Of a stretch of DNA of 64,000 nt, positions 1 to 64,000 are shown one piece after another. The notes below the pieces were generated by a model. That model was not told where the DNA came from, did not search any database, and worked only from the letters and a program-made list of their open reading frames with translations. The number at the start of each line of letters is the position of its first letter. The first letter of the stretch is position 1. This DNA is from Haloferax marisrubri (lineage in GTDB: Archaea > Halobacteriota > Halobacteria > Halobacteriales > Haloferacaceae). The stretch is from positions 33,461-97,460 of the forward strand of contig NZ_LOPW02000006.1 in NCBI RefSeq assembly GCF_001469875.2, given 5' to 3'. The translations under genes and the position numbers were made by a program.

Positions 1-52
1 ACCGTTCTCACGGTTTATGTACGGTGACGCCCGACCTCCGCACAGAGCGACG

Positions 53-664
53 ATGCACGACGACTCTCCCCCGCACGACTCCTCGATGGGCTCGCTCACG
101 CGCCGTGCCGCGACGAAAGCCGTTTCTCTCGGCGCGCTCGCGGCCCTCGCGGGCTGTCTCGGCGGCGGTTCGAACGCGGAGCCGACCCCCGAACCGGTCG
201 ACCTCTCGGGCGGGAAGGAAGACGACCAAGGCGGGATGGTCATCGGCCTCCACGCCGGTCCGAACGGACAGATTTTCTACCGCGACAACGCGCCCGAGGG
301 CCACGACAACCCGGCGTGGTTCCACACCCTCAGCATGGGGCTGTTCCCGTACTACTTCGAACACCGAGAGCAGGGCTGGGAGGCGACGGCGGTGTACGTC
401 ACGGACTACTCGACCGTCGACTACGAGCTCTCGACCGAGGGCGGCGACACGTTCATCTCGACGCACACCGGCGCGGACACGTTCGGCGACGCCACCGAGA
501 TGACCTACGTCGTCGAAAGCGAGGTGCTCGGCGGGATGGGTACGGACCTGATTCCGTTCTCGTCCGACGCGGACGCCGACGAGTTCGTCGCCGAACACGG
601 CGGGGAGACCGTGGTGTTCGACGACGTGACGCCCGAGTGGCTCCGGGGCTACATGCGCTCGTAG
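53..664 (+). CDS. NosL family copper-binding lipoprotein
   Basis: Predicted membrane-anchored lipoprotein of about 203 residues. A twin arginine (TRRAATK, near residue 17) is followed by a short hydrophobic stretch and a lipobox LAGC with Cys at about residue 35, so Tat export and lipidation are likely. The C-terminal half has NosL-like features: a YVTDYSTVDYEL segment, MTYVVESEVLGGMGTDLIPF, and a closing GG-E-VVFDD stretch. NosL proteins bind Cu(I) and serve nitrous-oxide reductase or other copper sites. No nos gene lies downstream, so partners would be off the left edge. An in-frame ATG at 17 exists, but starting at 53 gives a more normal signal peptide, and 86 is also possible. Confidence 0.75.
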   Translation: MHDDSPPHDSSMGSLTRRAATKAVSLGALAALAGCLGGGSNAEPTPEPVDLSGGKEDDQGGMVIGLHAGPNGQIFYRDNAPEGHDNPAWFHTLSMGLFPYYFEHREQGWEATAVYVTDYSTVDYELSTEGGDTFISTHTGADTFGDATEMTYVVESEVLGGMGTDLIPFSSDADADEFVAEHGGETVVFDDVTPEWLRGYMRS

Positions 665-712
665 CGCCGTCGCTGTCGGTCGGGTGGAAAACAACGAAAC
701 GCTCGGCGGCGC

Positions 713-1132
713 TCAGAACGAGTTATCGGGGACGCGGACGCCGTCGACGTAGACCGACACCGCGTCGGTCGACTGGAAGTTGGTGATGTCGCCCGCGAAC
801 TGGTAGCGCCGCGAGTCGTCGCTGACGGTTCCCTCGGCGGCGGGACCGACCGTTCCGGTCGTGCTGAGCGCGCCGTTCGATTGAAGCGGTGAGATGGAGC
901 CGCTGACCGTCACTTCGAACGAAGAGACGGAGCCGGTACCGGCGACGACGAGCGTGTGCCCGTCGTCGTCGGCCGTCTCGTCTGCCTCTTCTGTCGCCGC
1001 GCCGAGCCCAGAGAACCCCGCGAGCGCACCAGCGGTCGATACCGATCCGCACAGCGCGAGGTATTTGCGTCTACCGACGTCGTCGTCAGTCGTCGTTTCT
1101 GGGTCCTGCCCGGTGGACCGTTCTCTTACCAT
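713..1132 (-). CDS. Tat-exported hypothetical protein
   Basis: A 139-residue protein with a clear Tat signal: GRRKYLALCG at residues 20-29, then an Ala/Gly-rich hydrophobic stretch. There is no obvious lipobox after the hydrophobic core. The mature part is about 90 residues, low in hydrophobics and rich in Ser, Thr, Val and Gly (TLVVAGTGSVSSFEVTVSGS), which suggests a small beta-rich secreted domain. I do not recognise the family; haloarchaea carry many such short secreted proteins. It is convergent with the NosL-like gene, with about 50 bases between the stops. The function is unknown. Confidence 0.7.
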   Translation of the reverse strand: MVRERSTGQDPETTTDDDVGRRKYLALCGSVSTAGALAGFSGLGAATEEADETADDDGHTLVVAGTGSVSSFEVTVSGSISPLQSNGALSTTGTVGPAAEGTVSDDSRRYQFAGDITNFQSTDAVSVYVDGVRVPDNSF

Positions 1133-1915
1133 GTCTCAGGGGTTGCGGATTACACCCATAAATGTTGCGATAATTACATTAGTAGGAATACATGAATGTC
1201 TACCGATGATATTCTTGGTCGCGTTACTGTTCGAATCACCGACGAGTTCCGACGATTTGTATCGCGGCCAAAAACGCTTGACAGCGGTCATTTATTCTCG
1301 AATTAATCCGTTTCTTATGGGTGCATTAATCTCGAATTCGTGGCGTCGATTCGACCATATGATATCTGATATTTTTGGCGACCCCTGAGTGTACTAACTT
1401 CTGATATGATTCTCGACGGTGTGCGTCGCATCCGGGCTGTCCGCGGCCCGCACGTCGCCTCACACCCCGAAACCCGGCCCGGCGGGACGGGGCGCTCGGC
1501 GTCGAGCATCGTCGGTCGTGAGGGTGTGGTCGAGCGTCGGTGTTGGCGCGTCACCACGTGTTGGTGCGCTGCTAGGTGTCGGTCTGTCGCCACGCGCCGA
1601 CGTATCGATACGTGTTGGTGCGCTGCTAGGTGTCGGTCTGTCGCCACGCGCCGACGTATCGATACGTGTTGGTGTGTCGCCATGTACTGGTGTGTCGTCG
1701 AGTGCGGTCAGCTCCCGGCTTCGGCTCGATGCAGTCGCTCGGGTCGAATCGGCGGCGGAAGGAGGAGGAGGGGGGCCAACGAGACCGCGGGGACCGATGC
1801 GGCCACCAGCGACGAGCCGTTCTCGTCTTCGGTTTCTTCCGGGGCGAGCGTCCCACTCGCGCCCGCGGGTGTTCGAACGGACGGTTCGTCTCTCCGCTGT
1901 GAGGGCGGCGGGGTG
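1133..1915. other. Gene-poor stretch with AT-rich part and tandem repeat
   Basis: About 780 bases without a convincing gene. The part from 1133 to 1400 is clearly more AT-rich than the surroundings and would hold the promoter of the minus-strand gene ending at 1132. The part from 1404 to 1900 is GC-rich and open in several frames, but the translations are Arg/Cys/His-rich without haloarchaeal acidity, so I do not call a gene. It contains the 54-bp tandem repeat listed separately. Confidence 0.6.
1558..1665. repeat. 54-bp perfect tandem duplication containing a palindrome
   Basis: Two identical, directly adjacent 54-base units at 1558-1611 and 1612-1665. Shorter degenerate pieces beginning GTGTTGG flank them at about 1540 and 1666. 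Each unit ends in the 14-base perfect palindrome ACGTATCGATACGT (1600-1613 and 1654-1667). Since 54 is a multiple of three, any reading frame through it gives an 18-residue repeat, but none looks like a real protein. Confidence 0.9.
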
Positions 1916-2194
1916 CTATCCGAGGAATCCGACGTGTCGGTCTTCCCAGTCTCGGCGTTCGACGATGGACTCGCGACCCTTCTCGGACATCTCGTAGAAG
2001 TTCGTCCGACGGTCGTGCTGTCCCTTGTTTACGTACCCCTGTTCGACGAGGGCGTCGAGGTTCGGGTAGAGCCGACCGTGGTTCACCTCCCCGACGTCCT
2101 TGCTGATCATCTCTTTAATCTCCTGCCCGGACGGGCGCTCTGCGCCGGCAATCACGTACAGCAGGTCGCGCTGGAAGCCAGTCAATTCGAACAT
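1916..2194 (-). CDS. PadR family transcriptional regulator
   Basis: A 92-residue winged-helix protein. It opens MFELTGFQRDLLYVIAGA, followed by PSGQEIKEMI, the HGRLYPNLDALVEQGYV recognition region typical of PadR (HGxLYxxLxxLxxxGLV), and a wing with DRRTNFYEMSEKG. This is the short haloarchaeal PadR type, with no long C-terminal dimerisation helix. The start at 2194 is preferred because the family begins at MFELTGFQ; an ATG further upstream at 2224 would add ten unrelated residues. It stands alone between gene-poor stretches, so its target is not evident. Confidence 0.85.
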   Translation of the reverse strand: MFELTGFQRDLLYVIAGAERPSGQEIKEMISKDVGEVNHGRLYPNLDALVEQGYVNKGQHDRRTNFYEMSEKGRESIVERRDWEDRHVGFLG

Positions 2195-2542
2195 TGTAGT
2201 CTCGAATCTAAGTATCGCCGCCATCGGGTATTGTTAGCCACCTCTATACTGGACAATTGGGTTCCTTACCGCCGTTGTCGAGAGTTTGCTCCCGTTTCGG
2301 CGCGGAGACTTTTCTCGAAATGGCCGAGATACGTAATCATCTCCGAGACCGAGATAACTCCCTCCCGCTGACCGTCTGTAGCCCAGTAAATATCCCGTGA
2401 AGATGAGCTTAATTCTCGTTAGAAACTCGGTCGGTGCCTCCCGGAAACGTCACGATAACAAAGGTTGGTTGTGGTGTATTACGACTCAACCGGGCCTGGT
2501 CTTCTTTCGCATCGCATGCGAGAACCGCCCCCGCACACGACG
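2195..2542. other. Intergenic region between padR-like gene and HTH membrane gene
   Basis: About 350 bases between divergent genes, with moderate AT content. The proximal ends should hold both promoters. A 10-base palindrome TCGCATGCGA lies at 2512-2521, just upstream of the ATG at 2543. The stretch AAAGGTTGGTTGTGG near 2460 resembles AAAGGTTGTGG in the leader of the paralogous gene downstream (near 3452). I see no gene here. Confidence 0.5.
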
Positions 2543-3076
2543 ATGACAACACTATCAAAAGACGAGCTATTTCGCATCCTCAGTAACTCGCGTCGGAGGC
2601 AGATTCTCTACTTCCTCCACCGCGCGGGCGAGGCAATCTCGTTGAAGGAACTCGCGGCGATGGTCGCGGCTCGCGAGAACGGGACGGCGGTCGAGGACGT
2701 GACCGACGAAGAGCGACAGCGCGTGTACATCTCGCTGTACCAGACGCATCTTCCGAAACTCGAAAGCGCCGGATTGGTCGATTACGACGACGAGGAGCGC
2801 TCCGTCGAGCTCGTCCCGAACGTCGCCAGGCGGGGGTTCTTCTGGATGCAACCCGACGCGGGCCAGTCGTGGAGTCGGTACTACGCGCTTCTCGGCGTGC
2901 TCAGTTGGGTGCTCATTCTCGGCCTGTGGGCCGGCCTCCCCGGGTTCGTGCTCGTCTCGTGGAGCGCAGTCGCGGTGTTCGTCTCCGCGGCCCTCCTCGT
3001 GTTGGTGTTCGCGCAGTACCTCTCCGAGAGACAAGAAGGCACCTCCGCCGACGCCTTCGAGGCGCTCGTGGAATAA
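2543..3076 (+). CDS. Winged-helix (DUF7344-like) protein with two membrane segments
   Basis: A 177-residue protein. Residues 1-105 look like a winged-helix domain: LSKDELFRILSNSRRRQILYFLHRAG, LKELAAMVAARENG, then RVYISLYQTHLPKLESAGLVDYDDE. Two hydrophobic segments follow (about 113-135 and 138-160; LLGVLSWVLILGLWAGLP and VAVFVSAALLVLVFAQYL), suggesting membrane attachment at the C terminus. This matches a common haloarchaeal family of membrane-tethered putative regulators (DUF7344 as I recall). The start at 2543 matches the MTTLSKDE family opening; the longer frame from 2465 adds unrelated residues. A paralogue follows at 3548. Confidence 0.8.
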   Translation: MTTLSKDELFRILSNSRRRQILYFLHRAGEAISLKELAAMVAARENGTAVEDVTDEERQRVYISLYQTHLPKLESAGLVDYDDEERSVELVPNVARRGFFWMQPDAGQSWSRYYALLGVLSWVLILGLWAGLPGFVLVSWSAVAVFVSAALLVLVFAQYLSERQEGTSADAFEALVE

Positions 3077-3380
3077 CCACGGAATAAACCCGGTGCTGAG
3101 GACTGCGGAAATATCCGCTTCGAACCGCCCGCGTCATTCTCAGTCGATGCTACTACTGAACGGCCGTGTTCGCGGATGTAACTGCTATCCTGATTTTATT
3201 TCTTCCTCGAAGGCGGCTCCTACGAGGCGAAAAACAGCGTACGTCTCCGTCCTTTGGTAGGATTCTCTTACTGTCGACTATATTGAAAGTCTGAGTTAGT
3301 ATAGATTGTTACAACCACTTTACTTGCAGATTTTGCGAGCCTAACAGTCGGAGAAATCAGAGTGTGGGATTCTCAGACAA

Positions 3381-3390
3381 GTATATATCC
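3381..3390 (+). promoter_or_regulatory. TATA-like promoter element
   Basis: The sequence GTATATATCC sits in an AT-rich context upstream of the HTH membrane gene at 3548. By the usual archaeal spacing, transcription would begin near 3408-3412. This is inferred from sequence only. Confidence 0.45.
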
Positions 3391-3476
3391 TTGTTTAACC
3401 TATTAACTCGCTGACCCTCTGAATCTGGGGCGCGCTTGGTGGGGCGCATCCAAAGGTTGTGGTCTGTGCAAACGCT

Positions 3477-3540
3477 CCGTGGTCTCCCCTCTCGACCGAC
3501 CACGGCATTCGGTAGCACCCGACTACACAGTGGGGGAGGA
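3477..3540 (+). promoter_or_regulatory. 5' leader hairpin followed by Shine-Dalgarno site
   Basis: CCGTGGTC at 3477-3484 and GACCACGG at 3498-3505 form a perfect 8-bp stem with a 13-base loop. GTGGTC also occurs at 3459-3464 and could pair with the same downstream arm, giving an alternative fold. A strong Shine-Dalgarno-like GGAGGA follows at 3535-3540, seven bases before the ATG at 3548. Long leaders with such a site are less common than leaderless starts in haloarchaea. Confidence 0.55.
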
Positions 3541-3547
3541 AGGAACA

Positions 3548-4198
3548 ATGGTTACCGATTCACTACAAGCCGACACCGATGTTGTTGACCAGACGACGAA
3601 CGAACAACTCGCGGAGACTGGTGGTTCTCACGCGCTTTCCGAGCAGCAGCAACAACAACCCGAAATCGAAGCGCTCTCGAAGGACATCGTCTTCGAGATT
3701 CTGAAAAACCAACGCCGGCGTGACGCGCTCCGGTTCCTGAAGGAAAACGACGGCGAGGCGAAGCTCGGCGACATGGCCGAGTTCATCGCCGCGAAGGAAA
3801 ACGGCATCGAGATCAAGGCGCTGTCGTCGAGCCAGCGAAAGCGGGTGTACATCGGTCTGTACCAATGTCACCTCCCGAAGATGGACTCGGCCGGCATCGT
3901 CGACTTCGAGAAGAACCGCGGTGACATCACGCTTCTCGACACCGCGAAACAGCTCGACCAGTACCTCGACGGCGACATCGTGAGCACCGAGGACGACGCC
4001 GAACAGTCGGCGTCGCCCGTCTCGTCGCCGAAGCGGAACCTCACTATCGCCGCCGGCGTGGCGGCGACCGTCTCCGCCGGACTGCTCGGCGTCCCCGGAC
4101 TCGAACAGGTTCCGGCCGCCGGCTGGGCCGTGCTGAGCACCGCGACGCTCATGGCCATCACCGCGATGGAGTCGTACAAGGACCGCCTCGACCTCTGA
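3548..4198 (+). CDS. Winged-helix (DUF7344-like) protein with C-terminal membrane segments
   Basis: A 216-residue paralogue of the gene at 2543. The N-terminal 35 residues are polar and include a run of five glutamines (EQQQQQPE). The winged-helix part is LSKDIVFEILKNQRRRDALRFL, LGDMAEFIAAKENG, KRVYIGLYQCHLPKMDSAGIVDFEKN, which matches the upstream copy closely. An acidic linker leads to two hydrophobic segments near the C terminus (LTIAAGVAATVSAGLLGVPG and AAGWAVLSTATLMAITAM). The start at 3548 is supported by the Shine-Dalgarno GGAGGA seven bases upstream. Its role as a membrane-bound regulator is inferred from architecture only. Confidence 0.8.
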   Translation: MVTDSLQADTDVVDQTTNEQLAETGGSHALSEQQQQQPEIEALSKDIVFEILKNQRRRDALRFLKENDGEAKLGDMAEFIAAKENGIEIKALSSSQRKRVYIGLYQCHLPKMDSAGIVDFEKNRGDITLLDTAKQLDQYLDGDIVSTEDDAEQSASPVSSPKRNLTIAAGVAATVSAGLLGVPGLEQVPAAGWAVLSTATLMAITAMESYKDRLDL

Positions 4199-4645
4199 GT
4201 CGGTCTCCACGCGCGCCCGCCGAACGGTCTCACGAACGCATCCGGATTTTATCTCGTTCCGATTTCGAACAGCCGCAGCGTTCGGTCGCCGTTCTCCCGT
4301 CACTCTCGGTTCTCTCTTACTCCCCCGCCTCGGCTTCGCTCCTCGCTCTCACGTTCTCGCTCTCGACCCGCGGGTGTGATTCGCAGACCGTGCGACCGAC
4401 GTGGCGGCTTCGGCGCGCCGCGACCCCGCCGGGAGAACGCGCCACCGATTAGGTGCGTCCGAACCCGCGTTCCCCCGATTTAAGCTTGCTTTCGCCGTTT
4501 GCAACAGTCTCACACGCGACCCTAACGCGCGACCGCTTCGAGGAACCGTCTGTATAACAATCCCCATCGCCCTCCCTGTTCCTTTCATGACTTACTCACC
4601 GTCACGGTCACGTTCTGAACGCCCGTCGCTCGCGGGAGGGCGCAA
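4199..4645. other. Intergenic region with promoter for glmU-like/glmS operon
   Basis: About 450 bases with no convincing gene. Near the right end lies a TATA-like GTATAACA (4552-4559), about 90 bases before the ATG, and a Shine-Dalgarno GGAGG at 4635-4639, six bases before the ATG at 4646. This predicts a leader of roughly 65 bases. The stretch from 4310 to 4380 is rich in CTCG repeats without clear structure. Confidence 0.5.
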
Positions 4646-5815
4646 ATGAACCACCGTATCACCGAGGCGGTCGTCCTCGCGGCCGGCGAGGGGCGACGGC
4701 TCCGCCCGCTCACCACCTTCCAACCGAAGCCGATGCTCCCGGTCGCAAACCGGCCGGTCGTCGAGTACGTCCTCGACGCGCTGTTCGAGTCGGGCATCGA
4801 GCGCGTCGTCGTCGTCGTCGGCCACCGCGCCGACCGCATCCAGTCACACCTCTCTGCGACCTACCCCGACGCGAACATCGAGTTCGTCCACCAGGATACC
4901 CGACTCGGAAGCGGTCACGCGCTCCTCCTCGCCGAGGAACTCGTCTCCGGCCCGTTCGTCGTCTGCAACGGCGACAACGTCGTCGACGCCGACATCGTCT
5001 CGAAGGCGCTCGAACGCTTCTCGACGACCGACTCGGTGGCGACCATCGCGGTCGCCGAGTCGGACACGCCCGAGGAGTACGGCGTCGTCGTCGAGGACAA
5101 CGGCCGCATCGCCGACATCGACGAGCACGCCGTCGATAGCGAGGGTTACCTCGTCAACGCGGGCGTCTACGTCTTCGACGACGCCGTCTTCGAGGCGCTC
5201 CGGCGCATCCCGCCGCACGACGGCGAGACGCGGCTTCCCGACGTGGTTCACTACCTCGACGGGCACGTCACGTCCGTCCTCGTCAACGGCGGCTGGCTCG
5301 ACCCCTCGCACCCGTGGGGGCTCCTCTCCGTGACCGAGACGCTCCTCGCGCGCAGACACGACTCCGCCGTCGCCGAGTCGGCTCGGGTCCACGAGCGCGC
5401 GCTCGTCGACGACCACGTGGTCGTCGGCGAGGACTGCGACGTAGGGCCGGGCGCGGTCGTCAGCGGTGGCTCGTGCCTCCAAGACAACGTCTCGGTCGGC
5501 GCGAACAGCGTCATCGAGCGCTCCATCCTCTCGACCGACGCGCGGGTCGGCGCGGGCGTCGTCCTCCGTGACTCCGTCGTCGGCCCCGGCGCGACCGTCG
5601 GCGACGGCGTCGTCTCGCCCGGCGGCCGGGCGGACGTCATCCTCGAAGGGCGGCTCTACACCGACCGCCGCCTCGGGAGCATCATCGGCGACCGCGCCGA
5701 GGTCGGCGCGAACGTGACGCTCACGCCGGGCAGTCGCGTCGGCGCGGAGGCCGTCGTCGGGGCCGGCACGGTCTTACACGGCGACGTTCGCGAGCGCGTG
5801 GAGGTGACTCACTGA
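4646..5815 (+). CDS. GlmU-like sugar-1-phosphate nucleotidylyltransferase
   Basis: A 389-residue two-domain enzyme. The N-terminal nucleotidyltransferase domain has the signature LAAGEGRRLRPLTTFQPKPM near residue 10 and the metal-binding CNGDN near residue 110. From about residue 245 onward the hexapeptide rhythm (VVGEDCDVGPGAVVSGG, VGANVTLTPGSRVGAEAVVG) indicates a left-handed beta-helix as in GlmU-type acetyltransferases. The gene overlaps glmS by one base, pointing to UDP-GlcNAc or another amino-sugar nucleotide made from glucosamine-6-phosphate, for glycans or N-glycosylation. The exact sugar and whether the second domain acetylates cannot be read from sequence. A second enzyme of this class is at 12710-13963. 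Confidence 0.85.
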   Translation: MNHRITEAVVLAAGEGRRLRPLTTFQPKPMLPVANRPVVEYVLDALFESGIERVVVVVGHRADRIQSHLSATYPDANIEFVHQDTRLGSGHALLLAEELVSGPFVVCNGDNVVDADIVSKALERFSTTDSVATIAVAESDTPEEYGVVVEDNGRIADIDEHAVDSEGYLVNAGVYVFDDAVFEALRRIPPHDGETRLPDVVHYLDGHVTSVLVNGGWLDPSHPWGLLSVTETLLARRHDSAVAESARVHERALVDDHVVVGEDCDVGPGAVVSGGSCLQDNVSVGANSVIERSILSTDARVGAGVVLRDSVVGPGATVGDGVVSPGGRADVILEGRLYTDRRLGSIIGDRAEVGANVTLTPGSRVGAEAVVGAGTVLHGDVRERVEVTH

Positions 5816-7632
5816 TGTGCGGAATCACCGCCTGCATCGGCGCGGACAACTCCGTGGACTCGCTCGTCGACGGCCTCCAGCGGCTGGAGTACCGCGGCTA
5901 CGACTCGGCCGGTATCGCCGTGAAAAACGGCTCGGGCATCTCGCTGACGAAGCGCGTCGGCGAGGTCTCCGAACTCGTCGCGGCCGTCGAGCGGAACCCC
6001 ATCGCCGGCGACTACGGCATCGGTCACACCCGCTGGGCGACCCACGGCGGCGTCACCGACGGCAACGCCCACCCGCACACCGACGAGTCGGGCCGCATCG
6101 CCGTCGTCCACAACGGCATCATCTCGAACTTCCAGTCGCTCCGTAGCGACCTCGAATCCCGCGGGCACGTCTTCAGTAGCGAGACCGACACCGAGGTCGT
6201 CCCGCACCTCATCGAGGAGAACCTCCGCGACGGCGCGACCCCCGAGGAAGCCTTCCGCGCCGCGGTCGGCAGCCTCTCGGGGAGCTACGCCCTCGCGGCC
6301 ATCATCGGCGACGAGGAGGCCATCTTCGCGACCCGCTCCGGGTCGCCGTTGGTCCTCGGCGTCGGCGACGGCGAGTACTACCTCGCCAGCGACGTGCCCG
6401 CGTTCATCCAGCACACGGCGCGCGTCATCTACCTCCACGACGGCGACTTCGTCGTCACCCGGTCCGACGGCTACGAAATCACGGACTCGGCCGGCCGCGC
6501 GGTCGACCGCCCCGTCGAACACGTCGAGTGGGACCCCGAGACGGCGACGAAGGGCGGCTACGAGCACTACATGTACAAGGAGATTCACGAACAGCCCGGC
6601 GCGCTCCGGCGGACCACCCAGAGCCGGCTGAACACCCACGCCGGCGGCGTCGAATTAGAGGAGTTCCCGCCGGAGTCGTTCGCCGACGTGAAGCAGGTCC
6701 ACCTCCTCGCCATGGGCACCTCGCACCACGCCGGGATGTACGCGGCGTCGTTACTCAACTCCCGGGGCATCCCCGCCTACGCGTTCATGGCCGGCGAGTA
6801 CTCGGTCATCAAGCCACCGGTGACGCCCGACACGCTCGTCGTCGCCGTCAGCCAGTCGGGTGAGACCGCCGACACCCTCGACGCCGTGCGCCGCGCCCGC
6901 GCCTCCGGCGCGCGGACCCTCGCGGTCACGAACGTCGTCGGCTCGTCGATAACCCGCGAGTGCGACGACGAACTGCTCATCCGCGCCGGTCCGGAAATCG
7001 GCGTCGCGGCCACCAAGACGTTCTCGTCGCAGGTGACGGCGCTGACGCTCCTCACGGAGCGCATCGTCGAGGACGTGACCGGCGCGAAGTCGCCCGTCGC
7101 GCGCGACCTGATGGAGGCGCTGTCGCGGCTCCCCGGCGACGTGCAGGAGGTGCTCGACACCTCGATGGCCCGCGAAATCGCCATCGAGTACGAGGGCAGC
7201 GACGCGTACTTCTTCATCGGCCGCGGGGTCGCCCACCCCGTCGCCCTCGAAGGCGCGCTGAAGTTCAAGGAGATATCCTACGAACACGCCGAGGGGTTCG
7301 CCGCCTCGGAGCTCAAACACGGCCCGCTGGCGCTCGTCACGCCGCTGTCGCCGGTGTTCGCCATCTTCACTGGCCACGAGGACGAGGCGACGCTGAGCAA
7401 CGTCAAGGAGGTCCAAGCTCGCGGCGCGCCCGTTATCGCCATCACGAGCGACCGCTCGGGCGAGGTGACCGAGTTCGCCGACCACGTGCTCCGGATTCCG
7501 GACACGCATCCCGACATCGCCGGCGTCCTCGCCAACGTCCAGCTCCAACTCGTCGCGTACCACGCCGCGGACCTGCTCGAACGGCCCATCGACAAGCCGC
7601 GCAACCTCGCCAAGTGCGTCACCGTCGAGTGA
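5815..7632 (+). CDS. glmS: Glutamine--fructose-6-phosphate aminotransferase (isomerizing)
   Basis: A 605-residue enzyme making glucosamine-6-phosphate from fructose-6-phosphate and glutamine, the entry step to amino sugars. It begins MCGI, leaving Cys as the N-terminal nucleophile of the class II amidotransferase domain. LEYRGYDSAGIAV, HTRWATHGG and AVVHNGIISNF follow, all typical. The second half carries two SIS domains (MGTSHHAGMYAA; SQSGETADTLDA; FIGRGVAHPVALEGALKFKEISYEHAEGF), and the C terminus DKPRNLAKCVTVE is the family ending. The start codon overlaps the stop of the upstream nucleotidyltransferase by one base, so the two are probably co-translated. Confidence 0.97.
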   Translation: MCGITACIGADNSVDSLVDGLQRLEYRGYDSAGIAVKNGSGISLTKRVGEVSELVAAVERNPIAGDYGIGHTRWATHGGVTDGNAHPHTDESGRIAVVHNGIISNFQSLRSDLESRGHVFSSETDTEVVPHLIEENLRDGATPEEAFRAAVGSLSGSYALAAIIGDEEAIFATRSGSPLVLGVGDGEYYLASDVPAFIQHTARVIYLHDGDFVVTRSDGYEITDSAGRAVDRPVEHVEWDPETATKGGYEHYMYKEIHEQPGALRRTTQSRLNTHAGGVELEEFPPESFADVKQVHLLAMGTSHHAGMYAASLLNSRGIPAYAFMAGEYSVIKPPVTPDTLVVAVSQSGETADTLDAVRRARASGARTLAVTNVVGSSITRECDDELLIRAGPEIGVAATKTFSSQVTALTLLTERIVEDVTGAKSPVARDLMEALSRLPGDVQEVLDTSMAREIAIEYEGSDAYFFIGRGVAHPVALEGALKFKEISYEHAEGFAASELKHGPLALVTPLSPVFAIFTGHEDEATLSNVKEVQARGAPVIAITSDRSGEVTEFADHVLRIPDTHPDIAGVLANVQLQLVAYHAADLLERPIDKPRNLAKCVTVE

Positions 7633-7823
7633 GCCGGCGGTGCGGTCGCGGCGGGCGTCACCGCCGCAGCTCCGGTTTTCGGTCCCGTTAATCCGCCGTC
7701 GCCGTTCGATTTCGGCGTCGGCCCCGCTATTTTCAGGCGTCCGCGAACGTTCGGTGATAAGCGAAGATTATCTCGACTGTAGGCACCGATTACATATTAC
7801 CTGCCCGCGTCAGGTAACACGCG

Positions 7824-8384
7824 ATGACCCGACGCGACCTCGTGGACGACGTGCTCTCGGCCTCGGACGAGCCGGCGGGCCCACTAACAGACGAGACCGA
7901 CGCCGCCGCGGCGACAGACGAGACCGACGTCCCCCCCGGATCGTCCGACGACGACCTCCTCGACGCGCTCGGTGACGAGGTCTCCCGGGACGTGCTGTTG
8001 GCGTGCAACCGCGCGCCGATGACAGCCGAGGAACTGGCCGAGAACTGCGAGGTCTCCGAATCGACCATCTACCGTCGGCTCGAGACGCTTTCGAGTCTCG
8101 GACTGGTCGAACGGACCCAGCGAGTCGACGCGCCGAGCAAGACGTGCTACGAGACGGCCGTCGACGGCCTCTCGATTCACCTCGGCGACAGCCTCCGCGT
8201 CGAGGCGGGGTCGAGCAACTACGTCGTCGACGCGATGCGCACGCTTCTGGCCGCGGTAGACGTTCAACAGCTCGCGTACGACCGCGAGCAAAACAGCGTG
8301 GACGTTCGGTTCCAACTGGCTCCGCACCTGCTCGACTCGCTCGTGGAACTGTACGTCAGAGACACGAGTTCCCGAGAGAAGTAG
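7824..8384 (+). CDS. Winged-helix transcriptional regulator (ArsR-like)
   Basis: A 186-residue protein. The first 45 residues are acidic and low-complexity (DETDAAAATDETD). A winged-helix domain follows: LLDALGDEVSRDVLLACN, MTAEELAENCEVSESTIYRRLETLSSLGLVERTQ. The C-terminal 90 residues (YETAVDGLSIHLGD to VELYVRDTSSREK) fit no named ligand domain I recognise, but this arrangement is common in haloarchaeal regulators. It faces the small minus-strand gene ending at 8424. No target is evident. Confidence 0.75.
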   Translation: MTRRDLVDDVLSASDEPAGPLTDETDAAAATDETDVPPGSSDDDLLDALGDEVSRDVLLACNRAPMTAEELAENCEVSESTIYRRLETLSSLGLVERTQRVDAPSKTCYETAVDGLSIHLGDSLRVEAGSSNYVVDAMRTLLAAVDVQQLAYDREQNSVDVRFQLAPHLLDSLVELYVRDTSSREK

Positions 8385-8423
8385 TCCGCAGACCGTCGAT
8401 TCGGGGTCGCTCGCCGCGCTGTC

Positions 8424-8657
8424 CTATCGCCGCCACGACCCGTCGACCTCGCCGAGGACGAGCGCGAGCGCGTCTTTCGCACGACCGACCGCGATGAGTT
8501 CGCGGGCGGTCGCGGCGGTGAGGGGGCCGATAGACTGCGAGGACGCGAGACCTTCCACGATGTCGGGGACCTCGGCGGTGAACCACGAGCTATCTTCCGT
8601 CCCGAGTTCGTCGTCGACTCCCGCGGACGACCGAGAGTGGGGCGCGTCGGAAATCAT
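8424..8657 (-). CDS. Small hypothetical protein
   Basis: A 77-residue acidic protein (MISDAPHSRSSAGVDDELGTEDS then a helical part IVEGLASSQSIGPLTAATARELIAVGRAKDALALVLGEVDG). The Ala/Leu-rich second half should form two or three helices. It has haloarchaeal composition and normal codon bias, so I regard it as a real gene, but I do not recognise the family. It is convergent with the winged-helix regulator at 7824. Confidence 0.55.
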   Translation of the reverse strand: MISDAPHSRSSAGVDDELGTEDSSWFTAEVPDIVEGLASSQSIGPLTAATARELIAVGRAKDALALVLGEVDGSWRR

Positions 8658-8820
8658 ACTGAATGTACACGCTTGTGGGGGATAGTTAGGAATCTGTTAC
8701 GTCGCGGTAGCGACTCCCTTCTCCGCGAGTCACTCGGTTTTGCGTACTGAACCGTCGAATCTCACACACCACATTATTGCAAAGAATAATAACCTGTTGT
8801 AGCGTTCTGTGTAATCGATA

Positions 8821-9600
8821 ATGTCTCTCAGCGAACTCATCTCCGGCGTCGCCGCCTCGGAGCGAACACTGACGGTGTTCAATCCGACGCCCGGCGTCGT
8901 CGAGCGACTCGCCGAGCACTTTGCGGACCGAAACGTCTCGGTGGAGTCTGCGAGTTCCGACGAGGGTCCTTCGAACTACGCGGTGCTGGGTACCGGCGAT
9001 AAGTTCCACACGGCCGTCTCGGTCGACGACCTCCTCGCGCGCCCCGAGGACGTCAAACCGGGCTTCGAACGCGACTCGTACGCGCCGGTCCTCGACCACC
9101 TCGACGAGACGCTGTTTACCTCTTACGACCGCCAGCAGATGCTCAACGCCACCCGCGAAATCGAGGACCGCGCGTGGCGCGTCGGCGCGGGCCAACTCCA
9201 CTCGGGGTTCCAGTCGGGCGAGAACCTCCGCCCGCAACTCGAAACGTACCGCCGCCTCGGTAGCCGCGACGACCTCTCGGTCCACGCGTACATCTATCCG
9301 AACGGCGAGGTCCCGCAGGCCGACCAGTTCCAACTGCACCTCGCGCGCTCCGACGAGATTCGGCGCTCCTGGTTCGTCGCCTACGACGGCAACGGCGTTG
9401 GCGATTACAAGTGCGCCCTCGTCGCCGAGGAGACCGAACCCGGGTTCGGGTTCACCGGCTTCTGGACGTACGACCCCTCGACGGTGGACTACATCGTCAA
9501 CCACCTCGTCTCGTCGTACTCGATTATCGAATCCGATGGCTCGGGCGGCGACGGGTTCGACCGTCGTCAAGTAACCGTCAGACCGAAATACGGACGTTAA
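8821..9600 (+). CDS. DICT sensory domain protein
   Basis: A 259-residue protein opening MSLSELISGVAASERTLTVF, the usual start of haloarchaeal DICT-domain proteins. DICT is a sensory domain found with two-component and cyclic-nucleotide signalling proteins. The C-terminal half (HAYIYPNGEV, FFV-like SWFVAYDGNGVGDYKCALVAEE, GFTGFWTYDPSTVDYIVNHLVSSY) matches the family layout. No output or transmembrane segment is visible, so it probably acts as a stand-alone soluble sensor. An AT-rich promoter region (CAAAGAATAATAACC, near 8780) precedes it. Confidence 0.75.
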   Translation: MSLSELISGVAASERTLTVFNPTPGVVERLAEHFADRNVSVESASSDEGPSNYAVLGTGDKFHTAVSVDDLLARPEDVKPGFERDSYAPVLDHLDETLFTSYDRQQMLNATREIEDRAWRVGAGQLHSGFQSGENLRPQLETYRRLGSRDDLSVHAYIYPNGEVPQADQFQLHLARSDEIRRSWFVAYDGNGVGDYKCALVAEETEPGFGFTGFWTYDPSTVDYIVNHLVSSYSIIESDGSGGDGFDRRQVTVRPKYGR

Positions 9601-9690
9601 TCCGACTCCGACGGTTCGGCTTCCCCGGCGAGAATCAATTCGGAGAACTGGGCGCGAATACTTAGGAACGTCCGCCCGGAACCGGGCGGT

Positions 9691-10047
9691 ATGGTTGACG
9701 GAATCCTCCTCGACGCCTCGCACCTGAAAGGCAAGGTCAAGGGCGGTCGCGCCGGGGCCGAAATCGCCGGGATGAGCTACATCGGCTACGAACTCGCGGT
9801 CACGGAGCGGAGCATCCACGTCTACGGCGACCACTGTAACGCCGACATCCAAGACGAGGAGTACCGCTACCTCATCGTCCCGATCGACTCGGTCCGCGGA
9901 GTCGAACTCAAGGACCTGTCCGACCGGGGCCGGTGCCTGCAGATTCACGCGCTAGACGACGAGGTGACACTCTACTCGGAGAACCAGTCGAGCCTCTCGA
10001 AGAACCTCAAGCGCGTGTTCCTCCTCCTCTCCCGACTGCTCGCCTGA
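9691..10047 (+). CDS. Hypothetical protein
   Basis: A 118-residue protein, MVDGILLDASHLKGKVKGG onward, with a beta-rich middle (YELAVTERSIHVYGDHC, YRYLIVPIDSVRGVELKDL) and a basic C-terminal helix (LSKNLKRVFLLLSRLLA). The two beta hairpins resemble a PH-like or photosystem-style barrel only vaguely, so I assign no family. It lies between the DICT gene and an HxlR regulator on the same strand, but 90-130 base gaps argue against a tight operon. Confidence 0.6.
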   Translation: MVDGILLDASHLKGKVKGGRAGAEIAGMSYIGYELAVTERSIHVYGDHCNADIQDEEYRYLIVPIDSVRGVELKDLSDRGRCLQIHALDDEVTLYSENQSSLSKNLKRVFLLLSRLLA

Positions 10048-10180
10048 GCGGGCAGTCGGTCGGTGATTGGTAGCCGTCGGTCAGTCTGTCGGTCTGTCGG
10101 TCCGGTGGCGAATCAGGTAACGTTTCGAAAGCAGGTGAACTAACCGAACCGCTAAAGAGGGTCGGAACCGAGGAAGGGGT

Positions 10181-10549
10181 ATGGCCACGGATATGAATCT
10201 CGACGACGCCCCCTGCCCCATCATCGACTCGCTGAAGCAAATCGGGTCGCAGTGGCGTCTCATCGTCCTCCACGACCTCCAAGACGGTGAAAAGCGGTTC
10301 AACGAACTGAAGCGCTCGACCGGTGCGAGTTCGCGGACGCTCTCTCGCGTCCTCGACGACTTACAGGAAAACGGCTTCGTCGACCGCCGGATGGAAGAGG
10401 ACGCGCCGGTCGCGACGTACTACTCGCTGACCGACAAGGGCGTCTCGCTGTGCCCGGTGTTCGACGAGATTCAGGAGTGGGCCACCGAGTGGCTCGATGA
10501 CGAGCACGAAGAGTCGGCCGAGGCCGAGACGATCCAGTCGACGGCCTGA
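10181..10549 (+). CDS. HxlR family transcriptional regulator
   Basis: A 122-residue winged-helix protein with the HxlR signature: CPIIDSLKQIGSQWRLIVLHDLQDGEKRFNELKRSTG, then SSRTLSRVLDDLQENGFVDRR and the wing VATYYSLTDKG. The conserved Cys near the N terminus (PCPII, residue 12) is present; in some relatives it senses oxidants or electrophiles. The C terminus is acidic. It is convergent with the Rrf2 gene (11 bases between the stops), and both are plausible redox or nitrosative-stress regulators, although that pairing is inferred. Confidence 0.88.
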   Translation: MATDMNLDDAPCPIIDSLKQIGSQWRLIVLHDLQDGEKRFNELKRSTGASSRTLSRVLDDLQENGFVDRRMEEDAPVATYYSLTDKGVSLCPVFDEIQEWATEWLDDEHEESAEAETIQSTA

Positions 10550-10559
10550 GCGCCGCTTC

Positions 10560-11003
10560 TCACACTTCGAGCGGGTCGCCCTCCGCCGTCTCGAAAATCT
10601 CCTCGTGGACTTCCGCGACGGTGACCGAGTCGAGTTCGTCGAGCATCGCCTGAATCGCCGGTTCGAGCAGTTCGCCGAGGACCGGTTGGATGTGTTCGCC
10701 GACGGTGCACTCGTCGTTCGGTTCGTTCGTGTGGAAGCAGAACGGCTCGGCGTCCTCCACCGCCTCGTAGATGTCGCGAAGCGTGATGGCGTCCGGCTCG
10801 CGGGCCAGCGTGAAGCCGCCGGTCGGGCCGCGCTTGGAATCGACGAGGTCCGCCTCCCGGAGCGAACACAGGAGCTGGCGGATGACCACCGGGTTCGTGT
10901 TGACGCTCCACGCGAGGCGGTCGGAAGACAGCCGCTCGTCGCTCTGCACCGCCAAGTTAGTCAGCACGTGCGTCGCGACGACGAATCGGCTGCTGTTCGA
11001 CAT
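10560..11003 (-). CDS. Rrf2 family transcriptional regulator
   Basis: A 147-residue protein with the Rrf2 layout: N-terminal winged helix (FVVATHVLTNLAVQ, SSDRLAWSVNTNPVVIRQLLCSLREADLV), then KRGPTGGFTLAREPDAITLRDIYEAVE. Bacterial Rrf2 proteins of the IscR/NsrR type bind a cluster through three Cys. Here only two Cys lie in the matching part (PFCFHTNEPNDECTVGEHI), so cluster binding is uncertain. The C terminus is helical and acidic. Archaeal Rrf2 targets cannot be named from this sequence. Confidence 0.85.
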   Translation of the reverse strand: MSNSSRFVVATHVLTNLAVQSDERLSSDRLAWSVNTNPVVIRQLLCSLREADLVDSKRGPTGGFTLAREPDAITLRDIYEAVEDAEPFCFHTNEPNDECTVGEHIQPVLGELLEPAIQAMLDELDSVTVAEVHEEIFETAEGDPLEV

Positions 11004-11218
11004 ACACGTTCTTTGGAGCTACGGGCATTTTAGATTTCACGGTGGTGCGCCGATTTCGCCGGATTCGGCGCGGAATCGACGTTTTTCAACTCCCGAACCG
11101 CATCGGTAGTTCGATATTCGAATTCGGTCACGAGAACTGACCGGTTGGGCCTCCGACCCGACGAAAAGTAGACCCGGAGCCGACCGCTCCGACCGAATCG
11201 TCTCGCGCGGCGGTCGGT

Positions 11219-12604
11219 TCACTCCTCGTTTCGTTCCGCCCGCGTCTCGTCCGTTCCGCTCCCGTCGGCGCTCGCCGGGAGCGCCTCGACGTCGGTCGCC
11301 CGCATCAGCGCGATGACCACGTTGTCGGCGACCTCCGCGGCGAACCGCAGTTCGTCGGTCCGCCACTGCCGCGGCTCGCCGACGTGTTCGTGACAGACGA
11401 CGCCGACGACCTCGCCGCCCGACCGGACCGTCGCGTCGAGCATCGACGTGATACCCTTCGGTTCGAGGTAGCCGTTCCGTAGCTCGGCGGTCGCGGGGTC
11501 GGTCTGAACGTCGTCGACGCCGAGCGACCGATTCGTCTCCAGCGCCTCGAAGTACGACGGGTAGTTCGACGCGGTCAGCGTCGTCCCGGCGTTGTGCTCG
11601 CCCGACGACCGGTCGTACTGGTCGACACAGCGGAGCGTTTCGGCGTCGTCGAACAGCCAGACGCTCGCCCGCTCGACGTCTAACACCGTCGCCATCGACT
11701 CGGTGATTCGCGGAAGGGCGTCCTCGAACGAGCCTCCGATGACCGCCTCGTCGGTCGCGAGGTCGATGAGCGCCCGCTGTTGGCGCTCTCGTCGCTCCCG
11801 CTCGTGGTAGGCCTCGGTCACGTCGCGGAACACGGTGACGACGCCTTCGACCGTTCCGTCGTCGGTCCTGATGGGCGACATGCTGTCTTCGATGTACCGC
11901 TCGTCGCCGTCGCTCGTGACGAGTTTCGTCCCCGCGGCGAGTTCGACCGACTCGCCCGCGTCGGCGACGCGCCGCATCGGGTCGATGCGTTCCCCGGTTT
12001 CCCCGTCGATGAGGTGGAGCACGTCCGAAAGCGGTTCGCCGACGGCGGCGTCGGCGTCGTAGCCGGTTATCTCCTCGGCGGTCCGGTTCAGTTGGGCGAC
12101 CGTCCCGTCGGCGTCGGTGGCGACGACGCCCTCGGCGATGGAGTCGAGCGTGACGCGGAGGTACGCCTCCCGCTCGCGGAGCCGCTGTTCCGCGCGCCGG
12201 TGTTCCGTGATGCGGACGAGCGTCTGGAGGAGGACGCCGTACTGCGCCGACGGGTCGCCGCCCTTCTGGAGGTAGCTGTCCGCCCCGAGGTTCAGCGCCT
12301 CGATGGCGACCTCCTCGCGGCTCCGTCCGGTGAAGATGACGAAGGGGATGTCGGAGCCGCGCTCGTCGCGGAGGACCGACAGCAGTTCGAGCCCCGACAT
12401 CTCCGGCATCTGGTAGTCCGAGACGACCGCGTCGAACGACCCCGACGCGAGGAGCATCAGCGCCCGCTTCGGCGAGTCGGTCGTCACGACTTCGACGCCG
12501 TCACCCGTCGATTCGAGAAACCGCTTGGTCAGCGCCAACAGCCCCTCGTCGTCGTCGACGTAGAGCACGCGTATCGCCGACGACTCCCCCTCGGTCTCGT
12601 CCAT
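11219..12604 (-). CDS. REC-PAS-GAF signalling protein without output domain
   Basis: A 461-residue protein. The receiver domain (residues 10-135) has the acidic pair VLYVDDDE, phospho-acceptor Asp63 in VVSDYQMPEMSG, and FTGRSREE. A PAS domain spans about 150-275 (DSIAEGVVATDADGTVAQLNRTAEEITGYDA through VFRDVTEAYHER) and a GAF domain about 290-435 (DVERASVWLFDD; EVVGVVCHEHVGEPRQW). It then ends in a short acidic tail, with no histidine-kinase core or HTH_10 output as in most haloarchaeal relatives. The start is taken at MDETEGESS (12604) because the receiver begins just after it; a start 69 bases upstream adds unrelated residues. Confidence 0.85.
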   Translation of the reverse strand: MDETEGESSAIRVLYVDDDEGLLALTKRFLESTGDGVEVVTTDSPKRALMLLASGSFDAVVSDYQMPEMSGLELLSVLRDERGSDIPFVIFTGRSREEVAIEALNLGADSYLQKGGDPSAQYGVLLQTLVRITEHRRAEQRLREREAYLRVTLDSIAEGVVATDADGTVAQLNRTAEEITGYDADAAVGEPLSDVLHLIDGETGERIDPMRRVADAGESVELAAGTKLVTSDGDERYIEDSMSPIRTDDGTVEGVVTVFRDVTEAYHERERRERQQRALIDLATDEAVIGGSFEDALPRITESMATVLDVERASVWLFDDAETLRCVDQYDRSSGEHNAGTTLTASNYPSYFEALETNRSLGVDDVQTDPATAELRNGYLEPKGITSMLDATVRSGGEVVGVVCHEHVGEPRQWRTDELRFAAEVADNVVIALMRATDVEALPASADGSGTDETRAERNEE

Positions 12605-12709
12605 GCACTTTCGTACAACTTCGACGTTGTGTTTGATAACTGTTTGGCAGATTAAGTGTTTTTCAGATGCCATTACCGGCCGAGTCGAGCGGGTCTGACG
12701 GCGTCTCGG

Positions 12710-13963
12710 TCAGTTGTCGCCGCCGGTTGCGGAGTCGCCGTTCGCCTCGTCGTCCGCGGTACCGCGCTCGTCGATGCGGTCGTAGAGGACGGACTCGCCG
12801 GGCTTGACCGTGCCGCCGGTCGGGATTCTGACGCCCGCGTTCAGCGAGGCGTTGATGCCGGTTTTCACCTCGTCGCCGAGGACGACGCCGTACTTCCGAC
12901 GGCCCGAGGAGACGAGTTCGCCCTTGAGCATCTGTCGGACCGGTTCGCCGTCGTGGCGGAGGTTCGCCACTTTGGTCCCCGCGCCGAAGTTCACGTCGCG
13001 GCCGAGGAGGCTGTCGCCGACGTACGAGAGGTGGCCGACCGTCGCGCCCTCCATCAGGACGCTGTTTTTCACCTCGACGGCGTGGCCGACCTTGGCGTGC
13101 TCGCCGATGAGCGTGTGCCCGCGGACGTAGGCGTTCGGTCCGACGGTGGCCCCGCTGCGGACGAGGACCGGCCCCTCGATGACCACGCCGGAGCGGACCG
13201 TCGCACCCTCCTCGACGACGACCGGCCCGTCGAGTTCGGCGCGCTCGGACACGTCGCCATCGATTCGCGGTTCGAGTTCGCCGAGTTTCCACTCGTTGGC
13301 TTCGAGGAGTTCCCACGGTCGCCCCACGTCGAGCCAGCGGTCGAAGGCGACGCCGCGCACGTCGTAGGCCTCGCAGGTCGCCGCGAGTACGTCGGTCAGT
13401 TCGAGTTCGCCGCGGTCGCTCTCGTCCACGTCGAGCCAGCCGTGGGCCTCCGCCGGGAAGACGTACGCGCCGGCGTTGATGAGGTCCGACGGCGGGTCCG
13501 CGGGCTTCTCGACGACGCCGGTGACGAAGCCCTCGTCGTCGGTGTCGAGGACGCCGTAGGAACTCGGGTCGGCGACGCGGAACGACCCGACGGCGGGCGT
13601 CCCCTCGTACAGCGTCGAAAGCGACGGCACATCGTACAGCGCGTCCCCGTTGAGGACGACGAACGGCTCGTCGGGGTCGAGATGCGGGGCCGCGGCGCGG
13701 ACCGCGTCGGCCGTCCCGCGCTGTTCCGACTGGACGGCGAAGCCGACGGGGACGCCGCCGCGCTCGTCGCCGAAGTAGTCGCGCACGTCAGCGGCCTCGT
13801 AGCCGACGACGAGCGTGATGTCCGTCGCGCCGGCCGCGACGGCGGCGTCGGCGGTGTGCGCGACGAGCGGTCGGTCGGCCACGGGGAGCATCGGCTTGGG
13901 TCGTCGGTCCGTGAGCGGACGCATCCGGGTGCCGCGACCGGCGGCGAGAATGACGGTCTGCAT
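12710..13963 (-). CDS. glmU: Bifunctional sugar-1-phosphate nucleotidylyltransferase / acetyltransferase
   Basis: A 417-residue GlmU-type enzyme. The N-terminal signature LAAGRGTRMRPLTDRRPKPM (residues 6-25) and NGDALYD mark the nucleotidyltransferase. The C-terminal left-handed beta-helix contains GPNAYVRGHTLIGEHAKVGH, VEVKNSVLMEGATVGHLSYV and NFGAGTKVANLRHDGEPV, close to archaeal bifunctional enzymes making UDP-GlcNAc or dTDP-glucose from the sugar-1-phosphate. It supplies activated sugars for the S-layer glycans and exopolysaccharide. It stands alone, divergent from the IMPDH-family gene, unlike the copy coupled to glmS at 4646. Confidence 0.85.
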   Translation of the reverse strand: MQTVILAAGRGTRMRPLTDRRPKPMLPVADRPLVAHTADAAVAAGATDITLVVGYEAADVRDYFGDERGGVPVGFAVQSEQRGTADAVRAAAPHLDPDEPFVVLNGDALYDVPSLSTLYEGTPAVGSFRVADPSSYGVLDTDDEGFVTGVVEKPADPPSDLINAGAYVFPAEAHGWLDVDESDRGELELTDVLAATCEAYDVRGVAFDRWLDVGRPWELLEANEWKLGELEPRIDGDVSERAELDGPVVVEEGATVRSGVVIEGPVLVRSGATVGPNAYVRGHTLIGEHAKVGHAVEVKNSVLMEGATVGHLSYVGDSLLGRDVNFGAGTKVANLRHDGEPVRQMLKGELVSSGRRKYGVVLGDEVKTGINASLNAGVRIPTGGTVKPGESVLYDRIDERGTADDEANGDSATGGDN

Positions 13964-14381
13964 ACCTCTGTAAGGGGCTGCGCGGAAGAAATGTCTTCGG
14001 TCCGGGAAGTACCGAGGAGGGGACCAATCGCGACGTTGTGGGTTGCCTCTGATCCACCTACCGGCACCGACTCGAGGTGGAACGGTCGGTACGGCATCTG
14101 TCTGTCACTATCAGTCTGACAAAATGGTTGCGAACTCCGCGCCGGATTCGAGTCCGACACTTGGCTTCCGCGCGGCACAGTCGCTCGCGGACGGTTCGAA
14201 CCACACGGCCCGCGAACGGCGAATGCGTTGGGGTTACGATAGGTTGGAGATTCGCACGAGACGCGGCGCCGTGTGTTAGTGAACGGACGAACGCCAGCGT
14301 GTAATAGTTTCGTTCCGCGGCGACGGGAACCGCGTTCGTCGGCGTTATTACCGTCCCACTCTTCGGCTGTGGAGGGTTACG
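13964..14381. other. Intergenic region with duplicated start-region sequence
   Basis: About 420 bases between divergent genes with no convincing gene. A TATA-like TTATTA lies at 14345-14350, about 34 bases before the ATG at 14382. The sequence around that ATG (GGGTTACGAT at 14374-14383 followed directly by GGAGATTCGCAC at 14384-14395) is repeated at 14231-14240 and 14246-14257, split by five extra bases. The upstream copy lacks an ATG at the joint. Confidence 0.6.
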
Positions 14382-15470
14382 ATGGAGATTCGCACAGGAC
14401 TCTCTTACGGAGACGTATTGCTGGTTCCACAGCGCTCCCCGGTCGACAGCCGGAGCGACGTGGACCTCTCGACCAACGTGACGCCGGGCTTGCGCCTCGA
14501 TACGCCGCTCGTCAGCGCGGCCATGGACACCGTCACCGAAGCGGACCTCGCGGAGACGCTCTCCGGCCTCGGCGGCCTCGGCGTCGTCCACCGCTTCCTC
14601 GACGTGGACGAGCAGGCCGAACAGGTCCGCCGCGTCGCCGACGCGGGCGGGACCGTCTCGGGCGCGGTCGGTATCAACGAAGACTACCTCGACCGGACCG
14701 AGGCGCTCCTCGACGCCGGCGCGGACGCTATCGTCATGGACATCGCCCACGGGCACATGGAGCGGTGTCTCGACGCCGTCGAACGGATTCGCGACGAGTT
14801 CGACCCCGAAATCGTCGCGGGTAACGTCGTCACGCCGGCGGCCGTCGAAGACCTCTGGGAGGCCGGCGCGGGCTGCGTGAAAGTCGGCGTCGGGCCGGGG
14901 TCGCACTGCACGACCCGAGAGGTCGCGGGCGCGGGCTACCCACAGCTCACGGCCGTCTCGGAGTGCGCCGAGCGGGCGCACGACCTCGGTATCCACGTCA
15001 TGGCCGACGGGGGGATTCGCACCTCCGGCGACGCCGCGAAGGCGCTCATGGCCGGCGCGGACACCGTCATGATGGGGAGCTTCTTCGCCGGGACCGACGA
15101 GGCACCGGGTCAGGTCGTCGAGGTCGACGGCGAGACGTACAAGCGCTCCCGCGGGATGGCCTCCACGGAGGCCGCCGACGACCGCGGGGACAAACAGAGC
15201 GACGTGGACGCCGGCGAGGGCGTCGAGGCGCTCACGCCCTACAAGGGGCCGGTCGAACCGCTCGTCGAGGAGTTCCTCGGCGGGATTCGCTCCGGCGTGA
15301 GCTACTGCGGCGGCCACACCATCGCGGACGCCCGCGAGAAGGCTTCGTTCGTCCGCGTCGCGGCGAGCGCGAAGGAACGAGAGGGCGCGCACGGCGTCGT
15401 CTTCGCCGAGGGTCCCGTCGAAGTCGACGAGGAGGCCGAACGCGAGTTGCAGGCCCCGATGGCCGACTGA
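14382..15470 (+). CDS. guaB: IMP dehydrogenase / GMP reductase family protein lacking CBS domains
   Basis: A 362-residue TIM-barrel enzyme. The active-site Cys loop GPGSHCTTR gives Cys176, followed by [32 protein letters not shown] and the flap-side RGMAS, with PYKG and [12 protein letters not shown] near the end. Full-length IMPDHs carry two CBS domains after about residue 90; here the chain runs straight on, giving a length like GMP reductase. Features of both enzymes are mixed: VAG and RSGVSYCG are IMPDH-like, while YPQL and the length are GMP-reductase-like. Either guanine nucleotide synthesis or salvage is possible, so the symbol is tentative. Confidence 0.8.
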
Positions 15471-16146
15471 CTCCGGAAGTCGGGAGCCGACCCCGGACGC
15501 GACACGGTGCGAGACGACGCGGACCGCCACGCCGGCGACCGCGTCCTCGCCGAGCGACGGCGTTCGCGCTGACACGCCGGCGGCGTCGCCCGAATAATAT
15601 TTCAAATCCAGTAGTATTTACACACTTATTTACAATTGCTATCATTTCAGACCAACCGATAGATAGTCCCGAGACGAATCGAAATATCCAGTCGTCGGAC
15701 CCGACACGGACCGACTGGCCGACCTCGATTGTCTCTTCGAACACCGGTATTTAGCTCGAATGAACGCGTTATCGGCGCGAAAACGCATCGTTCGTCTGTT
15801 TCTGACCCTCGCCGACGAGTTCGAACTATGGGTGGCAAACCTCGGCCATCGAAGTGGGTTCGTCTCTCTCGTACGGTTCCGTGGCGACGAATTATCAATC
15901 TTCAAGGTGCATACAATATTTTGATAGGTTTAGTGACGAACTCGCTCGGAGCCAGTCGAATCGCGTGACAGCCATATCTGTGTCACGAACTGTTCGCCCC
16001 GGTCTGACGTAGAATTACACATCTATCTTTGTCATCTTTTGGCGGTACTCGGTTCGAGTGCGGATGGCTTCGAGAGCGGGACGCGAGTCGTCAAATATCA
16101 CCTGAAATCCAGCACAGCCGAACGAGCGTTCTTCACGACGAGACGC
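15471..16146. other. Gene-free AT-rich stretch
   Basis: About 675 bases with AT-rich parts at 15590-15670 and 15890-15940. Small open frames exist but have no haloarchaeal composition. An inverted repeat CGTGACA (15964-15970) and TGTCACG (15981-15987), separated by ten bases, is the only clear structure. It could be an operator or a transcript-end hairpin of the minus-strand IclR gene. This region marks the left border of the catabolic island. Confidence 0.55.
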
Positions 16147-16917
16147 TCACGAGTAGGTCGCGCGGATGCCGATGACGCGGGCGGCCTGCGTCACCATCTC
16201 CGGGACCTCCGTGTGGTACCACTCGCCTTTCATCCGGGTGGTCGGCCCCGAGACGCTGATCGAACCGAGGATGGTCTCGTCGTCGGAGAGAATCGGCGCG
16301 CCGACCGCCCGCATGCCGGTGATGCGTTCTTCGTCGTTGAAGGCGTAGCCGCGCTCGCGAATCGTCGCCAACTCGGCTTCGAGGGCGTCGCGGTCGTCTA
16401 TCGTCTTCGTCGTCAGGCGCGTCAGCTCGCCGTCGAGAATCTCGTTTCGGCGCTCCTCGTCGCAGAACGCGAGGTAGGACTTGCCGACCGACGTGGTGTG
16501 GAGGTCGACTGTCGTGCCGATGTGCGAGTCGGTCTGGAGGCCCTGTTCGGACTTCACCTGATAGATGTAGACGCCGCGGCCGTTCTCCTCGACCATCACC
16601 TGCCCGCGCTCGCCGACAGCCTCGACGAGGTCGTCCATCTCGCCGATGGAGGCGTGATACAGCGCGTGTCGCGTCCGGGCGTGGTCGCCGAGGTCGAGGA
16701 ACTTCAGACCCAGCGCGTACTCGTCGCCCTGCCTGACGACGTAGCCGAGTTCCGCGAGCGTCTTGAGGTGGTTGTGGGCCGTGCTCTTCGAGATACCGAG
16801 GTCGTTCGCTATCTCCGACACCCCGCTCGCGTCGTGGTCTCTGATGTGTTCGACGATGCCGAACGAGGTTTTCGTAGCGCCGATTGTTCCCGCCGCATTG
16901 TTCCCGTCCGTGTTCAT
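16147..16917 (-). CDS. IclR family transcriptional regulator
   Basis: A 256-residue regulator with an N-terminal winged helix (TKTSFGIVEHIRDHDASGVSEIANDLGISKSTAHNHLKTL, quoted in part) and the C-terminal IclR effector domain (VEENGRGVYIYQVKS, HTTSVGKSYLAF, RERGYAFNDEERITGMRAVGAPI, ISVSGP). IclR proteins bind small carboxylates or aromatics and control catabolic genes. It heads the minus-strand side of the catabolic cluster and is the best candidate regulator for it. I prefer the ATG at 16917 (MNTDGNN); an ATG nine bases upstream (16926) is equally possible. Confidence 0.9.
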   Translation of the reverse strand: MNTDGNNAAGTIGATKTSFGIVEHIRDHDASGVSEIANDLGISKSTAHNHLKTLAELGYVVRQGDEYALGLKFLDLGDHARTRHALYHASIGEMDDLVEAVGERGQVMVEENGRGVYIYQVKSEQGLQTDSHIGTTVDLHTTSVGKSYLAFCDEERRNEILDGELTRLTTKTIDDRDALEAELATIRERGYAFNDEERITGMRAVGAPILSDDETILGSISVSGPTTRMKGEWYHTEVPEMVTQAARVIGIRATYS

Positions 16918-16986
16918 AGTTATCAATCAGAGAGTGAGGTAATAATTGTTGGCGTTTCGTTCGGGTGGGCCGAACGAACGTTCGGT

Positions 16987-18360
16987 TTATCGCCGCGTCA
17001 GCGCGGCGACGGTCTCGCGGACCGGGTTCGAACCGACGGACGAGAGCGCGTCGAGCGCCGCATCTGCGGCGTCTTCGCCGAGGCCGAACGCGAGCAGGTC
17101 GCGGTTGCGCGCGGCGAGGTCGGACTCCGACAGCGGGTCGCGGTAGTCGCCGCGGGGGTACTCGCGCTCGCCGACGTAGCGGCTCCCGTCGCGGGCGGTC
17201 ACTTCGACGCGTGCGCCCCAGTCGTCAGGGAAGGCCCGCTCGAACGCCTCGTCCGCGTGCAGGTGGACGCGCTCCGAGAGCGACTGCACGGCCTCGTCAC
17301 CGAGCGCGTCGTCGAGGAAGTCGCCGAGTTCGACGCTCCCGTCCGCGACCCAGCGGGCGAGGACGTACGGCGTCGAGAACTTCGCCGCGGTGAGCGTCTC
17401 GGGCCGCGCGTGGCTCATATCGACGCCGTTGCGGTAGGTGTACACGTCGATTCGGTCTACGTCGTCCGGCGCGAGTTCGTCCGCGCCGGCGTCCCGCAGG
17501 GCGTCGAGCGGGGCGTGGGTGTAGCGACACGACGGGTACGGCTTCTGGTAGGCCTCGGTAATCCACCAGTCGTCGCCGAGCGAGTCGAACAGGGCGGCGA
17601 ACTCGCCGTCTCCGAGGAGCGTTGCGAACGGGTCGTAGACGGCCTCCATCGCCGCGGGGGACCCGCGGAGGCCGGCGGCGGCCAGCGTCGCGGCGCTTAC
17701 GCCGGCCTGCGCGGAGAACCCGGCGGTGACGTTCCGCGACGGCGCGCCCTCAGCGAAGGGGTCGTGCATGGAGACGACCGCGAGGTTCAGCGCGGTGCGG
17801 ACCGTCTCGCGCACCTCGTCGGGCGACTGCCCCGCACAGACGGCGGCGGTCAGCGCCGGGCCGAGCGTCGTCCACGTGGAGTGCGGGTCGCGAACGAGCC
17901 ACGGAATCGCCTCGTTCATCCGCGCCTTCATGGCGAAGATGGCGTACTCGAAGCGCGCGCAGAGTTCGTACGAGCGGACGCAGGCGTCCACGAACGACTC
18001 GCCGTCGATGTCGTGGGCCTCGGCGACGCCGACCGCGCCCGCGACGATGCTCGCGCCCACGTGGCCGCCGCGGTTGTGACCCTCCTCTATCTCCTGTGTT
18101 ATCGCCGCCGTCGCGTTCAACAGCGCCGCCTGCGCCGGGTCGACGCGGCGGTCGGTCCCGAGGGCGGACGCCGGACCGTCGGCGAGCGACGCGTCGCGGA
18201 AGACGCCCGCGTGTTGTGGGGCGGCCGCGCCCGCGACGGTCGCCGCGAGCACGTCCGCGACGATTCGCTCCCCGTCGGCGCGCACGTCGTCGGGTAGCTC
18301 GTCGGTCAGAAAGCCGTACACCTGTCGTTCCCAGTCGCGGACTGGTTCCTGTGAAATCAT
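16987..18360 (-). CDS. MmgE/PrpD family protein (first of tandem pair)
   Basis: A 457-residue protein of the MmgE/PrpD superfamily, which includes 2-methylcitrate dehydratase and cis-aconitate decarboxylase. Recognisable parts are the N-terminal VADVLAATVAGAAAPQH (family: DxxGxxLAG), a glycine-rich VGASIVAGAVGVAEAHDIDG, and GDDWWITEAYQKPYPSCRYTHAPLDAL, the typical KPYPSCRxxH motif near residue 268. The C terminus holds the second alpha/beta domain (RVEVTARDGSRYVGEREYPRGDYRDPLSESDL). It lies 27 bases downstream of a second family member. The reaction is likely a hydration, dehydration or decarboxylation of a tricarboxylate-like acid. Confidence 0.9.
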   Translation of the reverse strand: MISQEPVRDWERQVYGFLTDELPDDVRADGERIVADVLAATVAGAAAPQHAGVFRDASLADGPASALGTDRRVDPAQAALLNATAAITQEIEEGHNRGGHVGASIVAGAVGVAEAHDIDGESFVDACVRSYELCARFEYAIFAMKARMNEAIPWLVRDPHSTWTTLGPALTAAVCAGQSPDEVRETVRTALNLAVVSMHDPFAEGAPSRNVTAGFSAQAGVSAATLAAAGLRGSPAAMEAVYDPFATLLGDGEFAALFDSLGDDWWITEAYQKPYPSCRYTHAPLDALRDAGADELAPDDVDRIDVYTYRNGVDMSHARPETLTAAKFSTPYVLARWVADGSVELGDFLDDALGDEAVQSLSERVHLHADEAFERAFPDDWGARVEVTARDGSRYVGEREYPRGDYRDPLSESDLAARNRDLLAFGLGEDAADAALDALSSVGSNPVRETVAALTRR

Positions 18361-18387
18361 GGTCTGAATACGTGGTCGAAGGGCGGC

Positions 18388-19716
18388 TCAGGCCCGAGTG
18401 AGGGCGCAGAGCACGCGGGGGGCGGCGGGTTCGGTCGCCGCGGTCCAGAGTCCGTCGACGCCGCCGTCGCCGATGACGGGCGCGACGAGTCCGTCGAACT
18501 TCGCTCTGAGTTCCGATTCGGTGAAGGGGTCGTGTTCGCCGCCGCGGGCGGCGCGCACCTCGCGGGCGTACTGCTCGCCGTCGGTCGTCTCGACGGTGAC
18601 GCGCGCGCCGCGCTCGTCGGGTGTGCGGGCCGCGAACTCCTCGGTGGCGACCACGTCCACGCGGCGGGCGAACCCGAGGGCGGCCTTCGTCAGCGCCTCG
18701 TCGGTGAACGCGTCCTTGCCGGTCTCGCCGGCCGTCAGCGCCGAGGCGACGGCGAAGGGAACCGAGAACTTCGCCTGCAGGGCGTTCTCGGGCGCGGGTT
18801 CCGACAGCGCGGCAGCGGCGGGGTACGTCTCCACGGTGACCGACTCGATGTCGGCCGCGCCGACGCCCGTCTCCTCGACGAGGAGCGCCACGGCGTCGAG
18901 GGCGGCGTGGGTGTAGCGGCAGGCCGCGTGGACCTTGAAGTAGCCGCGCTCGATTTCCCAGCGCTCGCCGAGTCCGTCGGCGAGGGCGCTCCGGTCGGGA
19001 CCGTCCGCGGCGACGGGTTCGAGGTGTCGGGCCACGCCGTCGTCGAGGCCGGTGAAGCCGGATTCGGCTTGATCGACCGCGAGCAGGCCCGAGAGGTTGC
19101 TCATCCCGACGTAGCCGTTCCTGACGGTCGCGCCCTCGGTGGCCGCCTCGAACCGGGTGTGCTGGGCGTAGTTCGCCGCCATGCGCATCGCGTCGAGCGT
19201 CGTCTCGGCGTCGAGGCCGCGGAGTCGGGAGACGGCCGCGGCGGTTCCGACGCCGCCCCACACGCCGTGGGGGTGGAGGCCGTCGGCGAGCGGGACCACC
19301 GTCTCGGCGGTGCGGACCGCCGCCTCGTAGCCGGCGACGAACGCCGTCAGGAACTCGTCGCCGCTTCGGTAGGCCGATTCGCCGTCCGCGAGGAGCGCGG
19401 GCAGGACGTGAATCGCCGGATGGCCGGCCGCGAAGCGGTGGCCCTCGTCGAGTTCGAGGACGCTCCCGGCGGCCGCGTTGACGAACGCGGCGCGGTACGC
19501 GGTGGTCCGCTCGCCCGCGGTCCCCATGATGGTCGATTCGCCGCCGTTCTCGTCGGCCCACCGGCGCGCTAACGCGGTGACCGCGGGGTCCGACGCGCCG
19601 CCCAGCACCGCCCCGATGGTGTCGGCGACGACGAGGGACGCGCGGTTTGCGACCGACGCGGGGAGGTCGGCCCGGTCGAGGTCGGCGACGAACGACGCGA
19701 GCGCTTCGTCGGTCAT
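18388..19716 (-). CDS. MmgE/PrpD family protein (second of tandem pair)
   Basis: A 442-residue paralogue of the neighbouring protein. The N-terminal VADTIGAVLGGASDPAV, TTAYRAAFVNAAAGSVLELDEGHRF and HPAIHVLPALLADGES match the superfamily. The substrate motif here is GYFKVHAACRYTHAALDAV in place of KPYPSCRYTH, so the two copies differ at the expected active-site loop and probably act on different substrates or as partners. The stop of the upstream ABC ATPase gene region begins two bases away (19718), and the whole minus-strand arm is tightly packed, consistent with one transcript with the importer genes. Confidence 0.9.
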   Translation of the reverse strand: MTDEALASFVADLDRADLPASVANRASLVVADTIGAVLGGASDPAVTALARRWADENGGESTIMGTAGERTTAYRAAFVNAAAGSVLELDEGHRFAAGHPAIHVLPALLADGESAYRSGDEFLTAFVAGYEAAVRTAETVVPLADGLHPHGVWGGVGTAAAVSRLRGLDAETTLDAMRMAANYAQHTRFEAATEGATVRNGYVGMSNLSGLLAVDQAESGFTGLDDGVARHLEPVAADGPDRSALADGLGERWEIERGYFKVHAACRYTHAALDAVALLVEETGVGAADIESVTVETYPAAAALSEPAPENALQAKFSVPFAVASALTAGETGKDAFTDEALTKAALGFARRVDVVATEEFAARTPDERGARVTVETTDGEQYAREVRAARGGEHDPFTESELRAKFDGLVAPVIGDGGVDGLWTAATEPAAPRVLCALTRA

Positions 19717-19717
19717 C

Positions 19718-20422
19718 TCAGACCCCGAGGTACGCCTCGACGACGCCCTCGTCTTCGAGGAGTTGGTCGCCGTCGGCGGTCATGCTGATGCGGCCGTTCT
19801 CCATGACGTAGCCGCGGTCGGCCAGTTTGAGCGTCTGCTGGACGTTCTGTTCGACCATGAGGACGGTCATGCCCTGCGCGTGGATGTCCTCGATGACGTC
19901 GAACACCTCTTGGACGAGGTGCGGCGCGAGGCCGATGGAGGGCTCGTCGAGGATGAGCAGGTCCGGTTCGCCCATGAGCGCGCGGGCGAGGGTCAGCATC
20001 TGTTGTTCCCCGCCGGACATGGTGCCGGCGCGCTGGTTCTTGCGCTCCGCGAGCCGGGGGAACAGCTCCAGCATCTCGTCGAGGTTCTCCTCGCGGTGCG
20101 CCTTCGCCTCCTCGGTCTGCGCGCCGAGAAGCAGGTTGTCGATGACGGTCATGTTGGTGAACAGGTCGCGGTTCTCCGGGACCTGCACGATGCCGCGCTC
20201 GACGATTTCGTGGGACGCCTTCGAGTGAATCGCCTCGTCGCGGTAGGTAATCTCGCCGTGGCTCGGCGAGAGGATGCCGCAGATGGTGCGCATCGTCGTG
20301 GTCTTGCCCGCGCCGTTCGAGCCGATGAGCGCGACGATTTCGCCCTCTTCGACGTGCATATCGACGCCGTGGAGCACTTCGATGTCGTCGTAGCCGGCGC
20401 GGACGCCGCTCAGTTCAAGCAT
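19718..20422 (-). CDS. livF: Branched-chain-amino-acid-type ABC transporter ATP-binding protein
   Basis: A 234-residue ATPase of the LivF class. Walker A is GSNGAGKTTTMRT, the Q-loop region includes VPENRDLFTNMTV, the signature is MSGGEQQML, and Walker B is LLILDEPSIGLAP. It works at the cytoplasmic side of the membrane with LivG to power the LivH-LivM permease. It overlaps livG by eight bases. Liv-type importers also carry amides, urea and small organic acids, so the substrate need not be an amino acid; the surrounding genes suggest a cyclic amide or carboxylate. Confidence 0.95.
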   Translation of the reverse strand: MLELSGVRAGYDDIEVLHGVDMHVEEGEIVALIGSNGAGKTTTMRTICGILSPSHGEITYRDEAIHSKASHEIVERGIVQVPENRDLFTNMTVIDNLLLGAQTEEAKAHREENLDEMLELFPRLAERKNQRAGTMSGGEQQMLTLARALMGEPDLLILDEPSIGLAPHLVQEVFDVIEDIHAQGMTVLMVEQNVQQTLKLADRGYVMENGRISMTADGDQLLEDEGVVEAYLGV

Positions 20423-21254
20423 CGACGTCGAACCCCCCGATGTAGGCCTCGATGACCCGGTCGTCTTCGACCACCGTCTCCGGTGCGCCGAAGGCGATGC
20501 CCTTCCCTTGGTCCAGCACTTTCACGTAGTCCGAGATGTTCATGATGGCTTTCATGTCGTGTTCGATGATGAGGAGGCTCGTCCCGCGCTCGCGCAGTTG
20601 GCGGAACAGGTCGAGCATCTGCTTCGACTCCGACGGGGTGAGCCCCGCCATAATCTCGTCGAGGAGCAGGATTTCCGGGCGCGTCGAGATGGCGCGAGCG
20701 AGTTCGAGGCGCTTCTGTGCGCCCACGGTGAGTTCGCCCGCCTCCTCTTCGGCCTTGTCCGCGAGCCCGACGAATTCGAGGTTCTCCATGGCGATTTCGC
20801 GCGCCTCGCTCCGGCGGCGCGTGTGGATGTGCGCGCCGACCATCGCGTTCTCGACGACGGTCAGTTCCTCCAGCGGGCGTGTGATTTGGAACGTCCGCGC
20901 CAGCCCCGCCCGCGCGATTTTGTGCGCCGGGAGGCCGGAGATGACCTCGCCGTCGAGTCTGACGGTCCCGCTCGTCGGCGGGAACGCCCCGCTGATGCAG
21001 TTGAACAGCGTGGTCTTGCCCGCGCCGTTCGGCCCGATGAGGCCGATAATCTCGCCGCGGTTGACGGTCATATCCACGTCGTCGAGCGCCTGCAGGCCGG
21101 AGAAGCGCTTGCCGACGCCTTCGACCGACAGAATCTGCTCGCCGTCGCGGTCGATGTCGGCGTCGGGCGAGTCGCTCCGCGGCGCGTCGGCGTCCGGCAC
21201 GTCCGCGGATTCCGCGTCGGCGTCGGGCGCGTTCGTCTCGTCTGCCGACATCAC
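20415..21254 (-). CDS. livG: Branched-chain-amino-acid-type ABC transporter ATP-binding protein
   Basis: A 279-residue ATPase of the LivG class with a 40-residue acidic N-terminal extension. Walker A is GPNGAGKTTLFNCISG, GLARTFQITRPLEELTVVENAMVG is the usual LivG segment, the signature region is LTVGAQKRLELARAI (the LSxGxQ motif appears as LTVGAQ), and Walker B is LLLDEIMAGLTP. The Glu after Walker B Asp is present (DE). It overlaps livF by eight bases and livM by four, so translational coupling is likely. Confidence 0.95.
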   Translation of the reverse strand: MMSADETNAPDADAESADVPDADAPRSDSPDADIDRDGEQILSVEGVGKRFSGLQALDDVDMTVNRGEIIGLIGPNGAGKTTLFNCISGAFPPTSGTVRLDGEVISGLPAHKIARAGLARTFQITRPLEELTVVENAMVGAHIHTRRRSEAREIAMENLEFVGLADKAEEEAGELTVGAQKRLELARAISTRPEILLLDEIMAGLTPSESKQMLDLFRQLRERGTSLLIIEHDMKAIMNISDYVKVLDQGKGIAFGAPETVVEDDRVIEAYIGGFDVDA

Positions 21255-22327
21255 TCGCTCACCTCCTCGTCACCGCGGACGCGCTTCCAGAGGGCGCGTG
21301 CCTGACTCGGCCAACTCACGACGCCGCGCGGCGAGTAGATGACGATGGCCACGAGGAACGCGCCGTAGATGATGCGGTCGAGGCCGTTGATGTCGGAGAA
21401 CGTCGTCCGCGCGATTTCGCTGACGGGCGTGACGATGAACGAGCCGACGATGGGCCCCAGAAGCGTCCCCGGTCCGCCGACGACGGCGGGGAGGAGCAGT
21501 TCGACGTTCTTGAACAGCGCGAACACGGTGTCCGGGCGGATGGTGTTGAAGTACATCGACCAGTAGGCACCGCCGAGGGCGGTGAAGAAGGCGCTGACGG
21601 CGACGCCGATGAGCTTGTACCGGAAGCTCGGCACGCCGACGCTGGCGGCGGCCCGCTCGTCCTCGCGGATGGCGAAGAAGTACAGCCCGACCCACGAGTT
21701 CTTGATGACCCACGAGACGAGCGTCACGACGAGCAGGAAGCCGACGATGAGGTAGTAGTACGGCAGGTCGTTCTGGAACTGGAAGGCCACGAGGCCGTAC
21801 TCCGCGCCGTAGTCCCGCGGGAACGGCTTGAAGTAGCCGTTGGCCCCGCGGAGTTCCGACATGTTGGTGACGACGAAGCGGAGCAGTTCCGCGAACGCGA
21901 GCGTCGCCAGCGCGAAGTAGTGGCCCTGCAGTTTGAAGCGAAACGAGAGCGCGCCGATGACGAGGCCGTAGCCCGCGGCCAGGACGCCCGCGACGAGCAT
22001 TCCGACCCACGGGTTGACCGCGAAGTCGACGAGCAGTTTCTGGGTCGCGTACGCGCCGATGCCGAAGAACGCCGCGTGCCCGAAGGAGAACTGCCCGGTG
22101 TAGCCGGACATGATGTTCCACGACTGGGCCGTGTAGGCGTAGATGACCGTGAGGATGAGCACTTTCAGGCTCAACAGCGCCGCGAGTTCCATCCCGGCGA
22201 CGTCGATTTCGATGATGACCGGGAGCGCCGCGAGCAGGCCGAACAGCGCGACGCCCTTCACCAGCGGGGCGTACCGTTGTTCGTCGAACGTCCGGTAGCG
22301 GTCGCGGACGGACTCGATGGCGCTCAC
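21251..22327 (-). CDS. livM: Branched-chain-amino-acid-type ABC transporter permease
   Basis: A 358-residue integral membrane permease with about nine hydrophobic segments, beginning after a 20-residue polar N terminus. Typical LivM stretches are WNIMSGYTGQFSFGHAAFFGIGAY, SFRFKLQGHYFALATLAFAE and LLPAVVGGPGTLLGPIVGSF. It pairs with LivH to form the membrane channel. The start overlaps the end of livH by four bases. The short C terminus (RVRGDEEVSE) is cytoplasmic by analogy. Confidence 0.93.
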   Translation of the reverse strand: MSAIESVRDRYRTFDEQRYAPLVKGVALFGLLAALPVIIEIDVAGMELAALLSLKVLILTVIYAYTAQSWNIMSGYTGQFSFGHAAFFGIGAYATQKLLVDFAVNPWVGMLVAGVLAAGYGLVIGALSFRFKLQGHYFALATLAFAELLRFVVTNMSELRGANGYFKPFPRDYGAEYGLVAFQFQNDLPYYYLIVGFLLVVTLVSWVIKNSWVGLYFFAIREDERAAASVGVPSFRYKLIGVAVSAFFTALGGAYWSMYFNTIRPDTVFALFKNVELLLPAVVGGPGTLLGPIVGSFIVTPVSEIARTTFSDINGLDRIIYGAFLVAIVIYSPRGVVSWPSQARALWKRVRGDEEVSE

Positions 22328-23289
22328 GCCTCAGCACCTCCGAAGAGTCCCTCGGGCTTGACGAGGAGCGTCCCGATGAAAAGCAGGAAGATGAGCACCT
22401 GCGCGGTGGTTCCGGGGAGGTAGTAGCCGCCGAACACCTGAATCATCCCGACGATGAGGCCGCCGACGAACGCGCCGGGGAACGAGCCGAGGCCGCCGAG
22501 GATGACGATGACGAAGGCGTTGATGAGGTACGTCTCGCCCGTGAAGGGGTCGAATCGCTGGAACAGCGCGATGGAGCCGCCGGCCACGCCGGCCAGCGCC
22601 GCGCCGATGCCGAAGGTGAGGTAGTTGATGCGGCGGACGTTGATGCCGACGTAGCGCGCGCCGTCGCGGTTGTCGGCCGTGCCGCGAATCTTCCGGCCGA
22701 GGTCGGTCCGGTTCAGGAACGCCCGCACGGCGAGCATCGTCCCGAGCGCGATGACGAGCGCGTAGAACTGCCCGAGCGGGATGAAGACGCCGCCGACCTG
22801 TATCGAACCGAGCGAGAGTTCGACCTGCTGGGGGTCGGGCGTGAACACGATTTCGATGGCCGACTGGATGATAAAGAGGACGCCCAGCGTGGCGATGAGC
22901 TGGTTCTGCTGGGGGGCCTCGATGATGGGTTCGACCGTGAGCACGTGGACCACTACCCCGAGGACGAACAACACCGCGGCGGCGATGGGGATGCCGAGGA
23001 ACGGGCTGATACCCGCCATCTCGGAGACCAACCACACCGAGTACATCCCGACGACGAGGAAGACGCCGTGGGCGAAGTTGATGACGTCCATCACGCCGAA
23101 TATCATCGTCAGCCCGAGCGCCGTCAGCGCGTAGACGCCCCCGAGCAGGAGGCCGAACGCGAGCAACTGCAGGAGGACGGGCTCCAGATTGGTGATGTCG
23201 GTCAGGAACTGTACGAACGGGTCGATGAATCGGCCGAGGCCACCGCCCTGCAGCGGCAGCGGCGCGACCGATGTGACTAGGTGTCCCAT
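22324..23289 (-). CDS. livH: Branched-chain-amino-acid-type ABC transporter permease
   Basis: A 321-residue LivH-type permease. It has multiple hydrophobic segments and the family stretches FGLLLGGVYALTALGLTMIFGVMDVINFAHG, ATLGVLFIIQSAIE, AVRAFLNRTDLGRKIRGTADNRDGARYVGIN and VIVILGGLGSFPGAFVGGL (each quoted in part). I take the ATG at 23289 (MGHLVTSVAP) as the start; a frame opening 30 bases upstream (23319) adds a charged stretch and lies closer to the substrate-binding gene. It is the first permease gene after the binding protein. Confidence 0.93.
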   Translation of the reverse strand: MGHLVTSVAPLPLQGGGLGRFIDPFVQFLTDITNLEPVLLQLLAFGLLLGGVYALTALGLTMIFGVMDVINFAHGVFLVVGMYSVWLVSEMAGISPFLGIPIAAAVLFVLGVVVHVLTVEPIIEAPQQNQLIATLGVLFIIQSAIEIVFTPDPQQVELSLGSIQVGGVFIPLGQFYALVIALGTMLAVRAFLNRTDLGRKIRGTADNRDGARYVGINVRRINYLTFGIGAALAGVAGGSIALFQRFDPFTGETYLINAFVIVILGGLGSFPGAFVGGLIVGMIQVFGGYYLPGTTAQVLIFLLFIGTLLVKPEGLFGGAEA

Positions 23290-23383
23290 GCGGTTTCTAC
23301 GCTCGGGAATTGTTGGCAACCCCCATAAAAGGTGGCTATCGTTCGAGACGGTTCGTTGACGTGACGGCGGACGCGGGTAGCGG

Positions 23384-24709
23384 TTAGACCTGTGGTTCGG
23401 CCTCCGCGTACTCCTCGGGGTAGACGACTCTGACCGAGAGGTCTTGGACCTGGTTCACCGGGCCGAGCGCGTTGATGTTCTCGCCCTGGTCGTCGAACTC
23501 GATGGCGCCCATCGCGGAGATGTGGTCCTCGTATCTGAGGCCCTTGAGCGCCTCGTTGATGTCGTCGGGTTCGACGCTACCGGCCTCCTCGACCGCCTGG
23601 ATGATGACCTCCGCCGCGGTGTAGGCCATCCCGACCGACGCCGAGAACTCCTGGTCGTAGTTGTCGAGGAACTGCGAGCGGACCTCGGCGGTCTTGTCGA
23701 CCGTCGGGTTCAGCGCGTAGTTGTTGTCCAGCACGCCGTTCGCGAACTCGCCGATGTCGCTGACGGCGTCGTCGTCGGTGAACGTCGCGGACGCGGACGC
23801 GGTCAGGTACGGCGGCCGGTAGTCCTGGTCCTGCAACGCCTGCGCGAGCAGGACGCCGCCGGCGACGTACGTCGTGGCGATGATGGTGTCGGGGTCGGCG
23901 CTCCGGAGCCGCGACACCTGCGTGTTGGCGTTCGACGCGCCGAACTCGATGGCCGTCTCCTCGACGATTTCGACGTTCTGCTCGGGGAGGAACTCGCGGA
24001 GGCTGTCGCGAATCGCCTGCCCGTAGCTGTTGTTGATGTAGAACAGCCCCGCCGTGTCGATGGTGCCGCCGCCGTCGCGGATGACCGTCGGCACGAGGTC
24101 CGCGTAGTCGCTCGCCAGTCGGCGCGCCGGGGGTTGCGGCCGGTAGACGTAGTTGAAGTCCCGGCCCTGCAGGATGTTGTCCGCCGCCGCGATGGAGATG
24201 ACGAACGGGACGCCCTGTCGTTCCGCGACCTGCGTCGCCGCCGTCGTCACCGGCGAGGAGTAACAGCCGGTGAGGACGTGCGCGCCCTCGCTGAGCAGTT
24301 CCTCGCTGACCTGTCCGCCGAGTTCCTGTGCGCCCTGGTTGTCGCCCTCGATGACGGTCACTTCCGCGCCGTCGAGCGATTCGATGCCGCCCTCCTCGTT
24401 TTTCCGCATCGCGGCGAGTTTGATGGCGTTGCTCATCCCGACGCCCGTCGCGGCGAGACTGCCCGAAAGCGGGTGGTTCGAACCGATGATGACCTCGTCG
24501 ACGGACTGCTCGGGCGTCCCCGTCGTGGTACCCGTGTCGCCGCCGGAGTCGCCACCCGAGTCACCGCCGGAGTCGCCGCCCGAATCGCTGCCGCCGTTTC
24601 CGGCGTCGTCGCTCGCACAGCCAGCTAATGTCAATGCCGCGACGCTCGCGCCCGTTGCTTTGAGGAAGCGCCGCCTGTTGCTCGTCGAAGACTTGAGAGT
24701 CTTACCCAT
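23384..24709 (-). CDS. livK: ABC transporter substrate-binding lipoprotein (LivK-like)
   Basis: A 441-residue extracellular binding protein. The N terminus has a Tat motif NRRRFLKATG and lipobox LAGC (Cys31), followed by a flexible linker with repeated GGDSGGDSGG units and a TTTGT patch. The periplasmic-binding-protein type I fold begins at VIIGSNHPLSGSLAATG, with GCYSSPVTTAATQVAERQGVP and FYINNSYGQAIRDSLREFLP as typical Leu/Ile/Val-type segments. It captures the ligand for the importer encoded just downstream. The ligand cannot be read from sequence. Confidence 0.93.
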   Translation of the reverse strand: MGKTLKSSTSNRRRFLKATGASVAALTLAGCASDDAGNGGSDSGGDSGGDSGGDSGGDTGTTTGTPEQSVDEVIIGSNHPLSGSLAATGVGMSNAIKLAAMRKNEEGGIESLDGAEVTVIEGDNQGAQELGGQVSEELLSEGAHVLTGCYSSPVTTAATQVAERQGVPFVISIAAADNILQGRDFNYVYRPQPPARRLASDYADLVPTVIRDGGGTIDTAGLFYINNSYGQAIRDSLREFLPEQNVEIVEETAIEFGASNANTQVSRLRSADPDTIIATTYVAGGVLLAQALQDQDYRPPYLTASASATFTDDDAVSDIGEFANGVLDNNYALNPTVDKTAEVRSQFLDNYDQEFSASVGMAYTAAEVIIQAVEEAGSVEPDDINEALKGLRYEDHISAMGAIEFDDQGENINALGPVNQVQDLSVRVVYPEEYAEAEPQV

Positions 24710-24857
24710 GGCAATCAGTCACGAGGTTGGTGCCTATTGTAATAAATGCTATCGTACTCGTGTTGTCACGTTCCGAAGATATTCCCGCGTCGAACCGGTT
24801 CGAGACGATAGCTCCGGTCGGGAAACGGGCGAGTTCTCCGTCGTCAGTCCACCGTCG

Positions 24858-26291
24858 TCAGTCGAGCGACTCGCGGGCGTGAATGCCGGCGAGGCGGCCG
24901 TAGCCGAGGGCGGTCGTCAGCCCGTTGCCGGAGAGGTAGCCGCCCGCGCCGTGGCCGCTGATGCCGCAGGCGGTGCCGCCGCCGGCGTAGAGGTTCTCGA
25001 CGATGCTCCCGTCGGTCCGGAGGACGCGACCGTCTTCGTCGACGACGAGTCCACCCTGCGTGTGGAAGAGCGCGCCGGTGACCTTGGTCCCGTAGAAGGG
25101 CGCTTCCAGCGGGTTCGCGCCGTCGACGCGGCCCACCTCGTCGGGGTCGCCCGCCGTGGCGGCCTCGTTGTAGTCGGCGACCGTCTCCGCGGCGCGCTCG
25201 CCGTCGGCACCGAGGCGCTCGGCGAGGTCGGCGACCGAGTCGGCGCTGTGGTAGGTCCCCTGCTCGATGGCCTCGTCGAAGTCCTCGAACTGCCCGCGAA
25301 GCCGCTCGAAGATGCGCTCGTCGAACAGCTGAATCGCCTGCCCGCCGGGCTGTTTGAGCACCGAGATGGCGAACTCGCTGTAGCCCGCGGACTCGTCGCC
25401 GAAGCGCTCGCCGTCCTGATTCACGAGGATGCCCCCGTTCATCGTGACCGCGTAGGTCGAGAGCATCCCCGTCTGGCTCGCCACCGTCGCGTGGCCCTGA
25501 TAGGCGTCCATACAGGCGAGTTCGCCGCCGAGTTCCGCGCCGAAGCGGACGCCGTCGCCGGTGTTGCCGTCCGCGCCGAAGTACAGCGCCCGCTCGATGT
25601 CTTCCTCGCAGTAGTCGGTGACCATCTCGCGGTTGCCGGCGAAGCCGTCGGTGGCGAGGATGACCTTCTCGGCCTCGATGGCCTCGTCGTGGCCGAGGCC
25701 GGCGACGACGCCCCGAACCGCGCCGTCGTCGGCGACGAGTCGCTTCACGGGCGCGTTCGTCAGGAGTTCGATGTTCGGCGTCGACTCGACGCGCTCGACC
25801 AGCTCGGCGACGATGTTCTCGCCGTTTCGACCCTCCGGCGCGTGCATCCGGTACTCGGAGTGCTTGGGATACTTGAAGTCGTCAACGATGTGGAGCGTGA
25901 CGTCCCAGTCGTCGACGAGCCAGTGGATGAGGTTCGTGCTCTCCTCGCAGAGGTACTGCACGCGCTCCTCGTCGGCCTCGTAGTCGTTCTTCTCCAAGAT
26001 GTCGCGGGCCATGTCCGCGGGCGTCTCCTCGATGCCGGCCTCGCGCTGGAGTCGCGTCCCCGCCGCGGGGACCATCCCCGTCGAAAGCGAGGTGTTGCCG
26101 CCGCACTCGGGCGCTTTCTCCAGTACCGTCACGCGAACGTCGGGGTTCTCGCTGGCCGCGAGCGCGGCGACGAGGCCGGTGCCGCCGCCGCCCGCGACGA
26201 GCACGTCCGTGTCGATGTCCCACTCGATGTCGTCGACCGAGACGACTTCGGCGACGCCGTCGCTCGGCGTCCGCCGGGCTAGTTCGTCCAT
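24858..26291 (-). CDS. FAD-dependent oxidoreductase (fumarate reductase flavoprotein type)
   Basis: A 477-residue flavoprotein. The dinucleotide-binding motif VLVAGGGGTGLVAALAASE is at about residues 30-48, and CGGNTSLSTGMVPAAGT follows as in fumarate reductase and 3-ketosteroid dehydrogenase relatives. The C terminus has the FAD-closing stretch NLYAGGGTACGISGHGAGG. The family reduces or oxidises C=C bonds next to carbonyls. A TATA-like stretch on the minus strand near 26312-26321 sits about 26 bases before the ATG. It lies in the same direction as the importer genes, so a ring or enoate oxidation early in the island's pathway is plausible. Confidence 0.85.
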   Translation of the reverse strand: MDELARRTPSDGVAEVVSVDDIEWDIDTDVLVAGGGGTGLVAALAASENPDVRVTVLEKAPECGGNTSLSTGMVPAAGTRLQREAGIEETPADMARDILEKNDYEADEERVQYLCEESTNLIHWLVDDWDVTLHIVDDFKYPKHSEYRMHAPEGRNGENIVAELVERVESTPNIELLTNAPVKRLVADDGAVRGVVAGLGHDEAIEAEKVILATDGFAGNREMVTDYCEEDIERALYFGADGNTGDGVRFGAELGGELACMDAYQGHATVASQTGMLSTYAVTMNGGILVNQDGERFGDESAGYSEFAISVLKQPGGQAIQLFDERIFERLRGQFEDFDEAIEQGTYHSADSVADLAERLGADGERAAETVADYNEAATAGDPDEVGRVDGANPLEAPFYGTKVTGALFHTQGGLVVDEDGRVLRTDGSIVENLYAGGGTACGISGHGAGGYLSGNGLTTALGYGRLAGIHARESLD

Positions 26292-26525
26292 GCACTCTGC
26301 TAGGTAGACTCTATCGTAAAACTACCGCATCCGGCGGTGTCGGCACCACCGCGACCCCTCCGCGTCACCGCCACGTCCGCCGGTTTCGGAAGCGCGTGCG
26401 TGAGAACAATTCCCCGTCGCTCCTGTGGGCGTGTCTGTCGTCGTCCCGACCCGGACGTTCAGGAACGGCAGACAGTCTGAAACGTCGGTGTGAAAAACTA
26501 TGTGTGTCGAGAACACCCATACCGC

Positions 26526-26927
26526 ATGGACTCGCCACGAGACATCGTCGAGGAGTTCTTCGACCGCATGGAAGACGACCGCAGGGACACCGTCGGCGAC
26601 CTGTTCGCCGAGGACGCCGTCATCACCCTCCCGGGAGCGACCTTCGAGGGACCGACCGCGGCCTACGACTTCCTCGCGCACCTCGAACCGCGCTACGAGT
26701 GGGCGGCAAAGGAGTTCGACCGCTGGATAGAGGCGGGCGACACCGTCGTGAGCGTCGGGTCGCTCTACGGGGCCGACAACGACGGCGCGGACTTTTCGGA
26801 CGTTCGCTACGTCGATATCTACGTCGTCCGCCGGGGCCTCATCGAGCGCCTCGACATCTGGAACGACCTCGCGGTCGACGGCGTCGTTCCGGTCGAGGAC
26901 GCGCCCGCAGTCCCGGCGGAGGAATGA
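26526..26927 (+). CDS. NTF2-like / SnoaL-like protein
   Basis: A 133-residue protein with a cone-shaped NTF2-like fold expected from DIVEEFFDRMEDDRRDTVGDLFAEDAVITLPG, EGPTAAYDFLAHL and VRYVDIYVVRRGLIERLDIWNDL (quoted in part). Such proteins act as small isomerases, hydratases or ligand-binding partners of catabolic enzymes. The start at 26526 (MDSPRDIV) is favoured because a TATA-like AAAAACTA lies about 30 bases upstream; a start at 26490 would take in promoter sequence. Its stop overlaps the next start in an ATGA, so it is the first gene of the plus-strand operon. Confidence 0.8.
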   Translation: MDSPRDIVEEFFDRMEDDRRDTVGDLFAEDAVITLPGATFEGPTAAYDFLAHLEPRYEWAAKEFDRWIEAGDTVVSVGSLYGADNDGADFSDVRYVDIYVVRRGLIERLDIWNDLAVDGVVPVEDAPAVPAEE

Positions 26928-27901
26928 GCGACCGAACCGCGGTCCTCTTCGCGCTCCGCGACGACCCCTCGCTCGTCGTCCGCGCCGAGGAACTTGGCTA
27001 CGAGTCGGCGTGGGCCGCCGAGGGACAGGGCAAGACCGCCTTCGGAAAGCTCGAACGCTGGGCCGTCCACACCGAGGAAATCGGCCTCGCGACCGGCATC
27101 GTCAACGTGTTCTCGCGGACGCCGGCGGCGCTCGCGGCGGCCGCGGCGACCCTCGACGACCACTCCGACGGGCGCGCGATTCTCGGCCTCGGCGTCGCCC
27201 ACCCCGGCGTGGTCGAGACGTTCCACGGCGTCCCCTTCGACCGCCCGCTCTCGCGCCTCCACGAGTACGTCGAACTCGTCCGGCGCTACCTCCGCGGCGA
27301 GGCCGACTCCTTCGACGGGGAGTTCTTCTCGCCCGAGCGCACGAGTTTCTGGGACGCCTTCGAACCCGTCCGCGAGGAGATACCCATCTACAACGGCGCG
27401 CTCGGCCCGGCGAACGTCCGACTCACCGGGCAGGTCGCCGACGGCTGGCTCCCGAACCTCTACCCGCGCCCGCAGTTCGAGGAGGCGCTGGAGTGGCTCG
27501 ATACGGGGGCCGACCGCGCCGGGCGCGACGCGAGCGACGTGGACGTGGCGATGTACGTCCTCACCGCCGTCCACGACGACGCCGACGAGGCGCGCCGGGC
27601 GGCGGCCGAACACGTCGCCTACTACCTGCGCGACGTGCCGGGCTACTACGACCGCGCGGCCGAGCAGGCCGGCTTCGGCGACGAAGTCGAAGCGGTTCGG
27701 GCCGCGCCGACGACGGAGGCCGGGGCGCGCGAACTCTCGGCCGACTTCCTCGACCTCGTGGCGCTGGTCGGCACACCCGACGACGTGCGGGGGCGACTCG
27801 GCGAACTCCGCGAGATGGGCGTCGACCTGCCGGTCGTCCGCGCGCCCGCTGGCGTCGACCGCGAGTGGGTGGCGCGGACGCTGGAGGTGTTCGCCCCGTA
27901 A
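26924..27901 (+). CDS. LLM-class (luciferase-like) flavin- or F420-dependent oxidoreductase
   Basis: A 325-residue TIM-barrel oxidoreductase. Typical stretches are VVRAEELGYESAWAAEG, EIGLATGIVNVFSRTPAALA, GRAILGLGVAHPGVVE and VRLTGQVADGWLPNLYPRPQF. Members use FMN or F420 and include monooxygenases such as RutA (pyrimidine ring opening) and F420-dependent reductases; haloarchaea have F420, so either is possible. It overlaps the NTF2-like gene by four bases and precedes an isochorismatase-type hydrolase, an arrangement reminiscent of RutA-RutB, though similarity to RutA itself is not evident. Confidence 0.85.
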   Translation: MSDRTAVLFALRDDPSLVVRAEELGYESAWAAEGQGKTAFGKLERWAVHTEEIGLATGIVNVFSRTPAALAAAAATLDDHSDGRAILGLGVAHPGVVETFHGVPFDRPLSRLHEYVELVRRYLRGEADSFDGEFFSPERTSFWDAFEPVREEIPIYNGALGPANVRLTGQVADGWLPNLYPRPQFEEALEWLDTGADRAGRDASDVDVAMYVLTAVHDDADEARRAAAEHVAYYLRDVPGYYDRAAEQAGFGDEVEAVRAAPTTEAGARELSADFLDLVALVGTPDDVRGRLGELREMGVDLPVVRAPAGVDREWVARTLEVFAP

Positions 27902-27967
27902 CATGACCTCGCCGAACCGTGCCGTACTTTTATGCTGGATGCCACCGCATCTCAAGCGAAGCGAGTC

Positions 27968-28627
27968 ATGACAGACCGTATCTGGGAGGACCTGCTATCT
28001 GAACAGGATAAACAGGTCATCACGAAGGCTGGTTACGACAAGGAGGGCGCCTCGTCGTGGGAGTCCCGCGGCATGGGCGAGAACCCGATGGTTCTCGTCA
28101 TCGACATGCAGCGGCTCATCGTCGGCGAGAACGCCCCCATCCTCGACGCCATCGAGGAGTATCGCACCGCGATGGGCGACATCGCGTGGGACGCCATCGA
28201 ACACATCGACCCGTTCCTCGACTTCGCGCGGGAGCAGGGGCTTCCGGTGACGTACACGCGGGTCGTCCCGTCGAGCTACGACGACCCCGACCACCCCGAC
28301 CTCGACATCGTCGACCCGGTCGCGCCCGAGGAGGGCGACGCCGTCGTCGACAAGTCCTACGCGTCGGCGTTCTACGGGACCGACCTGCTCTCGCGGCTCG
28401 TCCGCGGCGACCACGACTCGGTCATCATCGTCGGCAACTCCACGAGCGGGTGCGTCCGTGCCACCGCGGTGGACGCAAAGCAGAACGGCTTCAGCGTCAT
28501 TCTGCCGCAGGAGTGCATCTTCGACCGCATCGAGGCGTCGCACAAGATCGGCCTCCTCGACCTGTGGATGAAGTACGCCGAGGTACTGGAGACCGAGGCG
28601 GTCGAGGAGTGGGTCGAGACGCTATGA
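27968..28627 (+). CDS. Isochorismatase-family cysteine amidohydrolase
   Basis: A 219-residue hydrolase with the family catalytic triad: Asp46 in LVIDMQ, Lys129 in VDKSYASAF, and Cys162 in NSTSGCVRATAVDA. The pattern resembles N-carbamoylsarcosine amidase and related carbamoyl- or amide-cleaving enzymes. It likely removes ammonia and CO2, or an amide nitrogen, from an opened ring product. I use the ATG at 27968 (MTDRIWEDL) because an earlier start at 27932 would overlap a TATA-like stretch (CTTTTATGC). Its last bases overlap the next start in ATGA. Confidence 0.88.
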   Translation: MTDRIWEDLLSEQDKQVITKAGYDKEGASSWESRGMGENPMVLVIDMQRLIVGENAPILDAIEEYRTAMGDIAWDAIEHIDPFLDFAREQGLPVTYTRVVPSSYDDPDHPDLDIVDPVAPEEGDAVVDKSYASAFYGTDLLSRLVRGDHDSVIIVGNSTSGCVRATAVDAKQNGFSVILPQECIFDRIEASHKIGLLDLWMKYAEVLETEAVEEWVETL

Positions 28628-30024
28628 CCCACGACCTCGTCATCTCGAACGGCACCGTCGTCACCCCCGAACACGGCACCTTCGAGGCCGACGTGGCGGC
28701 CGACGGCGAGACCATCTCGGCCATCGCCTCGCCCGGCACGCTCTCGGGCGAGACGGAAATCGACGCGACGGGCAAGCACGTGCTCCCGGGCGCAATCGAC
28801 CCGCACACCCACCACGGCATCTACCGCGGACTGGAGGCCGACGCCGAGTCCGAGTCCAAGTCCGACCTCGTCGGCGGCGTGACCACCATCGGGAACTACT
28901 TCCGGCGGGCCGGGGCCTACGAGGAGATTATGCCGGGCTACTTCGACGAGGCGGAGCCGAACTACTACCACGATTACTTCTTCTCGCTCGGCCTGCTCTC
29001 GATGGAGCATATTGAGGAGATTCCGACCATCATCGAGGAGTTCGGCATCACGACGTTCAAGTGGTACATGAACTACAAGGACGCCGCCCGCGAGAAGTTC
29101 GGCGTCGACTGCGACATGCACGACGACTTCGGCGACGCGTTCGTCCGGAAACTCGCCGAACAGGACGTGCCGACGACGCTCGGCTACCACTCCGAGAACG
29201 TCGAAATCACGAACGCGCTCGCCGGCGGCAACGTCTACGTCACCTCCGAGTCCGACGACACCGACGCCGACGCCGACGAGGGCTACGAGGTGATGGTCGA
29301 GGAGTTCCCCGGCTACGCCGAGACGCAGAGCATGGTCGCCGGGGCCGCGCTCGCCAAGGTCCACGGCTACGACGACCGCTTCTACGCGGTCCACATCTCC
29401 GCCGGGGGGACGGCCGACGAACTCGCCGCGCTCCACGACGCGGGCTACCGGGCGTGGGGCGAGACGTGCATCCACTACCTCGCGCTCACCACCGAGGAGT
29501 GCGACGAGCGCATGAAAGTCAACCCGCCGGTCCGGTCGAAAGAAGACCAAGAGACGCTCTGGGAGCGCCTCGCCGACGGCACCATCTCGACTATCGGCAC
29601 CGACCACTGCGCCAACCTCGCGGAGAACAAGTTCGGCGACGGCATCCGCGACAGCCTGCTCGGGTTCCCCTCGACGCCCGTGATGCTCCCGCTCATCCTC
29701 TCGGAGGGCGTCAACGAGGGCCGCATCTCGCTCGAACGCGCCGTCGAGGTGACGAGCACCAACGCGGCGAAGGCGTTCAATCTCTACCCCAAGAAGGGGA
29801 CGGTCAGAGTCGGCAGCGACGCCGACCTCGCCGTCGTCGACCTCGACGAGACGAAGACGGTGACGCCGGAACTGTTACACAGCGTCAGCGGCTACTCCCC
29901 CTACGAGGGCCGAGACGTCACCGGCTGGCCGACTCAGACCGTCGTGAAGGGCGAACTCGCCTACGACGACGGCGAGATAGTCGGCACGAAAGGGCACGGA
30001 ACCCACATCGACCGCCCGGTGTGA
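28624..30024 (+). CDS. Dihydropyrimidinase/hydantoinase-type cyclic amidohydrolase
   Basis: A 466-residue metal-dependent amidohydrolase. The metal site PGAIDPHTHHG gives His61 and His63, Lys146 in FKWYMNY is placed as the carbamylated bridging lysine, and GYHSEN, VHISAGG and GTDHCAN supply the remaining ligands. The ending GTVRVGSDADLAVVDLDE is typical. Such enzymes open cyclic amides such as dihydrouracil, hydantoin or allantoin. It overlaps the preceding amidohydrolase by four bases, making a probable two-step ring-opening and deamidating pair. The natural substrate is unknown. Confidence 0.9.
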   Translation: MTHDLVISNGTVVTPEHGTFEADVAADGETISAIASPGTLSGETEIDATGKHVLPGAIDPHTHHGIYRGLEADAESESKSDLVGGVTTIGNYFRRAGAYEEIMPGYFDEAEPNYYHDYFFSLGLLSMEHIEEIPTIIEEFGITTFKWYMNYKDAAREKFGVDCDMHDDFGDAFVRKLAEQDVPTTLGYHSENVEITNALAGGNVYVTSESDDTDADADEGYEVMVEEFPGYAETQSMVAGAALAKVHGYDDRFYAVHISAGGTADELAALHDAGYRAWGETCIHYLALTTEECDERMKVNPPVRSKEDQETLWERLADGTISTIGTDHCANLAENKFGDGIRDSLLGFPSTPVMLPLILSEGVNEGRISLERAVEVTSTNAAKAFNLYPKKGTVRVGSDADLAVVDLDETKTVTPELLHSVSGYSPYEGRDVTGWPTQTVVKGELAYDDGEIVGTKGHGTHIDRPV

Positions 30025-30154
30025 GCCAGCGACCCGACCCGCCGCCCCACTAACAACGCGGACTGACCGGCCACAGCCGACCGGGCACACGGCCACCCAC
30101 ACGCACCACCAGACGACCACCACACGCGACACAGAACGAGAAGACACACACGAC

Positions 30155-31360
30155 ATGACGAACGACACGAACGGACCACTCGACGGCCTCGTCGTCCTCG
30201 AAGCCGGGTCGATGATATCCGGCCCGACCGTCGGCCGCTTCATGGCCGACTTCGGGGCGACGGTCATCAAAATCGAACACCCGGCGTTCGGCGACCACAT
30301 CCGCCGCTTCGGTCCACAGAAAGACGGCGTCGGCCTCTGGCACAAGTACCTCTCGCGGAACAAGCAGTCTGTCACCCTGAACATCTCCACCGACGAGGGC
30401 GCGGCGGTGTTCGAGGACCTCGTGAGCGAGGCCGACCTCCTCATCGAGAACTTCCGACCCGGCACGCTCGAACGCTGGAACGTCGGCTGGGAGCGACTCT
30501 CCGAGGTCAACGACGACCTCGTGATGCTTCGGATGTCCGGCTTCGGACAGACCGGCCCGTATTCCGAGCGCCCCGGCTTCGGGACGCTCGCGGAGGCGAT
30601 GTCCGGCTTTGCTTACCTCAACGGCTTCCCCGACTCGCCCCCGTTGCTCCCGCCGACCGGCCTCGCTGACAACATCGCGGCGCTGTTTTCGACGTTCGCG
30701 GTGATGTTCGCGCTCTATCACCGCGACGTCCACGGCGGCGGCGGCCAGTACATCGACACGAGCCTCATCGAACCCATCTTCGGCCTGCTCGGCCCGCAAC
30801 CGCTCCGCTACGACCAACTCGGCGAAATCGAGTCGCGGTCGGGCAACCGCTCGACCTCGTCGGCCCCGCGGAACGTCTACCGGACGGGCGACGACCGCTG
30901 GGTCGCCATCTCCGCGAGCGCGCAACCGCTCGCGGAACGGACGTTCGACGCCATCGGCCGCCCCGACCTGAAAGACGACCCGCGGTTCGAGACCAACGAG
31001 GACCGACTGGAACACGTCGACGAACTCGACGCCATCATCCAAGACTGGATGGACGACCACAGCCGCGAGGAGGTGCTCGCGGCGTTCGAGGAGGCCGACG
31101 CGACGCTCGCGCCGGTGTACAACGTCGAGGACATCCTCAACGACGAGCACTACGCGGCGCGCGAGGCGTTCCTGACGGTCGACGACCCGGACCTCGGCGA
31201 GGCGGTCGTCCAGAACGCCTTCCCGAAGTTCTCGGAGACGCCGGGGCGGGTGGACCACCTCGGGCCGTCGCTCGGTGAACACAACGACGCGGTCTATCGC
31301 GACCGACTCGGCTACGACGAGTCGGTGCTTTCGGACCTCGAAGCGGAGGACGTGATATGA
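30155..31360 (+). CDS. CaiB/BaiF (class III) CoA-transferase
   Basis: A 401-residue CoA-transferase. The N-terminal segment GLVVLEAGSMISGPTVGRFMADFGATVIKIEHP (quoted in part) and the sequence NKQSVTLNISTDEG mark the family; Asp172 in TGLADNIAA is positioned as the catalytic aspartate that forms the mixed anhydride. These enzymes move CoA between dicarboxylates such as succinate and mesaconate, citramalate, itaconate or oxalate. It overlaps the next lyase gene by four bases. A gap of about 130 bases separates it from the cyclic amidase upstream. Confidence 0.92.
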   Translation: MTNDTNGPLDGLVVLEAGSMISGPTVGRFMADFGATVIKIEHPAFGDHIRRFGPQKDGVGLWHKYLSRNKQSVTLNISTDEGAAVFEDLVSEADLLIENFRPGTLERWNVGWERLSEVNDDLVMLRMSGFGQTGPYSERPGFGTLAEAMSGFAYLNGFPDSPPLLPPTGLADNIAALFSTFAVMFALYHRDVHGGGGQYIDTSLIEPIFGLLGPQPLRYDQLGEIESRSGNRSTSSAPRNVYRTGDDRWVAISASAQPLAERTFDAIGRPDLKDDPRFETNEDRLEHVDELDAIIQDWMDDHSREEVLAAFEEADATLAPVYNVEDILNDEHYAAREAFLTVDDPDLGEAVVQNAFPKFSETPGRVDHLGPSLGEHNDAVYRDRLGYDESVLSDLEAEDVI

Positions 31361-32316
31361 GCCTCCTCGACTCGATTCCGGAGCGCGTCCACGTCGTCGA
31401 GATGCTGCCCCGCGACGGGTTCCAGCGCCTCGACGAGTTCGTCCCGACCGACGAGAAAGTCGAGATAATCGACGCCCTCTCGGACACCGGCGTGGACGAA
31501 ATCGAGATTTCGTCGTTCACCCACCCGAAGGCCGTCCCGACCCTGCGGGACGCCGACGAGGTGGCGAAGCGAATCACCCGCCGCGACGGCGTGACCTACC
31601 GGGCGCTCGTCCCCAACCTCCGGGGCATGGAGCGCGCCGTCGAGGCCGAGGTTGACAAGGTGAACGCGCTCGTCACGGTGAGCGAGACCTACACGAGGAA
31701 AAACCAGAACCGCACCCGCGAGGAGGTGCTCGCGGAGATGGACGACATCGTCGAACTCGCCCACGACCACGGCATCGAGGTCGAAGCCGGGATGGGGACG
31801 AGTTTCTACTGCCCCTACGAGGGCGCAATCGACCCCGCGGAGACCCTCGCGGTCGTCGACAGCGTCGTCGAATCCGGCGTCGACGAGGTGACGCTGGCGA
31901 CGACGATGGGCCTCGCCAACCCGGTCGAAATCACGGAGCGCTTCACCGCCGCGTTCGAAGCCCATCCGGGCCTCGACATGGGCCTACATCTCCACGACAC
32001 GAACGGGATGAGCCTCGCTAACACGCTGGCCGCGATGGCCGTCGGCGTCGACCGCTTCGACGCCTCGGTCTGCGGGCTCGGCGGCGGCGTCGTCCTCCCC
32101 GGCGACATGTCGGGCGTCGGCAACACGCCGACCGAGGACCTCGTCCAGATGCTCGAACGCATGGGCGTCGGCCACGGCGTCGACTTCGGCCGCATCGAGG
32201 CGGCCGCCCACGACGTGTCCGACCGACTGGGCCTCGGCCTGACGAGTCACGTCCTCGCGGGCGGCACCGTCGAGGGCGTCCTCGACACCGTCGCGGCCGA
32301 CGGGGAGGAGGACTGA
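31357..32316 (+). CDS. HMG-CoA-lyase-like aldolase lacking the canonical catalytic Cys
   Basis: A 319-residue DRE-TIM-type lyase. VEMLPRDGFQRLDEFVPTDE corresponds to the HMG-CoA lyase opening (RDGLQ), SSFTHPKAVPTLRDADEV follows, and LHLHDTNGMSLANT supplies metal ligands His211 and His213. In HMG-CoA lyase the active-site loop is GLGGCP; here it is GLGGGVVLPGDMSGVGN, so the catalytic Cys is Gly244. A Cys sits just before (SVCGLGG, Cys239). Reaction chemistry therefore probably differs: it may cleave another acyl-CoA or hydroxy acid. It sits between the CoA-transferase and the hydro-lyase genes. Confidence 0.85.
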   Translation: MSLLDSIPERVHVVEMLPRDGFQRLDEFVPTDEKVEIIDALSDTGVDEIEISSFTHPKAVPTLRDADEVAKRITRRDGVTYRALVPNLRGMERAVEAEVDKVNALVTVSETYTRKNQNRTREEVLAEMDDIVELAHDHGIEVEAGMGTSFYCPYEGAIDPAETLAVVDSVVESGVDEVTLATTMGLANPVEITERFTAAFEAHPGLDMGLHLHDTNGMSLANTLAAMAVGVDRFDASVCGLGGGVVLPGDMSGVGNTPTEDLVQMLERMGVGHGVDFGRIEAAAHDVSDRLGLGLTSHVLAGGTVEGVLDTVAADGEED

Positions 32317-32317
32317 G

Positions 32318-33631
32318 ATGTCCGGCAAGACCCTCGCGGAGAAACTGCTCTCGGAGAAATCGGGCACCGACGCCCGCGCCGGCGACTACGTCGAAGCCGA
32401 CGTGGACGTGGCGATGGCCCACGACATCACCGGGCCGCTCGCGTTCCAGACGTTCGACGAGGTGACGGGCGACGACGGCGAGCTGTTCGCGCCCGACCGG
32501 ACCGTCTTTACCATCGACCACCACGCTCCCGCGGACGGGGTGCAGGCCGCGAACAACCACAACGCGGTCCGCGAGTTCGCGGCGGAACACGGCGCGAACC
32601 AGTTCGACGTGGGCGACGGCATCTGCCACGCCGTCCTCGTCGAGGAGGGCTTCGTCGGCCCCGGCGACCTCGTCATCGGGGCGGACTCCCACTCGACGAC
32701 CTACGGCGGCATCGGCGCGTTCGGGACCGGCGTCGGCTCGACCGACCTCGGAACCGCGCTCGCGACGGGCGAACTCTGGTTCCGTGTCCCGAAGACGCTG
32801 CGCTTCGAGGTCGACGGCGACCTCCAAGACGGCGTCTACGCGAAGGACCTCATCCTTCGATTCATCGGCGACGTGGGCTTCGACGGCTGTACCTACATGG
32901 CCGCCGAGTACGCCGGGAGCACCATCGAGTCGCTCCCGATTCACGAGCGCCTCGTCCTGTCGAACATGGCCATCGAGATGGGCGGTAAGACGGGCCTCGT
33001 CGCGCCCGACGAGCGGACCGAGTCGTACCTCGAACGCCAGACCGGGAACGAAATCGACCTCGCGGACGCGTTCGTCTCCGACGACGACGCCGACTACGAG
33101 GCGGTCCACAGCTACGACGCGGCCGACCTCGCCCCGCAGGTCTCGAAGCCGTCGAACCCCGAGAATGCGGTGGACGTGACCGAGGTCGCGGGCACCGAAG
33201 TCGACCAGCTGTTCGTCGGCACCTGCACGAACGGCCGGTACGAGGACATCAAAATCGTCGCGGACATCCTCGCGGGCGAGACCATCGCCCCGAACGTCCG
33301 GATGGTCGTCGTCCCCGCCTCGAAGTCCGTCTACCAGCACATGCTCCAGACGGGCGTCTTCCAGACGCTCACCGACGCCGGCGCGGTCATCCAGAGCGCC
33401 GGCTGTGGCCCCTGTGCGGGCTATCATCAGGGCGTCCTCGGCGACGGCGACGTCTGTCTCGCCACGGCGAACCGGAACTTCCCCGGCCGCGAGGGGTCGA
33501 TGGAGTCGTCGGTCTACCTGTCGAGTCCGGCGACCGTCGGCGCGAGCGCGCTGTACGGCGAAATCACCGACCCCCGCGAGGTCGAGACGAAACGCTACGA
33601 CGACACGGTCTTCGCGGAGGTGCTACCATGA
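32318..33631 (+). CDS. Aconitase-superfamily hydro-lyase, large subunit (LeuC/HacA type)
   Basis: A 437-residue large subunit of the short archaeal LeuC/HacA type. The [4Fe-4S] ligands fit GTCTNGR and SAGCGPCAG, and GADSHSTTYGGIGAFGTGVGSTDLG is the usual substrate-side stretch. It dehydrates or hydrates a 2- or 3-hydroxy di/tricarboxylate together with the small subunit encoded next. Isopropylmalate, homoaconitate and 2,3-dimethylmalate enzymes all belong here. The absence of LeuA or LeuB nearby and the catabolic setting argue against leucine biosynthesis. It starts two bases after the stop of the lyase. Confidence 0.88.
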   Translation: MSGKTLAEKLLSEKSGTDARAGDYVEADVDVAMAHDITGPLAFQTFDEVTGDDGELFAPDRTVFTIDHHAPADGVQAANNHNAVREFAAEHGANQFDVGDGICHAVLVEEGFVGPGDLVIGADSHSTTYGGIGAFGTGVGSTDLGTALATGELWFRVPKTLRFEVDGDLQDGVYAKDLILRFIGDVGFDGCTYMAAEYAGSTIESLPIHERLVLSNMAIEMGGKTGLVAPDERTESYLERQTGNEIDLADAFVSDDDADYEAVHSYDAADLAPQVSKPSNPENAVDVTEVAGTEVDQLFVGTCTNGRYEDIKIVADILAGETIAPNVRMVVVPASKSVYQHMLQTGVFQTLTDAGAVIQSAGCGPCAGYHQGVLGDGDVCLATANRNFPGREGSMESSVYLSSPATVGASALYGEITDPREVETKRYDDTVFAEVLP

Positions 33632-34158
33632 CGGACGCGTTCGCCGGCGACGGCGGCCGCCCGGACCCGGCCGAACCCGGTCGCGCGTGGGTCTTCGGCG
33701 ACAACATCGACACCGACCAGATAACCCCGTCGCGCTTCATCGTCTCGTCGGACCCCGACGAACTCGCCAGCCACGCCTTCGAGGACCTCAGGCCCGAGTT
33801 CTCCGAGTCGGTCGAGTCCGGCGACTTCGTCGTCGCCGGCGAGAACTTCGGGAGCGGGTCGTCGCGGGAGCACTCGCCGCTGTCGCTCGTCGGCGCGGGC
33901 GTCTCGGCGGTCGTCGCGCAGTCGTTCGCGCGCATCTTCTTCCGCAACGCCATCAACCTCGGCCTGCCGGTGCTCATCTGCCCCGGCGCGGACGCCATCG
34001 AGGACGGCGACGAGATTCACGTCGACCTCGACGCGGGCGTCGTGACGAATCACACGCGAGACGAGACCTACGAGGCGGAGGCGCTCCCCGAGTTCCTCCA
34101 GTCGCTCGTCGAACAGGGAGGACTGAAAGCCTACACGAAGGCGAAACTCGACGGCTGA
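33628..34158 (+). CDS. Aconitase-superfamily hydro-lyase, small subunit (LeuD/HacB type)
   Basis: A 176-residue swivel-domain small subunit. GDNIDTDQITPSRFIVSSD and ENFGSGSSREHSPLSLVGAG are the family hallmarks; the latter carries the catalytic Ser in GSGSSREH (residues 75-82). The specificity loop after the IxP motif reads RFIV (36-39). As I recall, methanogen LeuD has YLVY and HacB YLRT there, so the expected substrate differs from both. It overlaps the large-subunit gene by four bases and ends the operon. Confidence 0.88.
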   Translation: MTDAFAGDGGRPDPAEPGRAWVFGDNIDTDQITPSRFIVSSDPDELASHAFEDLRPEFSESVESGDFVVAGENFGSGSSREHSPLSLVGAGVSAVVAQSFARIFFRNAINLGLPVLICPGADAIEDGDEIHVDLDAGVVTNHTRDETYEAEALPEFLQSLVEQGGLKAYTKAKLDG

Positions 34159-34278
34159 GCGGGCACTCGGCTCACGTCATACCGCTTCCGCCGCATCGAC
34201 CGACGACCGCACAGAGGCACCCGCGAACGCCGTTCCGAGACGGCTGTTTTCCACGATTTTCGCGCTCCGAACGACCGG

Positions 34279-35466
34279 CTACCGCTTGCGCGCGTCCCAG
34301 TAGAGGAGTCCGGCGGCGACGACGAGACAGACCGCCAGCCCCGCGAACGCGGCGACGTAGCTCACGTAGGTGGCGACGATGCCGACGTAGGCCGGGCCAA
34401 TCGCGTTCGCGCCGAGGAACAGCGCCCGCGCGGCCCCGAGGTCGGCCCCGCGGTCGGCGTCGGGCGCGTTGTCCATGATGATGGCGTCCGCGAGGGGGAA
34501 CTCCGTCTTGTAGCCGGCCGCGAGCGCGACGACGGAGACGTAGATGAGCGGGCGCGCCTCCACGGCCGAGAGGACGGCGAGCGCCGCCGCGGCCACGAGC
34601 ATCCCGACGACGGCAATCGACTCGCGGCGGAACCGGTCGCTCAGGCTGCCGGCGACGGGTTTGATGGTGATGCCGACGGCGAAGACGATGGCGAACGTCG
34701 CGCTCGCCAACTGCTGGTCGAAGCCCTTCGCCTCGATGAGGTAGGTCGGAAAGAAGTTGATGACGCCGCCGACCATGAAGTAAAACAGCCCGAACGCGAG
34801 GAGCGTCCGGCGCTGTTCTGCGCTGGCGAAGAGGCGTCGGAGCGTCCCCGAGACGTGGAGTTCGGGCGACCCCACGGCGTAGCCGTCTCTCGACCAGAAC
34901 GCGTAGAGGAGGGTGAGTCCGGCGAGGGCGACGGCGACGGGGAGGAACGGCGTCCGCCACGTCGCGTAGGTCAACGCGAGGATGGCGAGTCCCGACGAGA
35001 CGAGGCCGCCGAGGTCGGTGCCGGCGGCGTAGAGGCCGAGCGCCCGGCCGCGGCGTTCGACGAACAGGTCTGATAGGAGCGCCCGCGAGGGGATGGCGAA
35101 CAGTCCCTTCCCGAGCCCCGTGACGACGGCGGCGGCGACGAAGCCCGCGAGTCCGCCGGCGAGGCCGAACGTGGCGAAGCCGAGGACGAGGATGCCCAGT
35201 CCGGGGACGATGAGCGTCGTCCGCGTCCACCGGTCGGAGTACTCGCCGCCGGGGTACTGGGTGATGGCGTAGACGCCCTGAAACAGCGCCAGCGCGATGC
35301 CGGCGGTCGCCTCCGTTATCTGGAGCTCCTCGATGATGGTCGGCAGCAGCGGCGACAGGAGAAACCGACCCGTCTGGAGGACCGCCCACGCCAGCGACAC
35401 GGTGACTAACATCCGACCCGGGTAGCCCGCAAGCAAGCGCTCGTCGGATGTCGGCTGTTGGTTCAC
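34279..35466 (-). CDS. MFS transporter
   Basis: A roughly 395-residue major facilitator with about 12 hydrophobic segments. YPGGEYSDRWTRTTLI after the second segment fits the MFS loop 2-3 motif (GxxxDRxGRR), and AGSLSDRFRRESI is the matching loop 8-9 motif in the second half. The start is unsure: GTG at 35466 (VNQQPTSDER) or TTG at 35493. It is convergent with the island's last gene, and may export or import an intermediate of that pathway or of histidine utilisation. The substrate is not readable. Confidence 0.85.
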   Translation of the reverse strand: MNQQPTSDERLLAGYPGRMLVTVSLAWAVLQTGRFLLSPLLPTIIEELQITEATAGIALALFQGVYAITQYPGGEYSDRWTRTTLIVPGLGILVLGFATFGLAGGLAGFVAAAVVTGLGKGLFAIPSRALLSDLFVERRGRALGLYAAGTDLGGLVSSGLAILALTYATWRTPFLPVAVALAGLTLLYAFWSRDGYAVGSPELHVSGTLRRLFASAEQRRTLLAFGLFYFMVGGVINFFPTYLIEAKGFDQQLASATFAIVFAVGITIKPVAGSLSDRFRRESIAVVGMLVAAAALAVLSAVEARPLIYVSVVALAAGYKTEFPLADAIIMDNAPDADRGADLGAARALFLGANAIGPAYVGIVATYVSYVAAFAGLAVCLVVAAGLLYWDARKR

Positions 35467-35786
35467 ATCCTCCGTACACCGACCTGCTACCAATGGGTTA
35501 CGATTGCGGAACGTCGGTTCCGGTTGTCGGTGTCGCGGTTCTGAAGGCCGATTCCAGGAGCAAATAAACTCTATAAAGTTTACTACCGGATTTCGTGGAG
35601 ACGGAACTATGCTGTGAAATGGCTACAAAACTAACTCAGAATATACAATTTTTACAAATTTTACAATTTCTAAAGTTTCCAAATATTTTAAACATAATTT
35701 AGTTTATCCAATTCGGTTCGGAGCTCCCTCTGACCTCGATGGCCGCCGCACAAATTTTTACCACCCGCGGCCGCGACGGTGCGGGC
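35467..35786. other. Intergenic region with extremely AT-rich block
   Basis: About 320 bases. From 35641 to 35700 only 8 of 60 bases are G or C, against a strongly GC-rich surrounding. Within it TTTACAAATT, TTACAATTTC and similar T-rich words repeat. A TATA-like AAATTTTTACC lies near 35751-35760, about 30 bases before the ATG at 35787, consistent with a leaderless start for the VOC gene. Confidence 0.7.
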
Positions 35787-36188
35787 ATGGACGCGACGGC
35801 AATCGACCACGTGAACCTCCGCATCCCCGCCGACGGCCTCGACGCCGCCGTCGGGTTCTACCGCGACGCGCTCGGCTTCGACATCGAGAACCGCGACCTG
35901 TTCGAGTCGGGCGAAAAGCCCTTCTTCTCCGTGCGACTCACCCCGGCGAGCGTCATCCACCTCCGCCCAGCCGAGGACTTCGAACCGCCGGCTGAGACCG
36001 CCTTCGACCACGTCGCCATCGAGTTCGCCCACGACATCGACGAACTCCGGGACCACCTCGAAGCCGCGGGCGTCGAAATCGACCGCCAACTCGAACCTCT
36101 CGGGGCGACGGGCGTCGCGCCCGCGGTGTACGTCACCGACCCGTTCGGCTACACGCTGGAACTGAAAGCCGCGCCCGACGGCGACTGA
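35787..36188 (+). CDS. VOC (glyoxalase/dioxygenase fold) family protein
   Basis: A 133-residue single VOC domain pair. The sequence MDATAIDHVNLRIPADGLDAAVGFYRDALGF (quoted in part) supplies the first metal-ligand His8, FDHVAIEF the second conserved His, and GYTLELKA the closing Glu. This layout fits glyoxalase I, epimerase or extradiol dioxygenase relatives. An upstream in-frame ATG at 35739 would add a poorly conserved stretch, and a TATA-like element between them favours 35787. It faces the HTH_10 regulator convergently; stops are three bases apart. Confidence 0.85.
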   Translation: MDATAIDHVNLRIPADGLDAAVGFYRDALGFDIENRDLFESGEKPFFSVRLTPASVIHLRPAEDFEPPAETAFDHVAIEFAHDIDELRDHLEAAGVEIDRQLEPLGATGVAPAVYVTDPFGYTLELKAAPDGD

Positions 36189-36191
36189 GCC

Positions 36192-36842
36192 TCACAGCAC
36201 GTACTGCGCGACCGAGTCCATCACTTTTCGCTCCGCCCGGCGCAGGTGTTCCTCGGCGGTGCGCCGCGAGACGCCCATCTCGTCGGCGATGGTCGCGGTC
36301 TCGATGCCGCGCGGGAGGTCGTAGTAGCCGCCGGCGTGGGCCAGTCGGAGCGCCTCGCGCTGGCGGCCGGTGAGCGCGGGCATCGCGTCGGCGGGGGCCA
36401 AAAGCGGGCCGCTCCCGCTGGCGAACGACACCGCGCGTTTGGACTCGACGCTCACGTCGAAGCCGCTGTCCACGAGGTCGCGGAAGCACGCCGTCAGGTC
36501 GTCGGCGGAGACGGCGAGCAGGCGGCACACTTTGGCTCCATCGCGGTAGCGAAGCGGCGGCACGAGGAGCAGGCCGTGTCTCCGCACGTAGCCTTCGATG
36601 TGGTCTATCTCGTGGTCTCGGAGACAGTCGGCGGTGACGACGACCAACTCGTCGCCGCGCTCGACCGACGCCGCCACGCCGACGGTGTCGCCGACGCGGT
36701 CGAGCACGTCGCTTCCGACCCCGCCGCTCACGTGGAGCATGTCGCAGTGCTCGTTGCACCACAGTTCGACGCTCGCGGCGTTGCCCGCCGTCGCCGCCGC
36801 GTAGGCGCTGTCGTCCCTGATTCGGAGGCTCGCCTCGTACAT
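36192..36842 (-). CDS. HTH_10 (bacterio-opsin activator-type) regulator, likely of hut genes
   Basis: A 216-residue regulator with a C-terminal HTH_10 domain: [50 protein letters not shown]. The N-terminal 150 residues form an uncharacterised sensor part beginning [20 protein letters not shown], with [12 protein letters not shown] after residue 30. It is divergent from hutU across 87 bases and shares one TATA element with it. Location strongly suggests that it controls histidine utilisation, although direct evidence is not in the sequence. Confidence 0.88.
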
Positions 36843-36864
36843 ACGCGGACCGTGGTTCGCCGAC

Positions 36865-36874
36865 AATATATAAA
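36865..36874. promoter_or_regulatory. Shared TATA element between regulator gene and hutU
   Basis: AATATATAAA is near-palindromic. Its centre is about 26 bases before the ATG of the minus-strand regulator (leaderless) and about 60 bases before hutU, giving hutU a short leader. Just downstream, CCACACGGTGG at 36882-36892 has inverted CCAC/GTGG arms and could be an operator. Confidence 0.5.
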
Positions 36875-36929
36875 CACCACACCACACGGTGGGGGAATTG
36901 CTACCCGTGTCGCGCCCGAAGTCTGTGGT

Positions 36930-38747
36930 ATGCACGACCAGCAATCGTCGGCGCGTCGGGACCGACTCGGCGACCCGAGCGACGAGTGGCGCGCGTATCA
37001 GGGCGCGCCCACCGGGACGGACATCGAGTGCAAGGGGTGGCGACAGGAGGCGGCGCTCCGGATGCTCAACAACAACCTCGACCCCGAGGTGGCCGAGCGC
37101 CCCGAGGACCTCGTCGTTTACGGCGGAACCGGCCGCGCCGCCCGCTCGTGGGACGCCTACGACGCGATTCTCGCCGAACTCCGCGACCTCGACGACGACG
37201 AGACGCTCCTCGTCCAGTCGGGCAAGCCGGTCGGGAAGTTCCCGACCCACGAACGCGCCCCGCGCGTCCTCATCGCCAACTCCAATCTCGTCGGCCGCTG
37301 GGACGACTGGGAGCACTTCCACGAACTGGAGGCCGAGGGGAAAATCATGTACGGCCAGATGACCGCCGGGTCGTGGGCGTACATCGGCACGCAGGGCATC
37401 ATTCAGGGCACCTACGAGACGCTGGCCGAACTCGCCCGACAGCACTACGACGCCGACCTGCGGGGCAAACTCGTCGTCACCGGCGGCCTCGGCGGCATGA
37501 GCGGCGCACAGCCCCTCGCGGTGACGATGAATCACGGGGTCTGCATCGCCGCCGAGGTGCAGGCCGACCGCATCGAGCGCCGGGTCGAGACGGACTACCT
37601 GATGGAGTTCGCCGACTCGCTGGACGAGGCGCTCGAAAACGCGAAGGCAGCCATCGACGCGGGCGAACCCTACAGCGTCGGCGTCCAGATGAACGCCGCC
37701 GACATGCTCGAAGAACTGCTCGCGCGCGACGAGATTCCGGACGTGGTCACCGACCAGACCAGCGCCCACGACGAACTCGAAGGCTACTACCCGAGCGGCT
37801 ACACCGTCGCGGAGGCCGACCGACTCCGCGAGGACGACCCCGAGGCCTACGTCGACGCCAGCCTCGACACGATGGAGCGCCACGTGCAGGCCATCCTCGA
37901 CCTGCAGGACGCGGGCGCAATCGCCTTCGAGTACGGCAACAACATCCGCGGACAGGTCCAGAACCACCGCGGAATGACGACCGCCTTCGACTTCCCGGGC
38001 TTCGTCCCGGCGTACATCCGCCCGATGTTCTGCCGCGGGCGCGGGCCGTTCCGGTGGGCCGCGCTCTCCGGCGACCCCGCCGACATCCACCGCACCGACG
38101 AGGCGATTCGAGAGCTGTTCCCCGACCACGAGTCGCTCATGCGCTGGATAGACCTCGCACAGGAGCAGGTGTCGTTCCAGGGGCTCCCCTCGCGCGTCTG
38201 CTGGCTCGGTTACACCACCGACGACGAGGGGCTCACGGAGCGCGCCCGCTTCGCCCTGAAAATCAACGACCTCGTCGCCTCGGGCGAGATCTCCGCGCCG
38301 GTCGTGGTCACCCGCGACCACCTCGACGCCGGGTCGGTCGCCAGCCCGTACCGAGAGACCGAGGCGATGCGCGACGGCACCGACGCGGTCGCCGACTGGC
38401 CCATCCTGAACGCGCTCCTCAACACCGCCGCGGGCGCGGACATCGTGAGCGTCCACGACGGCGGCGGCGTCGGTATCGGCAACTCGCTGCACACGAACAA
38501 CCACGTCGTCCTCGACGGTTCGGACCTCGCGGCGAAGAAGGCCCGCGCCGTCTTCACGACCGACCCCGGCATGGGCGTCATCCGCCACGCCGACGCCGGC
38601 TACGAGGACGCACTAGACGAGGCGACTCGGTCGAACGTCCGCATCCCGATGCGGGACCACGACGCGGCCGACCGCGCCGACTGCGCGGCCGAAGACGGCG
38701 GCCACGCGACCGAGACCGGCGAATCCGCCGACCGAGGTGACGAATGA
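36930..38747 (+). CDS. hutU: Urocanate hydratase
   Basis: A 605-residue enzyme converting urocanate to imidazolonepropionate with tightly bound NAD. Stretches match the family throughout: [36 protein letters not shown], the NAD-binding [10 protein letters not shown] at residues 185-194, [19 protein letters not shown], and [14 protein letters not shown] near the end. The C-terminal 40 residues are an acidic Asp/Ala-rich extension. It leads the hutUGIH operon, in which every junction overlaps: hutG starts four bases before this stop. The pathway ends in glutamate. Confidence 0.97.
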
Positions 38748-39694
38748 CCCGAACCGCCCCGCCCGCGTGGGAGGGAACGTCGTCGGACCCGAACGACGAG
38801 CAGTTCGGCCACGTCGTCTCCCCGACCGAAATCGAGGACGCGGGCGACTTCCGCGCCGTCCTCGTGGGCGAACCCTACGACGGGGCAGTCATCGGTCGGC
38901 GCGGTGCCCGCGAGGGCCCCGCCGCGATTCGGCGCGCCCTCGCCGGCGTCAAGACCCACCACTTCGACGAGGGGCCGGTCGCCGGCGTCGCCGACCTCGG
39001 CGACCTCCCAATCGAGGCGTACAACGACGGGGAGGACCCCGAGAACCACGTCGCGGACGTACAGGCCATCGTCGCCGACGAGGCCGCGGCCGTCTACGAG
39101 CGCGGCGCGCTCCCGGTCTTCCTCGGCGGCGACAACTCCCTGACCGTCGGGAACGTCACGCCGCTTCTCGGCGGCGACGACTCGGTCGGGGTCGTGAGCT
39201 TCGACGCCCACCTCGACTGCCGCGACCCCGCCGACGGGCCGACGAGTGGGACGCCCTACCGCCAACTGTTCGACGCCGGTCTCGACCGCCTCGCCGTGGT
39301 CGGCGCGCGACACTTCGAGACCTCGACGGCCTACGCCGACTTCCTGCGCGACTCGGGTGGCACCATCCTCACCGCCGACGAGGTCGGCCGCGGCCCCGTC
39401 GAGACGGCGGACTTCGCCCTCGACGCCGTCGCCGCCTGCGACCGCGTCTTCGTCAGCCTCGACGTGGACGTGTTGGACCAGACGGCCGCGCCGGGCGCGA
39501 GCGCGCCGACCCCCGGCGGCGTCACCACCCGCGAACTGTTCTCGATGCTTCGCCGCGTCGCGGCCGACCCCCGCGTCGTCGGCTTCGAGGTCGTGGAGTG
39601 CGCGCCGCCGCTGGACGACGAGGACGGTCGGACCGTCAGCGCGGCCGCCCGTGCGGTCGCCCACTTCCTCGCGGGGGTGACGTCCCGTGACTGA
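38744..39694 (+). CDS. hutG: Formimidoylglutamase
   Basis: A 316-residue arginase-superfamily hydrolase that splits N-formimidoyl-L-glutamate into glutamate and formamide. Manganese ligands are visible in [20 protein letters not shown] and [16 protein letters not shown]. It uses the one-step (formamide-forming) branch of the hut pathway. It overlaps hutU by four bases and hutI by eight. The 40-residue N-terminal part ([22 protein letters not shown]) is typical of haloarchaeal copies. Confidence 0.95.
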
Positions 39695-40925
39695 CGCGGG
39701 TTCCACGGCCGGCCTCACAGTCGTCCACGACGCGGCCGAACTGGTCGTCGGCCCCGACGAGGGAACCGGCGTCGTCGTCCTCGAAGACGCCGCGTTCGCC
39801 GCGCTCGACGGCGAGGTCGTCGCCGTCGGCCCCACGGCCGAAGTGCTCGCGGACTACCCGGTCGAAGACGCCGAGACGGCCATCGACGCGACCGGCAAGA
39901 CGGTCCTGCCGGGGTTCGTCGACCCGCACACCCACGCGCTGTTCGCGGGTGACCGCTCCGACGAGTTCGTGGCGAAGCTCCGCGGCGCGACCTACGAGGA
40001 GATTCTCGCCGACGGCGGCGGCATCCTCCGCACCGTCGACGCGGTCCGCGAGGCCTCCGACGACGAGTTGGCGGCGAACCTCGCGGAACACCTCGACGCG
40101 ATGCTCGCCCACGGGACGACGACGGTCGAGGTGAAGACCGGCTACGGCCTCGACACCGAGACCGAACTGCGGATGCTCTCGGCCATCGACGCGGCCGGCT
40201 CGGACCACCCGGTGGACGTGATTCCGACGTTCATGGGCGCGCACGCCGTCCCGCGCGGCATGGACGCCGAGGAGTACACCGAGTCGGTCGTTTCCGACCA
40301 ACTCCCGGCGGTCGCCGAACAGGGCCTCGCGGAGTTCTGCGACGTGTTCTGCGAGCGCGGCGTGTTCACCGCCGAGCAGTCCCGCCGGATTCTGGACGTG
40401 GGCCGCGACCACGGCCTCACGCCGAAGATTCACGCCGACGAGTTCGCCGCCATCGGCGGCACCGACGTGGCGGCCGCGGTCGGCGCGGCCAGCGCGGATC
40501 ACTTGCTTCACACCGGCGGCGCGGGCCGCGAGACGCTCGTCGAAGCCGGCGTGACCCCCGTGATGCTCCCGGGCACGGCGTTCGGTCTCGGAGCCGACTA
40601 CGCCGACGCCCGTGCCTTCCTCGACGCGGGCCACGAGGTCGCGCTCGCCACCGATTTCAACCCGAACTGCTTTGCTCGAAGCATGGGATTCGTCGCCACC
40701 CTCGCCAGCGTCGGCATGCGAATGACACCTCACGAAGCGATTCGGGGCGTCACGAGCGCCGCCGCGGGCGCGCTCGACCTCGACGACGGTACGGGAACGC
40801 TCCGCACCGGCGCTCCGGCCGACGCCGTCGTCCTCGACGTGCCGACCGCGACGCACCTCTCGTACCGGTTCGACACGAACCCCGTTTCGACCGTGCTGAA
40901 ATCGGGGGTGGTCGTCCGTGAGTGA
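39687..40925 (+). CDS. hutI: Imidazolonepropionase
   Basis: A 412-residue amidohydrolase opening the ring of imidazolonepropionate to N-formimidoylglutamate. The metal-binding [14 protein letters not shown] lies near residue 78, [17 protein letters not shown] and [15 protein letters not shown] follow, and ATDFNPNC supplies the catalytic Asp. It starts with GTG at 39687, eight bases before the hutG stop, and itself overlaps hutH by eight bases. Length and motif order are those of bacterial HutI. Confidence 0.96.
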
Positions 40926-42504
40926 CGCCGGGTCGCTCCCCGAGTCGGTCACGCTTGACGGCGCGTCGCTGACGCCGGAAGACGTGGCGGCTGTCGCCCG
41001 CCACGACGCCCCGGTCGAACTCGCCGCCGAGTCGCGCGAGCGGATGCGCGAGTCGCGCGAGCGCGTCGAATCCGTCCTCGACTCCGGCGAACCGGTGTAC
41101 GGCGTCAACACCGGCTTCGGCCACCTCGTGGAGACGCACATCGACCGCGAGGACATCGAGCGCCTCCAGACGAACCTCGTCCGCAGCCACGCCGCCGGCG
41201 CGGGCCGCGAACTCACCCGCGAGGAGGTCCGGTCGATGATGGTCAGCCGGGCTAACACGCTCGCCAAGGGATTTTCGGGCATCCGACCCTCGGTGGTCGA
41301 CCTGCTCGTCTCGATGCTCAACGAGGGCGTCCAGCCGGTCGTCCGTTCCCGCGGGAGCCTCGGCGCGAGCGGCGACCTCGCACCCCTCGCGCACATGGCG
41401 CTCGTCCTCATCGGCGAGGGCGAGGCCCGCGTCGACGGCGAGCGACTGCCGGGCGACGAAGCCCTCCGCGCCGCCGGCTTGGAGCCGGTGACGCTCGCCT
41501 CCAAAGAAGGTCTCGCGCTCATCAACGGGACGCAACTCACGGTCGGCCTCGCCGCGCTGTTCGTCGTCGACGCCGAGCGAACCGTCGAGGCGGCCGACGC
41601 CGCGGGCGCGCTCACCACCGAAGTCACGATGGGCACCACGGCGAACTGCGACCCCGCCATCCACGAGGTCCGCCCCCATCCCGGCCAGCAGGAGAGCGCG
41701 GCCGCGATTCGCCGCCTCACCGACGGCTCGACCGTCCTCGAATCGCACAAGGACTGCGAGCGCGTGCAGGACGCCTACTCGATTCGCTGTCTCCCGCAGG
41801 TCCACGGCGCGGTCAGAGACGCCGTCTCGCACCTCCGCGAGGCCGTCGAGGTCGAACTCAACAGCGTCACGGACAACCCGCTCGTCTTCCCGGCGGGCGC
41901 GGTGGACGAGCGTGCACCCGGCACCGACGTGGCCGCCGTCGTCTCCGCCGGCAACTTCCACGGCGAACCGCTGGCGCTCCGCCTCGACTACGCCGCCGGC
42001 GCGCTGACCGAACTCGCGGCCATCTCCGAGCGCCGGACCGACCGGCTGCTCAACCCGGACGTACAGGAGTCGTACCTCCCGCCGTTCCTGACCGAGCACA
42101 GCGGCCTCCGCTCCGGCTACATGATTGCGCAGTACACCGCCGCGGCGCTCCTCAACGAGTGCCGGTCGCTCGGTCGCCCCTCCATCGACTCGACGCCCGT
42201 CAGCGGCGGGCAGGAAGACCACGTGAGTATGAGCGGCCAGAGCGCCCTCAACGCCCGCACGGTCGCCGAGAACGTCGCGACCATCGTCGGCGTCGAACTC
42301 CTCTGCGGCTCGCAGGCGGCGGAGTTCCTCGACGAGAGCCTCGAACTCGGGACCGGCACGGGGGCCGTCCGCGACGCGATTCGGTCCGTGGTTCCGCCGC
42401 TGGACGAGGACCGTCGCCTCGACGGCGAACTGGAGACCGCGGCCGACCTCGTCCGGTTCGGCGCGATTCGCGCGGCCATCGCGGACGCCGGGCTCTCCGG
42501 CTGA
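40918..42504 (+). CDS. hutH: Histidine ammonia-lyase
   Basis: A 528-residue enzyme deaminating L-histidine to urocanate, the first step of the pathway although last in the operon. The MIO cofactor tripeptide Ala-Ser-Gly is at residues 150-152 in GSLGASGDLAPLAHM, and YGVNTGFG carries the catalytic Tyr. The NPLVFP and ENVATIVGVELLC stretches are also typical. It starts with GTG overlapping hutI by eight bases. The short spacing suggests the whole operon is translated as a coupled unit. Confidence 0.97.
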   Translation: MSDAGSLPESVTLDGASLTPEDVAAVARHDAPVELAAESRERMRESRERVESVLDSGEPVYGVNTGFGHLVETHIDREDIERLQTNLVRSHAAGAGRELTREEVRSMMVSRANTLAKGFSGIRPSVVDLLVSMLNEGVQPVVRSRGSLGASGDLAPLAHMALVLIGEGEARVDGERLPGDEALRAAGLEPVTLASKEGLALINGTQLTVGLAALFVVDAERTVEAADAAGALTTEVTMGTTANCDPAIHEVRPHPGQQESAAAIRRLTDGSTVLESHKDCERVQDAYSIRCLPQVHGAVRDAVSHLREAVEVELNSVTDNPLVFPAGAVDERAPGTDVAAVVSAGNFHGEPLALRLDYAAGALTELAAISERRTDRLLNPDVQESYLPPFLTEHSGLRSGYMIAQYTAAALLNECRSLGRPSIDSTPVSGGQEDHVSMSGQSALNARTVAENVATIVGVELLCGSQAAEFLDESLELGTGTGAVRDAIRSVVPPLDEDRRLDGELETAADLVRFGAIRAAIADAGLSG

Positions 42505-42585
42505 ACGGGCGCGCTCTCGTCTGTCATTAGACGGAACTGCGGGCGTCGAATCCGAGGCCGACGGGCGACCGTCGTCCCCGACTGC

Positions 42586-42591
42586 AAAAAA
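42586..42591 (-). terminator. T-run terminator candidate
   Basis: A run of six T on the minus strand about 60 bases past the stop of the minus-strand substrate-binding gene (42652). Archaeal transcription often ends at such runs, with no hairpin needed. The call rests on position and composition only. Confidence 0.3.
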
Positions 42592-42651
42592 CAACCATCG
42601 CGTACCGCGTCGCCGATGCCGACGGTGGTACCGGAACCGCCGGTCGCCGGC

Positions 42652-43887
42652 TCAGAGGTTCCCGTTGATGATGTCCGCGACGCGCTGTCGGTCGAACAGC
42701 TGTTCGTCTTCCGGTATCTCGGGGTACGGTCCCTCGCTGTACTGAGGCCACGCGCCGAACCGGTCGGGGTAGAGCTGTTTGGCGGTCATCTCCAACTGGA
42801 ACAGGTTGAGTATCGGCCCCTGATAGCGGCCGCCCTGCGCGTAGACGCGGTCGTTCTTCACGGCCGAAATCTCGGCACCGACGGGGTCGTCGCGGAGGCC
42901 CGCGCGGATGTCGGGCATGCTCGTGTTCGGGTGCATCCCGCCGAGCGTAAGAATCACGTCGGGGTCGGCTTCGAGGAGCGTCTCGAAGTCGACGGTCGAG
43001 CCGGATTCCACGTCGTCGCCGAACGCGCTGACCGGCTTCAGCGGGCGGGTGTGGGCGGTCAGGAAGCCCGGCGTGCTCAGGTTGTAGGCGTAGATTGATT
43101 CGAGGTCGCTCGGGCCGAGGAGCACCGCGGTCGGCCGGTCGGCCTCCGCGGGGAGGTCCGCCGAAATCGCCGCGAGAAGCTCCTCGCGGACCGCGGTGAG
43201 CGCCTCGTACTTCGCCTCCTCCTGCAGCACCTGCGCGACCTTGGCGAATATCTCCCAGAGGCCGTAGTACTCGTAGGCGTCGGCCCACTCGGTCGGCGGC
43301 GTTTGATGCCGCGCGCTGAAACTGTTGCCGAACCACGGACCGATGTTCTCCTCGATTTCGTCGAGGTCGTCTTGGCTCCAACTGCCGAGCGCGGAGACGC
43401 TGGCGGGGTCGGCGAGGTGCACGTCGCTGTCGAGTTCGTAGAGCCGCTCTTTCGACGGCTCCCACGACGAGTACAGGCCGGTCCAGTCGAGTTCGACGCC
43501 GGGGAGTCGCGGCGTGAACTGGTTCCACAGCGCGTCGTAGTAGTCCGGGGCGTGCATCGAGTTGACGGCGTCGCCGTGGCCGAGCGCGAACGCCATCCCC
43601 GCGTGGTGGGTCAGCCGCGTGAAGATGCTCTCGGGGACCGATTCGAACGTCACGTCGCCCATCGGGGCCATCGACACCGTGTACGAGTCGCCTTCGGCCG
43701 TCGACTCCGCGGTCGACTCGCTCGTTGCCGTCGATTCGGCGGTCGTGGTGGTGTCCGTCGCGGCCGCGTCCGTCGCCGTCGCGTCCGACTCGGACGAACC
43801 GGTACAGCCGGCGAGCAGTCCGCCGGCGGCGACCGAGCCGCCGTAGGTCAAGAACTTCCTGCGCGTTGGTCCGTCGCTGTCTGCCAT
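42652..43887 (-). CDS. Iron-type ABC transporter substrate-binding lipoprotein 1
   Basis: A 411-residue binding protein. RRKFLTYGG is a Tat motif and the lipobox LLAGC places the lipid Cys at residue 28; a Thr/Ala/Ser-rich linker of about 45 residues follows. The mature part resembles class III (siderophore or metal-type) binding proteins and ends GPILNLFQLEMTAKQLYPDRF then ADIINGN. It closely parallels the proteins at 43982 and 59218. I take the ATG at 43887; further upstream codons lie within the promoter. A DtxR-type palindrome (43895-43908) sits between TATA and start. No permease or ATPase gene accompanies it. Confidence 0.9.
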   Translation of the reverse strand: MADSDGPTRRKFLTYGGSVAAGGLLAGCTGSSESDATATDAAATDTTTTAESTATSESTAESTAEGDSYTVSMAPMGDVTFESVPESIFTRLTHHAGMAFALGHGDAVNSMHAPDYYDALWNQFTPRLPGVELDWTGLYSSWEPSKERLYELDSDVHLADPASVSALGSWSQDDLDEIEENIGPWFGNSFSARHQTPPTEWADAYEYYGLWEIFAKVAQVLQEEAKYEALTAVREELLAAISADLPAEADRPTAVLLGPSDLESIYAYNLSTPGFLTAHTRPLKPVSAFGDDVESGSTVDFETLLEADPDVILTLGGMHPNTSMPDIRAGLRDDPVGAEISAVKNDRVYAQGGRYQGPILNLFQLEMTAKQLYPDRFGAWPQYSEGPYPEIPEDEQLFDRQRVADIINGNL

Positions 43888-43894
43888 CGTATTT

Positions 43895-43908
43895 TTAGGC
43901 CGGCCTAA
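43895..43908. promoter_or_regulatory. DtxR-type palindromic operator for minus-strand gene
   Basis: TTAGGCCGGCCTAA is a perfect 14-base palindrome, eight bases from the ATG at 43887. A TATA-like TATATG on the minus strand near 43912-43917 lies about 27 bases before the ATG, so the operator sits between the TATA box and the expected leaderless start. The arms TTAGGC and GCCTAA match the DtxR/SirR/Idr-type consensus. Confidence 0.65.
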
Positions 43909-43925
43909 TACATATAGGCGTACCG

Positions 43926-43943
43926 ATTTAGGCCGGCCGAAAT
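43926..43943. promoter_or_regulatory. DtxR-type operator for plus-strand gene
   Basis: ATTTAGGCCGGCCGAAAT is an 18-base palindrome with one mismatched pair and the same core as the operator at 43895. It lies just upstream of the TATA-like TTTATC at 43955-43960 that would serve the ATG at 43982. Binding here would overlap the region used by the basal factors. Confidence 0.6.
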
Positions 43944-43981
43944 TACGAAACGGATTTATCCGTCTGGGATTGGCTAAAACC

Positions 43982-45235
43982 ATGGACCAAGACCTCGTCG
44001 ACCAGGCGACGCGCACGCGCAGAGCGTACCTCAAGGGCGGCGGCGCGCTTCTCGCGGGCGGCTTGCTGGCCGGCTGTGCCGGACAGAACGACGCGGAATC
44101 ATCGCCGGACGCGACCGAGACGGCCGCGGCGACGGATGCGACCGAAGCGTCTACCGAGACAGAGACGGAGGCCGAACAGACCGGGTACACGGTGTCGATG
44201 TCCCCGGCCGGCGACGTGACGTTCGAGTCGGTCCCGGAGGACGTGATGGTGTACAACCTCGTCTACGCCGACGCGGCGGTCGCCTTCGGCCACGGCGACG
44301 CGGTGAACTCCCTCGGCTTCGACAGCGACGCCGGCGGCCGGACGCTCGACGCCTACTACGAGCGCCTCGACGGCGTCTCGTTCGACCGGAGCGACCTCGC
44401 GCAACTCAACTCGGGGTCCGGGAGCGTCAACATCGACAAGGAACTCGTCTACGAACTGGACTCCGACCTCCACCTCGTCGACCCGGCGCTCGTGGCAGGC
44501 TTCGACGGGTGGGACCAGTCGGACGTCGAGGAGATTCGCGAGCAGGTCGCGCCGTGGTTCGGCAACGCCTACAGTCGCACGCACGCCCAGCCGCCCGAGC
44601 CGTACGCCGCCGACTACCAGTACTACACGCTCTGGGAAATCGTCGAGAAAGTCGGACAGGTGTTCCAGGAGGAAGACCGCTACGCGGCGCTCGAAGCGGT
44701 CCACAGCGACCTCCTCGACACGATTCAGTCGGACCTCCCGTCCGAGTCGGAGCGGCCGACCGTCGGCGTCGTCATCTACATGGACGAGACGTTCTACCCG
44801 ACGAAAATCAACGCCCCCGGCTTCGCGACCTCGCACATCCGCCCGCTCGGCGTCACCGACGCCTTCGCGGCCGGCGACGTGACGTTCGAGACCTCCTACG
44901 ACTTCGAGACGATGCTCGAAATCGACCCCGACGTACTGCTCCACAGCTACGGTATCGACTCCTACTACGACGTGGCGTCGATTCAGGAGACTCTCGAAGA
45001 CCACCCCGTCGGAAGCGAACTCAGCGCGGTCCAGAACGACCGCGTCTACCCCTCGGGGACGCCGGTTCAGGGGCCGATTATGAACCTGTTCCAGACCGAG
45101 ATGACGGCCAAACAGCTCCACCCCGACCAGTTCGGCGCGTGGCCGGAGTACACCGGCGGTGCCTATCCCGAAATCCCCGAAGACGAGCAACTGTTCGACC
45201 GCGAGCGCGTCGCCGACATCGTCAGCGGCAACTAA
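43982..45235 (+). CDS. Iron-type ABC transporter substrate-binding lipoprotein 2
   Basis: A 417-residue paralogue of the protein encoded divergently at 42652-43887. TRRAYLKGG gives a Tat-like motif and LLAGC the lipidation site (Cys32), followed by an acidic Thr-rich linker. Shared stretches include YTVSMSPAGDVTFESVPEDV, AVAFGHGDAVNS and GPIMNLFQTEMTAKQLHPDQF. The ATG at 43982 fits a leaderless start 24 bases after a TATA-like TTTATC; a TTG at 43970 is less likely. With its neighbour it forms a pair controlled by two operators in 94 bases. Transport partners must be encoded elsewhere. Confidence 0.9.
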   Translation: MDQDLVDQATRTRRAYLKGGGALLAGGLLAGCAGQNDAESSPDATETAAATDATEASTETETEAEQTGYTVSMSPAGDVTFESVPEDVMVYNLVYADAAVAFGHGDAVNSLGFDSDAGGRTLDAYYERLDGVSFDRSDLAQLNSGSGSVNIDKELVYELDSDLHLVDPALVAGFDGWDQSDVEEIREQVAPWFGNAYSRTHAQPPEPYAADYQYYTLWEIVEKVGQVFQEEDRYAALEAVHSDLLDTIQSDLPSESERPTVGVVIYMDETFYPTKINAPGFATSHIRPLGVTDAFAAGDVTFETSYDFETMLEIDPDVLLHSYGIDSYYDVASIQETLEDHPVGSELSAVQNDRVYPSGTPVQGPIMNLFQTEMTAKQLHPDQFGAWPEYTGGAYPEIPEDEQLFDRERVADIVSGN

Positions 45236-45319
45236 GCCGACTCGTCTTCCCGACGACTGTCTCCCTCCCGCTCGATTCCGACGGGCGGTTCTTCCGCCTC
45301 GCTCGGTCTGCTCGGCCGC

Positions 45320-45463
45320 TTACCAGAGTTGGACCGCGGGCGTCCCGCAGTCGTCGCAGACGATGGCGTCGTTGTCCTTGTAGCTCCCCGTCACGAGGTC
45401 GCCCTCGCAGTAGGTGCAGTCCTCTTCGTCGAACGATTCGAGCAGATGCGTGGATTCGGCCAT
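45320..45463 (-). CDS. Small zinc-finger protein (HVO_A0556-like)
   Basis: A 47-residue protein, MAESTHLLESFDEEDCTYC onward, with two CxxC knuckles: CTYC and CDDC, spaced by about 14 residues (EGDLVTGSYKDNDAIV). This suggests one zinc ribbon-like site. It resembles the HVO_A0556-type small zinc-finger proteins annotated in Haloferax. It lies downstream of the substrate-binding gene on the opposite strand. The start at 45463 is preferred over a GTG at 45562, whose extra 33 residues are not family-like and would run into repeat-bearing DNA. The function of these proteins is not known. Confidence 0.7.
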   Translation of the reverse strand: MAESTHLLESFDEEDCTYCEGDLVTGSYKDNDAIVCDDCGTPAVQLW

Positions 45464-45704
45464 ATCCGACGATTCGGCTCCAGTCGTAAGAACATTTCTA
45501 CGGTTCGATATATCGCGGTCCGTGACACTCCCGAGAACGGCTCTGTTGAAATCCTCAGTCACAGATAGTTTGTGAGACCGTGCTGAATACAGCGCGCAAG
45601 TCGGTCATCACGCTCACCGGTGCCCGAACAAATCACGTTTTCATTTTCGCCGTGAGAGCGGTATGCCGAATGCTTATACAGTTCATCCGGCAACTAGAGG
45701 TAAG

Positions 45705-45974
45705 ATGGCCAGTTCGACTCGTAACGGCGATTACAACGAAGGCGAGATTCGTCTCTGGCAAGAGGATGGCTGGTGGATTGCGAGGGACGTCGATACGGGC
45801 GTGACCACGCAGGGAGAGTCCAGAGAAGAAGCCCTGGACAACCTCGACGATGCTGTCGCAGTCCATACTGGCGAACGGGGCCGCGAACCGACGGACGAAG
45901 AACTTCGCGCGCTGGGAATCGACCCCGCGAACAACACCACAGGCGACCAGGAACCACCGGACGTCCTCGACTAA
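45705..45974 (+). CDS. hicB: HicB family antitoxin
   Basis: An 89-residue antitoxin. The partial RNase H-like HicB fold is marked by LWQEDGWWIARDVDTGVTTQG and SREEALDNLDDAVAVHTGERG, then PTDEELRALGIDP. It should bind and block the HicA toxin encoded three bases downstream. The start at 45705 follows AGAGGTAAG, a weak ribosome site; a start at 45663 would add 14 residues and is possible. Codon use is less GC-biased than that of neighbouring operons, fitting recent acquisition. Unlike many bacterial pairs, antitoxin precedes toxin. Confidence 0.88.
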   Translation: MASSTRNGDYNEGEIRLWQEDGWWIARDVDTGVTTQGESREEALDNLDDAVAVHTGERGREPTDEELRALGIDPANNTTGDQEPPDVLD

Positions 45975-45977
45975 TCG

Positions 45978-46229
45978 ATGGGGCGGCGAACGTTTTCAGG
46001 GGTGGAGGTCGTGAAAGTGCTGGTCAACGTCGGCGGATTCGAGTGGCGACGAACGACTGGTGACCACGCTCAACTGTACTACGAACACCCGACGAACGAA
46101 GCAGACCGCCGACAGGTAACCGTCCCGCTGCATAGCGAGTTACGTACCGGGACGCTCCGAAGCATCGCTGAGAGTGCCGGAGCACACGATTTCGATGCTT
46201 TCTGTGAATGGATAGACGAACATTCCTGA
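45978..46229 (+). CDS. hicA: HicA family toxin (mRNA interferase)
   Basis: An 83-residue protein with the HicA double-stranded-RNA-binding-like fold: VVKVLVNVGGFEWRRTTGDHAQLYYEHP, then VTVPLHSELRTGTLRSIAESAG (quoted in part). The catalytic His is present in GDHAQ, in place of the more usual GSHH. As a HicA it would cleave mRNAs when free of HicB. It starts three bases after the hicB stop. Flanking imperfect repeats and lower GC suggest the pair moved in as a unit. Confidence 0.88.
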   Translation: MGRRTFSGVEVVKVLVNVGGFEWRRTTGDHAQLYYEHPTNEADRRQVTVPLHSELRTGTLRSIAESAGAHDFDAFCEWIDEHS

Positions 46230-46548
46230 TTTTCACCGTGGTATCACTCTCAGCCACCGGTTTCGGGTCTTGAGTCGGTCTCAGCGAGCGTGCTGAATCC
46301 GGCGTACAAACAGGACACACGAGTACATCACATAGCGACCCGAACGGCCACTGCCACTCTACTACGAGAATATTCAGTTCGAGCCAGCGTTTCGCCGGCA
46401 ACAGATGCGGCTCACGATGCGGGACCGCAAAACGGTGGATTCCGGGGGAATTGTGGTGGGGTGCCCGGTGTGGTGGTGATGGATTGTCCGGGCGCAGGAA
46501 GCTCCCCGGAGGAGCGTGGGAACGTGTCGAGGGAACGGCGAGTCAGAC
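46230..46548. other. Intergenic stretch after hicA
   Basis: About 320 bases without a gene. It holds the second flanking repeat (46289-46309). The left 150 bases have low GC, while the right end (46440-46548) is G-rich. Nothing else recognisable was seen. Confidence 0.5.
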
Positions 46549-47205
46549 TTAGTAGCCCAGTTGCTCGCGGATGAGGACGACGGTGGTGCGGCCCTCCTCG
46601 ACTTCCTGCCGGAAGATGAGCTGCTTCGCAATCATCGACTCGACGCCGTAGGCCTCCTTCGCGCGCTCGTTTTCGAGGGGGTACGCGACGGACTCGAGGC
46701 GGTCGAGCGCGTCCTGAAGCGTCGGCACGATTTTGTTGACGCCGCTGACGATGACGACGTTGCTGGCGGCGAAGGGGTACGCGCCGATGCGGCTCCCGGA
46801 GAGGTCCGCGGCGACGAGTTCGCCCGTCTGGGCGATGGCGTTGATGCCGCCGAGGAAGTAGTCGGCGGTCTGGGAGTCGCGGCGGGCGGCCTGTCGCTCC
46901 GCGTCGTCGTCGATGCTCCAAATCTGGTCCGGCAGGCTCTCCCACTCGTGGTCGCCCTCGCTCAGGTAGTCGTCGAACCCGATTTCTTCGAGGGTGGTCG
47001 AGTGGCCGTTCATCACGGAGACGCCGGCGGGGATGTGCGACTGCAGGGTTTCGAGCGCCTCGTCGGCCGTATCGACGACGACGACGTCGAACCCGCTCGC
47101 TTCGAGGTTCTCGACGGTGGCTTCGACGACCTCGTCGTCGGGGAGCTGGTCGAGGTCGGCGTCGATATCGGCGTCGTCTGCGTAGTCAGATTTCTGCTGA
47201 GACAT
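46549..47205 (-). CDS. LUD domain protein (LutC-like)
   Basis: A 218-residue single-domain LUD (DUF162) protein. VENLEASGFDVVVVDTADEALETL, VMNGHSTTLEEIGFDDYL and the C-terminal AAS-NVVIVSGVNKIVPTLQDALDRL (quoted in part) match the family. In bacteria LutC works with iron-sulfur partners LutA and LutB in lactate oxidation, but none is adjacent here, so a separate role is likely. It stands alone; the next gene (cbiP) points the same way, 174 bases upstream. Confidence 0.8.
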   Translation of the reverse strand: MSQQKSDYADDADIDADLDQLPDDEVVEATVENLEASGFDVVVVDTADEALETLQSHIPAGVSVMNGHSTTLEEIGFDDYLSEGDHEWESLPDQIWSIDDDAERQAARRDSQTADYFLGGINAIAQTGELVAADLSGSRIGAYPFAASNVVIVSGVNKIVPTLQDALDRLESVAYPLENERAKEAYGVESMIAKQLIFRQEVEEGRTTVVLIREQLGY

Positions 47206-47378
47206 GTGTGAGTGTGGTGGTGGAGTCGGTGGGTGCTCCGACGAACGTGTGTAGCGCCTATCGGGTGTTAAACGCTCGCTGACGGTGGTGTCAGGTGGTT
47301 ACAGACGTGTTACCGGGCTCGTTGGGGACAGGTCGCCGATGCGGTGACTGCCCTTCCGGCGACTACCGGCGACTCCCC

Positions 47379-48902
47379 TTACTCTAGCCCGAGCACGTCG
47401 CAGAGCGCCGCCACGTCGAGATTGTCGGCGACGAGCGCGGCGGCGCGGTCGTAGGGGTCGCTCGATGCGCCGGCGTCCGCGTCGGCTTCGGCCGTCTCCG
47501 ACGCCGGCCGGTCGCGCCCGGCCGACTCGTACACGGCGTCCACGAACGCGTTCCGCGGCGAGTCGTTGGCGAACAGGTCGTGGATGTACGTCCCCGCGAC
47601 CCGCCCGAGCGCCGCGCCGTCGCCCGAAACGGGGGTCGCGTCGCCGACGATTCGGCTGTCGCCCATGTGTATCTCGTAGCCGTCGATGGTCCCCGTCGCG
47701 CCGGCCAGCGGTCCCGCGCCGTCGAACTCGACGGAGACGGGTTCGACCCGCTTGTCGCGGGAAAAGCGCGTGACTATCGGTAGGAGGCCGAACCCCTCGA
47801 CCGTCTCGTCGGCCGCCGTCCCCTCGATGTCGGCGTTCTCGATGGTCTCGCCGAGCAGTTGGTAGCCGCCGCAGATGCCGACGACCGGGCCGTCGAAGCC
47901 GGCGAGTTCGCCGTCGAAGCCGGCGTCACGGAGCGCGAGCAGGTCGTCGACCGTGTTCTTGCTGCCGGGGAGGACCACCCCGTCGATGCCGTCCAGCGTC
48001 GCGTCGAGCGGGAGGTAGGCGACCCGGACGCCCGGCGTCTCGGCCAGCGGGCCGAAGTCCGTCGCGTTCGAGATGCGCGGGAGTCGCGGCACGCCGATGG
48101 TGACCGCGTGCTCGGCCGCGATGCCGTCGTCGTCGCCGACGGTGGCGCGCTCGCCCTCCGCGGGGAGCGCGAGGCTGTCTTCCTCCGGGAGACCGGGGTC
48201 GTCGTAGGGAAGCACCCCGAGGACGGGCACGCCGGTGCGCTCCTCGATTTCGTCGAGCCCCGGTTCGAGGAGGCTCGGGTCGCCGCGGAACTTCGTGATG
48301 ACCGCGCCGACGACCCGCTCGCGCACGTCCTCGGGGAGTAGTTCGAGCGTCCCGAGCAGGCTGGCGAAGACGCCGCCGCGTTCGATATCGGCCGCGATGA
48401 GGATGTCGGCGTCGGCGAAGCGGGCGGTCTCGATGTTGGCCAAATCGCGGTCGTGGAGGTTTATCTCGGCAATCGAGCCGGCCCCCTCGGCGACGACCAC
48501 GTCCGACTCGGTCGCCAGCCGACGATGCGATTCGACCGCCGCCTTGCGGGCGTCCTCCCAGTGGGTCGCGTAGTAGTCGCCCGCGGAGTTGAGACCGACC
48601 GCTCGGCCGTGGACGACCAGTTGCGAGGTGCCGTCGCCGTGGGGCTTGAGCAGGACCGGGTTGTGGTCGGTCGTCGGCGCGACCCGCGCGGCGCGGGCCT
48701 GCACGTACTGCGAGACGCCGATTTCGCCGAAGTCGTCGCCGTCGGCGGTCGCGACCGCGCGGGCGTTGTTGCTCATGTTCTGCGCCTTGAACGGCGCGAC
48801 CGAGAGGTCGCGGTCGGCGAACAGGCGGCAGAGTCCGGCCGCGACGGTGCTCTTGCCCACGTGGCTCGCGGTCCCCGCGACGAGGAGGGTCGGCGTCGTC
48901 AT
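47379..48902 (-). CDS. cobQ: Cobyric acid synthase (adenosylcobyrinate amidating)
   Basis: A 507-residue enzyme adding amides to the side chains of adenosylcobyrinic acid a,c-diamide in cobalamin synthesis. The N-terminal dethiobiotin-synthetase-like domain starts [20 protein letters not shown] and has [10 protein letters not shown]; the C-terminal glutamine amidotransferase domain has the nucleophile Cys in [10 protein letters not shown] and the His in GTYIHDLF. A long acidic loop precedes the C terminus. The start at 48902 ([10 protein letters not shown]) matches the family; further upstream codons do not. It is the only cobalamin gene seen here. Confidence 0.95.
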
Positions 48903-49097
48903 CTGCCGGGAGTCAGGGCCGCGCGGTTCAAAGGTGTTCGTTTCGCAGGCGCGAAGGGGAGTCCGCGCCTCCTTCGGCGGAAGGTCCGAACCACTCGCCG
49001 ACGACGTTCCCCGCCATACTGTGGTGGTCACGTCGATTCTGTGAAATGTTGCCGGAAGTGATGCGTTTAGTTCGCTCGCCCGCTCGGTCTATCATGA

Positions 49098-50714
49098 ATG
49101 AAGAAACAGTTACTCGTGACGGACTTCCTCGACCGGGCCCGGACGTACTACGGCGATTACGAGGCTGTCGTCGGCGTCGACGGTGAGCGATTCACCTACG
49201 CGGAGTTCGGCGAGCGGGTGGACAGGTTTTCAGCGGCGTTACAATCGCGCGGCGTCGAGAAGGGCGACCGGGTCGCGGTGCTCGACCCTAACACGCACTA
49301 CCACCTCGAAGCGGCCTTCGGCGCGATGCAGTGCGGCGCGCTCCACGTCCCGCTGAACTACCGGCTCACGACCGAGGACTACGAGTACCTGCTCTCGGAC
49401 TCCGGCGCGAGCGTGGTCTACGCCGACTACCAGTACGCGGGGAAAATCGAGGCCGTCCGCGACGACGTGCCCGCCGAGGTGTTCGTGACGAACGACCCCA
49501 CCGCCGTCGACGGCGACTGGCTCGACTTCGAGGCGTTCCTCGACGAGGCCGACGCCGACGACTACGAGCGCCCCGAGATGTCCGAGGACGAACTCATCAC
49601 CATCAACTACACGTCGGGGACGACCGGCGACCCGAAGGGCGTCTGCCGAACCCACCGCACCGAGTCGCTCCACGCCCAACTGGTGACGATTCACCACCAC
49701 ATCGCCGACGACGACGTCTACCTCTGGACGCTCCCGATGTTCCACGTCAACGGCTGGGGCCACATCTACGCCGTCACCGGCCGCGGCGCGAAACACGTCT
49801 GCACCCGCGGGGTCGACGCCGAGCAGGTGTTCGACGCCATCGCCACCGAGGACGTGTCCTTCTTCTGCTGTGCGCCGACCGTGCTGTCCATCCTGCGCGA
49901 GTACGCCGAGGAGCACGACCCGGCCTACACCGGCGACAACCCGGTCCGCGTGACCGCCGCCGGCAGCGCCGCGCCGAGCGCGACGATTCGCCACACCGAG
50001 TCCGAGTTCGGCTGGGAGTTCACCCAACTCTACGGCGCGACCGAGACCGGCCCGCTCATCGCGACCTCGGACGCGAACCGCCTCATTCCCGACGAGGGCG
50101 GCCTGCGCTTCTCGCTCAAACAGCGGCAGGGCGTCGCCCCGCTCGGGACCGACCTGCGCGTCGTCGACGAGGACGGCGAGCGGGTCCCGCGCGACGACGC
50201 CACCATCGGCGAGGTGGTCGTCCGCGGCAATCAGGTGATGGAGAAGTACTGGAACAAGCCCGACGAGACCCACGACGCGTTCAACGACCGCCTCGAAGGC
50301 TGGTACCACACCGGCGACCTCGCCGTCGTCAACGAGGACGGCATGATAGCGATTCAGGACCGCAAGAAGGACATCATCATCTCCGGCGGCGAGAACATCT
50401 CCTCGGTCGAACTGGAGGACACGCTGTTCGACCACGACGCCGTCGGCGACGTGGCGGTCATCCCCGCGCCGTCCGAGAAGTGGGGCGAGACGCCGAAGGC
50501 GTTCGTCGTCCCCGCGAACGGCGACGTGGAGAACCCCGGCGTCACCGCCGAGGAGTTGACCGAGTACACCCGCGACCGCCTCGCCGGCTACAAGGCCATC
50601 CGCGAGTTCGAGTTCGTCGAGGAGATTCCCAAGACCGCGACCGGCAAGATTCAGAAGTACGAACTCCGCAAGCGCGAGTGGGACGACGAAGAGCGGATGG
50701 TCGGACAGGGGTAA
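49098..50714 (+). CDS. Acyl-CoA synthetase (AMP-forming)
   Basis: A 538-residue adenylate-forming ligase. The ATP-binding motif is YTSGTTGDPKGV, YGATETGPL and GWYHTGDLAVVNEDG follow, and the catalytic Lys lies in TATGKIQKYELRKREWD at the C terminus. It activates a carboxylate, probably a medium or long fatty acid, to an acyl-CoA. The first 45 residues (MKKQLLVTDFLDRARTYYGD) match long-chain ligases of haloarchaea. It stands alone; a second possible ATG four bases upstream is out of frame. The exact acid is not readable. Confidence 0.93.
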   Translation: MKKQLLVTDFLDRARTYYGDYEAVVGVDGERFTYAEFGERVDRFSAALQSRGVEKGDRVAVLDPNTHYHLEAAFGAMQCGALHVPLNYRLTTEDYEYLLSDSGASVVYADYQYAGKIEAVRDDVPAEVFVTNDPTAVDGDWLDFEAFLDEADADDYERPEMSEDELITINYTSGTTGDPKGVCRTHRTESLHAQLVTIHHHIADDDVYLWTLPMFHVNGWGHIYAVTGRGAKHVCTRGVDAEQVFDAIATEDVSFFCCAPTVLSILREYAEEHDPAYTGDNPVRVTAAGSAAPSATIRHTESEFGWEFTQLYGATETGPLIATSDANRLIPDEGGLRFSLKQRQGVAPLGTDLRVVDEDGERVPRDDATIGEVVVRGNQVMEKYWNKPDETHDAFNDRLEGWYHTGDLAVVNEDGMIAIQDRKKDIIISGGENISSVELEDTLFDHDAVGDVAVIPAPSEKWGETPKAFVVPANGDVENPGVTAEELTEYTRDRLAGYKAIREFEFVEEIPKTATGKIQKYELRKREWDDEERMVGQG

Positions 50715-50828
50715 GCGGCGACGGCGGTTTGACCACCGACTAGTCGGTCATTTTCGACTGCTATCTCTCGATAATTCGACCGTTCGTCCGCAAGATATTA
50801 TTGACTCTCCGAATATATCGTATCTAAG

Positions 50829-53441
50829 ATGTGTCTCCCGAGTTCAGGAGACGCCTCCGCCGGCGCGATTCTCTACGTCGCGGCCGACGGCGTTGTCTCC
50901 GATTCGGTCGTCTCAGCGCTCCGAGACGCCTTCGAGCGTCCGGTCACGCGCGCCGAGAGCGCCGACGCCGCGCGCTCGGCGCTCGCCGACCGACCCGTCT
51001 CCTGCCTCGTCGCCGCCGCCGCTCTCCCCGACGGAACCGACTTGGACACGCTCGTCTCTCCCGACGACGCTCGCGCCGAGTACCCGGTGGTCGTCTACGC
51101 CGCCGCCGGCGACGAGGCCTTCGCCGCCCGCGCCGTCTCGCTCGGCGTCAACGACTATCTGGTCCGCGACGACGCCGACGACTCTCACGCGGAACTCGTC
51201 GAGTCTGTCCGGTCGCTCGTGAACCCGGACGTCGGCGACTCGCGCCCCGGCACACGGAGCCACCGCGTCATCGCCGAGGCGATGGAAGACGGCGCGTTCG
51301 TCCTCGACGCGGACAGCCGCGTCGAATACGTGAACCCGCGAATTGAGGAGATAACCGGGCGCGCCTCCGAGTCGCTCCGTGGCGAGCAGTTCGAGTCGCT
51401 CGTCGACGCCGGCCTGTTCCCCGCCGACGAGTACGACCGGTACCAGAACGCCGTCTCACGGGTCCTCTCGGAGGGCACCACCGAGCGCCTCGACGTTCGG
51501 TTCGTCGACGCCGAGGGCGACCCGCGGCTGTTCGAACTCCAGCTTTCGCCGGCCGCCGACGGCGAGAAGGTGACCGGCGTCGTCGGCATCCCGCGGGACG
51601 TGACCGACCGCGAGGTCGCCACCACCCAGCGGGGCGAACTGCTCGAACGCATGACGGACGCCTTCTTCGCTCTCGACACCGACTGGCGCTTCGTCTACCT
51701 CAACGACCGCGCGAGAACCGTCTTCGGCGAGGTTCGAGAGCCGGTCCTCGGCGAGCGCATCTGGGACCGCTACCCGTCGGTCGCCGACACCGAACTGTAC
51801 GAAAAGTACCACGAGGCGATGCGGACCCAAGAGCCGGTGACGTTCGAGACCTACGCCGAGCAGTACGACGGCTGGTTCGAGGTTCGCGCGTACCCCTCGC
51901 CGTCGGGGCTGTCGGTCTACTTCCGCGACGTGACGACGCGGAAGCGCTACCTCCAAGCCCTCGAATCGACCAACCAGCGCCTCGAGACGCTGCTGCAGAA
52001 CCTGCCGGTCATCCTCTCGGCGTTCGACTCCGAGGGCGTGTTCACCCTGTCGGAGGGTGCCGGACTGGAGTCGCTCGGCCGCGAACCCGGCCAGGTGGTC
52101 GGGCAGTCCGCCTTCGAACTGTACGACGACACGCCCGCGGCCACCGACGCCATCGCCCGCGGCCTGTCGGGCGAGGCGGTCGACACGCGAATCGAGTACC
52201 GCGGCGCGGTCTACGACGTGTGGTACCGTCCCGTCTTCGACGACGACGGCGAGGTGTCGAAGCTCCTCGGCGTCGCCATCGACGTCACCAACCGCGCCCG
52301 GTTGGAGGACGGTCTCCGGTCGCTACAGGCGGTCACGCGGGACCTCATCCTCACCGAGAGCGTCGAGGAGGTCGCGACGCTGGCTGCCGAGGTCGTCCCC
52401 GAACTCGTCCCCGGCACCGAGGCCGCCATCTGGCTCGCCGACGACGGCGGGGGCCTGTCGCCGGCCGCTTCGACTGCCGAGGGGTTCGAGTCGGCGGGCC
52501 GAATCGAGACCGCGTCGGTCGATTCCGGGTCCGACGCCCTCACTCGGGCCGACGCGGCGGCCGTCGACGACCGGCTCCTTCCCGCTGGGTCGGCGGCGTC
52601 GTCGGTCTTGCGCGTCCCGCTCGGGAGCCACGGCCTCCTCGTCGTTTCGACCGACGGCGACGCCTTCCTCGACGTGGACGAGGATTTAATCGAACTCCTC
52701 GGCTCCACGGTCGCCACCGCGCTCTCTGCGACCGTCCGCGAACAGGAACTTCGCAACCGCGAGGCCGACCTCGCGGCGGCCAACGAGCGACTCGACGACT
52801 TCGTCTCCATCGTCGCCCACGACCTCCGCAACCCGCTCGCGGTCGCCACCGGCTACCTCGACCTCGGGATGGAGTCGGGCGAGCGGGCGCATCTCGAACG
52901 CGCCGCCAACGCGGTCGAGCGGATGTCCGAACTGGTCGAGGAGGTTCTCGACCTCGCACGCCAGCGGACGCCCGTGGTCGACGCCAAACCCGTCGACCTC
53001 GCCCGCGTCGTCGACCACGCGTGGCGCTTCGTCGACACCGACGACGCGACGCTCGTCCGCGAGGAGTTGTTCGTCGTCGAGGGCGACGACGGCCGCCTGC
53101 TCAGGCTCTTCGAGAACCTGTTTCGGAATGCTGTCGAGCACGCGGGGCCACCCGACGACCCCCTCGCCGTCCGCGTCGGCGCGCTCGACGACCGCACCGG
53201 GTTCTACGTCGAGGACAACGGCGTCGGCATCCCCGAGGAGACGCGCGAACGCGTCTTCGACCACGGCTACACCACGACGCCGCGGGGAACCGGCTACGGC
53301 CTCGCCATCGTCCGCGACATCGCCGACGCCCACGGCTGGTCCGTCTCGCTCGCCGAGTCGGCCGAGGGCGGCGCGCGGTTCGAGTTCGTGACGCAGCCGG
53401 GACGGCCGCAGACGACTGATTCCGAGAAACCAGACGAATGA
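50829..53441 (+). CDS. Histidine kinase with degenerate receiver, PAS and GAF domains
   Basis: An 870-residue soluble kinase. Residues 10-132 look like a receiver fold (AILYVAADG, VNDYLVRDD), but the phospho-acceptor position is Ala63 (CLVAAAALPDG) and the acidic pair is missing. Three PAS-like segments follow (about 146-265, 270-375, 385-490; VVGIPRDVTDRE, LSVYFRDVTTRK, LLGVAIDVTNRA), then a GAF-like part (500-635). The kinase core has phospho-acceptor His664 in VAHDLRNPL, NAVEHAG, DNGVGIP and GTGYGLAIV. It overlaps the response-regulator gene by four bases, so these form a cognate pair upstream of capCB. Confidence 0.93.
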   Translation: MCLPSSGDASAGAILYVAADGVVSDSVVSALRDAFERPVTRAESADAARSALADRPVSCLVAAAALPDGTDLDTLVSPDDARAEYPVVVYAAAGDEAFAARAVSLGVNDYLVRDDADDSHAELVESVRSLVNPDVGDSRPGTRSHRVIAEAMEDGAFVLDADSRVEYVNPRIEEITGRASESLRGEQFESLVDAGLFPADEYDRYQNAVSRVLSEGTTERLDVRFVDAEGDPRLFELQLSPAADGEKVTGVVGIPRDVTDREVATTQRGELLERMTDAFFALDTDWRFVYLNDRARTVFGEVREPVLGERIWDRYPSVADTELYEKYHEAMRTQEPVTFETYAEQYDGWFEVRAYPSPSGLSVYFRDVTTRKRYLQALESTNQRLETLLQNLPVILSAFDSEGVFTLSEGAGLESLGREPGQVVGQSAFELYDDTPAATDAIARGLSGEAVDTRIEYRGAVYDVWYRPVFDDDGEVSKLLGVAIDVTNRARLEDGLRSLQAVTRDLILTESVEEVATLAAEVVPELVPGTEAAIWLADDGGGLSPAASTAEGFESAGRIETASVDSGSDALTRADAAAVDDRLLPAGSAASSVLRVPLGSHGLLVVSTDGDAFLDVDEDLIELLGSTVATALSATVREQELRNREADLAAANERLDDFVSIVAHDLRNPLAVATGYLDLGMESGERAHLERAANAVERMSELVEEVLDLARQRTPVVDAKPVDLARVVDHAWRFVDTDDATLVREELFVVEGDDGRLLRLFENLFRNAVEHAGPPDDPLAVRVGALDDRTGFYVEDNGVGIPEETRERVFDHGYTTTPRGTGYGLAIVRDIADAHGWSVSLAESAEGGARFEFVTQPGRPQTTDSEKPDE

Positions 53442-53812
53442 CACACACGATACTCATTGCCGAAGACGACGAACCGATGCGACAGATGATAGTCGAGACG
53501 CTCTCGGCGTACGACGTGGTGCCCGTCGAGGACGGTGAGGCCGCGTGGGCGTATCTGACCGACGACGACGCGCCGGACCCCGCTCTCGCCATCTTCGACG
53601 TGATGATGCCCGAACTCGACGGGTTCGGGACGCTCGAACGACTTCGCGGGGCGGACGACGACGACCTCGCGTCGCTCCCTGTCGTCGTTCTCACCTCCCG
53701 CGGGCGCGAGGCCGACGTGCTCCGGGCGCTCGACCTCGATGCTACCGACTTCGTGACCAAACCCTTCAGACCGTTCGAACTGCGCGCCCGCGTCGAACGA
53801 ATCCTCTCATGA
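53438..53812 (+). CDS. Single-domain response regulator
   Basis: A 124-residue receiver with all key residues: acidic pair Asp10/Asp11-like in LIAEDDEP, phospho-acceptor Asp54 in AIFDVMMPELDG, Thr86 in LTSRG, and Lys108 in FVTKPFRP. There is no DNA-binding output domain, so signalling would be by protein contact. It overlaps the kinase by four bases and ends 34 bases before capC, suggesting that one transcript carries the kinase, regulator and polymer synthase. Confidence 0.93.
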   Translation: MTHTILIAEDDEPMRQMIVETLSAYDVVPVEDGEAAWAYLTDDDAPDPALAIFDVMMPELDGFGTLERLRGADDDDLASLPVVVLTSRGREADVLRALDLDATDFVTKPFRPFELRARVERILS

Positions 53813-53846
53813 GCCGACTACACGCTCGTAACCACGGTGTCTCGTC

Positions 53847-55013
53847 ATGCTAATCGCCACTCTCGTCGCTGCGTTCGGCTTCCTCATCGTCGCCGGCGTA
53901 ACCCAACTTCGCGGCTACCGACTCGGCGGCACGATTACGCTCGGCGTGCTCGCCGTCTACACGCTCAAGAACTTCGCGATGTTCCCGGTGTTCCTCCTGA
54001 GCACCCTGCTCGCCTACGTCGGTCTCGACTTCTTGAAGCGCCGGACGCTCATTTACGGCCGCAGCGAACTCCTCGCGGCGATTCTCGTCGGGACGCTCAT
54101 CCCGGTGACGCTGTTGGCGACGCTCTCTCAGTTCTCGGGCGACGTTCGAAACATTGCCTTCGTCGGCAGCATCCTGCCGGGGCTGGCTGCCTACAACTAC
54201 CACCAGATGAAACCGGGCCACCGCCGGAACGACGCGCTCGCGACGCTCGTCGTCTTCGCCGGCCTCGTGACCGTCGGCGCGGCGCTCGTTTCGCCGGGAA
54301 TCGCGCGGGCCGTCGGCGGGCTCACGCCCGCGGTGCTGTTCAGCGAGACTTCAGAAATTGCGGTCCTCCGCGGGGCGGTCGTGCCCGACTCGCCCGAATC
54401 GTCGCTCATGCCTCGCCAGAGCCTCGTGTTCGTGCTCGTCGTCGGGATGCTCGCCGCCGAGTGGCTTCGCTCACAGTTCGACGTGCGGACCGGCGTTATC
54501 GCCGCCGCACTCGTGGCCGTGTTCACGGTCGAGAGCCGCTGGTTGTTCGTTCTCTACGTCGTCGTCGCCGCGTTGTCGTATCTCTTCATCACGGCCGTCC
54601 ACCGCCGGACGCTCCGGTACGGGCGGGTGCTCCTGGGTGCGGGGTCGGCGTTCGCCGTCGTCGTTACTCTCGGGTTCACCGTTTTGCTCCCTATCTCGCG
54701 CGGCCTCGCGGCGTTCTTCGTCGGCGTCGTCGCGGGCGTCATGGCGTACAACGCTCACGCGACCGCGCCGAAAGAGCGGCAGCTCGTCGCCCCGCTCCAA
54801 CTCGCCGTGTTCGTCCCGATGCTGCTTCTCGTCCGCGCGCTCGCGGCCCCCGGACCCAACGGCTTCCCGCAGGCGCTTTCGGTGCCGGTGGTCACCGCCG
54901 GGGTCGTCGTCACGCTCGGCGCGTTCGCCTTCGCGTATGTCCAGACCGTGCGGCAACCGGACGACGACGCCGTGCTCTCGGCGTCGGTGCTCTCGGGAGG
55001 TGACGGGTCGTGA
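53847..55013 (+). CDS. capC: Poly-gamma-glutamate biosynthesis protein CapC/PgsC (internally duplicated)
   Basis: A 388-residue membrane protein with about 10-12 hydrophobic segments. Bacterial PgsC is about 150 residues; this protein contains two related halves. RRTLIYGR (65-72) recurs as RRTLRYGR (253-260), and VGSILPGLAAYN (106-117) as VGVVAGVMAYN (292-302), both about 187 residues apart. CapC works with CapB in the membrane synthase that polymerises glutamate. The downstream capB starts with GTG, overlapping this stop in GTGA. No capA export gene is seen in the window. Confidence 0.88.
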   Translation: MLIATLVAAFGFLIVAGVTQLRGYRLGGTITLGVLAVYTLKNFAMFPVFLLSTLLAYVGLDFLKRRTLIYGRSELLAAILVGTLIPVTLLATLSQFSGDVRNIAFVGSILPGLAAYNYHQMKPGHRRNDALATLVVFAGLVTVGAALVSPGIARAVGGLTPAVLFSETSEIAVLRGAVVPDSPESSLMPRQSLVFVLVVGMLAAEWLRSQFDVRTGVIAAALVAVFTVESRWLFVLYVVVAALSYLFITAVHRRTLRYGRVLLGAGSAFAVVVTLGFTVLLPISRGLAAFFVGVVAGVMAYNAHATAPKERQLVAPLQLAVFVPMLLLVRALAAPGPNGFPQALSVPVVTAGVVVTLGAFAFAYVQTVRQPDDDAVLSASVLSGGDGS

Positions 55014-56647
55014 GCGACACCGCTTTTGAGGTCTACGGCCGCGGCTTCGGTTGGTGTTGGCGGCTCCGAGACGGGAGCGAACCGGTCGCCCACTGCGGGA
55101 GCCACTACGACCGCTCGAAAGACGCCCGGATGGCCGTCGACCGCGTCAGAAGCGCCGTCGCCGAGGGCGACGCCGCGGCGACGTTCGCGGGACCGGCAGT
55201 TCGGTCAGCCGCGTTCGTGACCGAGCGCTACCCCGACGCCGCCGGCGAGTACGCCGCCGACGGACACGACTGGGTCTGGCGACTGGAGACTGACGACGAG
55301 ACGCTCGCACACAGCGCCCAGCAGTACCCCTCCGAGGACGCCGCCCGCGAGTCGACTGCGCGGTTCGCCGCGACCGCGAAGGGCGCGCTTCCGGTGTTCA
55401 TGGTCGGCGCGGAGCGCGACTGGCAGGCCGACCCCGACCCGGTCAGCGTCGGCCTGCCGTCGATACGCGAACTGCTCTCTGAGTTCTCCCGCGGCCGCCG
55501 CCACCGCGAGGCACTCGACCGCTTCGACACCCGTATCGTCGTCTCCGGGTCGCGCGGGAAGTCATCGACGACCCGCCGCCTCGACGACGTGTTCAACCGC
55601 CGGGGCTACGACACGTTCACCAAGATAACGGGTAACTACCCCGTCGTCATCCACAACGGCGAAGTCTACCCCATTTCGCGGCTCGGTCCGCGGACGACGC
55701 TCTACGAGAACATCAACGTCATCGGCGAGTTCGCCCCCGAACTCGACGCTTACGCCCCAGACGACATCGGTATCTTCGAGAACCAGGCGATTACCGAGTA
55801 CACGACGGGGCTCGTCAACCGGACGTTTGTCGACCCCGACGTGCTCGTGTTGACCAACGTCCGAAACGACCACAACGACACGCTCGGCCGGCGACGACAG
55901 GACATCGCTCGGTCGCTCGCCCGGGCGGTCCCGGCGGACACCCACGTCATCAGCGGCGAGCAACATCCGGTCATTCACGACTATATGCGCGAGGAACTGG
56001 AACACCGCGGTGCGACCATCGAGCAGGTCGAGGTCCCGCCGCGCCACGCGGACCTCATCGGCGCGGAGACCGTCCACGCCATCGACGCCGTGTTGGAGTG
56101 GCTCGGCGAAGACCCGCTCCCCGCAGGCGAACTCGACGCCTACCTCGACGCGATGCAACCCGAGTGGTCACGCGTCCCCGGTGGCCGTGTCTACAACGCC
56201 GCCGAGGTCAACGACGTCGAGAGCACCGAACTCGTCCGCCGCGCCCTCACCGAGGACGACGAGCAAATCCTCCCGTTCGTCTACCTTCGCATCGACCGCC
56301 GGGGGCGGACGGCCTCGTTCGCCGAGTACGTGAACCTCCTCGCCGAGCGCGACTGCATCGACCGCGTCAGGGTCGGCGGCGCAGAGACCGGCGCGTTCGC
56401 CCGCGCCGTCGACGTGCCCACAACCCAACACACCCCCGACGACGACGCCGGCGCGGTCCTCGACGAGATGCTCGCCGAGGGCGATCCGGTCGTCCTGATG
56501 GGCAACACCGTCGACGACTTCATGCGCGACATGGAGGTCGCCATCGCCGAGCGAATCGCGGCGTACAGGGATACGACGGTCGCCGAGGGTGCGGACTCCG
56601 TGGCGGCGGTCCCGAGCCACACCGTGCTCGACTCGACCGACAGCTGA
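55010..56647 (+). CDS. capB: Mur-ligase-type poly-gamma-glutamate synthase CapB/PgsB with N-terminal YegP-like domain
   Basis: A 545-residue protein. From about residue 170 it is a Mur-ligase-type ATP-dependent amide ligase: P-loop GSRGKSSTTRR (180-190), NYPVVIHNGEVY, IGIFENQAIT and LVLTNVRNDHNDTLG, the last a PgsB hallmark. Residues 1-120 hold two short repeats (FEVYGRGFGWCWRLRDGSEP, then HDWVWRLETDDETLAHSAQQ) resembling DUF1508/YegP-like units. Bacterial PgsB lacks this part. It likely catalyses glutamate chain growth with CapC, and the added domain may target or regulate it. It starts with GTG overlapping capC by four bases. Confidence 0.88.
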   Translation: MSDTAFEVYGRGFGWCWRLRDGSEPVAHCGSHYDRSKDARMAVDRVRSAVAEGDAAATFAGPAVRSAAFVTERYPDAAGEYAADGHDWVWRLETDDETLAHSAQQYPSEDAARESTARFAATAKGALPVFMVGAERDWQADPDPVSVGLPSIRELLSEFSRGRRHREALDRFDTRIVVSGSRGKSSTTRRLDDVFNRRGYDTFTKITGNYPVVIHNGEVYPISRLGPRTTLYENINVIGEFAPELDAYAPDDIGIFENQAITEYTTGLVNRTFVDPDVLVLTNVRNDHNDTLGRRRQDIARSLARAVPADTHVISGEQHPVIHDYMREELEHRGATIEQVEVPPRHADLIGAETVHAIDAVLEWLGEDPLPAGELDAYLDAMQPEWSRVPGGRVYNAAEVNDVESTELVRRALTEDDEQILPFVYLRIDRRGRTASFAEYVNLLAERDCIDRVRVGGAETGAFARAVDVPTTQHTPDDDAGAVLDEMLAEGDPVVLMGNTVDDFMRDMEVAIAERIAAYRDTTVAEGADSVAAVPSHTVLDSTDS

Positions 56648-56791
56648 GTTCCGAGTTCGAACGACGACAGGACTGGACGGTATCGTGGCCCACACTTTTG
56701 ATTTCGGTGATTCTCGATTCCTTAGATTCGGAAATCACGCCCCCTTTATATGCTCTCGGCGGTCGTCCGTTCATTTGTTAGGTGAAAGACA

Positions 56792-57319
56792 ATGGCCGCT
56801 AACTCACAAATCGAGATGCTGGGGAACAGAATGGACTTCGACTACTCGCAGGGCGTCACGGGCTACGTGCTCGTGCTGACTCGCCTCATCACCGGCTACT
56901 GGTTCCTCCACGCCGGTGTGACGAAGATCGTCGGCGAGCCGTTCAACGCCGCAGGCTACCTCGCGAACGCCCCCGCCGCCTCGCCGCTGCAGGGCTTCTT
57001 CGCGTGGGCCGCCGCGACCCCGTGGCTCCTCGACTTCACGAACTTCATGATTCCGTGGGGTGAGGCTCTCATCGGTCTCGGGCTCCTCGTGGGCGCACTC
57101 GTCCGGCTCGCCGCCTTCTTCGGCGGCGTCCTGATGGTGTTCTTCTACCTCGGGAACGCCGACTGGAGCCACGGACTGGTCAACGGCGACCTGTTCGGCC
57201 TCATGATGTTCGCCATCGTCGGCACCCTCGCCGCGGGCCGCATCCTCGGCCTCGACGTCATCATCGAGAAGATGGAGTTCGTCCGCCAGCGCCCCGCGCT
57301 CAAGTACCTCCTCGGCTGA
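56792..57319 (+). CDS. DoxX family membrane protein
   Basis: A 175-residue membrane protein with four hydrophobic segments: VTGYVLVLTRLITGYWFLHAG, WLLDFTNFMIPWGEALIGLGLLVGALVRLAAFFG (two), and LFGLMMFAIVGTLAAGRILG. GVTKIVG after the first and PWGEALIGLGLL are typical DoxX features. DoxX/DoxD-like proteins are linked to quinone-dependent redox work, but most are uncharacterised. An AT-rich promoter (CCTTTATATGC) lies at 56742-56752. It is not in an operon. Confidence 0.88.
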   Translation: MAANSQIEMLGNRMDFDYSQGVTGYVLVLTRLITGYWFLHAGVTKIVGEPFNAAGYLANAPAASPLQGFFAWAAATPWLLDFTNFMIPWGEALIGLGLLVGALVRLAAFFGGVLMVFFYLGNADWSHGLVNGDLFGLMMFAIVGTLAAGRILGLDVIIEKMEFVRQRPALKYLLG

Positions 57320-57443
57320 GCGGGACCGTCCTTCCCCCGCGCGGCCGTGTCGGTGCGCCGCGGTGACCACCAACGCCACCGCACCCGGCGCGCTTCGGCG
57401 AGACGCGAGACGAGAACTGAGAGACGAGACTGATTTTCTCCGA

Positions 57444-58412
57444 TTACTTCCTATCGAGCCTGCTGAGGCCCTGCCAAATCGCTTCGATGAGCTTCGTCTC
57501 CCCGTCGAGTTCGTCCGTCGCGTCGTCTTCTCCCGCCGTCTCGCCCTCACTTTTGACCTCCTCCCAACCCCGAGCGATGGCGTCTTCGAGGACCGAAAGC
57601 GAGTGGTTCTCGAAGTTGTTCATGCCTCGGAACGATTCGAGCGCCGCGACGGCCTCGTCGTCGAACTCGCCGCTCGGGGTCCCGTCGTAGAAGCCGAGCT
57701 CCGACAGCGTTTCGAGGACCGCCTCGGCAGTCTCGCCCGACAGCGACATGGTTTCGGCGGGCGCTTCGCGCTCCAAGAGCGTGATGTCGTACAGCTTGAA
57801 CACGCGTTCGAGTTCGTCTATCGGGTGGGCGTGGTCGTCGACGCGCACGTCGACCCAGCGGTCGTTGCCGCCGTCGTAGCCCCCCTCGGGCTTGGCGATG
57901 TACATCGCTGCGGACTGCTCGCCGCGCTTGTCGCCGCCGGCGTCGTTGCCGGCGTGGAGTGCGGCGAGCAGGCGTTCCGGGAGGCCGCCGTCGGTCGTCT
58001 CGAACGCCTCGGCCATCGCGTCGAGCGTCGCCTCGTTTTCGAGGATGTTCCCCTGGACGGTGTAGTGGTCGCCCTGAATGTCGCCGGCCACGTCGAAGCA
58101 CTCGTCGCCGGTGAACGCCGCGACGCTCCCGTCGCCCCCGACGACGCCGACCTGCCTGCTCGGGGCCTCGTCGTCGGCGTCGGTCAGTTCGGCGACGACT
58201 TCCTCGGCCGAGTGGCCGTCGCGCAGGAGGTCCAATCCGTCGGGGCCGTAGGCGACGTTCGCGAAGCTCTGGGTGGCGATTGCGCCGGCGTCCGCGCTGA
58301 CGAACGGGACGACGGAGCCGACGCTCACGAACTTCGACTGGACGGCCACGCCGACGGCGTCCTGTTCGGGGTCGCGGGCGACGATTGAGAAGGTCGACGG
58401 TCGCGGTGTCAT
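57444..58412 (-). CDS. DUF1028 family (Ntn-hydrolase-like) protein
   Basis: A 322-residue protein. TFSIVARDPEQDAVGVAVQSKFVSVGSVVPFVSADAGAIATQS (quoted in part) is the typical DUF1028 opening with conserved GVAVxSxF, and VAYGPDGLDLLRDGHSAEEV, VQGNIL and GDKRGEQSAAM match later family blocks. The fold relates to Ntn hydrolases, and members often lie by amidase genes, but no substrate is known. The C-terminal 90 residues resemble the peptidoglycan-binding-like helical part present in longer members. Its acidic tail is haloarchaeal. Confidence 0.9.
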   Translation of the reverse strand: MTPRPSTFSIVARDPEQDAVGVAVQSKFVSVGSVVPFVSADAGAIATQSFANVAYGPDGLDLLRDGHSAEEVVAELTDADDEAPSRQVGVVGGDGSVAAFTGDECFDVAGDIQGDHYTVQGNILENEATLDAMAEAFETTDGGLPERLLAALHAGNDAGGDKRGEQSAAMYIAKPEGGYDGGNDRWVDVRVDDHAHPIDELERVFKLYDITLLEREAPAETMSLSGETAEAVLETLSELGFYDGTPSGEFDDEAVAALESFRGMNNFENHSLSVLEDAIARGWEEVKSEGETAGEDDATDELDGETKLIEAIWQGLSRLDRK

Positions 58413-58506
58413 GGTCCGAACCGACGGACGCCGGGCGAATAAGGGTTCACGTTCCGGTGGACCAGCCGGCCACGTTCGGTCGGGGTCGAAGCCGGGGTCG
58501 AGGTCG

Positions 58507-59106
58507 CTACGCCGAGATGCGGTCGATGTGCGAGTCGATGGCCGCCCGGAGCGACTCGATTGGCTCGTCGGGCTCGAACACCGTCAGCCGGCGGGCGCGC
58601 GTCCCGGTCAGAATCGAGAGGAACAGTTCGGCCTCGGCCTCGGGGTCGATTGCTTCGAACTCGCCGGCTTCGATTCCGCGTTCGATGATATCCCGCAGGT
58701 GCGCCGTGAGTTCCTCGTCGATGCGGCGGTACTCCTCGCGGTACTCCTCGTCGTGCCGGGCGTTCACCCGCAGTTCGAACATCGAGAGCTGGAGTCGGTA
58801 GGCCTCCTCCGAGAGCGTCTCGGGCAGGAGCGTCTCGACCACCGTTTCGAGTTCCTCTCTGGGCGTGCGGTCCCCTCGCGGGAGGCCGTTCAGGAACTCC
58901 GCGAGCACGTAGTCGAGGAAGTCGACCAGGAGTTCGTCTTTCCCGTCGTAGTGATAGTACAGGAGCGCCTTGCTGTTCTCGAACTCGTCGGCGATGTCCT
59001 GGGTCGTCAGGTTGCCGTAGCCGTGTTTCTGTAACGCCCTGTACGTCGCCTCCATGATGCGCCGCTTCGCCGGCTCCAGCTCCTCGGCGCGCCCGTCCCG
59101 CGTCAT
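58507..59106 (-). CDS. TetR family transcriptional regulator
   Basis: A 199-residue repressor. The N-terminal helix-turn-helix is RRIMEATYRALQKHGYGNLTTQDIADEFENSKALLYYHYDGKDEL (quoted in part; core LTTQDIADEF, LLYYHYDGKDEL). The C-terminal part is a helical ligand-binding region. It is divergent from the iron-type substrate-binding gene at 59218 with 111 bases between starts, so it may regulate that gene in addition to the DtxR-type operator. Its ligand is not evident. Confidence 0.9.
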   Translation of the reverse strand: MTRDGRAEELEPAKRRIMEATYRALQKHGYGNLTTQDIADEFENSKALLYYHYDGKDELLVDFLDYVLAEFLNGLPRGDRTPREELETVVETLLPETLSEEAYRLQLSMFELRVNARHDEEYREEYRRIDEELTAHLRDIIERGIEAGEFEAIDPEAEAELFLSILTGTRARRLTVFEPDEPIESLRAAIDSHIDRISA

Positions 59107-59190
59107 GCTCAGGGGGTTCTCGTTGGACGGAGGTGTCGCTTTCGGGTCGTCGCGGGAGACTCTCCCCGACAGACGAACGTCCGAAGCATC

Positions 59191-59214
59191 TTTATAACTT
59201 TAGGCTAGCCTAAA
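59191..59214 (+). promoter_or_regulatory. TATA box with DtxR-type operator for substrate-binding gene
   Basis: TTTATAAC at 59191-59198 lies about 26 bases before the ATG at 59218. The perfect 16-base palindrome TTTAGGCTAGCCTAAA occupies 59199-59214, between TATA and start. This is an almost ideal DtxR/Idr-type site, stronger than the two at 43895 and 43926. Confidence 0.75.
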
Positions 59215-59217
59215 AAT

Positions 59218-60498
59218 ATGGCAGACGAAGACAGCCACGGACCGGAGCCAACGCGGCGACGGTATCTCAAGTACGGAAGCGCGGTCGCCGCGGGCGGACT
59301 GCTCGCCGGTTGCACGGGCGATTCGACGGACTCGACGACGACCGAGACCGCCGGCGTGACGGGTGATGCGACCGCGACGGCGTCGACCGCCGAGACGGAG
59401 CCTCCGACCGAATCCGAGACGAGCGACGGGTCGTACTCGGTGTCGATGGCCCCGGTCGGCGAGGTCGAGTTCGACGCCGTGCCGGAAAGCGCCCTGACCT
59501 ACTATCCGGTCTCGGCCGACGCGGCGGTCGCCTTCGGCCACGGCGACGCCATCACCGGTATCGGCTACGACAAGGAACTGTTCGGCAACACGGTCGACTA
59601 CTACTACGACGCGCTCGACGGCGTGGACTTCGAGTGGGAGGACCTCGGCCGCGTCACGCCGGCGTCCAACCCGAACGCCCTCGACAGGGAGCTGTTCTAC
59701 GAACTGGACAGCGACGTTCACTTCCTCGACCCGTGTCTCCTCCGGAGTAGCTCCTTCGACTGGACCGAAGACGAGGTGGCGTCAATCGCGACCGACGTGG
59801 GGCCGTGGTTCGGCAACTACTACAGCCGGACGAACGCCGAACCGCCGGAACCCTGCCGCGACCGCTACGAGCACTACACGCTCTGGGAGTATCTCGGCCA
59901 CATCGCGGCGGTGTTCCGGGAGGAAGAGCGCTACCGGGCGTTCAAGTCGCTCCGGGACGACCTCGTCGCCCGGATACGGGCGGACCTCCCGCCGGCGTCC
60001 GAGCGACCGTCCCTCGCGGTCGTCGCCTACACCGGCGGGACGTTCTGGCCGTACGACTTCACGGAGGACGGCTACCTCTGGGCACACCTCCGCCCGTTCG
60101 GGATGCAGAACGCGTTCGCGGCGACCGACGCCGAGACCGGGTCGGGCGGTTCGTACGACTACGAGGCGATGGTCGAGACCGCGCCCGACGTCGTCCTCCG
60201 GTACTGGGGGACCGCGCTCGGCGACTCGTTCCGCTCGAACCGCGAGGAGGTGCTTTCGGACCCCCTCGCTGACGAGGTGCCCGCGTTCCGCGACGGCCGG
60301 TACTACCCGTCCGGAAACGGGATGCAGGGACCGATTATGAACCTGTTCCAGTTGGAGATGACCGCCAAACAGCTCTTCCCCGACCGGTTCGGGGTGTGGC
60401 CCGGCTACGGCGACGGCGAGTCGTACCCCAAGATTCCGGCGGGAGAACGCCTGTTCGACCGCGGCCGCGTCGCCGATATCGTCGCCGGCGAGTTCTGA
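59218..60498 (+). CDS. Iron-type ABC transporter substrate-binding lipoprotein 3
   Basis: A 426-residue binding protein, third paralogue in the window. TRRRYLKYG is the Tat motif and LLAGC the lipobox (Cys32); an acidic and Thr-rich linker leads to YSVSMAPVGEVEFDAVPES, AVAFGHGDAITGIGYD and the conserved ending GPIMNLFQLEMTAKQLFPDRF. A perfect DtxR-type palindrome separates its TATA box from the leaderless ATG. Ligand may be a siderophore or related metal chelate. No permease or ATPase gene is nearby. It is divergent from a TetR regulator. Confidence 0.9.
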   Translation: MADEDSHGPEPTRRRYLKYGSAVAAGGLLAGCTGDSTDSTTTETAGVTGDATATASTAETEPPTESETSDGSYSVSMAPVGEVEFDAVPESALTYYPVSADAAVAFGHGDAITGIGYDKELFGNTVDYYYDALDGVDFEWEDLGRVTPASNPNALDRELFYELDSDVHFLDPCLLRSSSFDWTEDEVASIATDVGPWFGNYYSRTNAEPPEPCRDRYEHYTLWEYLGHIAAVFREEERYRAFKSLRDDLVARIRADLPPASERPSLAVVAYTGGTFWPYDFTEDGYLWAHLRPFGMQNAFAATDAETGSGGSYDYEAMVETAPDVVLRYWGTALGDSFRSNREEVLSDPLADEVPAFRDGRYYPSGNGMQGPIMNLFQLEMTAKQLFPDRFGVWPGYGDGESYPKIPAGERLFDRGRVADIVAGEF

Positions 60499-60669
60499 CG
60501 GACGGCCGAGTTCGACCGACGGTCGCTCGCCGCCCGTCAGAACTCGGTCGCCTCCGTCGAATCGCGGTTCTCCGTTATTAGATTCGAAATCGACCCGTGT
60601 TTTCACCGGCCCTAACTATAGAGGTCGAACTTATGTGCCGGCGCGAGAGTTACTATTTGGTAACTACTG

Positions 60670-62883
60670 ATGACGACCTCGGAATCTCCTCATATCGTCT
60701 ACGTTGACGACGATACGGCGCTCTTGGACCTCGGCGAGACGTACCTTCGAAAGCTCTCTTCGTTCGAGGTGACGACCTGCTCGGACCCCGAGGCCGCGCT
60801 CGATATCGTTCGTGATTCCGAGATTGACTGCGTGGTCAGCGACTACGATATGCCGGCGATGACCGGCGTCGAACTCCTCGAAGCGGTCCGCGAGGAACAC
60901 GGCTCGCTCCCTTTCATCCTCTTTACCGGCAAGGGGAGCGAGGAAGTCGCGAGCGACGCCATCTCCGCGGGCGTCACCGACTACCTGCAGAAACAGCCCT
61001 CGTCCGAGCAGTACGAACTGCTCGTCAACCGCATCGAAAACAGCGTCTCGGAGCACCGGGCGACCCGTCGCGCGGAGCGCTACGAGACCGTCCTCGAAGC
61101 TCTCGGCTACCCCGTCTACGTCGTCGACGAGCGCGGGCAGTTCACCTACGTGAACGACGCCTTCGCGGACCTCTCGGGCTACGCCGTCGAGGAGATTCTC
61201 GGGAGCGGCCCGGAACTCGTGAAGGACGACGGAGACGTGCGGAAGGCGGCCGGCGAGCTCGGGGGGATTCTCTCGTCGAGCGGCCCGGACACGACCCAGT
61301 TCGAAATCGAGATACGGACCGCCGACGGCGAGGCGGTGCCGTGCCGCGACCACATGGGCTATCTGCCTTACGAGGGCGAGGAGTTCCGCGGCTCGGTCGG
61401 TATCCTCCGGGACATCACCGGCGAGCAGGCCCGCCGGGACGAACTCGCGCGCGACGAGCACATCATCCGCGCCGCGGGCGACCCGGTCTACTCCCTCGAC
61501 GCCGACGACCGCATCGAGTACGTCAACGACGCCTTCGCCGACCTCGTCGGCCACGACCGCGACCGCGTCCTCGGCTCGCACTTCTCGTCGTACCTCCCCG
61601 ACGCGGACTACGAGACCTACGAGTCGCTCCGGGCGTCGCTCGGCGACGGCGCGGAGACAGACCGGCTCACCTTCGAGACGACGCTCCTCGCGTCGGACGG
61701 CGACGGCCGCGACCGCGTGCCCATGGAGTGTCACCTCGCGCTCCTGCACGACGACGGTTGCGAGGTCGTCGGCACGACGGGCATCCTCCGGGACATCTCC
61801 GAGCGACTGGCGCAGGAGGCCGAACTGTCGCTGATGCGCCGCGCCATCGACGAGGCCTCGGTCGGCATCACCATCACGGGCCCGGACGAGGACGACTATT
61901 CAATCGTCTACGCGAACGCCGCCTTCGAGGAACTCACCGGCTACGACGCCGACGAGATTCTCGGCGAGAACCACCGCGTCCTGCGGGGACCGGACACCGA
62001 CGAGGAGGACTGCGAGCGGTTCCGCGAAGCCATCGCCGACGAGGTGCCGTGCAGTATCGAACTCCTCAACTACCGCCGCGACGGGACGCCGTTTTGGAAC
62101 CAATGCGAGATAACGCCGGTCCGCGACGACGACGGGACCGTCACGAACTACATCGGCTTCCAGCGCGAGGTGACCGAACGCAACGCCCGCCAGCGCCTGC
62201 TCGAACGGCAGAACGAGCGTCTCAGCGAGTTCACGCGCGTCGTCTCCCACGACCTCCGGACGCCGCTCACGACCGCCCGGGGCTACTTCGATATCGTCGC
62301 CGAGTCGCCCGACGACGCGGACCCCGAGGACCTCCGAAAGCTCGGTCAGAGTCTGGACCGCGTCGAGGAACTGCTCTCGGACCTGACGATGCTCGCCACG
62401 CAGGGCGAGACTGTCGTCGAGACGGAGCCGCTCGACTTCCGGCGCGCGGCCGAGCGGGCGTGGGAGACCGTCCCGACCGCCGACGCCGAACTGCGGTTCG
62501 ACCGGACGGACGGCGGCGCGTCGTCGACCGTCGCGGCCGACGAGAGCAGGCTCCGACAGCTCCTCGAAAACCTGTTCGAGAACGCCGTCGACCACGGTGG
62601 CTCCGAGGTGACGGTGACTGTCGGTCGGACTCATGACGGCTTCTACGTCGAGGACGACGGCGACGGCTTTCCGGACGACCGCTCGCCCGCGGAGTGCTTC
62701 GAGACCGGCGTGAGCGAGCGCCGCGGCGGCGGCCTCGGCCTCGCTATCGTCAAGCGAATCGCGGCCGCCCACGACTGGACGCCGACCGCGGAGCGCGGTT
62801 CGACCGGCGGCGCTCGGTTCGTCTTCACCGAGTCGGCGACGGCCGCGAGACCGTCCGCGCAGCGACAGCGGAGCGACGACTGA
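60670..62883 (+). CDS. Hybrid REC-PAS-PAS-LOV-like histidine kinase
   Basis: A 737-residue kinase. Receiver residues 8-125 have Asp58 in VVSDYDMPAMTG. PAS 1 spans about 138-250 and PAS 2 about 263-378 (GILRDITGEQ, GILRDISERL). The third (about 390-505) is LOV-like: EELTGYDADEILGENHRVLRG, DGTPFWN, NYIGFQREVTER. Where photoactive LOV has Cys in NCRFLQG, this has NHRVLRG with His435. The kinase core has His527 in VVSHDLRTPL, NAVDHGG, DDGDGFP and GGGLGLAIVKR. It stands alone; a TATA-like TACTATTTGG precedes the start. Confidence 0.93.
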   Translation: MTTSESPHIVYVDDDTALLDLGETYLRKLSSFEVTTCSDPEAALDIVRDSEIDCVVSDYDMPAMTGVELLEAVREEHGSLPFILFTGKGSEEVASDAISAGVTDYLQKQPSSEQYELLVNRIENSVSEHRATRRAERYETVLEALGYPVYVVDERGQFTYVNDAFADLSGYAVEEILGSGPELVKDDGDVRKAAGELGGILSSSGPDTTQFEIEIRTADGEAVPCRDHMGYLPYEGEEFRGSVGILRDITGEQARRDELARDEHIIRAAGDPVYSLDADDRIEYVNDAFADLVGHDRDRVLGSHFSSYLPDADYETYESLRASLGDGAETDRLTFETTLLASDGDGRDRVPMECHLALLHDDGCEVVGTTGILRDISERLAQEAELSLMRRAIDEASVGITITGPDEDDYSIVYANAAFEELTGYDADEILGENHRVLRGPDTDEEDCERFREAIADEVPCSIELLNYRRDGTPFWNQCEITPVRDDDGTVTNYIGFQREVTERNARQRLLERQNERLSEFTRVVSHDLRTPLTTARGYFDIVAESPDDADPEDLRKLGQSLDRVEELLSDLTMLATQGETVVETEPLDFRRAAERAWETVPTADAELRFDRTDGGASSTVAADESRLRQLLENLFENAVDHGGSEVTVTVGRTHDGFYVEDDGDGFPDDRSPAECFETGVSERRGGGLGLAIVKRIAAAHDWTPTAERGSTGGARFVFTESATAARPSAQRQRSDD

Positions 62884-62980
62884 CACAGCCCCGTCTACAA
62901 TTTCTACAATTTCCACACTTTTCGGGCGACTGCGCCCGGTTCGTCACGCGCTCGTGGCTCGTGGCGGTCGTCCGCACATC

Positions 62981-62986
62981 CTTAAG
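62981..62986 (+). promoter_or_regulatory. TATA-like element before leader ORF and hyuA
   Basis: CTTAAG lies about 28 bases before the ATG at 63011, so a leaderless transcript could begin at that small ORF. Upstream, at 62895-62915, TACAATTTCTACAATTTCC repeats a T-rich word also seen in the AT-rich block near 35650. Confidence 0.4.
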
Positions 62987-63010
62987 AACCCCTCCGAGAG
63001 TTAGACACTC

Positions 63011-63127
63011 ATGGTCACGAATCGCATCACGGTGTCGCTTGACGAGGACGCCCGCGAGGCGCTCATCGCCGTCTGGCTCGGCCTCCGAACGCTCTATACG
63101 GTCGTGACCGATATGGAGGTGTTCTGA
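63011..63127 (+). CDS. Small leader ORF with ribbon-helix-helix-like start
   Basis: A 38-residue ORF beginning MVTNRITVSLDEDAREAL, which looks like the first strand and helix of a haloarchaeal CopG/RHH regulator, then diverging into IAVWLGLRTLYTVVTDMEVF. A full RHH domain needs about 45 residues, so it appears truncated or fused. A TATA-like element is correctly spaced for a leaderless start, and its stop shares one base with the ATG of the downstream hydantoinase gene. It may be a coupled leader peptide, a remnant, or coincidence. Confidence 0.4.
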   Translation: MVTNRITVSLDEDAREALIAVWLGLRTLYTVVTDMEVF

Positions 63128-64000
63128 TGGATTCCGAGACGCGAATCGGCGTCGACGTCGGCGGCACCTTCACCGACGTGGCGCTGTTGACTCCCGAGGG
63201 CCGCCTCGTCACCGCGAAAGTCCCGAGCACGGACGACCAGAGCGTCGGCGTCGTCCGCGGCATCGAGAAGGCCTGCGACGACGCCGGCATCGACCCGGCC
63301 GAGGTCGACGCGTTCACCCACGCGATGACCGTCTCGGTCAACGCCCTCCTCGAAGACGACGGCGCGAAGACCGCGCTCGTCACTACCGAGGGCTTCCGCG
63401 ACGTGCTCGAAATCGGCCGACAGGCCCGTCCCGACCTCTACGACGTGACCGCCGACAAGCCCGCCCCGCTCGTCCCGCGCCGCCGCCGGTTCGAGGTGAC
63501 GGAGCGGGCGACCGTCGAGGGCATTCAGACCGAAGTCGACGAGCGCGAGGTCCGCGCGCTCGCCGACGACATCCGTGACTCCGGCGCGGAGAGCGTCGCC
63601 GTCTCGCTCCTGCACGCCTACCAGCACCCCGAAAACGAGCGCGTCGTCGCCGACGTGCTCCGCGAGGAACTCGACGCGCCCGTCTCCGCCTCCCACGAGG
63701 TGCTCGCCGAGTTCCGCGAGTTCGAGCGAACCTCGACCACCGCGGTCGACGCCTACGTGACGCCGGCCATCGACAGCTACCTCGGCCGCCTCGAATCGCG
63801 GGCCGCGGACCTCGGCGTCCCGGTCCCGAAAATCATGCAGGCCAACGGCGGCATCGCCCCGGCCGCGACCGTGCGCGAGCACGCCGTGACGACCACGATG
63901 TCCGGGCCGGCCGCGGGCGTCGTCGGCGCGGCGGAGACCGCGACCGATTCCGGCGACGGCCTCGCCGGCCTCGTCACCTTCGACATGGGCGGCACCTCCA
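63127..64000 (+). CDS. hyuA: Hydantoinase/oxoprolinase family protein, subunit A (partial)
   Basis: The first 291 residues of an HyuA/acetone-carboxylase-type ATPase-fold protein, cut by the window end. RIGVDVGGTFTDVALL is the N-terminal phosphate-binding motif; THAMTVSVNALLED, LVTTEGFRDVLEIGRQARPDLYD, SLLHAYQHPENE, SHEVLAEFREFERTSTTAVDAY and MSGPAAGVVGA follow in the family order, and VTFDMGGTS begins the second ATPase motif. Such proteins hydrolyse 5-oxoproline or hydantoins with ATP, usually with HyuB. The rest, and hyuB if present, would lie beyond 64000. Confidence 0.92.
   Translation, partial: MDSETRIGVDVGGTFTDVALLTPEGRLVTAKVPSTDDQSVGVVRGIEKACDDAGIDPAEVDAFTHAMTVSVNALLEDDGAKTALVTTEGFRDVLEIGRQARPDLYDVTADKPAPLVPRRRRFEVTERATVEGIQTEVDEREVRALADDIRDSGAESVAVSLLHAYQHPENERVVADVLREELDAPVSASHEVLAEFREFERTSTTAVDAYVTPAIDSYLGRLESRAADLGVPVPKIMQANGGIAPAATVREHAVTTTMSGPAAGVVGAAETATDSGDGLAGLVTFDMGGTS

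Follow-up and report, generated by a model that had tools for sequence, protein, structure and literature searches.

The locus described here raises the question of which compound a gene block on a Haloferax megaplasmid may degrade, and by which chemistry. The window, that is, the whole stretch of 64,000 nucleotides of Haloferax marisrubri that was analysed, carries 17 intact open reading frames at positions 16147-34158 (Table 1). All the families that a sequence-only reading had named in this region, from an IclR regulator and a Liv-type importer to two MmgE/PrpD proteins, are present as open reading frames where it had placed them. That reading had overlooked a SnoaL-like gene (26526-26927, plus strand).

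Table 1. Genes of the block in window coordinates. For the Liv genes (19718-24709, minus strand) a Pfam match supports LivJ only, and the names LivF, LivG, LivM and LivH follow the H. gibbonsii annotation.
Product	Position	Strand	Basis and occurrence
IclR-family regulator	16147..16926	-	Pfam IclR_C/HTH_IclR; relatives of at least 45% in 13/21 loci
MmgE/PrpD family protein 1	16987..18360	-	Pfam MmgE_PrpD_N/_C; 14/21 loci
MmgE/PrpD family protein 2	18388..19716	-	Pfam; closest solved relatives IDS-epimerase and B. subtilis IRG1; 12/21 loci
LivF-type ATPase	19718..20422	-	ORF; H. gibbonsii counterpart annotated ABC ATP-binding
LivG-type ATPase	20415..21254	-	ORF; name from H. gibbonsii annotation
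LivM-type permease	21251..22327	-	ORF; name from H. gibbonsii annotation
LivH-type permease	22324..23319	-	ORF; name from H. gibbonsii annotation
LivJ-type substrate-binding protein	23384..24709	-	Pfam Peripla_BP_6
FAD_binding_2 flavoprotein, proposed imide-ring dehydrogenase	24858..26291	-	Pfam; Tyr at both FccA Arg positions, 106/106 sequences
SnoaL-like protein	26526..26927	+	SnoaL_2; 16/21 loci
LLM-class F420-type (Mer-like) oxidoreductase	26924..27901	+	Family and solved-structure matches; 17/21 loci
Isochorismatase-family cysteine amidase (iso), proposed half-amide (maleamate-type) hydrolase	27968..28627	+	Pfam; 20/293 genomes
Dihydropyrimidinase/D-hydantoinase-fold cyclic amidohydrolase (dhp), proposed ring opener	28624..30024	+	Hydantoinase metal-ligand motifs align; orthologs in 22/293 genomes
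CaiB class III CoA-transferase, proposed activator of malate-type acid	30155..31360	+	Family matches
HMG-CoA-lyase-family C-C lyase (hmgl), altered loop, proposed citramalyl-CoA-type lyase	31357..32316	+	21/293 genomes
LeuC-type hydro-lyase large subunit	32318..33631	+	NF001614 and TIGR02086 above cut-off
LeuD/DmdB-type hydro-lyase small subunit, alkyl-type loop PSRFIVSSDP	33628..34158	+	TIGR02087 above cut-off; closest solved 3vba; loop kept in relatives

Conservation of the block in haloarchaea

From iso to leuD the core constitutes a single co-directional run, its genes overlapping or lying 1-2 bases apart save for a 130-base gap between dhp and caiB. Among 293 genomes of the order, a dhp ortholog was detected in 22, iso in 20 of these 22 and hmgl in 21, with all three in 19; at the thresholds used, iso occurred only where dhp was also present, and 19 of these 20 genomes also contained hmgl. 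The orthologous block was found in several haloarchaeal families with its six-gene core in order, and the arrangement iso-dhp-caiB-hmgl-leuC-leuD was kept in 18 of the 21 fetched loci. Around dhp paralogs of about 36% identity, four loci showed no other block enzyme or transporter gene (E <= 1e-8), and three of them held an IclR relative (44-46%). The ordered recurrence in several families, together with the paralog loci lacking these other genes, shows that the block is more than chance clustering. The proposal that it forms one island is thus upheld, since its members are kept together, and not conserved apart, in the survey of 293 genomes and 21 loci. The genes of the block are also present in Haloferax gibbonsii and H. 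alexandrinus. One genome (G264) holds the core, but the flavoprotein and the luciferase-like protein are represented nearby by remote relatives only (30-34% and 40%, respectively); another (G199) holds it with a truncated amidase, and two (G150 and G246) carry hmgl without dhp or iso orthologs. The histidine-degradation genes hutU/G/I/H follow the block at about 37.0-42.5 kb; we place them outside it because they adjoin it in only 3 same-genus loci of the 19 searched.

Assignment of the enzymes

The flavoprotein had been called fumarate-reductase-type, which holds for the fold but not for the chemistry, since Tyr occupies the positions of FccA Arg402 and Arg544, presumably the substrate arginines of fumarate reductase/flavocytochrome c, in all 106 sequences compared. 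Fumarate or tricarballylate chemistry was rejected on the loss of both arginines and on the TcuA score (180.9 bits, cut-off 369), and the double Tyr would suit an uncharged ring more readily than a dicarboxylate. A RutA-like ring oxidation by the luciferase-like protein was likewise rejected: both its best-scoring families and its best solved relatives are F420-dependent (LLM, Mer-like), and its 25 NCBIfam matches include no RutA model, so that we class it as F420-type and not RutA-like.

The dhp product matched 1yny over residues 7-464 (205 bits), and the HTH, Lys and His/His/Asp motifs that we take to be the hydantoinase metal ligands align, placing it in the cyclic amidohydrolase (D-hydantoinase/dihydropyrimidinase) family. 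Its best models and solved relatives are D-hydantoinases, and it scores below the TIGR02033 dihydropyrimidinase/hydantoinase equivalog cut-off (250.7 against 393.25 bits) and below those of ErtD (NF058538, 169.3 against 600; NF058539, 165.7 against 650). The nearest relatives outside the block, of 62% identity, were found in two genomes (G285 and G147) directly beside HutU-like genes (reading frames of 598 aa in G285 and of 582 aa in G147) and with HutH-like genes nearby; none of the other block enzymes was found at these loci, and that of G147 also has a trimethylamine-methyltransferase-like gene. This setting recalls, by analogy, ergothioneine/hydantoin-propionate degradation.

The iso product passes the Pfam isochorismatase cut-off (100.2 against 27 bits), has the nucleophile motif TSGC in 12 of 12 aligned rows and falls far below the RutB cut-off (TIGR03614, 28 against 377.95 bits). 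By family profile, N-carbamoylsarcosine amidohydrolase scored higher than 4l07 (148.8 against 140.2), while by single sequence the best solved match was 4l07, which we take to be a maleamate amidase. Also matched was 3uao, named NicF maleamate amidohydrolase in PMC5806882.

Both hydro-lyase subunits exceed their LeuCD/DmdAB subfamily cut-offs (LeuC, TIGR02086, 530.2 against 410.15 bits; LeuD, TIGR02087, 191.6 against 108.95). LeuD is closest to isopropylmalate/citramalate isomerase (3vba, 175 bits, against 130 with the homoaconitase small subunit), stays below the HacB cut-offs (177.9 and 143.3 against 230 bits) and has Val at the position of the YLRT-loop Arg of homoaconitase, as do all 20 listed LeuDs of HMGL-type blocks; the loop YLNT occurs in one locus (L051) together with a PrpB-like lyase. 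The hmgl product lies above the HMG-CoA lyase subfamily cut-off (NF004283, 285.6 against 246 bits) and has the loop GLGGGVVLP or GLGGGTILP instead of GLGGCP, the Cys of which is presumably catalytic in HMG-CoA lyases. GLGGG is found in 12 of 12 listed haloarchaeal block HMGLs and GLGGC in 1ydo, 6nds and 2cw6, and the loop pattern was not found in the two HMGLs without dhp and iso (L175 and L176). A lyase of another family accepts both HMG-CoA and citramalyl-CoA, according to PMC6689899. Elsewhere in the genome lie further genes of the LeuC family (30-37% identity), and no HMGL besides that of the block exceeds 31%. On these grounds leucine synthesis or degradation was rejected as the role of LeuCD and HMGL; a separate role in leucine synthesis, which had been named as a possible objection to the island, has its own candidates in those other LeuC-family genes.

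Bacterial relatives and exchange of parts

In bacterial loci the parts are related to those of the block or equivalent to them: the opener is of hydantoinase, HyuAB or PuuE type, the hydrolase comes from the isochorismatase family, the hydro-lyase is LeuCD or AcnA, and C-C cleavage of the malate type has two routes, either CaiB with HMGL or PrpB-like lyases. Some loci have a hydantoinase-type opener adjoining an isochorismatase gene; in others HyuAB or PuuE-type proteins occur together with a cysteine hydrolase and a flavoprotein of the subfamily found in the block; the bacterial HyuAB is nearest to caprolactamase. Across 80 flavoprotein loci (E <= 1e-8, at least 40% of a query covered), a PrpB-like lyase was present in 62, an isochorismatase-type protein in 61, hyuB in 61, hyuA in 58, leuC and leuD in 37 and mmgE in 27, and 9 of the 19 loci without isochorismatase are shorter than 20 kb. 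AcnA replaces LeuCD in Shinella and Antarctobacter, whose regions, like that of Hydrogenophaga, have dhp and amidase and yielded no flavoprotein relative. LeuCD was not found in the Methylobacterium and Roseomonas regions, nor LeuCD/AcnA or a candidate malate-type lyase in those of Variovorax. In Sulfitobacter, Azospirillum and Roseomonas loci the cysteine hydrolase gave no match with the window amidase and is therefore at most a distant analogue. Bacterial dhp proteins are 31-34% identical, below the haloarchaeal paralogs (34-37%), a level at which cross-domain orthology of the ring opener is unsupported. Chemically equivalent enzymes replace one another between lineages. In Aspergillus, as described in PMC9304392, the PuuE-related HxnM is a cyclic imidase, and a distinct amide hydrolase acts after it.

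Proposed pathway and alternatives

Our preferred reading, held tentatively and with somewhat less than even confidence, is that the block serves to import a small cyclic imide and to degrade it completely, to pyruvate and an acyl-CoA. A scheme fitting the haloarchaeal as well as the bacterial loci leads from cyclic imide through half-amide, alkyl-maleate and alkyl-malate to an oxoacid and an acyl-CoA. The Liv importer would take up the substrate; the flavoprotein would desaturate an alkyl-succinimide ring to a maleimide, which the hydantoinase-type amidohydrolase would open to an alkyl-maleamate. As its relatives suggest, the isochorismatase-family amidase would release ammonia to give an alkyl-maleate such as citraconate, and LeuCD, judging from the relatives and loop of LeuD, would add water to this product, yielding an alkyl-malate such as (R)-citramalate. 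CaiB would form the CoA thioester of this malate-type acid, and the HMGL relative would cleave it to pyruvate and acetyl-CoA, or to a larger acyl-CoA for larger side chains. The MmgE/PrpD proteins, the F420-type oxidoreductase and the SnoaL-like protein may prepare or isomerise the side chain. The sequence-only reading had proposed a cyclic amide of dihydropyrimidine, hydantoin, pyridone or lactam type, converted via a branched dicarboxylate; cyclic-amide chemistry, deamidation, CoA transfer and C-C cleavage are retained, the dicarboxylate probably so; an imide was not among the ring classes listed, of which hydantoin is a serious rival.

We prefer a cyclic imide because it connects directly to LeuCD and a malate-type lyase, whereas hydantoin, dihydropyrimidine and lactam connect poorly. 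A hydantoin or dihydropyrimidine pathway is nevertheless a serious rival, if a less likely one: dhp would hydrolyse the ring of a 5-substituted hydantoin, giving an N-carbamoyl amino acid, iso would act like N-carbamoylsarcosine amidohydrolase, and the resulting amino acid would be deaminated by an enzyme encoded elsewhere before its skeleton entered LeuCD, CaiB and HMGL. The D-hydantoinase relatives of dhp and the amidase profile agree with this, and the position of the nearest out-of-block relatives beside HutU/HutH-like genes, as expected of a hydantoin-propionate hydrolase, favours a hydantoin as the dhp substrate; HyuAB with an N-carbamoylsarcosine-type amidase also recalls the creatinine/N-methylhydantoin route. 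However, the 17 genes include no ammonia-lyase or aminotransferase, LeuCD and malate-type lyases require hydroxy or unsaturated dicarboxylates, the out-of-block dhps reach 191-196 and the window dhp 166-169 bits against ErtD cut-offs of 600-650, and PuuE-related openers include an imidase described in PMC9304392. Several further points count against the imide reading: the incomplete sets of parts in bacteria, the low identity of the bacterial dhp, the departures from the block in G264 and G199, and the YLNT loop of L051. The loose recombination of the parts in bacteria would suit two pathways side by side, with dhp and iso as an amide/imide scavenging pair and caiB-hmgl-leuC-leuD as an independent alkyl-maleate module, only locus and regulation being common. 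The run caiB-hmgl-leuC-leuD on Cupriavidus necator pBB2, where no ring opener, amidase or flavoprotein is annotated within 8 kb, and the two haloarchaeal genomes with hmgl but no dhp or iso orthologs point the same way, but the restriction of iso to dhp genomes, nearly all with hmgl, and the unbroken direction of the core, with its one larger gap, make this improbable. Highly improbable, in our view, is a pyridine-derived glutarimide or aconitimide (citrazinate-type) pathway to a tricarboxylate such as cis-aconitate, with the hydro-lyase as aconitase/homoaconitase. AcnA in the place of LeuCD, the LeuC family shared with homoaconitase, and the cyclic imidase plus amidase that end the Aspergillus nicotinate pathway (PMC9304392) speak for it; against it, the LeuD loop lacks the homoaconitase Arg and LeuD scores lower with the homoaconitase small subunit, CaiB and HMGL would be superfluous for aconitate, and a pyridine hydroxylase is absent from the 17 genes.

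Known systems resemble the island only in parts. The Rut pyrimidine pathway has an isochorismatase-family hydrolase and an LLM-fold protein, but the F420-type assignment and the RutB score given above bear out the earlier view that the island does not match it. Anaerobic nicotinate fermentation by Eubacterium barkeri employs dimethylmaleate hydratase and dimethylmalate lyase, comparable to LeuCD/DmdAB-type alkyl-maleate hydration and malate-type C-C cleavage, for which the bacterial loci have a lyase of the PrpB/PEP-mutase superfamily; the island, in contrast, has no B12 mutase or pyridine hydroxylase among its 17 genes, and haloarchaea would use CoA activation and HMGL. The D-citramalate branch of Chloroflexus comprises succinyl-CoA:D-citramalate CoA-transferase and (R)-citramalyl-CoA lyase, an apparently comparable pair of CaiB-family transferase and HMGL-family lyase yielding pyruvate and acetyl-CoA, whereas the island would couple such steps to LeuCD and ring hydrolysis and has the altered HMGL loop. 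The C. necator run shows the same four families in the same order, but its HMGL retains the GLGGCP motif. ErtD, the hydantoin-5-propionate hydrolase of ergothioneine use, belongs to the amidohydrolase family of dhp, whose out-of-block relatives lie in HutU/HutH-like surroundings; the block itself, however, lacks its own HutU/HutH paralog. At the HxnM/HxnN end of the Aspergillus nidulans nicotinate pathway, as given in PMC9304392, imide ring opening and a separate amide hydrolase likewise yield ammonia and a dicarboxylate, but the island's proposed opener is a hydantoinase-fold metalloenzyme, its amidase is an isochorismatase-family Cys hydrolase, and the product would proceed via LeuCD, CaiB and HMGL.

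Among the matches listed in the open-licence literature searched, we found neither an archaeal imide-degradation pathway nor this gene set, and the island is apparently a conserved, undescribed pathway. A bolder extension, to which we give very little chance, is modular cyclic-imide mineralisation in haloarchaea and proteobacteria feeding on alkyl-maleimides or alkylidene/alkyl-succinimides from tetrapyrrole (chlorophyll, bilin, haem) breakdown, in which succinimide, alkylidene and maleimide forms would be converted into one another by the flavoprotein and MmgE/PrpD, and pyruvate and a short acyl-CoA would come from the malate-type lyase; if true, the last organic nitrogen of these pigments would find, in brines, in seawater and on leaf surfaces, a microbial sink that has been missing so far. 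The cyclic-imide reading itself, if true, would point to a substrate class that can be tested for these conserved genes, which have no described function in the literature searched. Likely roles would fall to two subfamilies, a flavoprotein one whose members are annotated as fumarate reductase or FAD-binding protein, and one of HMG-CoA lyases without the usual Cys. It would also mean that unrelated enzymes fill chemically equivalent steps in two domains of life.

A conserved block of genes in haloarchaea

The block under study is made up of two gene runs that diverge from each other and together contain 17 open genes. Its source genome has 3.9 Mb in 26 contigs, and the window matches DNA of Haloferax megaplasmids. 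On pHG2 of H. gibbonsii the counterparts of the block stand in identical order, with 97% identity for the isochorismatase-family amidase (iso) and 98% for the HMG-CoA-lyase-family C-C lyase (HMGL). Beyond the block lie a gene annotated as an MFS transporter in H. gibbonsii and then four hut genes, an arrangement shared with pHG2; ordinary hut genes adjoin the block in only three of the 19 block loci searched, all three of the same genus.

Coordinates of the block, its neighbours and variant loci (G, genome; L, locus)
Feature	Location	Strand
iclR, two mmgE/prpD, livFGMHJ, flavoprotein	within window 16147-34158	-
snoaL, LLM oxidoreductase, iso, dhp, caiB, hmgl, leuC, leuD	within window 16147-34158	+
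hutU, hutG, hutI, hutH	window 36986-42504	
Shortened amidase of G199	L037 8871-9389	
Block variant of G015	L051 1364-10028	
Second LeuC/LeuD pair and IclR of G088	L038 2086-3358	

Orthologs of dhp, the hydantoinase-type amidohydrolase proposed to open the ring, were found in 22 of the 293 genomes drawn from the order Halobacteriales (62-100% identity; next matches 34-37%). The iso gene (E <= 1e-40) occurred in 20 of the 293, every one among those 22. For hmgl (E <= 1e-60) the count was 21, made up of 19 iso genomes and two genomes outside that set (G150, G246). Loci of 21 of the 22 dhp genomes, the window's own being excluded, were compared under per-gene identity thresholds: dhp was present in 21, iso in 19, caiB, hmgl, leuC and leuD in 18 each, the LLM oxidoreductase gene (luc) in 17, the flavoprotein gene and snoaL in 16 each, mmgE1 in at least 14, iclR in at least 13 and mmgE2 in at least 12, the iclR, mmgE and liv counts being lower bounds because flank depth was unequal between loci (20 kb only for G281, G287 and G275; G015 is a 15 kb contig). 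The sequence-only reading had called the block an island, and the comparison of gene order across haloarchaea bears it out, since the core iso-dhp-caiB-hmgl-leuC-leuD keeps its order in all 18 loci that have the last four genes. Adjacency of luc and snoaL was seen in 15 of the 17 loci with luc, the exceptions being G088, without a snoaL match, and G256, where the two lie about 10 kb apart. In some of the loci the Liv genes form a more divergent set (livF down to 33-36%), and one MmgE/PrpD protein is closest to IDS-epimerase. Four control loci around dhp paralogs were without the other enzyme or transporter genes of the block (E <= 1e-8), and three of them had an IclR relative of 44-46%. The block is a conserved unit, and it is undescribed in the open-licence literature searched.

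Several loci depart from this pattern. G285 and G147 have dhp without the remaining block enzymes; G264 has the core, with the flavoprotein (30-34%) and luc (40%) only as distant relatives. The G199 copy looks like a decaying one: the core is present with an amidase that is missing 51 residues at its N-terminus, and no flavoprotein, luc, snoaL, mmgE or liv gene was found in the neighbourhood. In G015 the genes dhp, iso, luc, snoaL and mmgE1 occur together with a different hydro-lyase. The products of this variant locus include a PrpB-like lyase with 51% identity to that of Azospirillum, a LeuCD whose loop reads YLNT, an acyl-CoA dehydrogenase, a second amidohydrolase, an ADP-forming acyl-CoA synthetase-like protein and a CaiB closest to succinate-glutarate CoA-transferase. 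The HMGL subfamily of the block (66%) adjoins CaiB (49-50%) without dhp or iso orthologs in G150 (L175), near an acyl-CoA dehydrogenase and ETF, and in G246 (L176), near a PEP-mutase-family and a Lyase_1 protein, the G246 match containing an in-frame TAG. The additional LeuC/LeuD pair beside the block of G088 is more distant (41%, 46%). A Natrinema zhouii plasmid (L080) carries relatives of the amidase (70%), luc, mmgE2 and Liv together with another amidohydrolase, and an HMGL relative (65%) elsewhere on the plasmid.

Non-orthologous loci with exchanged parts

Eleven non-orthologous places were chosen from amidase matches on plasmids. In seven (Variovorax twice, Shinella, Antarctobacter, Hydrogenophaga, Methylobacterium twice) a ring opener, a PrpB/PEP-mutase-type lyase or a flavoprotein/MmgE/Liv set stands beside the amidase; three (Neorhizobium, Aminobacter, Haloarcula marina) were without such partners there, and one was unannotated, with a dhp-like match at 32%. 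The Variovorax row reads Liv, MmgE/PrpD, flavoprotein, MmgE/PrpD, GTP-binding protein, dihydroorotase-family protein and isochorismatase; an IclR gene was seen in one of the two regions, and neither LeuCD/AcnA nor a candidate malate-type lyase in either. AcnA and a PEP-mutase-family lyase accompany dhp and amidase in Shinella and Antarctobacter, and dhp, amidase and PrpB occur together in Hydrogenophaga; the regions compared from these three were without a flavoprotein match.

All five regions examined around flavoprotein matches have an annotated isochorismatase-family or cysteine hydrolase, together with HyuA/HyuB in Sulfitobacter, Azospirillum and Roseomonas, two polysaccharide-deacetylase-family proteins in Acidiphilium and a dihydroorotase-family protein in M. 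currus. The cysteine hydrolases of the three HyuA/HyuB genera had no match to the window amidase (E <= 1e-4) and are therefore at most distant analogues, not orthologs. By NCBIfam, the nearest models are caprolactamase for the Azospirillum-form HyuAB and allantoinase PuuE for the Acidiphilium proteins, with all scores below cut-off; six lyases scanned were nearest PrpB models, five below cut-off and that of Hydrogenophaga above. Genome contigs were further searched with a flavoprotein-alignment profile, and the best 80 loci, by title from alphaproteobacterial genera (a class assignment that we presume) or unspecified Proteobacteria, were kept for gene-content counts (tblastn, E <= 1e-8, at least 40% of a query). 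These best 80 gave PrpB-like lyase 62, isochorismatase-type 61, hyuB 61, hyuA 58, livF and livG 56, leuC and leuD 37, mmgE 27, caiB 6, deacetylase-type 4 and dhp 2, with a bias towards HyuAB because the first row of the query is the Azospirillum form; nine of the 19 loci without isochorismatase are shorter than 20 kb.

Residues of the block enzymes

Among solved structures LeuD is closest to 3vba, an isopropylmalate/citramalate isomerase (175 bits), and scores lower with 2pkp, the small subunit of homoaconitase (130 bits). In the alignment the LeuD loop PSRFIVSSDP lies opposite PARYLVYTKP of 3vba and PGPYLRTTDP of 2pkp, which places Val at the homoaconitase Arg position; F(I/L)V is kept in all 20 LeuDs of HMGL-type blocks compared, L051 having YLNT. 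LeuCD presumably makes (R)-citramalate. For the amidase, the best single-sequence matches to solved proteins were 4l07, which we take to be maleamate amidase (80.8 bits), N-carbamoylsarcosine amidohydrolase (76.0) and 3ot4/3uao (73.7), and the N-carbamoylsarcosine enzyme ranks first with a family profile.

In an alignment of the flavoprotein with flavocytochrome c, the positions of Arg402 and Arg544 are both Tyr. This holds for 106 of 106 sequences, comprising that of the window, 104 members of the family and L047, a relative at 32%; five of 110 loci had no match that could be used. The two His are kept in 103 and 105 of the 106. With the roles that we assume for these four positions in flavocytochrome c, the substrate would carry an uncharged carbonyl in the place of a fumarate carboxylate. 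HMGL exceeds the HMG-CoA lyase subfamily cut-off, and GLGGG replaces GLGGC in all 12 block HMGLs compared. According to PMC6689899, both HMG-CoA and citramalyl-CoA are substrates of a lyase from another family, S-citramalyl corresponding to R-HMG; by that correspondence (R)-citramalyl-CoA would be the counterpart for a lyase of the (S)-HMG-CoA type.

Candidate substrates and pathway

That dhp acts on hydantoin instead of a cyclic imide is suggested by its nearest relatives outside the block (60-62%; L052 in G285, L053 in G147), which directly adjoin a same-strand HutU-like frame (598 aa in G285; 582 aa in G147, hutU model 817 bits) near a HutH-like gene and so recall the ergothioneine route with its hydantoin-5-propionate hydrolase (ErtD). 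These HutU- and HutH-like genes have 43-48% and 42-57% identity to the hut genes of the window, a trimethylamine-methyltransferase-like gene lies near dhp in G147, and both loci are possibly of a haloarchaeal ergothioneine type; their dhps scored 191-196 bits against ErtD models with cut-offs of 600-650. Hydantoin or a dihydropyrimidine would yield an amino acid, and a deaminating enzyme is absent from the 17 genes, so we consider this substrate less likely than a cyclic imide, but a serious alternative.

A cyclic imide is the reading that we prefer. The ring openers that stand in for one another come from three unrelated families, all of which hydrolyse cyclic amides. The hydratases exchanged in this way, LeuCD and AcnA, act on unsaturated di- or tricarboxylates. 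The exchanged lyases break one and the same bond in a substituted malate, the PrpB-like ones without CoA and CaiB plus HMGL with it. Two hydrolyses of the imide would give the unsaturated dicarboxylate directly, and HxnM, a PuuE-related protein, is described in PMC9304392 as a cyclic imidase whose product passes to a separate amide hydrolase. Of the sequence-only reading, the partial echo of Rut-like oxidation falls away, the LLM oxidoreductase being of the F420 type; the broader course, from cyclic amide through a branched dicarboxylate to central metabolites, is one that we also infer. We tentatively propose that the block may convert a cyclic imide through a half-amide and an alkyl-maleate to an alkyl-malate, with methyl as the simplest choice of alkyl group, and cleave it to an oxoacid and an acyl-CoA.
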